Source of the DNA: Branchiostoma floridae
Taxonomy: Eukaryota; Chordata; Leptocardii; Amphioxiformes; Branchiostomatidae
Length of the DNA stretch: 64,000 bases
Reading direction: 5' to 3'
NCBI RefSeq assembly: GCF_000003815.2
Contig: NC_049988.1
Span: 246,000 to 309,999 of the forward strand
The notes beneath the pieces were generated by a model, which saw nothing but the letters and a program-made list of their open reading frames with translations, searched no databases and was not told the DNA's origin. Positions 1 to 64,000 of this stretch are shown in pieces (within the stretch, counting starts at the first letter, position 1; each line of letters opens with the position of its first letter). The position numbers were made by a program, and so were the translations under genes.

Positions 1-806
1 TTAACGTCTGACCGATTCCAACTTTTATGCAGATTGTCAAGTAAGTCTTACCTTGCGGAATACCTGTATAGAAACGCTAGAGAAAACACGGCCTCTGCCT
101 CCCCTCCTCTCAAATACTTCGAAGTCTCATTCTTAGTATTGACATTTCAAAAACGGTCATAGAACTCACCAGAATTGACCAATGAGGACCTAAAGTAAAA
201 ATTTTCACGTTTCTGTTGGGCTTCGTGAGACTGAAATCTAAAATGTGACCGCGGAAAGCGATCTTAGGAAAGGAGACATTGATAGAGAACGCAAGACCCC
301 TTCCCCATTTATTTTCACGTTCTTTGTCAAGCCAATCATGTCATAGTTACAAAATATTGTTTTTTCTTTACCTACATTGATCTCTGTCAGAAATATGAAC
401 GTTTTCGTGAAACATTTCCAAGCGTAAGCTATAATTAAGAAAATATAAGCACGCGGTGCAAACATACACGGTGCTTTTCTCACTGCAGTGCGAGTTTACA
501 TCCCGTCAGAAATTATTGAAATCTATCTAAAATTTACAATTTTTTGGCCGATATCGATTGAACGAGTCTAAAACAATAATGTCTACTACTGGCAAACATA
601 TACACCGACTAATTTAGCAGCGGAAGAGTACAAATTCCAAGAGAAGATGGCTCGCTATTGCTACAGGCCACTTATCGTCCCACTCGCAAGATCAAAGGGT
701 CGGGGGGACATGGCGCCGAAGATTGTAACGTAGTCTCTTAACATTAATAACACAACTTCTAGTGTACTTTTCATGTTAATTGTAACGGTTATTATTTCGT
801 TCTCAC
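1..806. other. Gene 1 intron, no exon recognised
   Basis: AT-rich sequence downstream of the gene 1 Cys exon. Open frames here lack domain motifs. A GGTAAG donor-like site near 51 on the minus strand has an acceptor only about 12 bases upstream, too little to call an exon. Confidence 0.4.
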
Positions 807-1933
807 CTCGGCAATCGCCATTGCTCTGGTCGTATATCTCGCCATCTGGGCAAAGTCGAAGTGTTCCTAAGGTAAACGCATATTATTCCATTAATGACCT
901 CTCTGTATATTTGTAGCATTTAAGATTTCAACACTTAGTCTTCTTACAAAGGCGTCATGAGAAATAAAGGGTATTTAGAGACTTATGTTCCTTTTGGATC
1001 TGTAGTGGTATGTAAAAACATCAGAGTCCAGGGTATTGATAGATCAAAAGAAGAAAAGACAATAGTATCAAAAACATTTGATCACCCATCTCACCTGCAC
1101 AGTAGGCCTGAGAACAGCTAGTCGTTGGCACCAACTCGTACACGTAGAAAACCCCTTGTGTATCCACACACCGTTTGACCTGGATGTTCCACGGGAAAGG
1201 ACAACAGTTCCCCGGTACACCGTAGTTCGGACAAACCGTTCTGTTGACTACAGTACTGTCTGTCGGTAGGGTTCCGTTCATCCATATAGGAACCTGGGTT
1301 CCACAGTGGTACGGCTCCACACAGGTTGTAGGGATCTCACCGCCGACATAACTTATGAACCGGTACCAGCCTTTTGATAGGGTGTTGTCGCAAAGGAGGT
1401 CGCTCCCCGAGTCTACCTCGGCCGCAGCGCTTCGGCGAGCCTGGTTCAGTTCTTGATAGTCCGTACAGGGGTCAGCCCAGGCCGTATGCTGCACAAACAC
1501 TAAACACAGAACATTCTACTCAGTGGTCTATCTTTACTGATGACTGAATGTACTAGTATCTAAAATACGTACGCACAGTCAGAAAGACGCTTAGATTATT
1601 AAAGCCCAAGTGTGAAAAAATAATAGGACTTAATAAAACAAGGATTCAGTATTTATTGACTTCTAGTGAAGTACGCTGATACCTTCAACACTTTACCCCC
1701 CCCCCCTCCACTGCTTTCCTCTGTTCATACACAATGTGTTCGCAATGCTCAGTAGGCAATAATAGACGTTCCGGTAACCTCACATGATTCCAGAGGGAGA
1801 TTCTAGACTGGCTTGTTTGCCGTCTTTGCCCCCCCTCCTATTAGTCAAGGTTGATACATTAATAAGTACATCACTCACCTGTTATAAACAGCAATAGGGG
1901 CACGAGTGGTTCACATCGCAACATGTATCTCAT
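807..1933 (-). CDS. Gene 1 (partial): signal peptide, D8C and Cys exons
   Basis: Three exons: 1879-1933 (signal, phase 0-1), 1095-1499 (D8C, 405 nt, phase 1-1) and 807-866 (60 nt, phase 1-1). The start reads MRYMLRCEPLVPLLLFIT, then VFVQHTAWA before DPCTDY, a good secretory signal; a second in-frame Met lies at residue 4. D8C shows [30 protein letters not shown] and YCAG; the 60-nt exon shows CPDGEIYDQSNGDC. Exon sizes and phases match gene 2, so this is probably a tandem paralogue of the receptor. Its later exons lie left of the window, so a membrane span or U-box cannot be confirmed. The open frame past the D8C donor (EMGDQMF) is intron. Confidence 0.85.
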
Positions 1934-2850
1934 TGCGCCCTGTTCTTGTGGTTACATTCATGTAAGAAGTCTATCAAGTGTTTCATCGTTAACCGGTTTT
2001 GCGCAACGTTTCTGCAGGTGAAGGTCATAACCCGCTGCCAAGCAGCCGCTGTATGTTTCTGTAAACACTGGCGGTCTGTATAAAATCGTTTCCTGGTCAA
2101 ATATTTGAGTTACGTGTCGGCGCTTATATAGTTGCTATAGTCGTTTAAAAGGTAGCAGTGTTATTCATTTCAATGGAAGGTAGGCGACATAAATCATTAT
2201 AATTAACAGCAGACAGAAAACTCCAACCAGCATAAGTTAGATAAACATTACGTAGAAATATAAATTCCTGACCCACCTGTAATTTTCTCAATTCTTTCCA
2301 TCATGACTTAGCATCAAAATTATAAATAACAACAAAAGATCATGCCGTTGTATACTGAAGGATTAGTATCAGGCTAACGTCATCATCAATAACACGTAAA
2401 CACATACCTCTCCGTGTTTCTGTCAATGTAATATAAATTGATGTTTTCCACCAACACCATTTACATGACAAACAAGGAACAAAGATCTCATGTTGTGATA
2501 ACGTGTCATGTAACACCAGAAAAGGTCATTGCAAAAAAGGAACATGTTTTACTTATTTTTAAGTCAAGATACAATGTTTCTTTGTTATTTCGTTTTACGT
2601 AGTTTTGCCGGACAATTCAATTTGACAGTAATGTGACTCATCGTTCGCCTTTAACTATGGGATAATTATAGTACGGATGACAATCTTTTAAAGTACGAAA
2701 GTTTTGGTATAAGATGACCTTTGCAATGACGAAAGCAGGGGACGTCAACTGCGGTTCTTTAGCACGCATACGCCCCGGCAGTTTTTGAGCGAACGGGGTT
2801 TGAACAGACCCCATTATGATTTGTTCTTCTTACCGTGATCATTATCTTTG
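1934..2850. other. Upstream region of gene 1, promoter candidate
   Basis: No coding exon seen. This contains gene 1's 5' flank on the minus strand. TATA-like strings occur on the plus strand near 2078 and 2125, but none is placed convincingly for minus transcription. Confidence 0.3.
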
Positions 2851-3440
2851 CCAGAATAGCAAGGTTAAGTTTTAGGCTTGTACGTCTGTCTGTCTGTGTG
2901 TGAACAGCATAACTCGAGAAGCCTTGTATGGATCCTGATGATATTTGGTAGGTGGGTAGGGGTTGGGGAAACGAAGGTCAAGTTCGATAAAGGTTTAAAC
3001 GAATAATGGGCCCCTATCAGCTTCCTAAGGTACTGCAGCGGAACTTCCATTTTTGATATCTCGTGTTCTGGACATGCTGTGGTCGTGATTTTTGAGTGGT
3101 AGGTAGCCCTTGGGGCAGAAAGTTTGGGCCCCTAGCGGCATTTTGNNNNNNNNNNNNNNNNNNNNNNNNNNNNNNNNNNNNNNNNNNNNNNNNNNNNNNN
3201 NNNNNNNNNNNNNNNNNNNNNNNNNNNNNNNNNNNNNNNNNNNNNNNNNNNNNNNNNNNNNNNNNNNNNNNNNNNNNNNNNNNNNNNNNNNNNNNNNNNN
3301 NNNNNNNNNNNNNNNNNNNNNNNNNNNNNNNNNNNNNNNNNNNNNNNNNNNNNNNNNNNNNNNNNNNNNNNNNNNNNNNNNNNNNNNNNNNNNNNNNNNN
3401 NNNNNNTTTGGACGAGAATACAAATTTACACAAGCTCTAA
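2851..3440 (+). repeat. Dispersed repeat family R1 copy with gap
   Basis: Starts with the CTTYGCCARAA-type edge, then CATAACTCGAGAAGCC, TTTGGTAGGTGGGTAGG, GTCAAGTTCGATAA and CCTAAGGTACTGCAGC. The same blocks recur in the same order at 8.9, 43, 48, 54, 56, 58 and 60 kb. The copy is interrupted by an assembly gap. Confidence 0.7.
3146..3406. other. Assembly gap (261 N)
   Basis: Run of N inside an R1 repeat copy; open frames spanning it are artefacts. Confidence 0.99.
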
Positions 3441-3953
3441 ATATTTCATGGAGGTATTTGGTCCAAAAACATTTACCGTGTTCTGTTTAGGACTCAACAC
3501 AGCATTTACTTGTATTACTTCTATATTTCCGTACTAATCTCCTAAGTAAGTTGAACGGTGTTATAACTAGATGTTTACTGACAAAGTGAAGAAACAATTT
3601 CTAGTCGGTTCAGACATGTTTACATGACATGTTAACGGAGCCTGTTGGTGTGTTTTGAGTCTTATCATGTTTGGCAACCCTACTGTGAAAATGGTTTACG
3701 TACTTTGTTTGCCGTCTATACCTGTCTGCCTGAAAACAGATGGATTTATTGACATATACATCAATCAATTTGTGCCAGTCGGGACGTATATATCTAGTGT
3801 TACTTGTTAGTGTAAACAATATATCCCATATCAATCTAAACTTTGAATAGACTACATTGCAGCATTGTATATAGGTAGACTCAATGTAAAAGATTGTAAT
3901 CTCAAACAAACATAGGGTTAACCTCTGTGACTTAACGACTTATGTGTGTTAAG

Positions 3954-4508
3954 TGAATGGCGCCCCGCGTTGTTACAACCTAAATGGTTGTCCAGTACCA
4001 ACATGTAATTTTTTTTTTGCATTATGCCGATATTTTAACATTTGTAAAATCTCTTAAATCTCTACGTTCTCTCTCGCACCCCCTATCAAATGATAAAGCA
4101 AAAAGAAGTAAATAATTAAGTATCGCTTTACATCTTAACCCGTATATAGCAAAATTTGAATGCATAGATATTTAAGGCCCCCTTTCCACTAGACGACGAT
4201 CGCGATGCGCTCACACTGCGACCTAAATAGGATATGTGTAACCTTTGCTTTCACACTGGGTGTGTCCTACAGCATTTAAAAGTGTGATTGAGAGGACAAC
4301 AAAACATGCAGAGTGTTGAACAATTTGTTTCTTTTATGAACAATTTGTTGAGCGATATGTCAATTTTCTGGTTGCAGAGAGAGCGCGGCGAGAGCGCCGT
4401 GCGAGTGAAAATGGGGCATCAAGTGAATGGCGTCCCGCGTTGTTGCAGCCTAAACGGTTGTCCAGTACCAACATTTTTGCACTATACGGATATTTAGACA
4501 TTTGTAAA
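3954..4508. repeat. Direct repeat pair flanking an inverted-repeat element
   Basis: About 90 bp beginning GTGAATGGCG occur at 3954-4050 and again at 4422-4508, differing by a few substitutions and length changes. Between them (about 4176-4400) lies an element beginning CCCCCTTTCCACTAGACG and ending in GAGAGCGCGGCGAGAGCGCC, one of a family also at 19.7, 22.4, 25.6, 31.0 and 40.2 kb. Confidence 0.65.
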
Positions 4509-4572
4509 TTCTAAGGATAACGAAGTTCATGTAAGTATTGTAGTTATCCCTAAGGTGAGGTTACAGAATAGA

Positions 4573-4820
4573 GTCAAGTCAAGTCAGGTTTATTGCACAA
4601 CATTTGTAAACGGTTACAATGTAAGGCAAACTAAGTATATTGTATAAGTACAATGTAAGGGAAACTAAGTATATTCTATAAGACAACAAGCTATATAGTA
4701 TAATTAAACTAATGGCGTAACAATACGTGTAGCCACCAATACATGCCACTGCTAACTTTCTTATCCCTTTGTTTACATTACGACTCATGTGGCTTTCTAG
4801 TAAGAGTAGACGTTTTTTTA
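4573..4820 (-). mobile_element. LINE-type 3' tail downstream of gene 2 stop
   Basis: On the minus strand this ends with GTTGTGCAATAAACCTGAC followed by TTGAC repeats. Similar AATAAA-bearing tails occur at 35632 and 48843. The AATAAA lies about 290 nt after the gene 2 stop and is the nearest polyadenylation signal I noticed, so gene 2 may use it. No intact LINE protein is attached. Confidence 0.5.
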
Positions 4821-4879
4821 CAAACGTCCAAGAAACCAGTTAAAGTTGAACATGGCGTTCCGTAAGTTCTGTGTGAAAC

Positions 4880-5394
4880 TTAGCAGTCAACATCTGTCAT
4901 TGGAGTGGCACACCTGGATGAGTCTGACTGAGCAGAGTCCGGTCTAACATCATGACCAGACTGACTGTTATTTGCCCTGTTCTGACGCCTTTTGCGGAAT
5001 TTTTCAATCTCTTCACGTAGATCGTCAACTGGCTGAAGGTCTAGCGTATGAGCTTTCAGGTTTGGTGTGCAGCCATTTCTTTCATACCAAGCAGTTATGG
5101 CTGCCCTGTCATAGATACAACCATCGTTTGCACGCACTGGGTCTTTCATTACACTGTTGCTTATCGGGCAGATATATTTACTGGGGATAATTTCATTGGA
5201 CCTAGTATATTCGTAGGTCCCCTCGCCCCGGAAAGCTGACAGAATAGCATGTGCTTTAGCAAGAGGTACGCCGATGTTTATCAGGTCTACCTCTTTACGT
5301 GACTGAAGGTGTTCATACGTGAAATGATTTTCTGCCATGATGTTGATGTAGTCATCGAAGCCGTTTATCTTCAGGAAGTTCCGAAGTTGGTCAT
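4880..5394 (-). CDS. Gene 2 terminal exon: SAM domain plus U-box
   Basis: Acceptor CTTTCAG at 5395, stop TAA at 4882-4880, 171 codons. The first part is a SAM domain: [36 protein letters not shown]. The second is a U-box: [34 protein letters not shown], ending LREEIEKF, with the E2-contact Ile of CPI present and the PN of the usual L-x-PN loop replaced by PV. A basic, Ser-rich tail of about 38 residues follows. An in-frame ATG at 5338 gives a free-standing 152-residue frame, but this would start inside the SAM domain, so the spliced receptor model is better. SAM followed by U-box is known from the cytosolic protein WDSUB1. Confidence 0.9.
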
Positions 5395-8300
5395 CTGAAA
5401 GCGAGAAATACAGCGGTAAACCAATAGGTGAACAAATCAGAACGATATAGCATAAAAGAATTGCAGATATGATAACATCAGGAGGAATAAGTTGTCAGTC
5501 TACAGTGACCATCCGTTGCGTAGTAACAAAGTCTCCCTTACTTTAAACACATTGCTTCCATAATACACAAATAAGCTAGAAACTATAAAATGGATTCATA
5601 TTTGAGTGACTGTTGGACTTTTAAGGGAAACAATTCTTTGACAAAAAAGTTCCAGATCAAAAACTTACCAACTAACATCGTGTAGTTATTTTCGTTCCCA
5701 GCCGTTGCCATACCAACGGTGTTCTTCACCAGTGACGCCTGGCTGCTGCTGTCCACTGAGAATAGATCTTTGGATGACGCGTATGCAGGAATGGCGTATG
5801 CTCCGTCAGGTTCAAACTGTCGGTATTAAAAAAACAGAACATATTTGCGAAGTTACTGTAGCACGGGCGTAACACACCAGTTTTGTACAATGGTACAATA
5901 TGTACAACCTACATACGATCGGGCTGTTGATACCGGGGGTTTGATACAATCACATTAGGAAAGATCCATATTCATTTCGATAAGTGTGATGGGTATTCAA
6001 ACATACTGGAGGTGTAGCGATTATCAAAATCGGACCCCCTGCTGTGCGTCCCATTTGAGGGGACGTCTTTAATGGATTTTTTTACTGAGATTCGTATGAG
6101 TCAAGCGGAGGAAAAGACGTAAAGTGCTTTCTGAAAGGGCACAACATTAGGGCCTGATAGTCATCTGAACCCAGAAACTTTCGATTCTTAGTCAACAACC
6201 CTAACTACAGGAACACATTGTCACTCTTACATTTACTTTTAGTTTTTGCATCGATTCTTACAAAATCTATTTGTTATTGCTTTTGAGTTTTTTTCATAAT
6301 AGAAACTAATTCTTCTAAAATTACCTTTTCTGCTTGAGGAACAGACCGTCCTGCATCAATTAAGGACTCATAATTATCTGGAAAAGAAAACACAAAAAGA
6401 CACCTATAGTGACTGTTTGAAACATGACTATCACATGGAGACAATATTGCTTCAGGACCAAGCTATTTGGGATAATATACATATCAGTAACTCTTCAAAT
6501 CTTTACATTTTTGCAAGAACAATGATATATTGTTTGTTAGTCTATTTGCCTTTTAAAAATTGTTGCTGTTTAGCTTACTTGTAGTCATCCCCCTTAAGTC
6601 TTCGTAGGTTCTGAGGTTCCCATCTCCAAGTTCTGGTCGAGCTGGCTGACGTTCAAGCTGGTGGCTGTTATTCTGGTTGTTGTTGCGATATCTGTACAAG
6701 ATATATGGTGAAAATTTGCTTTTTTCTTATGATTTCATAATTTCTACTATTTTGCTTCGATGATGGCATACACGCGCGCATCACTTTTGTCTATTTCCTG
6801 AATAATGTATTTGACCATACTTTACATAGTTCAAGCAAATGTAAAATAAGCAAATATTTGCTATAGATTTTGGCACACGGTACATTATTCGGCATTTACT
6901 CTGTGTTTACTCATTTGTTAAATCTTCCTAAAATATTAGATATTTTCGGTCAATACTTGATTTAGCCCACCTTTCTTTCTTTATCTTCTTACGTCTCCAG
7001 TAGACAATGACGACGGCCAGACCGATGCCTACCAGCACTACTGCCACGCTGGACACAGCGATGATTGTGACTGATGTGGACGACATCCCATCTCGGTCAC
7101 CTGATAGTTAATAGCAATCAGATAGATAAACAAATAAAATTGCATTGTTTTCAAAATCAAGTTTCTCCTACTTATAAATTTAGGTAATGACAATGTAAAG
7201 TAAATCACACATGTAAGCTTGCCATGTGAGATAAGATAAACGTACCTTCTGTGTGGAGAGTACAATATGTGGCGAAAGACACATCGTCGACAGCTATGTC
7301 ACCCTGGTCTCCATTCCCAACCACGGCTTCTAGAAGAACCTACACAAGGAATAAGTTTATGACTAGGTTAATCATAGGCAGGATAGCTTAAAATGACAAA
7401 GACCTTTTGATGTAACGGTAGTTAGAAACGGAAAAAAATGAACATGTTAAGCATTCAGATCTTTAAATTATATCGAGAAGTTATGATATTTTGCAAGATA
7501 TACATAGGACTCGTATTTTGATTTATATGATCAAAACATTTAACCATCATAATTTTCCTTCAAATTACACTTAGCCACCAGTAATTCAAATATGAGATTT
7601 GTGAGTGAACTCCCTGTTTGCAAAGATCCCTAAAGGTGCGCTCCCACTGCACTTGCGTCAAGCTTGCGTCACTGCGGGCTTCGTTCACTGCGTCAATGTT
7701 TTGGCATTTTCTCTCCGATTTTTTTATAATTTAGATATTGCGTAATACGTAAAATTATGACTTAGAAGACGACAAAATACACAAAAAGACAGAAAATTCG
7801 TTCTTTATCTCTGAAATTCGTTGAGTATCCTTTGAACCCCGCAGTGACACAAGCTTGACACAAGTGCAGTGGGAGCGCACCTTTAGTCATTTTTAGCTAC
7901 CTGATAGTTCCTGTTCTTAGTGCCAATGCTGACCGAACCAAAGAGCCAGCCCCTCCCCTGTTGGCCCTGTCGTCTCCACACTTCTTCCGTTGATCCATTT
8001 TTCACATCCCTTACCAGAACATGCAGACTGCCGATGTTACGGCCTTGCATGTGGTAGAAGAATCGAAACTGGACGGGGATTAGATAAAAGTCATAGATAT
8101 AATACGCGGAAGCTAACCTCGTTATTAAAGGAGTAAAAATCAAGCTTGGTCAATCCCAAGTCTTCGGTTGTTTCTTCTAAGTGTGTTCTCAAAGGTAAAG
8201 ATAATTGTCAAACACTCGTACCTGACAAAAGGTGTCATCCGTAAAGACAGGACTGACGAGCTGGGCTTTCTCTCCTTCACGGCTGCCTGACGAGTCGATG

Positions 8301-11300
8301 AATATGTAGAAGCCTGTGGGGAAAATGGAGGTGTTGAATATCGAAGATATTGTTTAATGTTAGTTTCCTTGAAATATTCAACATTAAGAAATATAAGCTT
8401 TCTTTCGATGATTGAACATTGAAAGTACATTTCAACATAGAAAGTTCATATATTTTTAATGACAAAAATACTGTACGCAAATCATATTATCTTTAAAGAT
8501 CACATCAATACAGTTGGTACTAGTACCTATTGGGTTTTGATGAGTGTGGTCCACCGTTGGCCCAGTGCCACTAGTACTTGTTGATTCTCTGCCCCGTTGG
8601 AATTCTATGTCACCTGAACCAGCTGACCAAGAACACCAGTTTTCTTCGAAATTACATCGTCCTGGTCCTGTACATTTAATGTAAATACGTAAACAAATAA
8701 ACTTGTTTTACACATTGTGGTGATCATAAATCCATGCCTTCATATGTCAATGTATAGCTGAATTAAATACCTTTATTGCAGTCTGATTCGTCGCTTCCAT
8801 CCACGCAGTTATCTTGATAGTCACACACATAGTCCAATGAAATGCATTCACCACTGCCGCATTTAAAGGTGGCCGATGTCGCTGTACAACCGTCATTATC
8901 TGTAAAAGAAAAGAGGCACCACGGAGGTTAAGTTCGATAATGGGCCCACGGCGGCTTCCTAAGGTACTGCAGCAAAACTTCAATCTCGTGTTCTGAACAT
9001 GCTGTGGTCTTGCTTTTTTAAGTGGTAGATAGCCCTTGGGGCATAGAGTAATTGCTGTGAGTTTGGACCCCCTAGCGGCTTATTTTGGAAACTGCAGGCA
9101 CAGATTTCCTTTTAATCTTTGGACGAGAATAACTCGAGAATGTGTTGACAGATTGTCATGATTTTCGGTATGTGATGACTAACATAATGTAATATTAATA
9201 ATACCAATCAACAGCTAATTTGCATAATTAATGAGGAAAGTTTATAGATCCACTGCAGTGCACGATAGGACTTTCAAACTTGTCACAAATGTAACTGACA
9301 AAGAGAGAAATGTGAATAGACACTTGGCCAAAGCCCCCTTTCATCATTTACTACTCGGCCAGGCAGGAGTCTGGTAGAGACGACATGATTTTGACAAATT
9401 ACTTTGAAAGTTGCGCTGGAAAGTATCACAACATTGTACATAGTTTCATTGGCACCTTCGCCAAGAAGGTTATGTTTTTGGCAGCGTTTGTGGGTTTGTG
9501 GGGGACACACGTTCATCCAGTCGTTTGCTATTGGGGTAGGTACTCTTTAGTAATACATGAATAAGACCTAAGTATCTTGAATAAAATTGTTTGGCGAAGG
9601 GATGTGTTCGTGGAACTCTAGTTACCTGTGATGGGAATAGTCTTGTATAAACACACACACATGGAAACAAAACAAATAAAGACTGACCAATAATACAGCC
9701 GGGCGTTAACGTTATGTCATCTATAGCTATCGACCCCTCAGACGGCGTCCCAATATACCCTTGGAAAGAGACCTAGAACCAAATGTTCGAGGTGTAAAGG
9801 GTTAATAAAAAATGAACACATCAATGGATTAAAGGCTGAAATATTGAATCTGCACCAAGCTTCAATGTTGGTATTAGGTTTTTTAAAACATTGTCTTAAA
9901 TCATATCAAACAGAAACAAAAGTTTTACTATCGACCTAATAATAATATGAATGAAACACATACCTGAAATGTTGTTCTTTCTGTGATTGGCACCTCTTGT
10001 TTGAGCCAGGTAGGACCTTGTGGAACACTTTGCTGCCATTCTAGCCTCGCTCCCGTCCTTGATGCGACACGAACAGACAGGCTTGCGTCGCCGATGTTCA
10101 TGTAGTAGTGAAACAACAGCTATCGGGAAGATAAAAATATATTGTCTTTGAGAAGCTACATTCAATAATTCATAATTATGACCTAACCATGAAATTAAAA
10201 AAAAGAATAACAGTTCGGAATAAGACTTGCAACAGCAATTTACCAAAATCTAAGAAGACTCCAACATTATGATAATTTCCCTTTCATGCGGCTTCTTCCT
10301 CCTCATCACCTCCTATAATAAAATTCTATCGTCTGCCAGTATCGTTTTACACATTGTTAGAAATAAGTCAGATAATGGACAGGAATAACCACAGGCACAC
10401 TTACTGAACAGTTGTTATTATTGGAAATGAAGTATGTAGGAAGCAGCAAGTAGGAAGTTGCTTCCTTTGCGCCAGTTAGGTACAGGAAATATCCATCTGT
10501 GAATTAAGATAAAATATCTTTGTATATAGAGCCCGACAAATTGTAAATAATGTTATAGCTCAATGGGGTTTAAGTATTCATATGATTTTTTTGCAACAAT
10601 ACTAACAAATTATCTCTACCTGTGCTACATTTAAAATGCTTGTGTTAAACGGGCAGTTAATCTCACTCTCTAATGGTAAGAAAAAAATCCAGACAAAAGA
10701 AAGCGATAATTTCTTACACTTGTCCTTAAAATGTAGTTATTTACAATTTCCTTTGGAATAACACTGACCTGTTTTACCCTCGTGGTCAACCAACGGAACC
10801 CCAGTTTCTGACCCACCAAGTCCCCGTGTCCAGTCGGCACTGTCACTTTTCAGTTGGATCCAGTTACACAAGCCATTCTGGAAGTTACATCTTCCAGGGT
10901 AGCTTCCTGTTTAGACAAATTATTGGGGTGATGTTAATGTTCAAAATTACAGCAATGTTAACACTAATACCACTTCCCGGGCCAAATTAGGACCAACGTC
11001 ACATATCTAGCCGGGGCCCGGCACATATGCACCGGGCATGCTGTTAACTTTTTTGTGTTATTTTTGTGTTTTTGTTGTCTTTCATATAGTACCTTTCATT
11101 CCTCAAAAATGCCCGGACGGGCCTCTTCGTGGAAAAGTGATGATAGCTTAAAATGTCTATGATGTTGAATGTTGATAATCTGAATAGAAAGAAAAAGGAT
11201 CGCTTACCACAATCACTTTCATCACTTCGATCCCCGCAGTCGTCTGTGAAGTCACACTGGGTAGTTTGAGGCAGACAGACAGCGTTGTCACATACAAACT

Positions 11301-14300
11301 GGTCTGGTCTGCATTGGTGCCACTGACCTACATGTAGATATGAAAAATATTGCATAAATGATTGCACAATTTACGAGTGATAATAGTCATACTTGACAAA
11401 TATGACATTGATAATAGTCATACTTGACAAATATGACATACTTGACAAATATGACTAGTGTTAAAAAATCATCTGGAAACAGACTCACTTAACAGGATTC
11501 CATGAAAATATAAGCGAATTAATGCTGTATTTAATACACAGCGAATGTGTCGAAGAAAAGTGTCATTTTGGCATAATTAATGGAAAAAAATTACCTAGAC
11601 TGAAAAAATGAATCTTAAATCGCATATTACATATTACAAATTTATTCATTTATTTATTTATTTCATCTTGAAAACAAATGGGTAGCCCCTACAACAGTGC
11701 ATAGTTGATTTCCAAGGGGGCCCACCAAACATACAGTAAACTAGAAAGGCCGACATTTGCTTAAGAGCAAATACAGCATATTTCAGCCATACCCCTTTCC
11801 ACGCAACATTGGACTGTTCCAAATCACCCCTGCGCAAAAATGGAACATCCTCTTAACAGTACATTATCCCCCAAAGTGGACTGGTATTGTGAATTGATTC
11901 CAGGTAAAAACAGAGCTTGCTTCTATTTTTCAGAAAATGACAATAATCACACCTTCCATTCAGAAAATTTTCATCATGACTGAAAATTGTTGAATGACTT
12001 CATGTAATGTCATTAACAATTTTCAGTACGATAACTAGGTGTAAGTTTAAAAAAGTATAAGCTCCTTGTGATGTGGGTACATTTATTATTGCAGTGAACT
12101 TTTTTTATTCAAGTAGGGCATACGATTTAATAATTATCAAGCAGGTGCAGGTACTGTAGGAGCGTTTGTTTTCTTCAAGCTGTAAAACTGTTAAACTGTT
12201 TTACTTTGTATGCAATCAGCCATCGAGCCAGACCCGGAAGATACGATTGAACCTTGTTCGAGGATTTATTTTCGTCTGTCTGGTCAGTCTGTTCATACCC
12301 TGGCGCTGAGAGTGTTTTATTGGGCTGAAACTCTGGCAGTTTAAAGTTACTTACAATTTAAATGTTCAAAGTTTATGTCAAACAACAACAGCACTAGGAA
12401 ATGTGGCCACTATAGACAGGTGGTCACTATAGAGAAAATGCTGATCTATTGACTAGGAGCCATACGTTACACATGATTTCAGTACACTGATCATTAATCA
12501 TATAAACATTGCACAGGTAAGCCAATTGTTTAGATGTACAATTAACTTCAAATAATTCTGAAGAGAAATATGGATGAGAAAATAATCATTCTCGCCACTG
12601 TCTAACTTATAATTACGTATCAAAACTAAACGCAGATTTTCTAACTAGCGCACCTTTCGCCGACTTCATCAAAGGACCGCCGGCTATCAATCAAACACGG
12701 CTGTTGATTAGACTTAGAGTTTCAAACAGTCATGTGCTGTGTGCCAGTTGACAGCGAACTTCATGCTACGTGATGTTTTACATTGCTTGGACCTTCTTTC
12801 CTACAGCGGTGCTTCTACAAAATATTTAGACTGTAACACTGAGTCCCACATGTTTTATAGAATAAAATTTGACGCAGAACAGCATTTTTTGCTGGGTATT
12901 TTTCTTGAAACATGTCCGTGGGAATATCAGCGAGGCGGCGACGTAGGGATATCAGACCGTCAACAAAAGTCGCACGGCGGCTAACGGCGCAGCGAAGATA
13001 CTAGCGCTATAAATAAGCGCTTCAACTAAGGATGGCAACCCGTACAATATTTTTGTATACTGTTGAGCTAAGTAAAGTTTGTTGTTTATGAGGTTTTAGT
13101 TGTCTTTGAAGCTTTGACCCGAAATATTTCAAACTGCTGAAGAGAAGTAAGTGACTGCTACGATTATCGTAGATATGGCCCTAAAAAAAACTGATAAAAG
13201 AAGCCTTCTCAATAGTCTAAAATGCAAGAGCTTCCGGGGGGGCTTCGCCCACCTGGGTCCCCCCCACAGTGGCCCTGTCCCTGGACCCCGCCAGGGACAT
13301 TCGGCGGCCCCCGGACCCCTGTCCGACGCTTTGAAAAAATCCTGGCGAGAAGTCTGTACGGCCTGAGTCTTCAAGTTAACGTATTGTGTGGTCCCGCTTA
13401 TGAATATTAATTAGCCTTCGCTTTCCTCTTCACTGATTGGCTGAACCATTAATTGAATTAACTCTTCCTGCCGGCTAGACGCAGGTGCAGATGTCGGCTC
13501 TGTGGGGTGAACGTCCGAAAGGTCATGGCATGGAGAACGAAAGAAAACCAATTTCCCCCAAAAAAGTGCTGTAATTAAGCCTTTTACAGTACTTTATGCC
13601 AAAAATTTCACTTGGATCATTTTACCAACTATCTTATGCCTATCTATACCAAATGTTACTCATACCAGGGTACAGGGGTGCAAAATATACCGTTATAAGA
13701 CCGTCAACAACAGTCGCACGGAGCTAACAGCGCAGCGAAAATACCATCGCTAGCGTTTCAACTTCGGATAACAAGTTATAAGTACTGTTGAACTCAGTAA
13801 CGTTAAAGTTTGTTTTTAGTTGCCTTTGACGGTTTGACCTGAAATAGTGTTACGGTAAACTCCTGAAGAGAAGTTAAGTGACTGCTGCGATTATCATAGA
13901 TATGCCCCTAAGAACTGATACAATATAAAGCCTTCTGAATAGTCTAAAATGCGAGAGCCTTAGGCGGGCTTCGCTCCCCCTGGCGGGAACACTGCTATAT
14001 GCGGGATCATGAGGCCCCGCTTATGAATATTAATTAGCCTTTGGCCTCCTCTTCGCTGATTGGCTAGGTCTTTGATTCAATTAACTCTCCGGCTGACGCG
14101 CACAGGTGTGGCTCTGTGCGGGGTCACGGAAGGTCACGTCAGGAGGCCAAAAGAAAACAAATTTCCCCTCAGAAAAGTGCCAAAATTAATCATTTTAAAG
14201 TTGTTTATGTCAAAAATTTTACTTGAATCTTGTTACCAAGTATCTAATGCCTATCTATACCAAATTTTAGGTCATTTAATTGTAATACCAGGGTACAGGT

Positions 14301-17300
14301 GCCAAAAGTGTCCTTTTTTGGTCAAAAATTGGCCAAAAATCGCAAAAATAAGCATTTTGTTGCACTGTACACCAAAAGTGTTATTGAATTTATATGAAGG
14401 GATTATCAAGGCACATCTGTGTCAAATTTCAGCTCATTCGGTTGCAATACCAAGGTACAGGAGCCAAAAGTGCCCTTTTTGGGTCAAAAATTGGTCAAAA
14501 AATCGCAAAAATAAGCATTTTGTTGTACTGTACACCAAAAGTGTTATTGAATTTATATGGGGGCATTATCAGGGCACATCTCTGTCAAATTTCAGCTCAT
14601 TTGGTTGTAATACCAGGGTGCAGGGGCCAAAAGTGTCCTTTTTTGGTCAAAAATTGGTCAAAAAATCGCAAAAATAAGCATTTTGTTGTACTGTACACCA
14701 AAAGTGTTATCGAATTTATATGGGGGCATTATCAAGGCACATCTCTGTCAAATTTCAGCTCATTTGGTTGTAATACCAGGGTACAGGGGCCAAAATATAC
14801 AGTTTTGGTCTAAAATTGACCAAAAAATCTCAATAAAATCATTTTAGAGGCAGATATGAAAAAACTGAGAAAAAAAGCATCAAGGTATTGGCCCATTCTA
14901 CCCCTGTGCCAAATTTCAGGTCATTCGGTCCAGGAACGGCGGAGATGAATCACTTTGAAGATTTGACAGGAGAAGAAGAAGAAGAAGAAACATTACGAAT
15001 ACAATATATTTCACCATACTATGTATGGCTGAAATATAATAACAGATACAGGAAAAAACGTGGTAACAATCAGTCAAACTTTGAACACTCAGGGACAACA
15101 TACAGTACAGAAAACATAAAACCGGTGCGTCAAAACATAATCAGTGTCCATACTCAAGTCGAAAACGTTCCAAGGTCAAAATCAATATGTCAAGAGATTG
15201 GGTGGAGGTCAGAGGTCAAATCATATATCAAATCATGTGTAAAACAAAAATTAATGAAGGATGTAGCGGTGAGAAGCAGAACTCCAGTTACGAGGGCGGT
15301 TCAAAAAGTAATGCCACTGGTTTTATAAAAGGTTCATGCTTTCATCGAATTAGTTGAAATTTGGCACAAAGCTACAAGAATATATCCTCTTGAGATTGAC
15401 ATATCTCAATTTGTTGTTAAGACTTTTATGAGTGACTGAGTTGAGTTCAATATGACCACACCCTTGTTATCCCGTCGGAAGAAATTAGAGGGTCAATTAA
15501 CGTGTAATTGATAATGTCTCTAAATCCCTTGTAGCTATTGTAAGAAACTAAAATTCCACATGTATCAAGTTGCATTTGTCTATAAGCAACATGCCTATTT
15601 TCATCTTTTAAATACAATCAATTATTTTTTTTTCGTTCCTGGTGTGAAGTAAGGTCGTCAAGGTAGTAATTAGCGGTGGATTAGAGGTGGGCTGCTTAAA
15701 GTTTCCCTAACCGACTTTTTTATTTACTGAGAAAAATCAAACTTAACACACTTCTTGATGTTTAAACAATTAATAAGTGTGCTAAGTTTCGCATCTTTTG
15801 GCTAATGGAAAAGCAGTCTACAAAAACATTATTCAACAAATCACGTATTTGGCTACTAATCAAACTTCCTGTAATATATCAACTCGCTTCATTCTAGTGG
15901 TTGTAAAAGATGAACCATTGAGAGTTTAAACATGAAATTTGACATGTAATCTATAGAGACATTTGTTATTATACAGGTGAAATTTCAACTTCCTACAGTA
16001 GTTTTAAAATAGTGAGATCTAGAGGAACTGATCTCATGACAAGCTTTTAACCCTCAAACACCCGAGTGGGGTCCGTTTGGACCCCAGGCGTATATTTTGC
16101 AGTGCCATTTGAACATTTTTAAACTGAAGAAAAATTCCTTCCGTGACTTTGTCAGCCAACATCTTTTATACTTTCTCCTAAGTTTTTGTGCAGATTGGCA
16201 CAATACTGTGGAAGCTACAAAGATAGTCCGTGATCAGTCCGTCTGGGGTCCAAACGGACCCCAGCAAAAAAGTGTAGCTTTTGAAACAAACTTTTGAGTC
16301 TAACTCCCGAAGTATTTATCGTATCACCACCAAACTTTTAGAGCATAATAAACATGTAAAACTAAATCCTCATAGAAACTTATGTGTCATCACCATATAA
16401 TATGACGACATTATGACGTCTCTAAGCTAATAAGGGCGGCCATCTTGGATTTTGACTAATGACGTCATGAAATCAGCATAAATTATAAATTTTGAATTAT
16501 GAAAATAGCATTAAATTTCATAGAATTTTATTGTTGTAAGAAAACAAGCATTGTTTACCAAGAAAACCTTGTTTAAGTCGAAATTGGCAAATTTTGGCAA
16601 AAATATGCTTGTCATAATTCCGTTGCCATGGCAACCCCAAATAATGATAAATTTGCTTTATTGACAACAAAATTTTGTTAACAATATTTTGTGATATATA
16701 ACCAAGTTTCGTAGCTTTAGAACTAGCCGTTCATGAGTTATGTGACATAAAGATTGCTGAGGGCCTTAAAATTCCCCTCTCTGGTCAGAATATGTTTAGT
16801 GCAAAAGATGGTCCTTCTGTTTTTTTGCATAAATTATGATAATGAGGTGGAATTAGCAACAACTTAACATGTCCGAATATTCCTCTTACATTGACGAAGC
16901 AATGTATGTACAATGATCACCGATAGGAATTGGAACTGAGATTTTATGAACAAAACATTTTGGGGTCCGTTTGGACCCCACTCGGTCATTTTAGTCGCAA
17001 AAAAAGGTCGGGTGCTTGAGGGTTAAGGGTGTAGTCATCTTAAAATCATCTCAGTTGCTTATAAAAGTCTGAACCACAAATTGAGATTTCTCAATCTCAA
17101 GAGGATATAGTTTTGTACATTCGTGCCAAATTTCAACTCATTCGATGAAAACATGAGCCTGTTATAAAACCAGTGGCATTACTTTTTGAACCGCCCTCGT
17201 AGAAGCTCTGACGAAGGTGTCTGAGAGACATCGAAACGTAAGCTATGTAAGTACCCACTGGTTGTTTATACAAAGAATTTCTCCCTTATCCTATATTCTA

Positions 17301-20300
17301 CCAACCTGATGAAACTATTTTCGGAAAAATTAATGAAACTGAACTTTACGAAGTATGGATAGTAACAAATTACTGAGAACCAGCCAATAGAGACCTATCT
17401 GTATTTGCCAGTTGTATGCCGTAATGCGTATTATGTAATGCATATGCTTAATACGTATATAAGCAAACAAAATCCGTACTAACCCACACATCTTACAGAA
17501 ACGTCCCTTGCGTGGTTACAAAGCGGACTCCAGTTTTCCCACGGCTTCGTGCGACATTCCGTGATTCTAGACTTGTTCCTGGAGTCGCAGGTGACGTCAT
17601 CTAGTAGGATGGGTGTTGAATCAGGCGCAGGGTACCTTCAAGGTGAAAACAAAAACAAAAACAGTTCTAGTAGCTTTAAGAATCTCAGACAGCATTGCAT
17701 TTACAGTAGCCATGTTTATTTTATGCGAGCGTTCGAATTTTTTTAAGTTGTCAAAGAAGGTTAAACAAATGACTTAACAAACAGTGTATGGTAGAGTCAA
17801 ATCCAAGTCACCAAGATGGTTTTGAAAAAATATTTGTAATAAGTTTGAACTATTTTGAGTAAAAGAACATTTCAGTCACTGAAGTTCAAAATTGTTCAAA
17901 CATTTCAAAATGAAAGTTTAAACATGTTTGAACCTTTTTATATTTGTTGGAACATTTGGGAAAGTAATGATATCATTATCTCTTTATTTAGAACAATTTT
18001 CAAACATCTATGTGTTTTTGTTATTGTTCCAACATGTTCCAACATTTTGTGTCATTTTTTCCCTCCATAAAAACTTTTATTGACCCCATAAACAAAGCTG
18101 CTAAAGGCCCCCTCTCACTTGACGTGCGGCACGCTTGCGGCATTGCTGCGTTCGTTCACTGCGTCACTGTTTTGTTATTTTCTTCNNNNNNNNNNNNNNN
18201 NNNNNNNNNNNNNNNNNNNNNNNNNNNNNNNNNNNNNNNNNNNNNNNNNNNNNNNNNNNNNNNNNNNNNNNNNNNNNNNNNNNNNGGGACGTTTATCATC
18301 TGAGCATCTTCCGAACGCAGCAATGCCGCAAGCGTGCCGCACGTCAAGTGAGAGGGGGCCTTAAGCTTGGTCCTTTGTTTGGCTCTTGTATTTTTAGACT
18401 TTCTTTAGTATACACTGGTGAGTCTTTTGTAAGAAGGTGGCAGACAGACATAATTTCCTGCACTTGGCAGGAATGTGTGAATTGCCCTCTTCCCAGCCCA
18501 CTGACCCAGTTTCATCATATTGTTTCCATGTTCGAACATGTGGTCACAAATGATGCATCTATGTTGGAACAGTTTAGAAACTAACAGAAATAATGTATTT
18601 GATGTAAGAAATGTTTCCAACATGTTTGAATGCTATAGAAACATTTAGAACGTCATATAGATATTGTAAATAGTTCTAAACAGTTACTTATCACAGATTG
18701 TTACAAAGATTTCCAAATTGTTAGAACAAAAGGCAAGGAACACCCTCTTGGTAATATGGAATCGACTCTATACAGAATGATATATTCTTCCTTTCTTTAA
18801 TTAACGTCATCTTCGTTGACATTGGAATTTACTATGTCATTATACATTTAACGATATTTTACTGAGATCTGCGGCTCATTTTGCAGTTGATTTTTACGAT
18901 CTACATGATGTTTGACAAAATTTTTGGAAACGATCGACAACTGATGCGCGGATATCCTCCATATATTACCCGAATCCACATAGACCAGCCAGAGGGTTTT
19001 ATGAGTTTTTTTTTGCTCTATCGACAAAATGTTCATACGTTGAATCTGTCCAGACAGACGCCCTGTACCCCAGTTGAGCACACACCACATCAGCGCTAGT
19101 CTGTGTCCAGCCGATGTTACAGATGGTTCCCCAGCGGTGGTTGTAGTAGATCTCCACACGGCCTTCGTCGAACCGAGAACCGTCAACTAGGCGGACACTC
19201 CCGTCAACTAGGACAAGCAAATTTTGTGTTGAGCTGATGATATAGCACAACAGATTAGATTCGTTGCAATGTAGCAATGCTATTTAAAATGTTGCAATAC
19301 CACAGTCTTTGAAAAACTATTGTAACAGGCCTACCCCCCCTAAAAATGGAAACATTCTTACCTTCTCGCACACAGTCCCATGAGAACGAAATATCGTCAA
19401 TTGCAATCCTGACATCTCGACTGTACCCGATCACACCCTGAAGAATCACCTGTTATTAAAAATTAAATATTACATATCATGTCTCTGGAAAGGTAATAGA
19501 AACTTAGTTATTTTTATGTAAAAGTGTTTGACTATCAAGTCGATTACCTCATCAATTTCAATATGTTACGTGTCTAACGTTAACTTTTATATATATATAT
19601 AGCTTAACAGTTGTCGTTTTTTTTCAATTTTCAACACAAATGCATTGTTTTGATACAATATATCACTGTAATCAAATATCAATTTTACAGTTATGACAAA
19701 CTATGTAATACCCCCTTTCCACTAGGACGCGAATTCGCCGCGCTCGCTCTTCGACCTAACATTTGATATATCGCTCAACGAAATGTATCGAAAAGAAACG
19801 AATCTTTTTACACTTTCCGTGTTTTGTTGTCTTTTCAGTCACACTTTTATATTTTGTATGATATACCTAGTGTGAAAGAGAAGGATACACATATCCTATT
19901 TAGGTCGCAGAGAGAGCGCATCGCGATCGCCGTCTAGTGGAAAGGGGGCTTAAAGAACTTACCTGAAACGGGTCTTGCTCCTGAAATGAGACAGTTCCCT
20001 GTGCCCACACCCCTGCAGTTCCCGCTGACTCCTGCCATGCCGACCTCTCCACTCCTGTGTAGTACTGACGGGTAAACACGTCCAGGTCTCCGGCGTCTGG
20101 CCCAGAGAAGTAGTAACTAAATGTCATCTGGTGAAAAACACATTCAAACTAGTTAGCAAACCTATTGAAGGCAGTTCAGTTCAGTTCATCCTCGGAGAGG
20201 CACTAGGAATATTCAAATACAGTACCACAATACCAATCAATTAAGCCTATTTTTTTCAGCTTTTTCATGATACTCTTCTTCTCCTTAATAGGATTAGAAG

Positions 20301-23300
20301 CTACTTTAAGGTAAAACTAGCTTGTACAGCACTAAGAAAAACACTTACATTGCACGGCCGAACCACAGACGGTACAATGACAGGACCGATAATTTTGGCT
20401 GTATCCAATGGCTGCTGACCGGTGTCACTACCAACATACAGGAAATGTCCTCCATCTGGAAAATAAAGCCAATAATGACAAGTTATTTTTTTCAATCGTG
20501 AGCGGGTTATGTACTGTCTGTACAAAAGTACAGCGATATCACGAGTCAAGTGTTTTTATACATCCCAGTTATTTTGTTTGTCTTTTACTTAACTTTACAC
20601 GTCTATGAAGGTTAGAGATTGGTGTTATAATATTTGCAAAGCAACAGTCATTGACAGGATAAGATCCTTTTAATGGTTTCAGATAGTAATCGTTACTTTT
20701 TGTCAGTGTTTCAATAACTTACTTTGCGTTAATTAGTCTTTCTTACAACCACATCCGACTCTTATTTTTTGCTATAGAAATGCGTTATCAAAAAATGTAT
20801 AATCACAAAAAATTGTGTGAATACGGATAAAAATGGGACAATATTAAAAAATATTCTGAAATTTAATAATGTATATATGATTGCAATAAAATGTAAAAAT
20901 TCTGATAATAATTTGTTACTGAAGTTTTTCCACCTGTAGGAAGATGATTGTCTCCTTCTCCAGCTGTTTGTTTCACCCAGTCAAACTCGTCATCTGTCTG
21001 TTGGTGCCACTCACAAGTTCCTATAGCCTCAAAGTCACAGGGCACTGGGTGCCGGGTTTCTGTAAAAAGTGAATGCCGGATGCTTTATTTGTAAATAACA
21101 ATTTGGTAAATTATTACCTAATCCAATAAGGCACTGCTGAAGCCCCTTGTGCATGTCTGCGTTTTTGTCTTTGTGAACAACAAATCTCAACAACTTGTGA
21201 ATGTAATATCATTAAGCATATTCCCATAGCCTTTTAGTGCCGTTTAGGGGTGGTGGATTCTTATTCACTGTCTAGGACACAATAATTGAAGGCGAAGCCC
21301 ATCCCCTCCTTCAACCGCCTCCTTCAACACTTCCCACTGAAGTCGGTTACTCCTTGTCTACACCTGTTTGGAGCCAGGGGATTATTGAAAAGTGCCTTTG
21401 CAAGGGGCACAATACCGATAGCATGTCAGGATGTGAACTCTGGAGGGACCTCTGGATTCCGAGATCCAAATATCCAGCAGCTACGCCACATGAACCCACA
21501 ATATTTTAGTGGTAAATGGCTTATTATTCTCTCCAAGCAGAGATTCAAGATGAAAACTGTGCCCTTTTCCTCATATGCCGTCTTTTAGCTATCCCCCACC
21601 AACCTGAAAGGAAAAGATTGTTTTTAAGGAAAACATCATAATTTTCCCCATCAACCTCTTTTTAAAAAGAAGCTTCCGTAGCAAGCTGCCGTTTTAGTGT
21701 TCTTAGCATGACAGACATTCCTTGACTTCTAAATTGCGGCGGACTATTAAGTCCGAATATCTATGTGTAAAGTGGCCTTTGTTACTGATTAACGTTAAAA
21801 CTCATTCGGGCTCAGTGTATAGTATCCGCGCAAGCTATTGCAAATAGATGTAAGTTTGTTGCACTTAGATTTCGTGTCATGATGAAAATTCAGATCTGTA
21901 CTAAAACAATATGTATATCAAAATACCACTTTGTAATTGACAACTCGTCTTTCTACATGTCAAAATTGGAATTTTGTCGAAGAAACTCTGATGTATGGTT
22001 GGTTTTGCAAATTCGTTACTTGACTCTTGACATTTCAAGATAGTTTCTGTAAAACCCAATCTTCAATCTTGCACTTTCGAAAGGAAATTAACATGCGTTT
22101 TTGCCGTTCTTAAAGTAGACTAATATGGATCAAGGACGGAAGGTTGCTAGGGTACTCCTTATCAACAAGGAAGGTTGCTATGCATGTCACCTGACGTCAT
22201 GTTTGTACTTGTAGCCATGCCGTAAAATTTCTGTCAAGTAGGTTGAAGGAAGGTTGCTAGCATAGCTCTCATCAACAAGGAAGGTTGCTATGCATGTCAT
22301 CTAACGTCATGTTTGTACTTGTAGGCATGCCGTAAAATGCCGTCAAGGAGGTTAGCTAGAGACAGGACTGTTACAGTTAGCACGAGAGCGCCGTCACCTC
22401 GGTGATTGTATGGCCCCCTTTCTACCAGACGGGGATCGCGATTAGCTCTGACTGAGACTAATAGGATATGTGTAACCTTCGATTTAATACTGGATATATC
22501 GTAAAGCTTGTAAAAGTGTGACTAAAAGGAAAACAAAACAAAGTGTAAAAAAATCTTTTCTTTTCTGTACAATTTCTTACAAAATTTTAGGTTGCAGAGA
22601 GAGCGCGGCGAGAGCGCCGTCCAAATAAAAAGTGGTATATAGAACCCTGTCATACCATCGCCGTTAGAGCGCCGAGAATGCACATTTTACACGTATAACG
22701 TGACATGATAAAGAAGTTTATGTTGAACTAGCTACACGACAGATTTAAGAAATAAAGCAGCAAGACAGACGTGAATATTTCAGTGTGAGTGACTGTACAG
22801 TGACCAAAATTGGATTTGTTTAGAGCCTTGATTGTATACTTTAAATGTTATCTAAGACTTAGTAGGATCACTAGGATGACTTCAAAGATACCAAAATACA
22901 CCATACGTCAACACATTCGTTCTTTATCTCTGAAATTCGTTGAGTAATCTTTCGAACCTTTGCTAGCTCATAAAAAGATGCTGATATTTGAGTTTTTCGT
23001 CGCGGTGAGAGCGCGCTGGAGTCGCAGTAGAGATTCCACTAGAGCAGTTTTTCTGGAGTTGCGGCGCTCTCACCGCGCTCTGGCCAATTTTCCATCGCAG
23101 CGAGAGCGCCGTGAGAGCGCCGTGAGAGCGCCGTCAAGTGGAAAGGGGGCCTTAGGTCTCATCCCAATAGGACGGCGATCTCATCGCACTTTCGCTGCGC
23201 TCTCAACTGTAGGTCATTGGACTGCATAGGTCATTTGATTAATTTTGTTGTCCAATTATACTTTTTTGCCATGATCATTTCATACTTGATACGAAAAGAC

Positions 23301-26300
23301 CTAATATGAAGACGGAAGCCGACGATTTCTAATTTGCAACACCTAACGGATGCTGACGTATGCTAAAAAATGCTGACGGATCCCGAAAACAATCACGGAT
23401 CCCAAAAAATGACGAATCCCACTTACATTCGCAACGCATTCGTAGGTATACGTATCTCGCGGTGGATACAAAAACAGAACCCGTATACTTACGTACTTCG
23501 TGACGGATGCTAACACTGTATCCGTATGGATACTTCCGAAAGGTGGGTTTACACCTGCGTATATTTTCAAGTGCGCGTGAGTTCCGAATGAAATTTTGTC
23601 AATACGCGGCCGAACGCCCAACATTTGGATTTTTTTTTGGAATAAATTAAATTGTACGTCGAGCCCATCTGGCGTTTGAATTACGACTTCAGCGTTTTCA
23701 TTTCGCATGAGATGCGTATGATTGCAACTGAAATGCGCAACAGAATTTTCAGTACTGCGAATAGATTCGTATGGGGTACGTATGTTGGGCGTAATCCGGA
23801 CGCACACAACGTCTACCGACCGCATGCCTGACGCACCTGGTGCTAACTGCATTACAAACGCATTTCAGGTGTGTCAGAGGAACAGTTTCTGTTACATATA
23901 CTTTTGTTTGCGAGCATTGCCAATAGAGTATTTTTGTTAGAGGAACACTTTGTACTACGTATGCTTTTGTTTACAGGCAGTGCAAGTAGAACATTGACAA
24001 GTAAACAGTGAAGAGGTTTTTTTATTCATTTGCGAAGCAGTGAAGCAGTGACACTGTGCTTTTACAGTAATGAGGGCCATCATTTACCTTAAGAAATTAT
24101 GTGCACTGTTAAGATTGTGTTTGTTTTCACTTTGTCCTTAATGATTTTCCCTATCATCTTAGTATTTCAACTACTATAAAAATCACACTCATACACACCA
24201 CAAAACGTATTCAAGATCTTTATCAAACACGTAAATTAAACAATTATGAAACCTTACGCCCTCTTTCAAAGTTGTAATATGGCTCTATATTGCACCTTTA
24301 TATCATGTGGTTTTACACACAAAAAAGGGCCATTATCAGCAAATTACGTCAAATATCAGTTACACAAAATGGCATGTGTGTCACACAAGTTGACCCAGTG
24401 CTTGAGCAGGTTCCTCTACATCTTCCCGTCCCTGGAGGCTCTGTTGGGACCAGTTACATTCATGGTGTCCTGCAAGTTGTGACCATCTCTCCATGCCCCC
24501 GGTACAAATTCGTCGGTCCTGGCCTGGATCTGACATGAGATGATTTTTTTTGTCTGGACTCAGATGCACCTTCGTATTTATTCCAAATCTGGAGTGTGCG
24601 TCGATCACGCTATCAGTGCGCGTAGTATGCGCAAAGAGATCGCAGAACGCACGGTACTAAATCGTGATCTATGTGTGCATTCGTTATGCGGTCGCTCATG
24701 GTGCGTTGTGTCTGCGCTGTAAGAACGCTATGTACTCGCAATACCGCGATATCCGCGTATTACTGCGTATAAAGCGCAAACATGTAGCGTCTTCATAGCG
24801 CAATCGACCGACGTGGGACCGCTGTATTGCGCATCCATAACGTTTTGGCCACCAAACTGCATACGAACGATAGTTTTGTGCATGTCCAAAACTATCGGGT
24901 GTACTATGCGTATATTTTCGTTTGCCTGCGTTCGTGAAACTTTCTAAAAACGATTCAGATGCGTTTGAGGTACGACTTGTGCGTGCGGCCGCGTATTGAA
25001 GAAATCAGTCAAAATGTCGAAAAATGTCAAAACGGAACTCATGCGGCATGAAAATATACGCAGGTGTAAACCCACCTGAAATCACAGATCTTATACACAT
25101 ACGTAACGCATTCGTTCTTTAGTCACTAACAGATTCAAACATTGCATTCATATGGATACTTACTTTTAACATAAACGAAAAAATACGTAGTCAAGATTCT
25201 TGTTTATCAGCGGTTGTTAACGGAATCCAAAGATTACCCAAATCACGGATCCCATACACATCCGTAACGCATTCGTTGGTATTCGTAACTCGTGGTGGAT
25301 GCAAACACGGAATACGTATGCCTACGTACTTCTTGGCGGATGCTAACACAACATCCGTAAGGATACTCACTTTTTACGTATGCGAGGCTAGCACTCTTGT
25401 TATGAGCAAAATATCAATTTGTAGAGTGGTCATATCTTTCACTCGTTTTGTACCTCGGATACCACAGTTTCTAACGTCTATACAAGTGAGACAATCCACG
25501 TTACGCTCGATACCGGGATACTCGGATTCGTAAGGATGCGCAATGTGTTTTATGCATTCGTTCATAAAAAGATGACCAACAATGCACTGATGCAAAAAGA
25601 TACAGAGTCGCATATCCAAGACAGAGCTGGGTATATACAAGACGTAAAAGTGTGAATGAGAGGACAACAAAACACACAAGGTATAAAGAAACTCCTTTTA
25701 TTTTCTATACAATTCGTTGAGCTATCTGTCAAATTTAAGGTCGCAGAGAGAGAGAAAGAGAGCGCAGCGAGAGCGCCGGTCTAGTGGAAAAGTAGTATAA
25801 CTATCTAACATTTTAATGTTTCAACTACATTGTACAAGCGCTTGTGTATCAAAAACGGCTGATGAGGTGTTTTTCAATGTTATCTTGATTAAATTCACAA
25901 CCTCAGCAATGTTCTCAATTTCGATTTGATTTTTTAACATTATTTTTTGCAGTTCAAAAAGAAGACTAATTTCGTGATCATACCAATATCTCGGGTATAT
26001 ATAATGTGATGTAGTAAAATGTATCAAGTAAGAGCGTTAAAATTACTTCTTGTACATTCTGTTGTTTTGCTGACCATTCTCGGTTGGCTGTTAAACGCGC
26101 AAGCAGAAGTCGTAAAATGCTAAGCAGAAATTACGGTTGTGTTAATAAAAAAAAATAAATTGAATTCTCTTTTGGATATTTAGATACAACAAGCATTTTG
26201 CCTTCATCGCACTTCCTATCATTTTTCCCATCTAATATTATTGGCACCTGACACTTCATCATAACTTTCGAAAGATGGTGAACTACGGTATAACATTTTT

Positions 26301-28245
26301 GCACTAAAGGAGTATGTACTTACCCAAACAAATGTCGTTGTATTGGTCATACACCTCTCCTTCTGGACATATTGGGAGTGTTCCTGTAGACAAGATGATT
26401 CAAGATGAAAACAATAAGAAAGCATTCCACACTGGGACCTTACCTGCAATTTTGAGGGGTTAATTACCCCCATAATTGACTACGTGTACATAAATGTACA
26501 AGGAGCCTATATCGGTCTACATTGTCTAGCATTGGCATGAACGAAGAAGCATAATTTTTGTCCAAGCATAATTTTGGTCCAATGTTATAATACTTTTCTA
26601 TACTTGCTTTCACAAAAGCATTGTGAAACGAAGCAAAAGTACCAATATTATCATGACAATGCTACATAATCAAATCGATGATATTTGCAGCTTTCTTCCT
26701 GCAAATTTCAACTGTCATAATAGCCCCATCAGTGTTTTAATTGTGTGCATATGCAAACAAAGCAATTACTCAAGCAACTGGATATGGTTTTTGAAACGGC
26801 CAGACGTTTCAAAATCATTTCCAGTTGCTTGAGTAATTGCTTTTTGTCATATCTTATTACCTGGATGTCTAACCTTCATCGACGTTAATTGTGTGCATAT
26901 TTTGCAATTTAAAGTGCCTTCCTTACAGCTGAATCAAATGAATAGTGACTACAATACGGCTGTCACCCAATGTTCGAGACACAAAACCAGAGACACAATA
27001 TGTTAGCCTTGCTCTCTATATCTGTTTAGGTGAAGTGGACTAATGTTTATCTGTAAACGTAATTCAGTTCCTTACCTGTGGTCGCTACATTTTTATGTTT
27101 TGAACAATACTAAATGCGTTGCTTAGGTTCCAGTTTTGAAAATATGTTAGTGATTATGGAGCAATAAATTCACAAAAAAAAATTCATGCAGTTCTAGCCA
27201 AAGTACAATGTAAATGGTATAGCCAAACAGACGTACCTGCACAGTAGGCCTGAGAACAGCTAGTCGATGGCACCAACTCGTACACGTAGAAAACCCCTTG
27301 TGTATCCACACACCGTTTGACCTGGATGTTCCACGGGAAAGGACAACAATTCCCCGGCACACCGTAGTTAGGACAAACCGTTCTGTTGACTACAGTACTG
27401 TCTGTCGGTAGTGTTCCGTTCATCCATATAGGAACCTGGGTTCCACAGTGGTACGGCTCCACACATGTTGTAGGGATCTCACCGCCGACATAACTTATGA
27501 ACCGGTACCAGTCTTTTGATAGGGTGTTGTCACACAGGAGAGAGTGTCCGGCCTGTACCTCGGCTGCTGAACTCCGCCTGACTTGGTTTAGCTCGCGGTA
27601 GTCAGTACAGGGGTCAGTACTATATGCCCCGCACATCAAACCTAGAACAAGTAGATAAAAATACCCTAATGTCATTTCACCGTAATACAGCAACAGGGTT
27701 AAATATATATTTTTCGACGTATTTTTTTGTCTTTTTATTGTGTCTATACATCAGGGTTCGTTTTTTTAGGTCTACAATTTTCCCTTTAGTAGTACTGGAA
27801 ACAATATATATTACATTTGCGAAATGCCTATTTTTATCTCAAAACTTTTATACAAGGTTAAGTCTTATATAAAGCAAAGTTTTCTTAATCAATTTTCCTT
27901 GATAGCCAGTTGTGTACAACGGTAGTAGCAAATTGAATATTATTTGTTGTATTTGGTAATAATGGTAATTTGCATGATTGTCGCGTTATTATGATACACT
28001 CATGGCGTTTATATAACCACGAATAGCCTCTTGTGATATACTGTGTTGCAGGACGATTACAGTTTCTTCTATAAAAACAATACGCCGTACGGACTGTACT
28101 GTACTTTACTACAATGAATGAGATACAGATCAAACAAGTCGACTTTCACCCTTTCACTTAAACAACTGTAACATGAAATGAACTCACCGATTATAGCAAT
28201 AAGACTAGTAAGTAGAGTCGACGTCCACGTTGTATGGTGCTTCAT
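4880..28245 (-). CDS. Gene 2: single-pass receptor with D8C/MAM/SRCR/LDLa ectodomain and ITAM-like, SAM and U-box tail
   Basis: Seen: 24 coding exons with consensus splice sites and fully compatible phases, summing to 3504 nt (1167 residues plus stop). Order by residue: signal peptide 1-20, D8C 20-154, Cys exon 155-174, MAM 175-336, SRCR 337-443, LDLa 444-483, MAM 484-640, LDLa 641-683, MAM 684-848, transmembrane about 859-883 followed by WRRKKIKK, YxxL pair 921-935, SAM about 998-1051, U-box about 1066-1129. Known: these ectodomain modules bind ligands or glycans; U-boxes recruit E2 enzymes and act as E3 ligases; SAM mediates oligomerisation. Inferred: a plasma-membrane receptor that ubiquitinates on ligand binding, possibly in epithelial or immune recognition. 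No other signal exon lies upstream of the first MAM on this strand, which supports one gene. Main uncertainty: the 5.3 kb and 6.2 kb introns could hide extra exons. Confidence 0.8.
5669..5816 (-). CDS. Gene 2 exon 23: cytoplasmic linker
   Basis: A 148-nt exon (phase 0-1, donor GTAAGT) of about 49 residues, rich in Ser, Ala and Asn, probably disordered. It carries [11 protein letters not shown] and ends NNYTMLV, so further tyrosines (YTML at about 992) could be phosphorylation or sorting sites. It joins in frame to the SAM/U-box exon. Confidence 0.8.
6325..6691 (-). CDS. Gene 2 exons 21-22: juxtamembrane tail with ITAM-spaced tyrosines
   Basis: Exons 6579-6691 (phase 2-1) and 6325-6377 (phase 1-0). 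The spliced frame gives [17 protein letters not shown]: YxxL, seven residues, YxxL (residues 921-935). This fits the ITAM consensus YxxL/I-x6-12-YxxL/I, and acidic residues follow each Tyr. Known: doubly phosphorylated ITAMs recruit tandem SH2 kinases of the Syk/ZAP70 family. The motif is split by an intron, so it is seen only after splicing. Each YxxL could instead be an endocytic sorting signal. Confidence 0.8.
6971..7100 (-). CDS. Gene 2 exon 20: transmembrane helix and stop-transfer
   Basis: A 130-nt exon, phase 1-2, encoding a short polar stalk ([10 protein letters not shown]), about 25 apolar residues starting [19 protein letters not shown], then [11 protein letters not shown] hydrophobic span followed at once by a basic cluster is a classic type I anchor, so everything after it should be cytoplasmic. 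The donor is GTGGGC after AAAGAAAG. Confidence 0.9.
7246..8667 (-). CDS. Gene 2 exons 16-19: MAM domain 3
   Basis: Exons 8527-8667, 8222-8313, 7901-8068 and 7246-7339 (phases 1-1, 1-0, 0-0, 0-1), 165 residues. Landmarks are [41 protein letters not shown] and [14 protein letters not shown]. This is the last extracellular domain before the membrane. The last intron contains a 256-bp inverted-repeat element at 7631-7886. Confidence 0.9.
7631..7886. mobile_element. MITE-like element in the MAM 3 intron
   Basis: Left end TAAAGGTGCGCTCCCACTGC, right end its inverse GTGGGAGCGCACCTTTA; arms extend inward with CTTGCGTCAAGCTTG. About 256 bp, no coding capacity, inside the last MAM 3 intron. Confidence 0.75.
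8771..8899 (-). CDS. Gene 2 exon 15: LDL receptor class A domain 2
   Basis: A 129-nt phase 1-1 exon with acceptor TTTACAG and donor GTATTT. It encodes [27 protein letters not shown]: six cysteines and the conserved acidic calcium site. A dispersed repeat begins only a few tens of bases upstream of the acceptor. Confidence 0.92.
8918..9622 (+). repeat. R1 dispersed repeat, two abutting partial copies
   Basis: 8918-9440 has the GTTAAGTTCGATAATGGGCC and GACGAGAATAACTCGAGAA blocks. At about 9446 a second short copy opens with CCTTCGCCAAGAAGGTTATG and ends at 9622 with TTGGCGAAGGGATGTGTTCG and GGAACTCTAG. It lies in the intron between LDLa 2 and MAM 2. Confidence 0.7.
9688..10906 (-). CDS. Gene 2 exons 11-14: MAM domain 2
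   Basis: Exons 10769-10906, 10405-10496, 9964-10119 and 9688-9772 (phases 1-1, 1-0, 0-0, 0-1), 157 residues. Landmarks are [38 protein letters not shown] and [14 protein letters not shown]. The four-exon structure and phases match MAM 1 and MAM 3, which suggests the domains arose by duplication of the whole exon set. Confidence 0.9.
11208..11327 (-). CDS. Gene 2 exon 10: LDL receptor class A domain 1
   Basis: A single 120-nt phase 1-1 exon with donor GTAAGC. It encodes a complete LDLa module with six cysteines and the calcium-binding end [12 protein letters not shown]. Known: LDLa repeats are calcium-dependent ligand-binding modules. It follows the SRCR after a 6.2 kb repeat-filled intron. 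Confidence 0.92.
11376..11455. repeat. Short tandem repeat
   Basis: A unit of about 30 bp containing GATAATAGTCATACTTGACA occurs twice, followed by a third partial TACTTGACAAATATGAC. It lies just upstream of the first LDLa exon, in the intron. Confidence 0.85.
12951..14310. repeat. Tandem duplication of a 600-740 bp unit
   Basis: Copy 1 starts near 12951 (AGACCGTCAACAAAAGTCGC) and copy 2 near 13695 (AGACCGTCAACAACAGTCGC). Both pass through GAAGAGAAGT, AGTGACTGC and TAGTCTAAAATGC and end around TAATGCCTATCTATACCAAA-type sequence before a CCAGGGTACAGG. The copies are diverged with small indels. They lie in the SRCR-LDLa intron. Confidence 0.75.
14280..14830. repeat. 163-bp tandem repeat array, about 3.5 copies
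   Basis: The string ACCAAAAGTGTTAT recurs at 14371, 14534 and 14697, an exact 163-bp period. The unit also contains TCAAATTTCAGCTCATT and TACCAGGGTACAGG. The open frame of 205 codons across it is repeat-encoded ([12 protein letters not shown] per unit) and not a gene. Confidence 0.9.
15291..17199. mobile_element. Mariner-like non-autonomous element with TA target site
   Basis: Left end CGAGGGCGGTTCAAAAAGTA at 15291, inverse right end ending CCGCCCTCG at 17199, each flanked by TA. The inverted arms extend past 100 bp (ATGCCACTGGTTTTATAA, CTCAAGAGGATAT). No transposase frame. It is interrupted by the element at 16051-17022. Confidence 0.82.
16051..17022. mobile_element. piggyBac-like non-autonomous element nested in the mariner-like element
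   Basis: Flanked by TTAA at 16047-16050 and 17023-17026. Ends are CCCTCAAACACCCGAGTGGG and the inverse CTTGAGGG, with subterminal palindromes GGGGTCCGTTTGGACCCC at both ends and one internal copy. TTAA target sites and CCCT ends are typical of piggyBac. No transposase frame seen. Confidence 0.85.
17484..19207 (-). CDS. Gene 2 exons 8-9: SRCR domain
   Basis: Two exons: 19039-19207 (phase 1-2) and 17484-17635 (phase 2-1). The first reads [28 protein letters not shown] and [10 protein letters not shown]; the second [27 protein letters not shown] and HARDVSVRC. This is the scavenger receptor cysteine-rich fold, with the usual split in mid-domain. I chose the GTTAGT donor at 17483 because it restores phase 1; the nearby GTAAGA would lose the last Cys and GTGGGT would break the frame. 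Known: SRCR domains bind bacterial and modified host ligands. The intron between the halves holds a 100-base gap. Confidence 0.87.
18106..18360. mobile_element. MITE with long inverted repeats around a gap
   Basis: GGCCCCCTCTCACTTGACGT with GCGGCACGCTTGCGGCATT on the left and the exact inverse on the right. It sits inside a larger low-complexity repeat (about 17850-18740) rich in GTTCCAACATG motifs. A related 1.2 kb copy is at 31640-32868. Confidence 0.8.
18186..18285. other. Assembly gap (100 N)
   Basis: Run of N inside an inverted-repeat element in the intron between the two SRCR exons of gene 2. Exactly 100 N suggests a gap of unknown size. Confidence 0.99.
19362..21059 (-). CDS. Gene 2 exons 4-7: MAM domain 1
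   Basis: Four exons: 20934-21059, 20349-20455, 19963-20127 and 19362-19449 (phases 1-1, 1-0, 0-0, 0-1). Together about 162 residues with the MAM plan: [11 protein letters not shown] at the start, [21 protein letters not shown] in the middle, and [14 protein letters not shown] at the end. All four canonical cysteines are present. The exon split is repeated in MAM 2 and MAM 3. Known: MAM domains act in adhesion and receptor self-association. An inverted-repeat element sits about 12 bp past the donor of the third exon. Confidence 0.9.
19711..19950. mobile_element. MITE with CCCCCTTTCCACTAG ends beside a gene 2 donor
   Basis: Ends CCCCCTTTCCACTAG and CTAGTGGAAAGGGGG with inner GCGCTCGCTC and GAGAGAGCGC arms. 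The right edge is about 12 bp past the donor of the third MAM 1 exon (19963). Confidence 0.8.
22136..22370. repeat. Dispersed repeat in tandem (about 115-bp unit)
   Basis: GGAAGGTTGCTAG, ATCAACAAGGAAGGTTGCTA and GTCATGTTTGTACTTGTAG occur twice in order. Related single copies lie at 30660-30790 and 40760-40900. Confidence 0.8.
22412..23160. mobile_element. MITE-type elements of the GAGAGCGCC family
   Basis: 22412-22622 resembles the 19.7 kb element. 22660-23160 ends GAGAGCGCCGTCAAGTGGAA and has an inverted relative at about 34050-34520 (shared CAAGACAGACGTG / CACGTTTGTCTTG and GGCCAATTTTCCATCGCAG). No coding capacity. Confidence 0.65.
23539..25077 (-). mobile_element. AAGGTGGGTTTACACCTGCG inverted-repeat element, copy 1
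   Basis: Left end AAAGGTGGGTTTACACCTGC, right end GCAGGTGTAAACCCACCT. About 1.5 kb, inverted relative to copies at 35082-37099 and 37421-39849. It is inserted in a second repeat (23343-23538 and 25078-25390) marked by CACGGATCCCATACACATCC. Internal frames contain no transposase motif. Confidence 0.85.
25643..25792. mobile_element. Partial MITE
   Basis: Right half of the CCCCCTTTCCACTAG family: GTGTGAATGAGAGGACAACA through GGTCTAGTGGAAA. The left end is missing. Confidence 0.6.
26324..26383 (-). CDS. Gene 2 exon 3: short Cys linker exon
   Basis: A 60-nt exon, phase 1-1, with acceptor TCTACAG and donor GTAAGT. It encodes about 20 residues with the pattern [14 protein letters not shown]. Exons of exactly 60 nt with the same C-P-x-G core follow the D8C exon in genes 1 and 3, which is the main evidence that it is coding. 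It probably forms a small disulphide loop after D8C. No named domain recognised. Confidence 0.78.
26762..26845. repeat. Inverted repeat with GAAACG loop arms
   Basis: AGCAATTACTCAAGCAACTG is mirrored by CAGTTGCTTGAGTAATTGCT, with inner GAAACG and CGTTTC. The following ACCTGGATGTCTAACCTTCA recurs inverted near 41505, so it belongs to a dispersed retroelement tail, possibly Penelope-like (inference). Confidence 0.6.
27237..27641 (-). CDS. Gene 2 exon 2: D8C domain
   Basis: A 405-nt exon (135 codons, phase 1-1) with acceptor TTGTTCTAG and donor GTACGT. It carries the eight-Cys D8C pattern known from uromodulin, GP2, OIT3 and VWDE: LLCDNTL, then [29 protein letters not shown] and the closing YCAG. 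Known: D8C modules are secreted and disulphide-bonded. The exon has the same length as the gene 1 copy; from WYRF to the end the proteins differ by one residue (S for T), while the N-terminal 40 residues differ much more. The hydrophobic stretch upstream in the open frame is the intron's pyrimidine tract, not a signal peptide. Confidence 0.9.
28188..28245 (-). CDS. Gene 2 exon 1: signal peptide
   Basis: ATG at 28245-28243 opens 19 codons plus one base, ending at a GTGAGT donor (phase 1). The peptide starts [19 protein letters not shown]: a short polar N-terminus, then a hydrophobic core. Joined to exon 2 it continues [11 protein letters not shown], a plausible cleavage region just before the D8C domain. 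The start faces gene 3's start 695 bp away on the other strand. Confidence 0.82.
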
Positions 28246-28940
28246 GTTGCCTTTGAGTAATGTAATACAGTGTAATACAGTGTCATGAGCAGAGAAACAC
28301 AAGGAAGTCTTCCTCGCCAAAAATTAGACGCAGCTAACCTGTTATCTGCGATACGCTGTTATCGCCACAGGTGCATGGAGTTTACTTAACAAATATTTGC
28401 CGTGTAATGCGGTGGCTGTTATAAAGATGATAAACCCTGCCCTGTTGTTGAAGGTCATAGCTTATTTGGCGTTGTGTCAGAGACATGGCATATTTATGTA
28501 ACGTAGGATTACGACACATAATAAACTATGACATATTGCTATGCACAATGAAGCTTGACTGAATTCATGTATAATAAATTAACACGTTGATAATAGTGTA
28601 CGCGACAGTAAAATTCAATAGCTAACAAATTAACACGTCGATAATAGTGTACGCAACAGTAAAATTCAATACCAAGGCGGCATTGTCGATTGATTATGTT
28701 TGCTCGATAAAATTGCATTAGAGCTGTTTACTTTCCCACCGGGGAGAAACGCGAAAACAACTTTGATGGACAGTTTGTTTGCACAATATTTGCTGACAGT
28801 TTTTCCTGTGCAAATTTCCTGATGGCTAGTTTACTGCCAAAAGTTAATGGACTTAGTCAGCTAAAAACTTTATCGCGTTGGAAACTGTAAACTTTCTTCA
28901 TTTCCTCACAGACTACCGCGGGTTGGAGAAGAGCGCAACC
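28246..28940. promoter_or_regulatory. Shared upstream region between divergent genes 2 and 3
   Basis: 695 bp separate the start codons of gene 2 (minus) and gene 3 (plus). Contents include GATA-type motifs (TTATCT near 28342, TTATCG near 28360, GATAA near 28430) and a tandem duplication at 28579-28670 in which AACACGTTGATAATAGTGTA is repeated as AACACGTCGATAATAGTGTA. Whether transcription starts inside is not shown; an acceptor-like CTCACAG at 28911 hints that gene 3's coding start may follow a 5' UTR intron. Confidence 0.45.
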
Positions 28941-28992
28941 ATGAGGCTTTCTCCCGCCGTGGCGGTTATGCTTCTCACTGTCTTCATGACAG
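28941..28992 (+). CDS. Gene 3 candidate exon 1: signal peptide
   Basis: ATG at 28941, 17 codons plus one base, donor GTAAGA (phase 1). It encodes MRLSPAVAVMLLTVFMT, a compact secretory signal. The ATG context GCGCAACCATGAGG is favourable. It is the only plus-strand signal exon I found upstream of the pentraxin and D8C exons, all of which start in phase 1 and so can be joined to it. The link spans a 12.8 kb or larger intron and is inferred. Confidence 0.65.
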
Positions 28993-29839
28993 GTAAGACA
29001 TTGTGTTTAAAGCCATCTTGATATCAAATTATAATATAATTCAAACTGCCTCATGTTAGAAAGTCTCAGTCGATAAGAAAAAGTACGTTTTATGTTCGCG
29101 TTGACGAAAAATGAACTTGAAAACCCATTCCTTGGAGCCGATAGAGCTACGAACTCGCTACAAGCAACTCTTAAAATTCGTTTAACAGTTGTCTGTATGC
29201 AAAATCAAAAAGTATGATTGAAAAGACTCGTCTTTTATTTATGGAACTAGTTAAGAAATCTGTCAAATTTGCAGTGAGGTTGCCGCCATATAGAATATAT
29301 ATAAAATGGGAGTGTAATTGATCTGGTAATAGTTTGGGTTACTTGTAAATTAAGTCCACAGCGTTAGGTTAGCTATGCACAGTAGGGAAAACTGTGAATT
29401 AAAAAAAAAAAACTTTGAATCAATGACTTTTCTATCTAGTCATCCTACAACCTGACTCACTGATACTCCAGCTTCTACATTGCTGTGTTCCATAGTTATT
29501 GTGTGTTCACATTGATTTGTCACAGTAAGGCTAATGTGTTAAAGTTAAAACGTCACTTGTAAACTTTTATACCTGGCGGTCCGTTTGCAATCATGCCCAC
29601 GCAACGACAATTATTTTAGGCCAATTTATTTTTCAACAATCTTAAATTTTCCTTTTTTAAATGCTTACAAAACCGTCCATGTGATCCTTTCTTTCCGTCA
29701 AACTTAATCAGATTGTGTTTTTTAAGAAATTGTCACTGAATTTACAATGGCGACGGAAAACACGTTAACTTTTCTTCCAGTCTTTCTGGCTATCCCAAAC
29801 CACAAACACATGCACATCTATACAGAAAGCTTTGCTATT

Positions 29840-30130
29840 ACATTGAATCACCAAAATGATATTCGTGAGTCTCATTTTGGTGCTATTATGTGTTAAAGGT
29901 TGCGCTATCAAATTAAATCGTGAGCATCTACATGTTTATTTAATGTTAAAAGGAGTGATATCACATTAAATTAACAGAAGACTCGGGTGTCTCTACATGG
30001 TGATTTAATGTCTTAAAGCGGGCGAAATCACACCGAATTACCAAAGGAAGATTAATCTCTATTTGGTAATTTAATGTGTTAAAGTGGCGCTATCACATTA
30101 AATAGCCAAAAGGAAGTTCGTAAGTCTCTA
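29840..30130. repeat. Degenerate tandem repeat in gene 3 intron 1
   Basis: About four imperfect units of roughly 70-80 bp around ATTTAATGTGTTAAAG and TATCACATTAAAT. Another small tandem, TAACTTTAAACTTGTC, is doubled at about 30405-30440. 28993-29840 holds nothing recognisable. Confidence 0.6.
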
Positions 30131-31049
30131 TTCATATTTCTTTCTGGTGAAATGATACGGCAAAGTCCCTATCAATAGCTAAAACATCTCAAGTATCACG
30201 TTTTTCCAACACAAGAATGTCTTTAAACTAAAAGAAAAATGAATAGCTAAAAGCTCGTTAGTTTAGCAGCATATATGAGCTTCCATGTTATTAGGTAAGT
30301 TTGACAAATTGTTAATCATGGACAAGTGAATGATAAGGTATTGTACGTTTATTCATAACAAATATTTCTGTGTTTTACTTCTAATTCTAGAACTTAATAC
30401 AAAGCTAACTTTAAACTTGTCTAACTTTAAACTTGTTAGCGTACTGATTAAAAAAAGCTTTAGCAAAAGCTTCATTAATAACCAATGATAGAAACTACTT
30501 CATCACATCCGAGAAATGGCTTATCTCATGAAATTTGATGTGATGTCTCTCCCCGTAGTCTTCAGTAAACATAATATTGAACACGCTTATTGAACGCAAA
30601 TTGCTTTTTTTACGAGAAGTCCAAGTGAAAAGATATTGAAAAAGTTAAGGATCAAAGAAGGAAGGTTGCTAGTGTAGGCCTTATCGACAAGTAAGGTTGC
30701 TATGCATGTCACCTGACGTTATGTTTATACTTACCGTAAAATTGATGTCAATGAGGTCAGCTGAAGACAGGACTGTTACATTTAGCACGACTAGACTATG
30801 CATTTTATCTTTATACAATTCAACTTTATATTTAGTTTTTTTCTAATTACTGTCACACTGCTGAAAGGGACTCCACTTGACGTCAATTGCAATCAATGTA
30901 GTTTTAAAAGAACGTGGATATAAGTGTAGAATATTGAAGTATTAGTCTGACTAGACACACAATTCCCACGGTGATAATAAGGGCACACCTAGTTGCCAAA
31001 TTAGGGAATTCTTAAGGATGGTAAATTTTGTATAGAGTATTACTAATAT

Positions 31050-31286
31050 CCCCTTTTTACTAGAACGGCGCTCTCGCCGCGCTCTCTCTGCGACCTCAAA
31101 TTTGACAGATCGCGCAACGAATTGAAAAAAAAAAAAGAATCTTTTTACACTTTGTGTGTTTTGTTGTCTTTTCTGTCACACTTTTGCATTTTGCATGATA
31201 TACCCAGTGTGAAAGCGAAGGCTACGCATATCCTATTTAGGTCGCAGAGAGAGCGCAGCGCGATCACCGTCTAGTGGAAAGGGGGC
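31050..31286. mobile_element. MITE, CCCCCTTTCCACTAG family
   Basis: Left CCCCTTTTTACTAGAACGGC, right CACCGTCTAGTGGAAAGGGG, with inner arms GCGCTCTCTC and GAGAGAGCGC. About 237 bp, close in layout to the 19.7 kb copy. Confidence 0.8.
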
Positions 31287-31639
31287 CCAAGCAAGGTTGC
31301 TATGAAAATCTTTATCTAAAGTAAATGTTGCTGTGGACGTTATCTTACACCGTATTTGCACACAGCACAGCCATCTCCCCCGCTATAAAAACCGTTGTAA
31401 CTGTTTAACATTTCAATGTTTCAACTACATTTTACTAGCGCTGATGTAAGATAAACTGCTGAGATGTGTGCTTAGAATTTTTTTATTCTATATGGATTAA
31501 ATTCACCACCTTAGAAATTTTCGCACCTTTGATTTTATGGTGATTCGAATCACCATCTCGGCAATGTTTGTTGCACTGTTTTTGCGACGCCTAGCGTAAC
31601 AGTATAGTATGCGTCCGATTGGCAAGACAGAACTCTACA

Positions 31640-32868
31640 GGTCCCCTCTCACTTGACGTGGGGCACGCTTGCGGCATTGCTGCGTTCGTTCACTGCGGCA
31701 CTGTTGTGTTAATTTCGCCGATTTTGTCTTGCACTCACACTGACGTGGGGCACTGTTGCGTTTCTAGACTAAATGAACATGCTATTGACAATTGCAGCGT
31801 TGTCAATTGATGAAAAATCACCGTAAAATGATGAGAATGCCCCAAAATGAGATTTATGATGAAAAGATTTCCCTTATGATAATGAATTATATGGTACATA
31901 TGCTATAAATAACCTTGAAAGACTTTTACAGTAAAGGAAATGACCCAAATGAACGGACACGAACCATATACCATATTTCACTCGATGTGTATGTTTTGCA
32001 CCATGTAACGTTATGTGTAATTATGTATGTTTATATGTTTATTCACCAATTTTGCAAATTTTTAAAATTTGAAAATGCTTGATATTTCATACTTTTTTTG
32101 TATGACGCGGAGTATTTTCATTGCCGGCGGATGGCTTGCCAGCCTATTGATGTCTAAGTCTATCATATTTGTAAAAAGTGAGAAAAATATGGCCCATGGG
32201 TCCGAATGACTGCAATTTTGTATTTTATCGGCGGCAGGCTACCAGCAATGATTAGCTTGTAACGTTATAACGCAAGCGCAAACGCAAACTCGTTATCATC
32301 CAACATAAATAATTTCTTTTTGAACGTTGTACGATAATCTTTTTCTCTATATCCGTAGGTTAATCGATAAAGAAGTTACTTATTTTTTGTTTTCAAGTAT
32401 AAAATACTGACCTAATTCCAATTAAATAAATCAAAAGATGTATTTTTAAGTTAACTCTGAATACGGATACAAGGTAAGTTTTCTGGAATTTGCAGTGTTT
32501 TTACTGGATCGAAAACCACTGTAAAATTATCAGAAATGCATCTATAATAGTTTTTCGGTAATGAAAGGATGTTCACTTTTGATTCTTGGTGTAAATTAGG
32601 CAAAATATATCCTTGATACTGTTTGGGGCATGGTGGCGGCACTGTGGGGGCATTGTTGGGGCACCGTTGGGGCACTGTTGCGGCATCTTGCCACTTGCGT
32701 TATTTTTAAACTTTTTAAAAAACGTCGCGCTTGCAAGCGGCACTTCTAGGTTTGCTTGCGGCACCTCTAGGTTTGCTTGCGGCACCTCTAGGTTCCGTGG
32801 GGGGTACATCTGCGTTTTCGAACGCAGCAATGCCGCAAGCGTGCCGCACGTCAAGTGAGAGGGGGCCT
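31640..32868. mobile_element. 1.2 kb inverted-repeat element
   Basis: Ends GTCCCCTCTCACTTGACGTG and CACGTCAAGTGAGAGGGGGC with inner GCACGCTTGCGGCATTGCTG and its inverse. It includes three direct copies of CGGCACCTCTAGGTTTGCTT-type 20-mers near 32740-32795. No transposase frame. Confidence 0.8.
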
Positions 32869-33036
32869 TACGGGATTTTCTGGAATTTCTGCGCCGGGCT
32901 GAAACCATTACCTCGATCTTTTGGTGGGGTTTATTGTCGCAGCGCAAGGTGGTATTTTCCGTCTCCGAATTAACCTGATTCGGGTGGCGCGCTGGTATGG
33001 TGTACATCAGCCTAAAGCCGTAGTCTTCAATAGCTT

Positions 33037-33827
33037 ATACATAGCCGAATTTAGCTCCTGACTTTCTTCTGACTATGGTTAGGAGTGATTCGGGAGCAAG
33101 GTCGGCTGGGGTTCGGCTTGGCCGACTGGTGTTCGGCTGCGCCATCCGAATGATTTGAAATGTTCAAAACATTCGGCTCTTCACGGCAGATCTGGAATGG
33201 GTTGGTTGGTAGTTGGCTGGCGTTCGGCGCGGTAGTGTTTGGGTGTAAGTTAGCGGTCAAATCTAAATCTTAACCACGCCATAAACACTGGTAACTTACT
33301 CCCAGCTTCCTACCAACAATTCACCCAAAAATCGTAGACAAATCTCTGCTAACTCATTCCTAAGCAAAATGACTATGACCATGACGTAGGCGAATCACCC
33401 CCAAACTTCACACGACCGACATCCAGCCAAAAAAGAGAACCATAAATGCAATATTGGAACACTCTGTGATCGAAATTTGATCTCTTGGTGACGTTCACAA
33501 AATAGAAGAAATAATAATTTTGATTGAAAAAGAAAATGACCACTCTTTTGAAAATCACTGATTATGTCCATTTCAAGTCATGAAAGGGTTATCCATCGGT
33601 TGGGAATCAGTCAGGAGTGATTCGGCAGTCTGCGGCGAGAGGTCGGGATGGTTGGGAATAGCATTCGGGACACAGTCGTAAGTCATTTATCTGGTTAGGA
33701 CATGTTCGGGACATGTTCGGCGCTAAAAGATAGGCGTGGCCTAAACTGGTCAGACTGCTCCCTGAACTACTGCCAACCTGAGTCGGCTAAGGGTCGGCTG
33801 GTGTTCGGGAGCTGAATTTGGCTATGT
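33037..33827. mobile_element. Inverted-repeat element
   Basis: ACATAGCCGAATTTAGCTCC on the left and GGAGCTGAATTTGGCTATGT on the right, with inner GTCGGCTGGGGTTCGGC and GGTCGGCTGGTGTTCGGG. About 790 bp, non-coding. Confidence 0.75.
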
Positions 33828-33989
33828 GTAACCTAGGCTTAATCTGTCCCCTTTTAAAGAAACCAGTCTCTAGACGTCACTACAAACCATATGTAGTACG
33901 TCAGTCATCACACAATATGAATAATATGAGCAATGTCATACGTTTTACGCAATACCTCAATTTTAAAATAAAACTAAGAAAATAACAAA

Positions 33990-35081
33990 ACAGTAACGCA
34001 GTAAACAAACCCCACAATGACGCAAGCTTGACGCAAGTGCAATGAGAGGACATCGCCCCATTTCCACTTGACGGCGCTCTCACTGCGCTCTCGCTGCGAT
34101 GGAAAATTGGCCAGAGCGCAGTGAGAGCGCCGCGATGGCAGAAAAAGCTGCACTAGCGGAATCTCTCCGGCGACCCCAGCGCGCTCTCACCGCGACGAAA
34201 AACTCAAATGTCAGCATCTTTTTATAAGCTAGTAAATGTTTCGAAAGATTACTCAACGAATTTTAGAGATTAAGAACGAATCTTTTGACGTATAGTGTAT
34301 TTTGGTATCTTTGAAGTCATCCTTTTACGTCTTATATAACATTCAAAGTATAAAATCAAGGCTGTGAACAAATCCAATGTTGGTCACTGTACGGTCACTC
34401 AGACTGAAATATACACGTTTGTCTTGCTGCTTTTTCTCAAATCTCTTAAGGTTAAATATGTCGCTGTTCACCATAACTTTCTTTATCATGCCACGTTATT
34501 AGTGTAAATCTTACAACACTAAAACACTTCGACTTATCGAAAATAGGACTTCAATCATCTAAATGTACAAATGAAGAACAGGAAAGCATATTGTCATCAT
34601 GTCAAAATTCAAAAATAAGTTAAGAAATGATAAACATTTCTTTTTTTTTTAAACCTTTGTTATTCCACCTCTTCTATTGTTTTATTGTTTTAGTGTATAT
34701 CACCGGTACATTTTGGACATTACTCCGGGCTCTATCTCTGTCAAATATACTTCCGCAGTTAAGAGCGCAGAGAGAGCGCGGTGAGAGCGCCGTCCTAGCT
34801 AAATTGGTCTGATAAACCACTGTTGAGACCTATTGCGCTCGCCGCGCTCGCTGTGCGCTCTGTTGGCGCTCACGGCGCTCGTTGTGCGCTCCCTTGGCGC
34901 TCTCTCGGCGCTCATCGTTGGATCGCCATCCACGGCGCTCTCACGGCGACTGTTTTGAGCAGGTTCAAAACAGTCGCGGAGGTGATGGCGACCATGGCGT
35001 CCATGGCGCTCCCACCGCGCTCTCTGCGCGCTCCCATGGCGACCTTGGCGATTCCATCGCGCTCTCACCGCGCTCTTCCTA
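33990..35081. mobile_element. MITE cluster with GC-rich GGCGCTC arrays
   Basis: 34055-34520 is the inverted relative of 22.7-23.1 kb. 34740-35081 is built from repeated GGCGCTC / GAGAGCGC and a hairpin around GACTGTTTTGAGC-AGGT-TCAAAACAGTC. The open frames here (for example 198 codons on plus) reflect GC bias, not genes. The cluster is split by the next element: its continuation is at 37101-37135. Confidence 0.6.
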
Positions 35082-35631
35082 AAGGTGGGTTTACACCTGC
35101 GTATATTTTCATGCCGCATGAGTTCCGTTTTGACATTTTTCGACATTTTGACTTATTTCTTCAATACGCGGCCGCACGCACAAGTCGCACCTCTATCGCA
35201 TCTGAATCGTCTTTAGAAAGTTTCACGTACGCAGGCAAACGAAAATATACGCCCAGTTCGTCTGATAGTTTTGGACATGCACAAAACTATAATTCGTACG
35301 CAGTTTGGTGCCCAAAACGTTATGGATGCGCAATACAGTGGTCCCACGTCGGTCGATTGCGCTATGAAGACGCTACATGTTTGCACTTTACACGCAGTAA
35401 TACGCGGAAATCGCGGTAATGCGAGTACTTAGCGTTCTTACAGCGCAGACACAACGCACTATGAGCGACCGTATAACGAATGCACACATAGATCACGATT
35501 TAGTACCGTGCGTTCTGCGATCGCTTTGCGCATATTACGCGCACTGATAGCGTGATCGACGCACACTCCAGATTTGGAATAAATACGAAGGTGCATCTGA
35601 CTCCAGACAAACAAAATCATCTCAAGATGTA

Positions 35632-36100
35632 TATATCTTTATTGCACAACAATTGTACGAGGTACAAAGTATGGCATCTACATAACTACAGTGCTTATAG
35701 CTTATAGCACTGTAGTTATGTAGATGCCATACTTTGTACCTCTTAACTTTAGTTAAGGCTTATCTAACTAATACAGGAGTTGTATTATGGGATAAGTTTC
35801 TTACAATCATTGGAGGCTTTTACAATCATTTGGGGAATTTCTAATGTCTAAACCTTCATTGATATATTTTCCTATATCTGCCATGCCGGGATTGTCACAT
35901 GTCATTCTGTATTTGAATTTGCACTTCAGGTCCATTTGGATAAATCCTTGTGTACAAAATGACAGCCTTCTGTATAGAGAATTGCGTATATCGGAATATT
36001 TGGGACATACAACCATAAAGTGATATTCGTCTTCTATTAGCTCTGGACAGAATGGACAAACCCTCTGGTCGATAGGGATTTTTTGGAATCTTCCGGTTTA
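35632..36100 (-). pseudogene. 5'-truncated LINE fragment, C-terminal zinc-knuckle region
   Basis: On the minus strand from about 36085 the frame reads QRVCPFCPELIEDEYHFMVV then CPKYSDIRNSLYRRL, ending near 35807. C-x2-C...EDEYHF...C is the zinc-binding motif after the reverse transcriptase in several non-LTR elements. The 3' side has AATAAAG and GTTGTGCAATAAAG. It lacks the polymerase and is inserted in copy 2 of the AAGGTGGG element. Confidence 0.75.
35659..35742. repeat. Perfect 36-bp inverted repeat with 12-base loop
   Basis: Arm 35659-35694 (GAGGTACAAAGTATGGCATC...) is mirrored exactly by 35707-35742. It lies in the LINE 3' tail. Other LINE tails (4.6, 48.8 kb) share the outer sequence but do not show this palindrome. 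Confidence 0.92.
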
Positions 36101-37420
36101 TGATGTCAGACCCAGGCCAGGACCGACGAATTTGTACCGGGGGCATGGAGAGATGGTCACAACTTGCAGGACACCATGAATGCAGGACACTGGTCCCAAC
36201 AGAGCCTCCAGGGACGGGAAGATGTAGAGGAACCTGCTCAAGCACTGGGTCAATTTGTGTGACACACGTGCCATTTTGTGTAACAGATATTTGACTTAAT
36301 TTGCTGATAATGGCACTTTTTTGTGTGTAGAACCACATGATATAAAGGTGCAATATAGAGTCATATTACAACTTTGAAAGAGGGCGTAAGGTTTCATAAT
36401 TGTTTAATTTACGTGTTTGATAAAGATCTTGAATACGTTTTGTGGTGTGTATGGGTGTGATTTTTATAGTAGTTGAAACACTAAGATGATAGGGGAAATC
36501 ATTAAGGACAAAGTGAAAACAAACACAATCTTAACAGTGCACATTATTTCTTAAGGTAAATGATGGCCCACATTACTGTAAAAGCACAGTGTCACTGCTT
36601 CACTGCTTCGCAAATGAAAAAACCTCTTCACTGTTTACTTGTCAATGTTCTACTTGCACTGCCTGTAAACAAAAGTATACGTAGTACAAAGGGTTCCTCT
36701 AACAAAAATACTCTATTGGCAATGCTCGCAAACAAAAGTATATGTAACAGAAACTGTTCCTCTGACACACCTGAAATGCGTTTGGAATGCAGTTAGCACC
36801 AGGTGCGTCAGGCATGCGGTCGGTAGACGTTGTGTGAGTCCGGAAAACGCCCAACATACGTACCCCATACGAATCTATTCGCAGTACGGAAAATTTTGTT
36901 GCGCATTTCAGTTACAATCATACGCATCTCATGCGAAATGAAAACGCTGAAGTCGTAATTCAAACGCCAGATGGGCTCGACGTACAATTTAATTTATTCC
37001 AAAAAAAATCCAAATGTTGGGCGTTCGGCCGCGTATTGACAAAATTTCATGCGGAAATCATGCGCACTTGAAAATATACGCAGGTGTAAACCCACCTTAA
37101 GGTCGCAGAGAGAGCGCCGTCCTAGTGGAAAGTCGGTCAGCAACTCAACGCACTGATGACGGCAATAACGCATTTTGAGTAGCAGAGCCCAGAGCGCACG
37201 ATCGCGATATCGCGTTATCCTGACCTGCTAGTAATATGATAACTGCGTTATTGTGTTGAGCTGCCAGTCCGCTAGTAGTCCTTCAGTTCATTTGGAAGGC
37301 CATGAGCTTGGAGGACTACATGATTTTCGTGTATGTTTTCCAGAATATTGCACTTTATTCTTCGTGAAGACGCCATATCAATGAAAGTTGGTCTAGACAC
37401 CGGTAATAACTTCTTCGATA

Positions 37421-39849
37421 AAGGTGGGGTCACACCTGCGTATATTTTCAAGCCGCATGAGTTCCGTTTTGACATTTTTTTTTACATTTTGACTAATTTC
37501 TATCCATACGCGGCCGCACAAACAAGTCGCACCTCAAACGCATCTGAATCGTTTTAAGAAAGTTTCAATTACGCAGGCAAACGAAAACATACGCCCAGTT
37601 CGCCCGATAGTTTTGGACATGCACAAAACTATCATTCGAACGCAGTTTGGTGGCCAAAACGTTATGGATGCGCAATACAGTGGTCCCACGTCGGTCGATT
37701 GTGCTATGAAGACGCTACATGTTCGCGCTTTATACGCAGTAATACGCGGGTATCGCGGTATTGGGAGTACATAGCGCACTATGTGGGGCCGCGTAGCACA
37801 GTGGTATTGTATTCGGCCCGTGATCGAGAGGTCGCCGGTTCGAATCCGCCTACCGTGATGCCGGTCTTGTGCCCTTGGGAAAGGCACTTTACACGACTTT
37901 CCTCACTTTACTCAAGTGAAAAATGAGTCGTCCCTCGGATAGGACGTTAAATGGAGGTCCCGTGTATGGGGAGAGCCATACCCCATGCACGTTAAAGAAC
38001 CCCCACACGTGCGATGGTGCGGTGTGCGTTGGTGCAAATCCTTCTGTCGGGAGTTGGTGATTCACTTCAAATCACCCGGATGGAGGCCTGGCGAACCTCT
38101 GTCTCGTATCAGCCACATGGTGAATTACATCATTCACCCGGACGGGAGACCTGACGCATCCCCGTCTTGTAATTAGCCTACGAAAGGGTATGTCACCCCG
38201 TAAGGGGCGGTATAACCCCGTCGTGTGTAGACATGTGCGAACATGTCTACATTTGATCACGTCGACCGATGATGATGATGAGCGCACTTACATCGCAGAC
38301 ACAACGCACCATGAACGACCATATAACGAATGCTCACATAGATCACGATTTAGTACCGTGCGTTCTGCGATCGGGATGCGCATACTACGCGTACTGATAG
38401 CGTGATCGACGCACACTCCAGATTTGGAATAAATACGAAGGTGTATCTGAGTCCAGACAAAACAAATCACCTCAAGATGGCAGATCTAGGCCAGGACCGA
38501 CGAATTTGTACCGGGGGCATGGAGAGATGGTCACAACTTGCAGGACACCATCAATGAATGAATGAAGACCTTTATTGTACATACATGCCCACTGGGTTCA
38601 GTACCGGTCACAACAAATGATACAACATAATACAATGATACAATGAATCTACACTACTCAAGAATCGTATTCTACTGCGTACATTCGGCTTCTTCTCGTT
38701 TCTTAGTGATATTGAAAATGTTAGAACAGATGTGTTTTATAAGTAAAGGTTTGTCAAGCTTCATAAGGAATATAGATTTGTCTATATTACTTAGTTGTAT
38801 GAAGTGGGGGAACATGGGTTCTATTAGTCTGTAGAGTTCAGCTCTCTCTTTCTTTTTATCAATGTGACTGGTCCCAACAGAGCCGCCAAGGAAGATGCAG
38901 AGTAACCTGCTCAAGCACTGGGTAAACTCTGAAGCAGGCTCTGTTCCATGACAGGATGGGATGATCTAGTCTTTTTGAGACGTATCATTTTATTTTGTGT
39001 AACAGATACTTGGACTACTACTTTTTGTGTGTAGAACCACATTATATAAATTTGCAAAATAGAGACATATTACATCTTTGAAAGAGGGCGTAACGTTTCA
39101 AAATTGTTTTAATTTACGTGTTTGATAAACATCTTGAATAGGTTTGGTGGTGTGCATATGTATCTATTTTTACAGTAGATGAAATTTTACTTGATAAAGC
39201 ATTGCGTTTGCTTGAGTATTTGATTTACATACCAAGATGATATAGGGAATCATTTAAGGACGAAGTGAAAACTAACACAATCTTAACAGTGCATATATCT
39301 TTTAATGTAAATGATGGCCCGTATTACTGTAAAAGTGCAGTGTCACTGCTTCACTGCTTCTCAAATGAATCAACAAACTCTCCACTGTTTGCTCATCAAT
39401 GTTCCATTTGCACTGCTTGTAAACAAAGGTATAAGTAGTACAAATTGTTCCTCTGACACAAAATATTCCATTGACAATTCAAACAAAAGTATACGTAACA
39501 AAATCTGTTCCTCTGACACATCTGAAATGCGCTTGGAAGACAATTAGCACCAGGTGCGTCGGGCATGCGGTCTGCAGACGTTGTATGCGTCCGCAATACG
39601 CTCAACATACGTAACTCAAACGCGGCTATTCGAAGCAAGGAAATTATGTTGCGCACTTTAAATGCAAATCATACGCACCTAATGCGAAATGGATGCGCTG
39701 AAGTCGTAATTCAAACGCCAGATGGGCTCGACGTACAACTTAATTTATTCCAAAAAAATTCCAAATGTTGGGCGTGCGGCCGCGTATTGACAAAATTTCA
39801 TGCGGAAGTCACGCGCACTTGAAACTTTTCCCAGGTGTGACCCCACCTT
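37421..39849 (+). mobile_element. AAGGTGGG inverted-repeat element, copy 3, with nested SINE and LINE tail
   Basis: Ends AAGGTGGGGTCACACCTGCG and CCAGGTGTGACCCCACCTT. Same interior order as copies 1 and 2. Two insertions: a SINE at 37781-38280 and a retroelement 3' tail at about 38553-38870 beginning TGAATGAATGAAGACCTTTA. Confidence 0.85.
37781..38280 (+). mobile_element. tRNA-derived SINE with target-site duplication
   Basis: Starts ATGTGGGGCCGCGTAGCACA. Pol III A box TAGCACAGTGG at 37794-37804 and B box GGTTCGAATCC at 37837-37847, followed by GGGAAAGGCACTTTACACGA, a core found in several metazoan SINEs, and a (GAT)n tail. The direct repeat AGCGCACT flanks it at 37773-37780 and 38281-38288. 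500 bp. Confidence 0.88.
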
Positions 39850-40176
39850 AAGGGAGTTCTGTCTTATGACGAGACGATTATTCGATAAAGCAAGCAACTG
39901 TAAGAAAATAGTCCAAATCGTGAACATACAGAATTGGCAATGCCGTTTTCATATAGTATACCCCATTTCAACTTGAACGGTCAAGGGCTGAACTGAAGTA
40001 TCACTAGGTCGCTGCTCTCGCCGCTCTCTCTCTTCGAAATGAATTGGCCAGAACGCATATAGCACATAGCGAGTGCGCTAATTACTATAAGAGCGTCTGA
40101 TTCGGAAGGTCACAATTATGGCGGCCACTGTTTGAATAGGTTTTGAACAGTTTTAGGCCTGTAGTCTTCGTTGATA

Positions 40177-40389
40177 CTCCCTTTCCACTCTCTCTCCGTG
40201 GCATGAAAATTGACAGATTGCTCAACGTATTTTGTAGAAAAAGCAATAGATATTTTTAAGAACTGCGCTTTTTGTTGTCTTTTCATTCAAACATTTACAT
40301 TTTCTATGATATTCCTTAGATGATTTTACACACCCGTTGTAGGTCGCAGTGAGAGCGCAGCGCCATCGCCGTTTAGTGGAATGGGGGCC
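40177..40389. mobile_element. MITE, CCCCCTTTCCACTAG family, degenerate
   Basis: CTCCCTTTCCACTC on the left, GCCGTTTAGTGGAATGGGGG on the right, with the shared TTTTTGTTGTCTTTTCA core. Confidence 0.65.
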
Positions 40390-40918
40390 ACCAAGTCCCT
40401 GGACACTGAAAGAAATATGCCCACGTCAATAATGATATATTGTCGGCCATATGTTTGTTTTTGACTACATTTTACAAAAATTAGTTGAATGAAATTGCTA
40501 GGCTGAGATATGTGCATCCAAAGTTTCTTCTTATTGAGCCCTTAAGCCCTTTCATTTTTACAGGGATCGAATTTTCTGTCTTGTCGGAAATGTTCTTCGT
40601 TTTTTTAAAACAAACCCTTGCAAGTGAAATATATCTGAATCACAGAACGTCATGTTTTGAGATCGGTTGCCTATTGGTAACAGGTAATTTAATATTCTGG
40701 TTAATAATCAAACGAAGGTTGGTGGCGGTAACGGTACAAACACGGCCTACACAGAATAACAAGGAAGGTTGCTATGGCTTTCCTTATCATCAACAAGGAA
40801 GGTTGCTATGCATCTGGCGCCATGTTTATACAAGTAGCCATGTGGTATAATCGATGTCAAGAAGGTTAGCTTGGCTGTTACAGTTATCACTTAAACTAGC
40901 TTTACTTTACATATAGAA

Positions 40919-41038
40919 TACAACACGGGGTATTTCGTATCGCCCGAGGTACCAGCCTGACCGCGGGTAGGATCGCCCGACGGCCGTGATCCTCGGGAGG
41001 GCCGGGAGCGAGGGCGATTTAGAATACCCCGTGTTGTA
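40919..41038. mobile_element. GC-rich hairpin element
   Basis: TACAACACGGGGTATT at 40919 is exactly inverted at 41023-41038. Inner arms ATCGCCC and GGGCGAT also pair. The centre is GC-rich (GGTACC, CGGGAGGGCCGGGAGC). About 120 bp in otherwise AT-rich DNA. Confidence 0.7.
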
Positions 41039-41799
41039 TCAATTAAATCACGCGAAGCCGAAAAACTCAAGTTTATTGAAAATGATTAGCAATAGACGGC
41101 ACACCAACTGCACATCACGTCAAAAACTTCTAACAAAAGAACCGAGCAAAGGGACAAAACAGTTGTTTGAATTTTCGACAGCGGCACACTTAAACGAGTT
41201 TGAATCGTACGAATCAAACCACGGAGCCCCGTTAACTATGGAGCCCCAGGTCGTACTGTAAAATACGGACTGGTCGGAATACTGATATCGGTTGGCTATA
41301 ATAGAATACGTTTTATACATCTATTGTTTATGTCATTGTGTCTTTATTTTGCTCTCTTAATGTCGAGATGGATTCTACTTGGAACCCTTGACGTCAGAAT
41401 GGCAATTACTGTATCATCATAATGCCCACATAAATAATGATAACTTTATAAAAAGAACTAAGGTGAAATTGATTAGGATGGTCAATCTTACGTTTATGAA
41501 AGTTAGACATCCAGGTTAACAATATTCAAATAAATTTAGTCTCTTCAAGTGAATAAAAATGATTTTTTTGCAAGAGACTAGTAGACTTAAAATGTTGGAT
41601 TTTACGCGCAAGGTAAAGAAGTCGTCCCTTTAGCCCTAGACATAAGTTGCTTAACCTCATTGAAGCTCAGTAAATAAAAAGAATATATAAATTCATTAAA
41701 GGTTCTCCAAAAAATGTACATAACTACACAACTTTTACTTGCCCCGTAATAAAAGGAACTCATCTCATTCATTGCGACGTATATATCTTTATATTCTAG

Positions 41800-42644
41800 T
41801 TTGTCTATCGACAATATCAAGTACGAGTTGCGGAGACATTTTGAGCTTTCCTCCAACAATCACCCAACAAGACTACGTGCAACTCCAGAGTACACTGTCC
41901 GCCCCTCTGACTGCACTGACGGCTTGTGTCCGCATGAGAACAGATGCCGATCACAGTGGAACCTTGTTCAGCTACGCCACCCAGCGATACCATAATGAAC
42001 TTCTTTTCTTCGGTGATACGAGTCAAACAACATTCTCTGTAGGTCCCATTCCCTCTTCTCACAAACCCGTGCAGATTTGATTTTTTTCTATTTTAAGCTC
42101 TATCATTTGTGTCGCCTTCTTGTGTATTCTTTTTTCTCATATTCTTATTTTTTACATATAAAGGAGTTCTTTCTTGGAATAATATTCAATATTATTTTGT
42201 ACTGTTGTTTCGATTACAAACTCGACATTTTTGACCCACAGGTCAATATTCAAAACTCTGGCACTGGCAACGTGGACGTTCATGTCTTGGATGGCATGTG
42301 GCACTTGGTTTGCTTTACATGGATGAGCGATAGTGGTAATTGGAAAATGTACACAGATGGGCGTGTTGTAGGTTCAGGTACTGGGTTGTCTGTCGGACGG
42401 TCAGTGGATCCTGGCGGTGTTTGGATCCTCGGTCAGGAGCAAGATTCTCCCGGAGGATAGTTTGATATCAGCCAGGCTTTTAGAGGAGACATTTCGAACT
42501 TTAATCTCTGGTCTTATGTCCTTACTGACTCTCAAATTCTACAACTACACGTAAACGTCAACACCTACCACGGAGACGTGGTAGACTGGGGAACTGTGGG
42601 GAAAGTTGTGTTTGGAGGAGCCCAGATACACCAGGTGGTTTGTG
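41800..42644 (+). CDS. Gene 3 pentraxin cassette 1, with in-frame stop
   Basis: Exon A 41800-42038 (phase 1-0, acceptor TATTCTAG, donor GTAGGT) and exon B 42242-42644 (phase 0-1, donor GTACGT). Pentraxin fold landmarks: CGDILSFP, GTLFSYATQRYHNELLFFG, MWHLVCFTW, WKMYTDG, GVWILGQEQDSPGG and WGTVGKVVFGG-like end. The calcium-site string QEQDS is present; the strict pentraxin signature His just before VC is Leu. Exon B has TAG at 42458-42460 exactly where cassette 2 has a sense codon, although the frame stays open and pentraxin-like to the donor afterwards. So it is a recent nonsense allele, a sequencing error, or a decaying cassette. Both ends are phase 1, so skipping both exons keeps frame. Confidence 0.8.
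42458..42460 (+). pseudogene. Premature TAG in pentraxin cassette 1 exon B
   Basis: The codon sits between CCCGGAGGA and TTTGATATCAGCCAG. The next 61 codons remain open and align with cassette 2, so only this one change disrupts the frame. Confidence 0.85.
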
Positions 42645-42829
42645 GTACGTGCATCATTTCATGTACCTTTGTTAAACACCATTTAATTAGTGCAAGTTGC
42701 TAGTCCTTCTGGTGGCGATATTGTGCTAAAAAGTTATTTTATATCTAACTAGGGTTGCACGAACACATACATTTACCAAATAAATCAGGTTTGTTATGTA
42801 AAAAGATGCCTGTACAATAAAAGAATATT

Positions 42830-43430
42830 GCCTTCGCCAGAATGGCAAGGTTATGTTTTGAGTAGAAACATGGTGTTGTGTCTCTATATGTAGGTAAACA
42901 GCATACAACTAGAGTAGCTGTGGACGGACATTCATGATATTTGGTATTTAAGTAGCGTTGCAGAAATTAAGGTCCTGTTAAAAACGTTTCACCTGGAGCT
43001 TTCCATCGGAATTGCAGCGGGGCGAGTGTGTGTTTGTGTGTGTGTTTGCGTACAAGATAGCTCGAGACGTTGTGGGTCGTTTTGAACGATTTTGGGTAGT
43101 TATGTGGGGGTTGGGAAAATAAAGGTCAAGTTTGATTATTGGCCTCCTGGCGCTTTCCGTCGGCATTGCAGTGGGGCGAGTGTGTGTGTGTGTGTGTGTG
43201 TTTGCGTACAAGATAACTCGAGACGTTGTGGATCGTTTTGCATAATTTTTGGTAGTTATGTGGGGGTTAAGAAAAATGAAGGTCAACTTCGATAATTGGC
43301 CTCCTAGCGGCGAGTTACGATATCGCAGCGGAGGTTCAAAGTTGGAGGTTAAGAGTTTCTCAAGTGCCAGGTTCATGATTTTTTAGTAGTGGACACGTCT
43401 TTGGGCAGGGAGTAAGTCGTGTTTCACGAT
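42830..43430 (+). repeat. R1 dispersed repeat with GT microsatellites
   Basis: Starts CTTCGCCAGAATGGCAAGG. Two near-tandem units carry GGGCGAGTGTGTG and (GT)n then GCGTACAAGATA, CTCGAGACGTTGTGG and GTAGTTATGTGGGGGTT (about 43000-43140 and 43140-43300). 43440-45900 has no exon recognised; a short repeated CTGACTTACGGCTA occurs at 44796 and 44990. Confidence 0.7.
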
Positions 43431-45907
43431 GGTCAAATTTGGCCCCAAAGTATTGTATTACCGGGACTCCCGCGCGCGCGCTCCGGGGAACCCGACAGTA
43501 GCTGAAACATCTTTCAACAGATCATGATAGTTAGACAACAAGCAACCCCTCGCACGTGCCTCCTCGATTAAATGAAAACTGGCTGCGTGTATACGTCAAA
43601 TCTTACCGTGTACGTGTGCTGCACAGTTTTGTCTCAATGTTTTCTGAAATGTGCCTAGTTGGTTGATTTAGAAAGGGTGTTTGGTGGACAAAAAACAAAT
43701 ACCTAATTTAGATTGGTCTTAAATTTGACTGAAAATCCAAATCTTTTATATCATATACGTAATGATTGTAAGATTAAACTTTCGGTCTTAGGGATTTTTC
43801 AACTTCTACTTAAAACTATTTTACAGACAAGATAAGGTCGAATTTTTTTTTTCACACTCAAAGACTCGTAATTCAAAATTGCCTCCATGATCCATATTAA
43901 AAATCCCTAAGACACAAATCTGGAGATATCAGTTGTCATCAATATAAGTCCTGAAAGAGTTGATTTGCACGCGTTTTGTAAGCGATTTAAATACCATGTT
44001 TGGCCGTATGCCGAGTCGCACTGATAGGGACATGTAGTAATTGATACCGCCGTGAACAATTGTTGTAATATTCAAGGTCACCAATAATGACGCCAGCAGC
44101 TTTGCTACAAGTCACATGTTCAAAACTAAGCGGAAGCAAAACTAAGCTTGCCAGATGGCCCCCAATAGAACGCCCGTTCTGTTCGATCACGTCAGGTCGA
44201 ACATGATTCCTGTTATAAATCCCCAAATAGAAGTCTGGAAATTTTGGGGCCAAATTTTATCATCGTGTTTGGGCCCACTGGCAGCTTGTTATGAACTGCA
44301 ATGGGTGATTTCGTTTTTATCTTTGGAAGATAATAAATCCAGCAGATGTTGGTGAATTTGCATTATCTTTAGTATGCATATACCTTAGGCGATGATTAAA
44401 ATCCTGAAATGTATGGTATGAAAATCTGGGCTTCATTTACATCATTAAGGAAAAAAAACATGAAATGCCATTGAAAGCTGGAAATCAACCTTATTTTTAA
44501 GACAGCTGCATGCCATATGTGTGCAGTTGATGACATGTACAGGTTTGACACAGCAAAACCTGTGTTATTTCTCCTGACATGTTGTATACTTGTTTGTCGG
44601 TGCCAGTTTGCCGGGGTCTTGATTTTTTGTCTCCAATCAGACATGTCAGCTAGATGATAAAAGAGAAGAATTTGGCCAAATAATTTGCCATGCGATAGCG
44701 TGGTGGTTATGTGGCCTTGTTCAGTTGTCAGTTGGGATGGATAAAAGAGAATTTTCAACCGCTATATACACACTTCCATGCATCACCCTACCCCTGACTT
44801 ACGGCTAAGACACAGCTAAGACTAGCGGGTGTACCACAAGTCCATACGATCGAGATTATCTCGGCAAGGAAGCATCCGATTGGCAAGCGCCAATAGCGCG
44901 CAAAGAGACCTTTCGAATGATATAAAGTTTGTTAGGCCGCAACTTGAACCCTAACTTGGAATCGCGTTATGAAGGCATCACCCTGTCCCTGACTTACGGC
45001 TACGACTAGCTGTTATGCATGAATAACATCTATTGACCTTTTTCTCTCCCTCACTTACATATTTGACAAGTTTGAAAGTCCTACCATGGAATGCAGTGGA
45101 TGTATGAACTTTTCTTATCAATTATGCAAATTAGCTGCTGATTTGCATGATTAGTATGCCATTGTGTATAAGTCTTACATACAGTTTGCGACCAGGTTAC
45201 GGTCTCGGACCGGAGTTTCTTTTACGATTTCGGAGGTTGGCGGACAGCCTCAGGCCGAAGGGCTACAGCTCCGCTAGGAAACGTAGGACGCGAAACTTAA
45301 TCAATATGGTGGAAAGCACTTTACTGCCTCTTTCTGAGAAACCAACTGGTATTGTCTGTTGCCTCTTTATTTTGGGTAGAATATGTAGTAAAATTTTCAT
45401 TTTGGGTCCGAAAACTATCATTTTTTTAACACTTTTTTTATCCAATCTGCTTGGAAAAAACGAATTTTCCCAGGATAATGGCCTATGTGGTAGAGAAGCT
45501 AAATTCTTCATATTTTTGTAACATGAAAATAAAAAAAATTCCATGTGATTACTTTTTTGCAATCTCCGATAACGTTATTTCATCGAAATCGCGTGAAAAA
45601 CGCTGCTATTTGGGTCATCAGGCGAAAAAACCGCTTCACCGTTGCAGCGGACTAATACAAAAATGGTTTCGCTGGCCGACCAACTACTCCTCGCACAAAA
45701 ATGATACAACCCACGGGCTTTTCAGCAAATATGACAAATCTATGCTCTGAGCTATAATGATCACCAAGCAATAGGGAGCAAAAATTAGGGAGACAATAGC
45801 GCACTTCCGGCCTATTACACCACCCTTCCGCCAACTCCGGTCAGATTTGAACTCCGACCCGGAACCTTAATGTTCAGACACTAAGAGTGATTTTGCAAAC
45901 TTAAGAG

Positions 45908-46557
45908 TCAGAGTCGACCGTCTGGAATGAAGAGATGGCTGGCCGAGCTTTGCACACGCATCTGAATAGCCGGTGTTGTCATGTCCCATGATGATCCGTA
46001 CCGCTCTCGCTGGATACGTTCTATCTTGTTACTTAGCTGTGTGGTTAACCCTGGGTGCCAGACAGGTGCTGAGTACTCGGACACCGGGCGAATGTAGGAA
46101 ATGAACACAGTAACAAGGTCTTTCTTCGAAATGTGAGAATGCTTCATGAAGTCTGCTTAGAAGAAACAGATAGTCGACGCTGGCTTGCTTTGTTGTAGGT
46201 GCGGTCGACGTGCACATTCTATTTTGAGGTCCGACTGTAAGAAGAGACCGAGGATCCTCATGACTCCTTCTTCCACTAGAGCAATGACATTGATCTTGAG
46301 CGAAGGAGGAAGGTGTGGAGTCATGCTGAACTGAACATGGAGGACCTTTAATACATTTGCCCGGGTGGAGGACCATGTGGCTTTCCTGGGACCATGTGTT
46401 CAGGTCTTGTTGGATGCTCGATGGTTGTGGTGATGAGTTTCTAGTTTCCAGCAAGTTCAAGTCACCTACAAACTTCCGTCTCTTGGATAGGGCTTGGCGT
46501 GCTGCACTGTTTATATACACAACTAGAGTTCCTCGAACACACATCTTCGCCAAATAA
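45908..46557 (-). pseudogene. Broken LINE reverse transcriptase fragment
   Basis: On the minus strand, frames at 46553-46147 and 46147-45908 give FVGDLNLLE (a degraded polymerase [YF]xDD block), QQDLNTWSQESHMVLHPGKC and, after frameshifts, LVTVFISYIRPVSEYSAPVW with IERIQRERYG. These are the late reverse-transcriptase and thumb motifs of CR1/Jockey-like elements. Catalytic Asp changed to Gly, frames broken: inactive. Confidence 0.75.
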
Positions 46558-47699
46558 ACATTCTTTATCGAAGGTCGTTGTTTTTGAATGATTAATGTAT
46601 GTAATTATGGCTATAATGGGCCGGATAAGCACCAAATACAGCTTAATACGAGATGTTAATATAGCAAAGCTGGATTAAGGTCTTTAGCTAGGTTAGGCTA
46701 GGTCTTTAGTTTTATATAAGATTTCACTCTACAAAATGTACATTGCAGTCTTTTCGTAAAAAAAGAAATAATAAACAAACTTTGAGTGACTGGCCTATAT
46801 ATTAGATAATAGGTCATCTAAGGGTTACCTAAGGGTCATACGTAAGGATTGTTACGGCCCCGCCTTGGTGAATGTTTGTGTCCATCTCATGAAAATAGTA
46901 AGTAAAGTTTTGCAATCGCGAGTTAAGTCAGAGGTATTTTACACAGTCTACCTGGCCTGGCTATCACGTCAGGCTACTCAGATCCCCCCATTCATAGCCC
47001 CGCAAAGACAAAATAGCTGATTGACAGGCATAGTAATTGCTAATCTCCAAGTATTAGTATATTCATAAGCCTTACTTAGATCCTCCTCTACAACCTAGCA
47101 CAAACCGAGACAAGATACGATACCACCCGCGTTCTATGACCGCACTCGTACAACCCGGAAGTATATGATATTGTCGTAATCGGTTGCACGGAAACCCCCA
47201 TGCAGTGTGAAATCGAGGCCAAAATCAGGCAAAAAGAGCCAGTTTGAACGCCAACTTTGACTCTTAAAATCTCATCCCGAAATAGTATTTGAATCATTAA
47301 GCGTACTGTATGCGATCGAACAACTCATGAGGATTACGTTGGCACCTTTGACAGCCTGATTTGGCCCACCGCGATGTTTTAATCTTTTTTTACGTGACCA
47401 TGTCTTATGCCTCAAACGGGCGGGCGTGTAACACCCTGCCATGGCATGACGATTAGTTCTGCTCCACCTTTGATTTGTCTGTGCTAAGACCCGGAGACTG
47501 AGGACAGGGGGTTAATTTGGTGTGACTGGCCCTTGTCAGGGAAAGGAGATCAGGCTTCTGCTTCTGTCTGAAGGGCTTGAATGATAAATGAAGATTAATG
47601 GTCCACACATTAGTGCTGGACTAGGGTGACAATGGTGCCAGTGTCATGTTGCACTGCACACCACTTTTGTAAGGGATGTGGTTCTCTCCATGATAAGAA

Positions 47700-48480
47700 T
47701 CCCAAAGTAAGTATATTAAGTAGATCGCAATTTACATAATTAGTATCTCATTATGTTGATAAGCACCCTAAGTACCTACCTACCAAAAGCAAAGAATATC
47801 CATCAATCCCCTCTGCAGTTATCCTTTTTAAAAGTTACAAACTATAAGACCCACTGCAGTTCCAAACAAGCTGCTAGGGGGCCCAAAATTACACCATTCA
47901 CTCCTAGTCCCAACAGCTATCCACCACTTAAAAATCATGAACATGGCACTTCTGGAAAATTTAGGCGCAAGCTTTGACGCTCACTTGCAGTACCAAAACA
48001 AGTCGCTAGGAGGCCCATTATCGAACTTGACCTTCCTTTCTGTGTCCCCTACCTATCAACAAAATATCATTAGCATCCATGTAGAACATCTCGAGTTATC
48101 GTGTTAACAGACAAACGCAATTACATACAAAGCCAGCTACAGCACTATAGGTAAAAGCTAGCTAAACCATTCTCGCACATGATAATCCTTTACACAACCG
48201 CTACACACCTGCCAAATATCGTAGAAATCGCCCAGCTGTATTTTGAGTTATGCTTCTCGAAACAAACCTCGAAAAAATACAAAGGTCGCTGCTGTACCGT
48301 AGGAAAACGCCAGGTAAACCATTTTCAAACTAGGCATGCCTTTCGACAACCGCTACACACCTACAAAAAATCAAAAAGTTCCATCCACAATTTCTCGACT
48401 TATATGCTGTTGACCTACATACAGACCCAAGTAAGCAATCTTATAATCTTCGCTGGCGAAGATAATAAATATGAGGGGGG
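47700..48480 (-). repeat. R1 dispersed repeat, reverse orientation
   Basis: CAGTACC, GCTAGGAGGCCCATTATCGA, CTTGACCTTCCTTTCTG and TTCGCTGGCGAAGATAATAA are R1 blocks in inverse order. 46560-47700 holds nothing recognisable. Confidence 0.7.
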
Positions 48481-48842
48481 CAAGAATCGTACCTTGCGGT
48501 CAAAGGCTTTACTGTAATCCGTGGACACCAGGGAGCTCAGGGTACCATATCTGTCGGAGAAGCATACCTTGAAGTTTTCTGGGAATACCCCTTTTCACGG
48601 TTTCAGTCAATACAGTCAAATTGATGATGATGTCATAAGTACGTCAAATTACGTCATAACACGGTCGAATTACTTAAAATGTTTCAATATTATATCTACA
48701 TCATTCTTTAAAAAATAATGGCCATATAATAAGTCGTTTAATAGTTACTTGAGTCAGAAAGAGTCGACCCTAAGTTGTCAACTTGATAAGTAATACCACA
48801 ATAGTGTTTTTTGCACAACATACTGTGACAAATTGAAAACAA

Positions 48843-49210
48843 GTCAAGTCAAGTTTATTGCACAACGATTGCATCAGGTACAATGTATGGCAAGTAACAT
48901 GTATTACTTACAGCTACAAACTATCTACAACAGTATACAACAGTATACTAATCGAACATAACAGAAAATATGGCGGCATAGTGTATTTCACATTGTTAAA
49001 ACACTTCTCTTTTGCATAGCATTATATATAAATTGACCTAGGTGGACAGATATGGAGTCGGGACATGATAGAAGTACATTGAATATTTCTCTTCTTGTTT
49101 TAGGTAATGTTGTTCTGTTGTTACATGTGGTCAATAACTTTTTCCTTCCTTCATTATATAATAGCTGACGTATTCCGTACCGCAGATGGTGGTGATTTAT
49201 ACCTTAGCTA
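48843..49210 (-). mobile_element. LINE 3' tail fragment
   Basis: AAGTCAAGTCAAGTTTATTG at 48841 is the inverse of a GCAATAAAC tail; related to tails at 4.6 and 35.6 kb. No protein motif retained. Confidence 0.55.
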
Positions 49211-49250
49211 TAGAACTGTTTTTTAGACGGAACGAGATTGATACCGATTT

Positions 49251-49330
49251 TTGTGGGGGGGGGGGGTAACTGGGGGAGGGGCGAGATCGCTGTGACCGTG
49301 GGTCAATCTGGGACGGGGGGGGGGGGCTTT
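49251..49330 (+). other. G-rich tract
   Basis: Two runs of 12-13 G and several runs of 3-6 G within 80 bp on the plus strand. Potential G-quadruplex, in the intron before pentraxin cassette 2. Run lengths may be unreliable. Confidence 0.7.
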
Positions 49331-50056
49331 TGTAAACAACGCCCCGTCTAACGCCCGAACTCTTTAACCACTTACCGTATGGCCCTCAATTGTCTTCGTA
49401 GGATGATGTCCCCCAATCAAAATAAATTAAATGTTGAGATGCTAAGATATTTCAGCTATTATGACGAAATATAACGTAATTTTGGCGTCATCATTTTGAT
49501 TATTGGCTGGGACCATGAAAAACATTTTTAGAAAAGGTATGTTACAAAAACAAAATAAGTTATTGACAGGTTCATGGCACCGGTATTGATGTATGTCAAC
49601 ATCAAAGCGAACACTTACCTCTGTCGGTTGATAAAAAGCAATACATCCTTTCTGCTATCTAAATAAGTAACTGTGCTGAGCTTACAGACGATGGTTGAAC
49701 ACGTCGGTGAACTTTTGATTAAGATACATACAAATTACATCATTTTACAAATTGGCTCTTATTGTCTTTGAAGCATGAGACGATCGATGTGATTTGAAGT
49801 TTAAACTTGAGAAAATCTCTACTTTGTGTACGAGATAACTTATTGATGTTTTGAGAAAAAGTAATTACTCGTGTTGCATGTCATATTTCATTGACATGCA
49901 AGATTTTAAAGTTGATATGTCTATGTACGTCATTGTAAAATAGTGAGACTGCAATTGTTTCGTAGCAAAAATGCTACGAACAAAATCTACATAACTGCAA
50001 AAGTTTAACTTCTTCTGTAAAACGTTCGTTGAGACGTAAATGTCTTTTTATTCTAG

Positions 50057-50904
50057 TGTGTCCATCTACAAAATCAAGCCCAAGTTGTGGAGACATTTTG
50101 AGCTTTCCATCAATAATAACGCAACAAGACTACGTACAGCTCCAAAGTACACTGTCCGCCCCTTTGACTGCACTGACGGCCTGCGTCCGAATGAGAACAA
50201 ATGCCGATCACAGTGGAACATTGTTCAGCTACGCCACCCTGCGACATCATGATGAACTTTTGCTCTTTGGTCACAGGGGACGGACAACATTTACTGTACG
50301 TCCCTTTGTTTGTTAGCAATCATAAGAATCATACTTTTAAACAGGACCCTTAAACCATTTTGAAACTTACATTTATTATCATCTTGTAATCATGCCAAAC
50401 GACGCCTGAAAATAAGTGTGCCTTTAAGTGTTGATAGAATAAAAGGCATTATGGCCTAGCCTAGCTAACTGAATGCATTTGACTTATAATTTCAAATTTT
50501 GAACCCCTAGGCCCATATTCAGAACCACGCCACTGTCACAGTGAATCTTCCTGTGTTGGATGACATGTGGCACTTGGTTTGCTTCACATGGAGGAGTTCA
50601 AGTGGTGATTGGAAAATGTACACAGACGGGAGTATTGTAAGTTCGGGTACTGGACTGTCTGTAGGGAGGTCAGTTGATCCCGGTGGTGTTTGGATTCTCG
50701 GCCAAGATCAAGATTCTCCAGGTGGAACTTTAGATCCTAATCAAGCTTTTGGAGGGGACATTTCAATTTTCAACGTCTGGGATTATGCCTTGAATGACGT
50801 ACAAATATCACAACACTTCTGGACTTACTATGGCAACGTCATAAACTGGGAAACGGTTGGAAAATTAGTGTATGGAGGAGTCCAGTTGCATCAGGTGGAA
50901 TGCG
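50057..50904 (+). CDS. Gene 3 pentraxin cassette 2, intact
   Basis: Exon A 50057-50295 (239 nt, same length and phase as cassette 1) and exon B 50511-50904 (phase 0-1, donor GTACGT). Reads CGDILSFPSIITQQDYVQLQ, SGTLFSYATLRHHDELLLFG, MWHLVCFTW, WILGQDQDSPGG, GDISIFNVWDYALND and a closing QVECG. Roughly 210 residues, a full pentraxin domain. Known: pentraxins bind microbial or damage-exposed ligands with calcium. Because exon B ends at a phase-1 donor, the protein must continue; the next fitting plus-strand exon seen is the D8C exon at 54775. Confidence 0.85.
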
Positions 50905-51748
50905 GTACGTGTATTGTTAAAATACGTCGCCTGAATTGATTATATATTTACTACCCTGTTGTTTGCTTTCTGGGTAGAGGGTTTTCGTTGTTACCTCTTT
51001 TGCATTGATGATATAAGTTTACCGACTATAACTGATGTACCATACTGTACCATATATATTTGTCTGGAATCAATGAGTTGTCATGCTTTCTAAAGCTATA
51101 TGTTTGATGTTAGTACATATTAAACATTTTCGTACCATTCTAGCTTGATCTGTATCTTCGGCGTAACCCACCAGCTCAATTGATCATTCTAAAATTCTTT
51201 TTCAATCCTGGGTTAATTCGGCGCTAAAAGTCAATTGATGAAACAGGAAGAGAATTAGCATCATGACCTACATTGCGTAATTTTTTTTCAATAACATTGT
51301 CTTGTAAACAAAATAATTGAAGATCTTGAGATTTTTTCAGATACATATACTACTCTTTTTGTTGGTTGGACAGATGTAGTACTTAGTGAGTGAGAGAGTG
51401 AGTAAAATATTATTATTTTTTATTTATTTGAAATTGACTAATGACCACGATCGATTTTTTATGCCGTTATTACTTTATTGCAATAGAAAGGGAACTGCTA
51501 ACACAGTATCTCATCAAATGATAGATTGATAGATAGATGGTCGATTACATAATATAGGCCATTATTATTTCCTTGGTTTATTACTATTGAATAGATTATA
51601 CGGCAATAACTTGGTCGTGTACTTTTGTCTATGTTCAACATTACAAGCAATGTAAATCTATATTAGAAAGTCGTATTATTAAAAACGGTTAAAGTGACAC
51701 TTAACATGAATTCCCATAATACACAGTCTTGGAAGCAATGTTTGGGAA

Positions 51749-52763
51749 TTTACTAATCTCCAAGCAGATCTTGTGTGGCAAAATGGGAAGGAGTTTAGCC
51801 GGCAGAGGAGTTATTGGCCACAGCGAAGATCTGCCGCAGGACCGAAAAACTCACTTTTCAGAAACGTGTTTCTGTTCCTCCTAGTGCCTACTTAAATCTA
51901 ACGTGAAAATTGGCCGGGATTATTATTTTACAACCTTTCCGAGCCAGTTCCAGGACGAACGCGGCGATCCGCGCCAGTTCACAGCGGGGGCTTCCCCCCG
52001 AGATCGCTGGAGCAGACCGCATCACAGCGCACAAAGACAACGTATCGACATATGAAATTATCAGTTGTACACAAATAACAAGTTATTGTCTTGTTGTTAC
52101 ATGTATATATTTCGCAGTAAAAGCTGCGTTTTAACTAAACACTTCCTGTGTCATTTTTTTCTTGTCTGCAACTTCGAATCTTTTACCGATCATATACACT
52201 TGGATCGGAAGGACCCACGCTCTTAACTTTTGACGGGCAGACGTCGGCGTGTAAAAATGTAGACAGAACTTGAAATTTTGGAAAGGTATCCACATTTTCA
52301 GCACGTGCATTTTAGTGAAGCCGATTTGAATTATTTCTAACGGCGTCCGGCGACGATCTCAGACAAACAAAGGCGCCGTTGCTTCGTGAAATATTCAATG
52401 GGGAAATCGACGCCAGCGCCCCCCTCCCCACTGCACTTTCGTCCTGTCGCATCGTGCTGACGCGTTTTGCTGTTGTTTTCCTCCAGTACGTAGTCAGTTA
52501 TTGACACCAAAGACGCAAAGAAATCCCCAGATGTCACAGAAAACACAATGAACTCTTACAGCCGACCCGTGAGGGGATCCCTGGCCCCGCACGCCCGGGG
52601 CAATTCGCACCTGAAGTCTTCCTAACGCAGTTTAATTGCCTGATAATAGCCTTTGAGTTTTTCCGTCCTGCGGCAGATCTTCGCTGTGGCCAATAACTCC
52701 TCTGCCGGCTAAACTCCTTCCCATTTGCCACAGCAAGATCTGCTTGGAGATTAGGAATTTACG
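51749..52763. mobile_element. 1 kb element with about 100-bp terminal inverted repeats
   Basis: 51755-51850 (AATCTCCAAGCAGATCTTG ... GGACCGAAAAACTC) is the inverse of 52661-52755 (GAGTTTTTCCGTCCTGC ... CAAGATCTGCTTGGAGATT), with few mismatches. The interior is GC-rich and has no transposase motif. 50905-51748 has no exon recognised. Confidence 0.85.
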
Positions 52764-52804
52764 CCTAAAGCTTATATAAAGCCAGCACTTTAAGCAAAGT
52801 AAAT

Positions 52805-53353
52805 CTATTGCAAATGGAGTTCCACAAACACACAACGTTACCAAATAAACAAGGGCTATTATAAAGGATGCCTGTTTTTCAGACCTTATACACCATTGGC
52901 GTTATGATGGTCCTGTCCTATTGTAAATTTAACTGGATTAAGTCCCTTAATTCAATATGCAAAAAAATCATAAGCAACGAAGGCCATATTTGTTTCCTCC
53001 TAAATTATGTAAATGTGAAATTAAGCTGCTTTATTTCTGCTAATGTTCAAATTCACTTAGCTTCATAATGCTACAAGTATAAAATTCCCATTAATTACCA
53101 CTCTGGAATTACTAGTAAAAAGGTCCACTGCAGTACCCACCTACCAAACATCACCAGGATCCACCCAAGGCTTCTCAAGTTTTGTTGTTTATGTGCATGG
53201 TAGATCAGAGAACTCTATGATCCACTTAAATCTGCAATAGGACAAGACCATCATTACATCAAGGATAAATTTTATAATGTTAAGAATGCCCGCACTCTAG
53301 ATCTTCAAAACCCTTGTTTATTTGGCTAAGATATGCGTTCGTGGAACTCTAGC
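52805..53353. repeat. R1 dispersed repeat
   Basis: Left edge GGAGTTCCACAAACACACAA and right edge TTGGCTAAGATATGCGTTCG with GGAACTCTAG: the R1 end appears inverted at both sides of this copy. Confidence 0.6.
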
Positions 53354-53788
53354 TTTTGATAATTTCCCGTGCATCTTTCCTCACATCGATCGTGCTTTGT
53401 TGAAACAAGAAATCTTTTTTTTCAAAGCTGTGCCTTGCCGCGTATTTTATGTTATTTTGGTAAGTTAGACTAGATTCTACGCTTAAAAATCCCGAGTTCC
53501 ACATGTCGCCCCCCTCCCCCCTCATTATCATAATTTATGTCAGATGAATTATTGGCACATTAAACAGGTTTTGTAAAACTTTTTGACCCACAATGAATAT
53601 GCATTATTTTTTATTACAAACTAAGTTCCTTCTGATGCAATTTGTGATATATATTTATATAAACATGGTGAGTTAAAGCGTAGATTTATTACGCTGGACC
53701 ACATACAGTAACATGCGTCTAGAAGAGCGTTTTAATACTCGCCTGGAATGTACCATTGTCTAACTAAAGCATGAAACTCGGCAAGGAA

Positions 53789-53888
53789 NNNNNNNNNNNN
53801 NNNNNNNNNNNNNNNNNNNNNNNNNNNNNNNNNNNNNNNNNNNNNNNNNNNNNNNNNNNNNNNNNNNNNNNNNNNNNNNNNNNNNNNN
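53789..53888. other. Assembly gap (100 N)
   Basis: Run of N upstream of the gene 3 D8C exon. A short exon could be missing here. Confidence 0.99.
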
Positions 53889-53989
53889 AGGTGACGATCT
53901 CTTGTACCTGAACAGAGGTCAGTTCATAGCTTAGATAGAAGATTACACATTCTACCCAATATCTATGTAATGATGCCTTACTTTGCATA

Positions 53990-54580
53990 TTAAGTAAATT
54001 CACACTGTATGAAATTACGTTAATCAGAACCTACAGTACCTGCCTGCCGAAAACAATGAATATCCATCAATCCCCACTGGAGTTATCCTTCTCAAAAGGT
54101 AGAAACAAAAATGTTCACTGCATTTCTAAACAAGTGGCCATGGGGCCCAAATCTACACCACTTGCTCCCTGCACCAAGGCCTATTCACTACTAAAAACGT
54201 TCAGCAGAAAACTTAAAGTCCAACTTTGAACCTCCGCTGCAGTACCGTAATTCACCACCAGGAGGCCCATTATCGGACATGACCTTCGGTTTCGCAACCC
54301 CTACATAACTACCAAATACCATGCAAAACGATCCACAACGATTCGAGTTACCTTGTACACAAACGCACAAACGCACAATTATAAACTCACCCCACTGAAG
54401 TCCCGCAAAAAGTGCCACGTTAACCGTTTTAGAACAATACTCCTGCAGTCACTACTTAAAACCAAATATCATAAGATTCCATCCACGGCTGCTCGAGTTA
54501 TATGTGATTGACCTGCATATTGGGACACAAAGAATTACTACCCAAAATATAACCTTTTAACCTTTTAAGAAGGTAATAAA
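53990..54580 (-). repeat. R1 dispersed repeat
   Basis: Blocks ACCAGGAGGCCCATTATCGG, CATGACCTTCGGTTTCG, CTACCAAATACCATG and CGATTCGAGTTACCTTGTAC, reversed. Just upstream of the gene 3 D8C exon. Confidence 0.7.
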
Positions 54581-54774
54581 ACTAGTTACCTGCCAGAGGA
54601 GCTCCTTATTTCATGTCAGTGATCCATAGTGGAATATGAGTTGTAAAAAATTAAACATACGTACTTCCATCGAAAAATTGATAACTTGACATTATTCGAA
54701 TGACACAGACATTTTGCAATCATGGTGTTTTGTGTACCGATTATTAACGCTTATTGCTCTTTTAATTTTTCTAG

Positions 54775-55206
54775 AAACATCACTAGGACAGGACCTTTGC
54801 AACATCTCTAACAATGACATCTGCGACACGGCCTACAATAACACGATAACGGACCCAAAGCGAAGTACCGCGTTTGTTCCTGGCTCAGGCGACACCCTTC
54901 TATGTGACAACACCTTGATGAGGGGATGGTACCGGTTTGAAGCCCATAGTCAGAGCGTGCGGATTCCAGAACAGTGCGTAGAGACCTACCATTGTGGAAC
55001 ACAGGCCCCCTTGTGGCTTGACGGCCCACATCCCATCAACAGCCGAGTGGTACACAGAGACGTCTGCGCCAACTATGGGGTTCCCGGGGACTGTTGCAGT
55101 GATCGAATTTCAATCCGCGTTAAAAAATGCACTGACGATGGAGGGACCAACTTCTATGCGTACTGCCTATCACCGACGTCTGGGTGTAACCAAGCGTATT
55201 GTGCAG
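54775..55206 (+). CDS. Gene 3 D8C exon
   Basis: Acceptor TTTTTCTAG, donor GTAAAT, 432 nt (144 codons), phase 1-1. Reads ETSLGQDLCN, LLCDNTLMRGWYRFEAH, CVETYHCGTQAPLWLDG, NYGVPGDCC, RVKKC and CNQAYCAG: a complete D8C domain, clearly diverged from genes 1 and 2. The apolar stretch upstream in the open frame is the intron's pyrimidine tract; no ATG-started signal is in frame. Known: a D8C near the N-terminus followed by a Cys stretch is typical of VWDE and uromodulin-like proteins. Confidence 0.88.
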
Positions 55207-55432
55207 GTAAATAAGCATGTCCAAGTTATAGTCATTGTCATTGTCTTTAAACGCAACAGGGGCAGTAAAACAATAAAACAGTTGATATTTCGTTCCTTAA
55301 ATAACCCCAACGGGCCTTTTTGTCCCAATCTTACGTCACTTTCTGAACAACTGTCTTCGTCAGTTGACGAGATCTTCAAGATGTACATTAATTTGTAAAC
55401 AAATGTTTGTTTTTTTCCTTTTCATGGTATAG

Positions 55433-55492
55433 GCAACCAAGTACCATGTCCTGCTGGCCAAGTTTGGGGTGATAAATATGGATACTGCGTCA
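55433..55492 (+). CDS. Gene 3 short Cys exon
   Basis: 60 nt, phase 1-1, acceptor GGTATAG, donor GTGAGT. Reads NQVPCPAGQVWGDKYGYCV. Same length, phases and C-P-x-G pattern as the exons after D8C in genes 1 and 2, so this D8C plus 60-nt pair is an old unit. Confidence 0.82.
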
Positions 55493-55724
55493 GTGAGTAT
55501 TACATTAATTCTTAAGCTGATGTTGTTTCTCACTAAAAGACGGTTTCAGGGTTGGGGTTTCCAGCCCCTCTTTAAATAGAGGGTACTAATTATAGATAAA
55601 AAAATTTTCTCAATCAACCCAATAATTTATTCCAAGAGAAAGCTAACAGTCTAAATTTACTTTTAGAAGCATTAATGGATTGTTAGGGTAATAATGGTAT
55701 TATGTTTTATATAATCATTTTGTA

Positions 55725-56925
55725 TTATTATCTTCGCCAAGAAGATAATGTTTTTGGTTACATGGGTCTGTATGTAGGTCAACAGCATATAAGTCGACAA
55801 ATTGCGGATGGAACTTTTTGATTTTTTGCAGGTGTGTAGCGGTTGTTGAAAGACATGCCTAGGTCGAAAATGGTTTACCTGGCATTTTTCTACGGTACAG
55901 CAGCGAGCTTGTATTTTTCGTGTTTTTTTTCGGGAAGCATAAGTCAAAATGCAGCTGGGCGATTTCCATGATATTTGCCGGGTGTGCAGCCGTTGTAGGA
56001 AGGATTGTCATGTGCAAGAATGGTTTAGCTAGCTTTTACCTATGGTGCTGTAGCTGGCTTTGTATGTAAGTGCGTTTGTCTGTGGACAGCATAACTCGAG
56101 AACTCTTGAATGGATCCTGATGGTATTTGGTAGGTGGGTGGGGGTCAGGAAAACGAAGGTCAAGTTCGATAATGGGTCCCCTAGTGCTACCTAAGATACT
56201 GCAAAACTTTTTAACTTTGACACTTCGTGTTCTGGACATGCTGCGGTCATAGTTTTTGAGTGGTAAATAGCCCTTGGAGCAGAGAGTAAGTGCTGTGAGT
56301 TTGGACCCCCTAGCGGCTTTTTGGGAACTGCAGGAACCGATTTCCTTTCAGACTTTGGACGAGAATAACTCGAGAACGTGTTGAAGGATCATCAGGATTT
56401 TTGGTATGTAGATAGAATGAGTGATGACTTACATCATGTAATACTAGTTATGCAAATCAGTAGCTTATTTCCATAATTAATGGGGAAAGTTATAAATCCA
56501 TGCCAACAGCATATACCTCAAGAAGCTGTGCATGGGTTTTCATAATATTTAGTATTTGAGTAGCGGTTGCAGAAAGGAAGGTTGTGTTCGAAAATGGTTT
56601 ACGTAGCATTTTTCGTTAGGACGGTAGCAGGCCGGGTGTGTGCGTCCGTTTGTTTGTGGAATGCTTAACTCGAGAAGCCTTGAGAGGATCCTGATATTTG
56701 GTAGGTGGGTAGGAGTCAGGACAACGAAGGTCGAGTATGATAGTGGACCCCCTAGCGGCTTCCTAAGGTACTGCAGCAAAACTTGACATCTCGTGTTCTG
56801 AACATGCTGTGGTCGTGATTTTTGAGTGGTAGATAGCCTAAGTGATGACTTACATGATGTAATACTAATTATGCAAATCGATAAGAAATTGGCGAAGAGA
56901 TGTGTTCGTCGAACTCTAGTTTGTC
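55725..56925 (+). repeat. R1 dispersed repeats, two to three copies in a row
   Basis: Copy edges at 55728 (ATCTTCGCCAAGAAGATAAT) and 56888 (TGGCGAAGAGATGTGTTCGT). Inner blocks ATTTGGTAGGTGGGTGGGGG, CTAAGATACTGCA, GGACGAGAATAACTCGAGAA. Confidence 0.75.
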
Positions 56926-57599
56926 TAAAGCATACATAACGTGTCAGTATTCAAAGAGTGTCCTTAAAATGCCGTGACAACATCAGCATTACACACATGA
57001 GAAAAAATCTAGCACATGTGTAATTACAGGTGAGTTTATGCCAGTATGTTCTTCTGGGTGCTGAACTTATCATTCGGCTAAAAAGCTGATTTCTTATATT
57101 CACATATTTCACTTCCTCCTGTACCTTTACGAATCCGATGGTACATATGCACATATTGCAATTCATCTTACAGTGCATGCCATCATACATCTGGAATGGA
57201 ATAAGAAAATGACAAGTTTGCAATTGAAAATGTACGACTTCCTCTACTTCCTTGTATCTACTATTACTAACTGCAATTTAATACTATTGATTTGACGTTC
57301 CAAAACAAGTACATGCAAGATCATCAAATGACGGCATCCGTGGTGATTTAGGAACCTTTTCCATTTCGATCAATGCTGAGAAACAATTAATCAGATACTG
57401 GCACCGTCTATTAAACTTACCCTAAGATTCTTTACTCCTTGATACGATATTTCACTTTCCGTTGAATATGATTGGGCAAATCACATTTGGCAATGGTGCT
57501 TTTGGGTATGTATGGACAAAACCAAGGTTGTATCATGTTAATATACTAACCAACCAATTACGACTCCGGTTTCAGGATATATGCCGACAAGAAGATAAA

Positions 57600-58710
57600 A
57601 AACTAGAGTTCCACGAACACATACCTTTGCCAAATAAACCAGGTTTGTTATGTAGAATGATGTCTGTAGACATAAATGTGTTACTCATTACATTTTATTT
57701 CATATGCCTGGAGTTGGTTTATAAAATTTCGCCATTAATCATGCACATTAGATCCCTATTTACATAATAATAATATCAAATTGTATCAAGCATCACTTAA
57801 GCTTTCAGCATACCGAAAATCATGATGATCCTTTCATCCCTTCTTGACTTATTCTCTTTCAAAGGCTGACACTAAACCGCTTCCTGCAGTTCCAAACAAG
57901 GACGCTAGGGGACCCAAACACACACCTCTTACTCTCTGCCCTCTTTCTCAGTTACATACGTGACAACTTTGGAAGTCCTATCACAGAATGCAGTGAATTC
58001 ATAAACATTTCTCATTAATTACGCAAATTAGCTGTTAATTTATATAATTGGTATCTCATTATGTAAGTCTTTACTTAAGGCTATCTACATAAAAAATTAT
58101 GATGATCCGTCAACACGTTCATATTTTCTCATTTATTATGCAAATGAGGTCGCCATTTGCATAGTTGATATCTTTCGACATTTCTCTCCTTCCCAGCTAT
58201 ATATGTGACAATTTAAAAGTCCTATCGTGGAATGAAGTGAATTTATAAACTTTTCTCATTTATTATGCAAATTAGCTAATGATTTGCATAACTTGTATCC
58301 CATTATCTAAGTCATCACTCATTCTATCTACATACCAAAAATCATGGCGATCCCTCAGCACGTTCTTGAGATATTCTCATCCAAATTTTGAAAACCGACG
58401 CCTGCAGTTCCAAAAAAGCCTCTAGGGGGCCAAAACTCACAGCACTTACTCTCTATCACTTAAAAATCACGACCACAGCATGTCCAGAACATGAGATATA
58501 AAAAATAGACGGTCCGCTGCAGTACCTTAGCAAGCCGCTAGGGGCCCCCATTATCGAAGTTGACCTTCGTTTTCCTAACCCCATACCCACCTACCAAATA
58601 TCATCAGGATCCATCCAAGGCTTCTCGGGTTATGCTGTTCACACACACACACACAGAGACAGACGTACAAGCCTAAAACATAACCTTAGCCATTCAGGCA
58701 AAGTTAATAA
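57600..58710 (-). repeat. R1 dispersed repeat, reverse orientation
   Basis: Left edge AACTAGAGTTCCACGAACAC, then blocks CTAGGGGGCCAAAACTC, CATACCCACCTACCAAATAT and GGATCCATCCAAGGCTTCTC, right edge at AACCTTAGCCATTCAGGCAA. Confidence 0.75.
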
Positions 58711-59329
58711 CTCAAACTTTCCATTTATTTTACACTAAATGAAATATACAACTTGTTACAAGTATCACCTGGAAACATGTACGCACAGACATTTTATGTC
58801 ACGACGAGTTGCAGCTGTTATTATTTTAGCCAAGGGATATATAAATCCCCACGTCACGTCCTGCTATACCCCCCACATCCCATTGCTTTAATGGCATAGA
58901 CTGCCCATCCCTAATTTCCTGGCCTCTTCCGGGTCCTCGATTCTGCCCTCAAGCTCTTCCAAGGCCACGATCATTAACATCCTGGCGTGTTGTCCCTCGC
59001 AATCGTTCTCACTTTCGGCATTCTACCAGTAATCGTCGGTCAAAGTGGGGTATACCCAGAATTCGCAACAGAGACCTTCTCAGGCACTTGACTTATGTTC
59101 AAACGTTAATCTCATTTATCTCAAACTAATTTGCCGCCCAAAAAATCAATTAACAACAGAAGAAAATGCCCTTATGCGCCAAAATGATGCATTTAAATGG
59201 TTTATATAAGAAGCCATAGTTCAGTCAAAACTCAGTAGTTGACTCGTAAATGGCTGTGTGATGCGTCTAGTGTGTAGGCGTAGCGGTCAAAGTCAAAACT
59301 ACTACCACGATTTTATACCTTCGCCAAAT

Positions 59330-60200
59330 GGTTTGAATCTATTCGAGTAAAGTATTTATATATATATATATAGATATATTTGCTTTTCATTTGATTACGC
59401 AAATAAGGTCCCGATTTTCATAATTTGCTTCTGTTGATCATCTTGTCTATCCAAGAGGCACCAGTCTAAGGTATAAAAGTCTTATTGTAGCCATTTTAGC
59501 GTTTCCTGATTACTTGTCCACATATAAACTAATTTGCAAGGTTTACGTCTAATAACGTTCACCTTCACTAAGCTTCATAATGCTGTAAATATGAAATTAT
59601 CATCATTCACACTATGAAAACATCATATTTTCTCATGAATTATGCAAATCAGGTCATCATTTGCATTATCAATATCTATAGACCATTCTCCCTTTCTCAA
59701 TTACATGTGAAAAGTTTGAAAGTCCTATCATGTAATGCAGTGGATTTATTAACTTTCTTCATTAACTGTGCAAAATAAGTTTTTTTCACTATGTTAATCC
59801 CCACTTAAGATATCTACATATCAAAAGTCATGACGATCCGCCAACACGTTCTGTGATTTTATTCCCGTCAAAAGTGTAAAAGGGAATCGGCACCCGCAGT
59901 TTTAAAAAAAGCCGCTAGGAGGCCCAAAGTTGCATCTTTGAACTTATTCTCTGCCTCAAAAGCATTTACAGAACAAGATTATTAAATGATGTAAGCTCTG
60001 CTGTAGTAACGTAGGAAGTCGCTAGGGTCCATTACCGAACTTGACCTTTGTTTTTTTTTACCCTACCCACCTACCAAATATCATCAAGATCCATCAAAGG
60101 CTTCTCAAATTATGCTGTTAAAAGACACGCACACAAACACACATACACACACAGACAGATGAACACGCTTAAAATATTATATTAACCTTTTGGTGAAGGT
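59330..60200 (-). repeat. R1 dispersed repeat, reverse orientation
   Basis: TACCTTCGCCAAATGG edge near 59318, blocks TCATGACGATCCGCCAACAC, GGAAGTCGCTAGGGTCCATT, CTACCCACCTACCAAATAT, and TTTTGGTGAAGGTAGTAA at the right edge. 58720-59330 and 60200-60840 have no exon recognised. Confidence 0.75.
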
Positions 60201-60859
60201 AGTAAATCAGATCAGGCTTTGAAATATGTCCCTGTTAAGACGACAAGTCAAACGACCGTATAGTCTGTTGAGAATTCCAAATGGTGTTTGAAGGTAAGAG
60301 TTATGGCGTTTAATTTGACAGACAAATGCATCTGTTTTTCGAGGTTTCAGGGTCATTATATGGTTTTGGGAATGCTGATTTCGCAAACACTTCTGGGTCA
60401 TGCCAACGAAGCTCTGGTCACACTCATGGATTACTCTGAGTGCGTACCTAAAAGAGTATTGGTACAAAAACAAAACGGCTGCATGGTCTTGTGTTTTCAG
60501 CATTAAGAAAAGTTTCCTTTTTTATTTCAGCCAGCCCAACTGGTGGCCAATCATCCAGGTAATAAGATACAATAAAAAGCATCAAGCACTGTTTTAGGGT
60601 CTATCATTAGATCGATGCAGCTGAAACAAGCACCGTTTTGGAGTGTATTATTGCAATGATACAGCTGGAACACACACTCTCTTCAGAGTGGCACGCTGTT
60701 TTTGAAAAGCGGATTTTATTCAGTGTATGAGTGTAGTGATATATGTGGAAGACAAACAGTACTTAGAGTACATACGCATCAAGTACATGCAGTGATAAAG
60801 GTGAAAGAAGACAGTATATTCAGAGTACATCAATTCATTGTATTGCACATTTGGACGGT

Positions 60860-61740
60860 CCCCGAGTATCCAAGAACGTGTTTTGCCCCAGGCACCGTTC
60901 TGGATACACGTGGACTATTCAGAACTGTGCCTGGGCATGTTTCAAACTACAGTCTTGGATATAAATATATCATTGTTGTAGAAATTCGTGCTAGACGTCT
61001 GTCTGTTTTTGTCACATCAGCCCTAAGTAAAACTGATCCAAGATAAGCGTGAAAAGCATTTTACTGAGCGAGAATTACACTGATTCTTCCTCTTCTCAGC
61101 GCGCCGAAAAACAAAGATGGCAGGAAATGATAACACGTTGGGCAGACTTTTCCCCTTAAAAAACACTAAGCTCCGCCCCAAAGCACAGTATGGGATAATT
61201 CATAAGGCCCCCTGTGTATCCAGAACCGTGTGCGATTGGGTACGGGATACAGGGGTGCCTAAGTATTTGCACGAACCTTATGAGATTCGTACGAATCTTA
61301 TGTGATACACACGAATCACTATATATATACGAAATCGCACGAACCTTATGAAAAGCACACGAATCACTATGTGATTTGCACGAACCTTATGCAAACCGGC
61401 GCCGCCGCTACGTTGGGAGAAGCCTTTTCCGTATTTTCCGTCGCTAAAGATCGATTTCGCATAAGGTTCGTGCAAATCACACAAGTTCGTGTGTGTCACA
61501 TTGTGATTCGTGCGAATCACAAAGGGTTTTTACGTTTTCGCATAGTGATTCGTGTGATTTTCATAAGGTTCGTGCGTTTTCGCATAGTGATTCGTGCGCA
61601 TCACATAATATTCGTACGAATCTAATAAGGTTCGTGCAAATGCTTATGCACCCCTGGGATAGTCCCCGCGTATCCAAAATGTGATTTTGCCCCAGGTACG
61701 GTTCTCGATACGCGTGGACTGTGACGTGTCTGGGTCCGAT
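60860..61740. mobile_element. Nested inverted-repeat elements
   Basis: Inner element about 61256-61655: dense copies of CGAACCTTATG, CGAATCACTATGTGAT and TTCGTACGAAT with inverse ends (TATTTGCACGAACCTTATG / CATAAGGTTCGTGCAAAT-type), giving a large hairpin. It sits between GTATCCAGAACCGT (61216) and GGATAGTCCCCGCGTATCC (61657); the outer sequence recurs at 60860-60935 (GTCCCCGAGTATCCAAG, CCAGGCACCGTTCTGGATAC). No protein motif. Confidence 0.6.
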
Positions 61741-62909
61741 TCGGCACGCAACATGGCCGCGCATAACCCGACGTTCATTTTATTCGGGGAATACCATGTC
61801 CCGATATATATAGGGGTCACCACTCCTGGCCCAGTATCTTCATCTTAATATATATCGGGATCCGCAACGTACGGCACTGATGATGCGACGATGTGTTTTT
61901 TGAAACATTATATAGTTCTACATCAATTGGTGGTAATTTCCTTCAGAACTGATAGATATAGCAGGATTTGGGATCGTTGTTAGGTTAAGGCTTACTTTGG
62001 AATTTCAGGCAGTTCAACAATTTTTAGCAGGACAGCCTTTTTTAATTCTATAGCTATGAAATAGATCATTGAATCGTTATGATGGAGTAAAATATTGAAG
62101 ATTAGTATTTGCGGTAAATAATTTGAACAAAGCCCATTTCAGTGCGTCCAACGGTGGTCTCATAAATCCAGCACTGACTACGAAATCAAAATTCTTGAAA
62201 TAACCCTATCCAGACTAGGGGGGGGGGGGAGGTGGTGTCTGCGCCAACTTCGACGTCGTATAGGTCCAAAACGGCTTGTTTCTTATTTTCTATTTTCATA
62301 ACAATAAGCAAATCTTCCGTAAATAAAGATTTTTCTTTAATTTCTAGAAAATTCTTGTTAGTGAGCAGTGTTTTCTTCAGTTTAGAAAACAAGAATTCTT
62401 GTTGAAATTAGCATACAAATGTTTTACGGCAGGTTTCTTTACTTTTCTCGACGTTTCGTTAAACAAAAACCCCTCTTTTTTCCATTAGAAAAGAAAACAA
62501 GAAAAATACAGAATTCTTTTTTGTTTACCAAAGGGAAGCTAGATACGTAATGATAGTTTTGCGGACTGTTAACAAGAAATTACTTTGCATTCCCTCATAT
62601 TTTGACTTTGTTTTACATTTGTCGGAAAACACTTGGCAATTGGTATACTAGGTCTGTGAAAATTACATTGTAACCTGGAGACAATGGACGGGTATTTAAA
62701 TCTAGCAGGGTTTGGTGTTTTATTAAGATGTCCCTTTTTATTGCATGAAGACCGGTAAGCGGCCAAAATTTGATTGGTAGGACATGTGGCCTGATGGATT
62801 GAACAAGTCCTGGTAGATTAAATAAACTGTTGATCAGTTGTCATGTTCTCGGCGCAGACAGTACAGTGACATGTGGTTTATTTTCTTATGACACATTTTG
62901 CCGCTGTAG
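61741..62909. other. Gene 3 intron, nothing recognised
   Basis: AT-rich with TATATATAGGGGTCAC near 61806 and a poly-G run at 62219. No repeat family or exon identified. Confidence 0.4.
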
Positions 62910-63181
62910 ATGAAGTTCCAGAGATCACAGAGAACCCAGTCCTACATCCGCCTGTTATCGACAAGGACAGTTGGCGGGTCACATTTACATGTGAGGTCAA
63001 ATACGACAAGAACACCGATGACGATGCACGATTCGCGGTCAAGTTCTTATTCGATCATATCGAATACCGAGAGGTCAACGAGGCCACCCAGTCGCCATTA
63101 GATCCGACCAGAAAAACCGTAAAGCTCGATGCGAAATACCTTGGCGGATTCGACAGTTGGGAATCAAAAATGGGGAAAACG
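62910..63181 (+). CDS. Gene 3 exon resembling the VWDE inter-domain region
   Basis: Acceptor CGCTGTAG, donor GTGAGC, 272 nt, phase 1-0. Reads EVPEITENPVLHPPVIDKDS, WRVTFTCEVKYDKN, ARFAVKFLFD, then KTVKLDAKYLGGF. It looks like an Ig-like beta-rich segment found between D8C and the VWD domain of VWDE-type proteins, which I infer from order and style rather than a strong motif. Phase follows from the 60-nt exon. The protein continues beyond 64000, where a VWD domain would be expected. Confidence 0.65.
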
Positions 63182-63626
63182 GTGAGCGAAATTCCATCTT
63201 AACTCTCTACATAACTTTTATCTAACCTTTACATTAAAACAACTGAACACAGAAAGCATTAACAGACAGACATGTTTTCACACTGTTAATTGACAATAGT
63301 GCTGTATTGTCTAAATATCGACATCTGATTGAGAAACGTATGCCAAAACTAAGAAATATAACAGTTACCCGAGCAGCTGAATAGATTTTTAAAGGATCAG
63401 ATGTATCAAGTGCACATAGCAATGCTTGCTGATTAGCAGGTGTCTACCTATTAATCGATATACAAACTAGAGTTAGAAGACAGTTTACCTTCATTTAGTT
63501 ATTTTGTCTCATTGCCATGTTACTAAATAATATTTAAACCCCCCTTAATTGCACTATGTATGCCCTAAGTTACTTCGGTCAATTGATCCTTTCTGCAAAT
63601 GAAACGGACCCTGTAGTTTGGATAAA

Positions 63627-63927
63627 GTTAAGGGCACAACCCGTCGTACGAGTATGTGGCAAAACGTGGGCAATTTTTTATCCGTAAGTGGTACGTACCG
63701 CCTCCGTATGAACTCGTATGGAATCCGACGGATTTTGGAGCACACAGACACGCCGTAGAACTTTATGTGCAGTTAATATTTTGTGTGCCATCGGGCTGCA
63801 GATTCGCCCCCCTACGGGCGACTCGCCTGCCCTGTACAGGCTGAACGTTTTCAGAAATACGTGGCGGACGTGGCATCCCTAAAATACGTACGGAAAAATG
63901 CACGTACGGTAGGCTGTGCCCTTAGCT
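63627..63927. mobile_element. MITE-like element
   Basis: TTAAGGGCACAACCCGTCGTACG-type left end (read as GTTAAGGGCACAACC) and CGTACGGTAGGCTGTGCCCT on the right, about 300 bp, non-coding. The central ACTCGCCTGC stretch is GC-rich. Confidence 0.65.
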
Positions 63928-64000
63928 TAAAGCTGGTAAACGGCTAATGCAATGGCACTTTCTCTCGACCACAGGATTAATTTTACAACCAAATGTATAG

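What the first reader, a model, noticed from the sequence alone, without database searches (positions are those of the whole stretch)
4880..28245. Type I receptor with MAM/SRCR/LDLa/D8C ectodomain and a cytoplasmic SAM plus U-box
Seen: 24 exons with compatible phases give one 1167-residue frame in which a transmembrane helix with stop-transfer residues is followed by SAM and U-box domains. Known: U-box E3 ligases I can recall are soluble cytosolic or nuclear proteins, and membrane E3s usually carry RING domains. Inference: a receptor that couples extracellular recognition directly to ubiquitination. I know of no described animal receptor with this architecture, but cannot search.
Basis: partly seen in the sequence, partly recalled or inferred. 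Interest (0 to 1): 0.92.

Follow-up and report, generated by a model that had tools for sequence, protein, structure and literature searches.

The report
Lancelet cell-surface receptor with U-box tail
A lancelet-type gene encodes what looks like a surface receptor whose inner tail ends in a U-box, a part that in other proteins helps attach ubiquitin tags; related genes at two other places in the genome share the design, so it looks real, but what it does is untested.

Summary
An independent splice model gives the same 24 exons and 1167 residues: signal peptide, D8C, MAM, SRCR, LDLa, MAM, LDLa, MAM, one transmembrane helix, tail, SAM, U-box. The U-box passes Pfam (41.6 bits, cut-off 21.4). The SAM fails in the window (15.6, cut-off 20.5) but its counterpart in a sister gene passes (23.6).

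A whole-gene paralog at C10:3.64-3.65 Mb keeps GT and AG at 23 of 23 introns and the frame, with strong constraint on the U-box (Ka/Ks 0.11). A far-diverged receptor on another contig (C9:20.99 Mb) has the same order from the first MAM on, the same intron phases around the TM exon and into the U-box exon, and its own U-box. Two more C10 genes end in the SAM exon without a U-box.

Best reading: a membrane-anchored E3 ligase receptor, in plan like ZNRF3/RNF43, with a WDSUB1-like module; activity is inferred. A cnidarian survey already mentions UBOX in SRCR proteins (PMC5119243), so: new variant, not new category.

The parts
28188..28245 (-). exon A: start codon and signal peptide
   Evidence: model; donor GT kept in paralog; Ka/Ks 0.94 on 17 codons; signal peptide judged by hydrophobic run only
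27237..27641 (-). exon B: D8C (uromodulin-like) domain
   Evidence: Pfam PF23283 54.4 bits; Ka/Ks 0.27
26324..26383 (-). exon C: short Cys-containing linker
19362..21059 (-). exons E-H: MAM 1 (21059-20934, 20455-20349, 20127-19963, 19449-19362)
   Evidence: Pfam MAM; splice sites kept in paralog
17484..19207 (-). exons I-J: SRCR (19207-19039, 17635-17484)
   Evidence: Pfam PF00530 80 bits; acceptor re-placed on paralog
11208..11327 (-). exon K: LDLa 1
   Evidence: Pfam PF00057, one of 2 stretches
9688..10906 (-). exons L-O: MAM 2 (10906-10769, 10496-10405, 10119-9964, 9772-9688)
   Evidence: Pfam MAM, one of 3 stretches; O donor re-placed on paralog
8771..8899 (-). exon P: LDLa 2
   Evidence: Pfam PF00057, best stretch
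7246..8667 (-). exons Q-T: MAM 3 (8667-8527, 8313-8222, 8068-7901, 7339-7246)
   Evidence: Pfam MAM, best stretch
6971..7100 (-). exon U: transmembrane helix and basic stop-transfer ([11 protein letters not shown]), phase 1 in, 2 out
   Evidence: hydropathy peak 2.82; same phases in the C9 receptor
6325..6691 (-). exons V and W (6691-6579, 6377-6325): juxtamembrane tail; YEDL-x7-YESL across the V/W junction
   Evidence: motif present; YxxL/I-x6-9-YxxL/I occurs in 0.77% of 20000 shuffled tails (noticed before it was tested); YEDL-x7-YQSL in the paralog
5669..5816 (-). exon X: tail
   Evidence: Ka/Ks 0.23, in-frame 21-base indel; homolog in the C10:1.31 Mb gene
5222..5394 (-). exon Y, first part: SAM domain (end approximate)
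   Evidence: SAM_2 15.6 bits, below cut-off; sister gene 23.6 bits, above cut-off; Ka/Ks 0.36
4982..5188 (-). exon Y, middle: U-box
   Evidence: Pfam PF04564 47 bits on genome, 46.4 bits on the exon, cut-off 21.4; Ka/Ks 0.11
4880..4981 (-). exon Y, end: low-constraint tail ending TDVDC, stop codon
   Evidence: Ka/Ks 0.60; similar last residues in relatives (ADVEC, ANVDI, TNVHV, TNISV); PDZ-ligand reading is by eye
4589..4594 (-). polyadenylation signal AATAAA

Best explanation
A single-pass receptor of the lancelet D8C/MAM/SRCR/LDLa kind whose cytoplasmic end carries a SAM and a U-box, so that the receptor is itself a membrane-anchored E3 ubiquitin ligase. Proposed mechanism: binding of a ligand (microbial, glycan or cell-surface) by the SRCR/MAM/LDLa modules clusters the receptor; SAM contacts and clustering bring U-boxes together (many U-boxes act as dimers, recalled); each recruits a charged E2 and ubiquitinates the receptor's own tail lysines or co-clustered membrane proteins, driving endocytosis and turnover or building a ubiquitin signalling platform; the tandem YxxL motif offers a phosphotyrosine or adaptor input. 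Shown here: gene structure, domains, constraint on the U-box, recurrence at two further loci. Inferred: expression as one transcript, E2 binding, ligase activity, substrate and ligand.
For: 24-exon frame reproduced. The paralog at C10:3.64-3.65 Mb keeps GT and AG at 23 of 23 introns, has no stop but the terminal one in the aligned codons, and its exon indels are 3, 9, 12 and 21 bases, all multiples of three. Ka/Ks: ectodomain 0.18, exon Y 0.25, at overall Ks 0.26; U-box 0.11. The C9:20.99 Mb receptor, whose U-box is 40% identical to the window's, has MAM-SRCR-LDLa-MAM-LDLa-MAM-TM and then a U-box exon entered in phase 1, with a TM exon of phase 1 in, 2 out, as in the window. Exon Y has no in-frame Met before the 20th residue, inside the SAM, and the open frame reaching back into the intron (5494-5395) has none, so it could not start its own gene with a whole SAM. 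The window's U-box alone matches solved LubX, UBE4B and plant U-boxes; a profile of it with its paralog, the C9 copy and WDSUB1 also matches CHIP.
Against: No RNA or protein evidence. Of four C10 genes with this D8C and SAM end, two have no U-box in the last exon, so the receptor can do without it. Both C10 U-boxes show a two-residue gap just after the presumed E2-contact proline. The window SAM is below Pfam's cut-off. Exons U-X are weakly constrained (Ka/Ks 0.48; exon W 1.32 and exon A 0.94, each on 17 codons).
Confidence: 0.6

Rival explanations
1. Receptor real, but the U-box is a catalytically weak or dead module kept as an adaptor that binds an E2, a chaperone or another ligase.
For: Two-residue gap after the presumed E2-contact proline in both C10 copies; two sister genes have no U-box in the last exon.
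Against: The U-box is the most constrained part of exon Y (Ka/Ks 0.11 against 0.36 and 0.60); 18 of 69 columns are invariant among the three receptor U-boxes and WDSUB1.
Confidence: 0.22
2. The SAM/U-box exon belongs mainly to an alternative or separate transcript, and most receptor transcripts end earlier.
For: No RNA data were available; a polyadenylation signal follows exon Y, as it would for any last exon.
Against: No in-frame start codon ahead of the SAM in exon Y or in the open frame before it; phase-1 acceptor kept in the paralog; the same joining phase at the C9 locus; sister genes end in a related SAM exon.
Confidence: 0.13
3. Chance adjacency or assembly error produced the chimera.
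For: Only one genome could be searched.
Against: Three loci on two contigs show a TM receptor followed by a U-box exon, one of them far diverged from the other two.
Confidence: 0.03

Closest known systems
WDSUB1 (WD40, SAM, U-box E3)
   Same: SAM followed by U-box at the C-terminus. A lancelet WDSUB1-like locus is at C9:12.53 Mb (WD40 in 2 of 2 exons tested, SAM_1 49.1 bits, U-box). Of 5 non-receptor U-boxes compared it is the nearest by identity to the C9 receptor's (46%) and marginally to the window's (34%, CHIP 33%). SAM plus U-box sequences without a found WD40 domain were reported (PMC3087547, passages read).
   Different: WDSUB1 has a WD40 propeller and, as far as recalled, no membrane span; here the module hangs on a transmembrane receptor. 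WDSUB1 was reported to raise ubiquitination of USH2A through the scaffold WHRN (PMC10238197, passages read).
ZNRF3/RNF43 transmembrane E3 ligases
   Same: Transmembrane E3 with a ligand-binding ectodomain acting on Wnt receptors (PMC3905715, abstract read).
   Different: RING rather than U-box, and a different ectodomain (recalled).
Predicted cnidarian DMBT-like SRCR proteins with UBOX
   Same: SRCR, MAM and UBOX are named together as domains of this group (PMC5119243, section 12 read).
   Different: CUB-containing; order and membrane span are not described in that section, nor whether one protein holds both MAM and UBOX.
Lancelet D8C genes at C10:1.31 and C10:12.3 Mb
   Same: D8C exon 76% and 59% identical; SAM last exon; the 1.31 Mb gene has MAM, SRCR, TM-like and tail exons.
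   Different: No U-box in the last exon. In the 1.31 Mb gene no LDLa or third-MAM homolog was found. For 12.3 Mb, that D8C and SAM belong to one gene is inferred from strand and a spacing of about 7 kb; its middle was not read.

Membership tests
U-box E3 ligases | U-box by sequence | tested here: met
   PF04564 46.4 bits, cut-off 21.4; alone matches solved LubX, UBE4B and plant U-boxes, in a four-sequence profile also CHIP
U-box E3 ligases | E2-dependent ligase activity | not testable with these tools
   bench assay needed; two-residue gap after the presumed contact proline
WDSUB1 | SAM directly before U-box | tested here: met
   U-box above cut-off; SAM below cut-off itself, accepted through a homolog above cut-off; both in one exon
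WDSUB1 | WD40 propeller | tested here: not met
   no WD40 among the 5 families found in the model at E 0.001; a WDSUB1-like gene lies elsewhere
Transmembrane RING E3s (ZNRF3/RNF43 type) | cytoplasmic RING finger | tested here: not met
   no RING family above its cut-off (Rtf2 RING-finger at most 14.2 bits, cut-off 27.4)
Type I single-pass receptors | signal peptide, one TM helix, basic stop-transfer | tested here: met
   hydropathy scale only; no topology predictor available
SRCR/MAM scavenger-type receptors | SRCR and MAM modules in the ectodomain | tested here: met
   binding of any ligand not tested
ITAM-bearing receptors | tandem YxxL/I in the tail, phosphorylated by Src-family kinases | tested here: inconclusive
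   pattern present in window and paralog; phosphorylation untested; not seen by eye in the C9 tail or in the 1.31 Mb tail pieces

The most novel reading that the evidence does not exclude
Lancelets have a small family of pattern-recognition receptors that are themselves U-box ligases: ligand clustering, sensed through a tandem-tyrosine (ITAM-like) switch and SAM packing, turns on ubiquitination at the membrane within one polypeptide, a receptor class built by grafting a WDSUB1-like SAM/U-box onto an SRCR/MAM receptor, with the U-box later lost in some copies.
Probability: 0.3. Interest if true: 0.85.

Novelty: new variant of a known kind. Interest (0 to 1): 0.7.

Why it matters
A survey described animal U-box ligases as seven old, conserved genes with only a few lineage-specific additions (PMC3087547, passages read; those passages do not mention lancelet). 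A receptor-borne U-box family would show that extracellular sensing and ubiquitin transfer can be fused in one chain with a U-box. The natural set of relatives (SAM plus U-box, U-box without an intact SAM, SAM without U-box) makes the role of each piece directly testable.

Tried and rejected
Separate-gene reading: rejected on the lack of a start codon and on the C9 locus. Shared C-terminus as proof of a common tail: window versus 1.31 Mb tail reached by 36 of 5000 shuffles, 1.31 Mb versus C9 by 156 of 5000, window versus C9 by 1795 of 5000, so only suggestive (the 12.3 Mb tail was not in that test). U-box tree of 8 sequences: support 93 for the three receptors plus WDSUB1 against the other four, 100 for the window and its paralog, other nodes 68, 55 and 26; unrooted, 2 of 8 sequences partial (UBE4- and PRP19-like) and CHIP joined from two exons, so a WDSUB1 origin is likely, not shown. 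SAM profile of three sequences against PDB chains: best 3k1r (Usher 1G) E 0.03, weak. The bacterial promoter scan of 5300-6400 is not suited to animal DNA and says nothing. Literature: none for 'transmembrane U-box'; none for U-box with 'scavenger receptor cysteine-rich' and 'MAM domain'; one paper, PMC5119243, for amphioxus plus SRCR plus U-box and for Ubox plus SRCR; one paper on PARPs for lancelet plus U-box (listing only); wider searches read as listings apart from the four papers named. Only open-licence PMC papers are held, so absence from print is not shown; the amphioxus immune survey PMC2493400 was not held. The first selection run used loose boundaries for exons I and O; it was repeated on the refined model. 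No other animal genome could be searched, so the age and spread of the fusion are open.

Full report
What is there. The window is G000:C10:246000-309999 of a 513-Mb genome. On the minus strand, blocks conserved with a paralog were chained through splice sites with phase checking, and two boundaries (exon I acceptor, exon O donor) were re-placed where the paralog shows the site. Pfam on the slightly longer first version finds D8C, three MAM, SRCR, two LDLa and a U-box, all above cut-off.

Is the SAM a SAM? In the window it scores 15.6 bits for SAM_2 against a cut-off of 20.5. The last exon at C10:1.31 Mb scores 18.3, also below. The matching last exon at C10:12.3 Mb scores 23.6, above, and aligns to the window without gaps at 34% identity, with 13 invariant columns of 59 among four sequences. 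I take it as a diverged SAM.

Is the tail part of the receptor? First, the paralog at C10:3.64-3.65 Mb is collinear over the whole gene. On the refined model GT and AG are kept at 23 of 23 introns, the only stop in the aligned codons is the terminal one, and the exon indels are 3, 9, 12 and 21 bases. Ka/Ks is 0.18 for the ectodomain, 0.48 for exons U-X and 0.25 for exon Y, at overall Ks 0.26; within exon Y it is 0.36 (SAM), 0.11 (U-box) and 0.60 (end). A duplicated block keeps its neighbours, so this shows coding and constraint more than joining. Second, and stronger for joining, a U-box search of the genome gave 13 matches, a lower bound. Six lie in what look like two copies of a CHIP-like gene (one copy read; CHIP), one in a WDSUB1-like gene (WD40 and SAM exons), three in genes that look by eye like UBE4, UBOX5 and PRP19, and three in receptors: the window gene, its paralog, and C9:20.99 Mb. 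The C9 gene shows MAM and SRCR (138 and 96.5 bits). Of six further ectodomain pieces, two LDLa and one MAM are above cut-off, two MAM just below, and one has no hit. Then follow a stalk exon, a TM exon, a tail exon and a U-box exon, the last three with phases 1-2, 2-1 and 1-stop. The window's TM exon is also 1-2 and its last exon also starts in phase 1. The C9 U-box scores 66.9 bits. No D8C was seen with the C9 gene: none of the 81 D8C matches lies near 21.0 Mb on C9, and the stretch beyond 21.005 Mb was not read. It has no intact SAM; a short stretch aligns with the SAM's end, perhaps a remnant.

Relatives without the U-box. The gene at C10:1.31 Mb has D8C (76%), MAM and SRCR exons, a degenerate second MAM, a TM-like exon, an exon X homolog and a last exon with SAM but no U-box; no LDLa or third-MAM homolog was found (whose two lists printed without their headings and were told apart by coordinates). 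At C10:12.3 Mb there are a D8C exon (59%) and a SAM last exon. The five last exons end in similar residues (TDVDC, ADVEC, ANVDI, TNVHV, TNISV), suggestive of one C-terminus; the shuffle test supports this only in part. One order of events is an ancestor with SAM and U-box, loss of the U-box in two C10 genes and of most of the SAM on C9; gains are not excluded.

Tail exons V and W together spell YEDL-x7-YESL, and the paralog YEDL-x7-YQSL. Such a pattern arises in 0.77% of shuffled tails, but I saw it before testing it. It exists only if V is spliced to W.

How it likely works. See the best explanation. Shown: chain, domains, constraint, recurrence. Inferred: ligand clustering, E2 recruitment, cis or local trans ubiquitination. 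Against full activity, both C10 U-boxes show a two-residue gap after the presumed E2-contact proline, which the C9 copy does not.

Against what is known. In plan it works like ZNRF3/RNF43, but no RING was found. Its end is WDSUB1-like, but no WD40 was found, so it is not WDSUB1. WDSUB1 has been reported to act on a membrane protein through a scaffold (PMC10238197, passages read), so a membrane-tethered version is a plausible short cut. A cnidarian survey mentions UBOX among domains of SRCR proteins (PMC5119243, section 12). I therefore file it as a new variant of a known kind, with a good interest score because the family recurs and is testable.

Noticed in passing
window 6325-6691 (minus): ITAM-like YEDL-x7-YESL spanning the V/W splice junction, kept in the paralog as YEDL-x7-YQSL.
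   Followed up: partly
window 1093-1475 (minus) and on into C10:236001-246000 (L051): A second D8C/MAM/SRCR/LDLa gene lies directly downstream on the same strand. Its D8C exon (91% over 383 bases) and first SRCR exon (95% over 175 bases, about the exon alone) are more alike to the window gene than its second SRCR (82%) and LDLa (74%) exons, and its MAM exons gave no DNA match (57 of 57 residues for the SRCR exon), as if by gene conversion.
   Followed up: partly
window 54798-55208 (plus): Another D8C exon, 50% identical, at C10:300797-301207.
   Followed up: no
window 11739-15042: Intron insert in three pieces 94-98% identical to sequence at C10:3.627-3.633 Mb, with a 163-base tandem array at 14261-14845; younger-looking than the exon divergence, so perhaps a mobile repeat.
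   Followed up: no
window 28857-29021 (plus): ORF with a signal-peptide-like Met-start facing away from the receptor, in DNA conserved in the paralog region: a possible divergent neighbour gene.
   Followed up: no
C13:3932893-3934856 and C13:4601982-4604268: Two CHIP-like loci in opposite orientation, three U-box matches each; the one read has two alternative-looking first U-box exons (CHIP).
   Followed up: no
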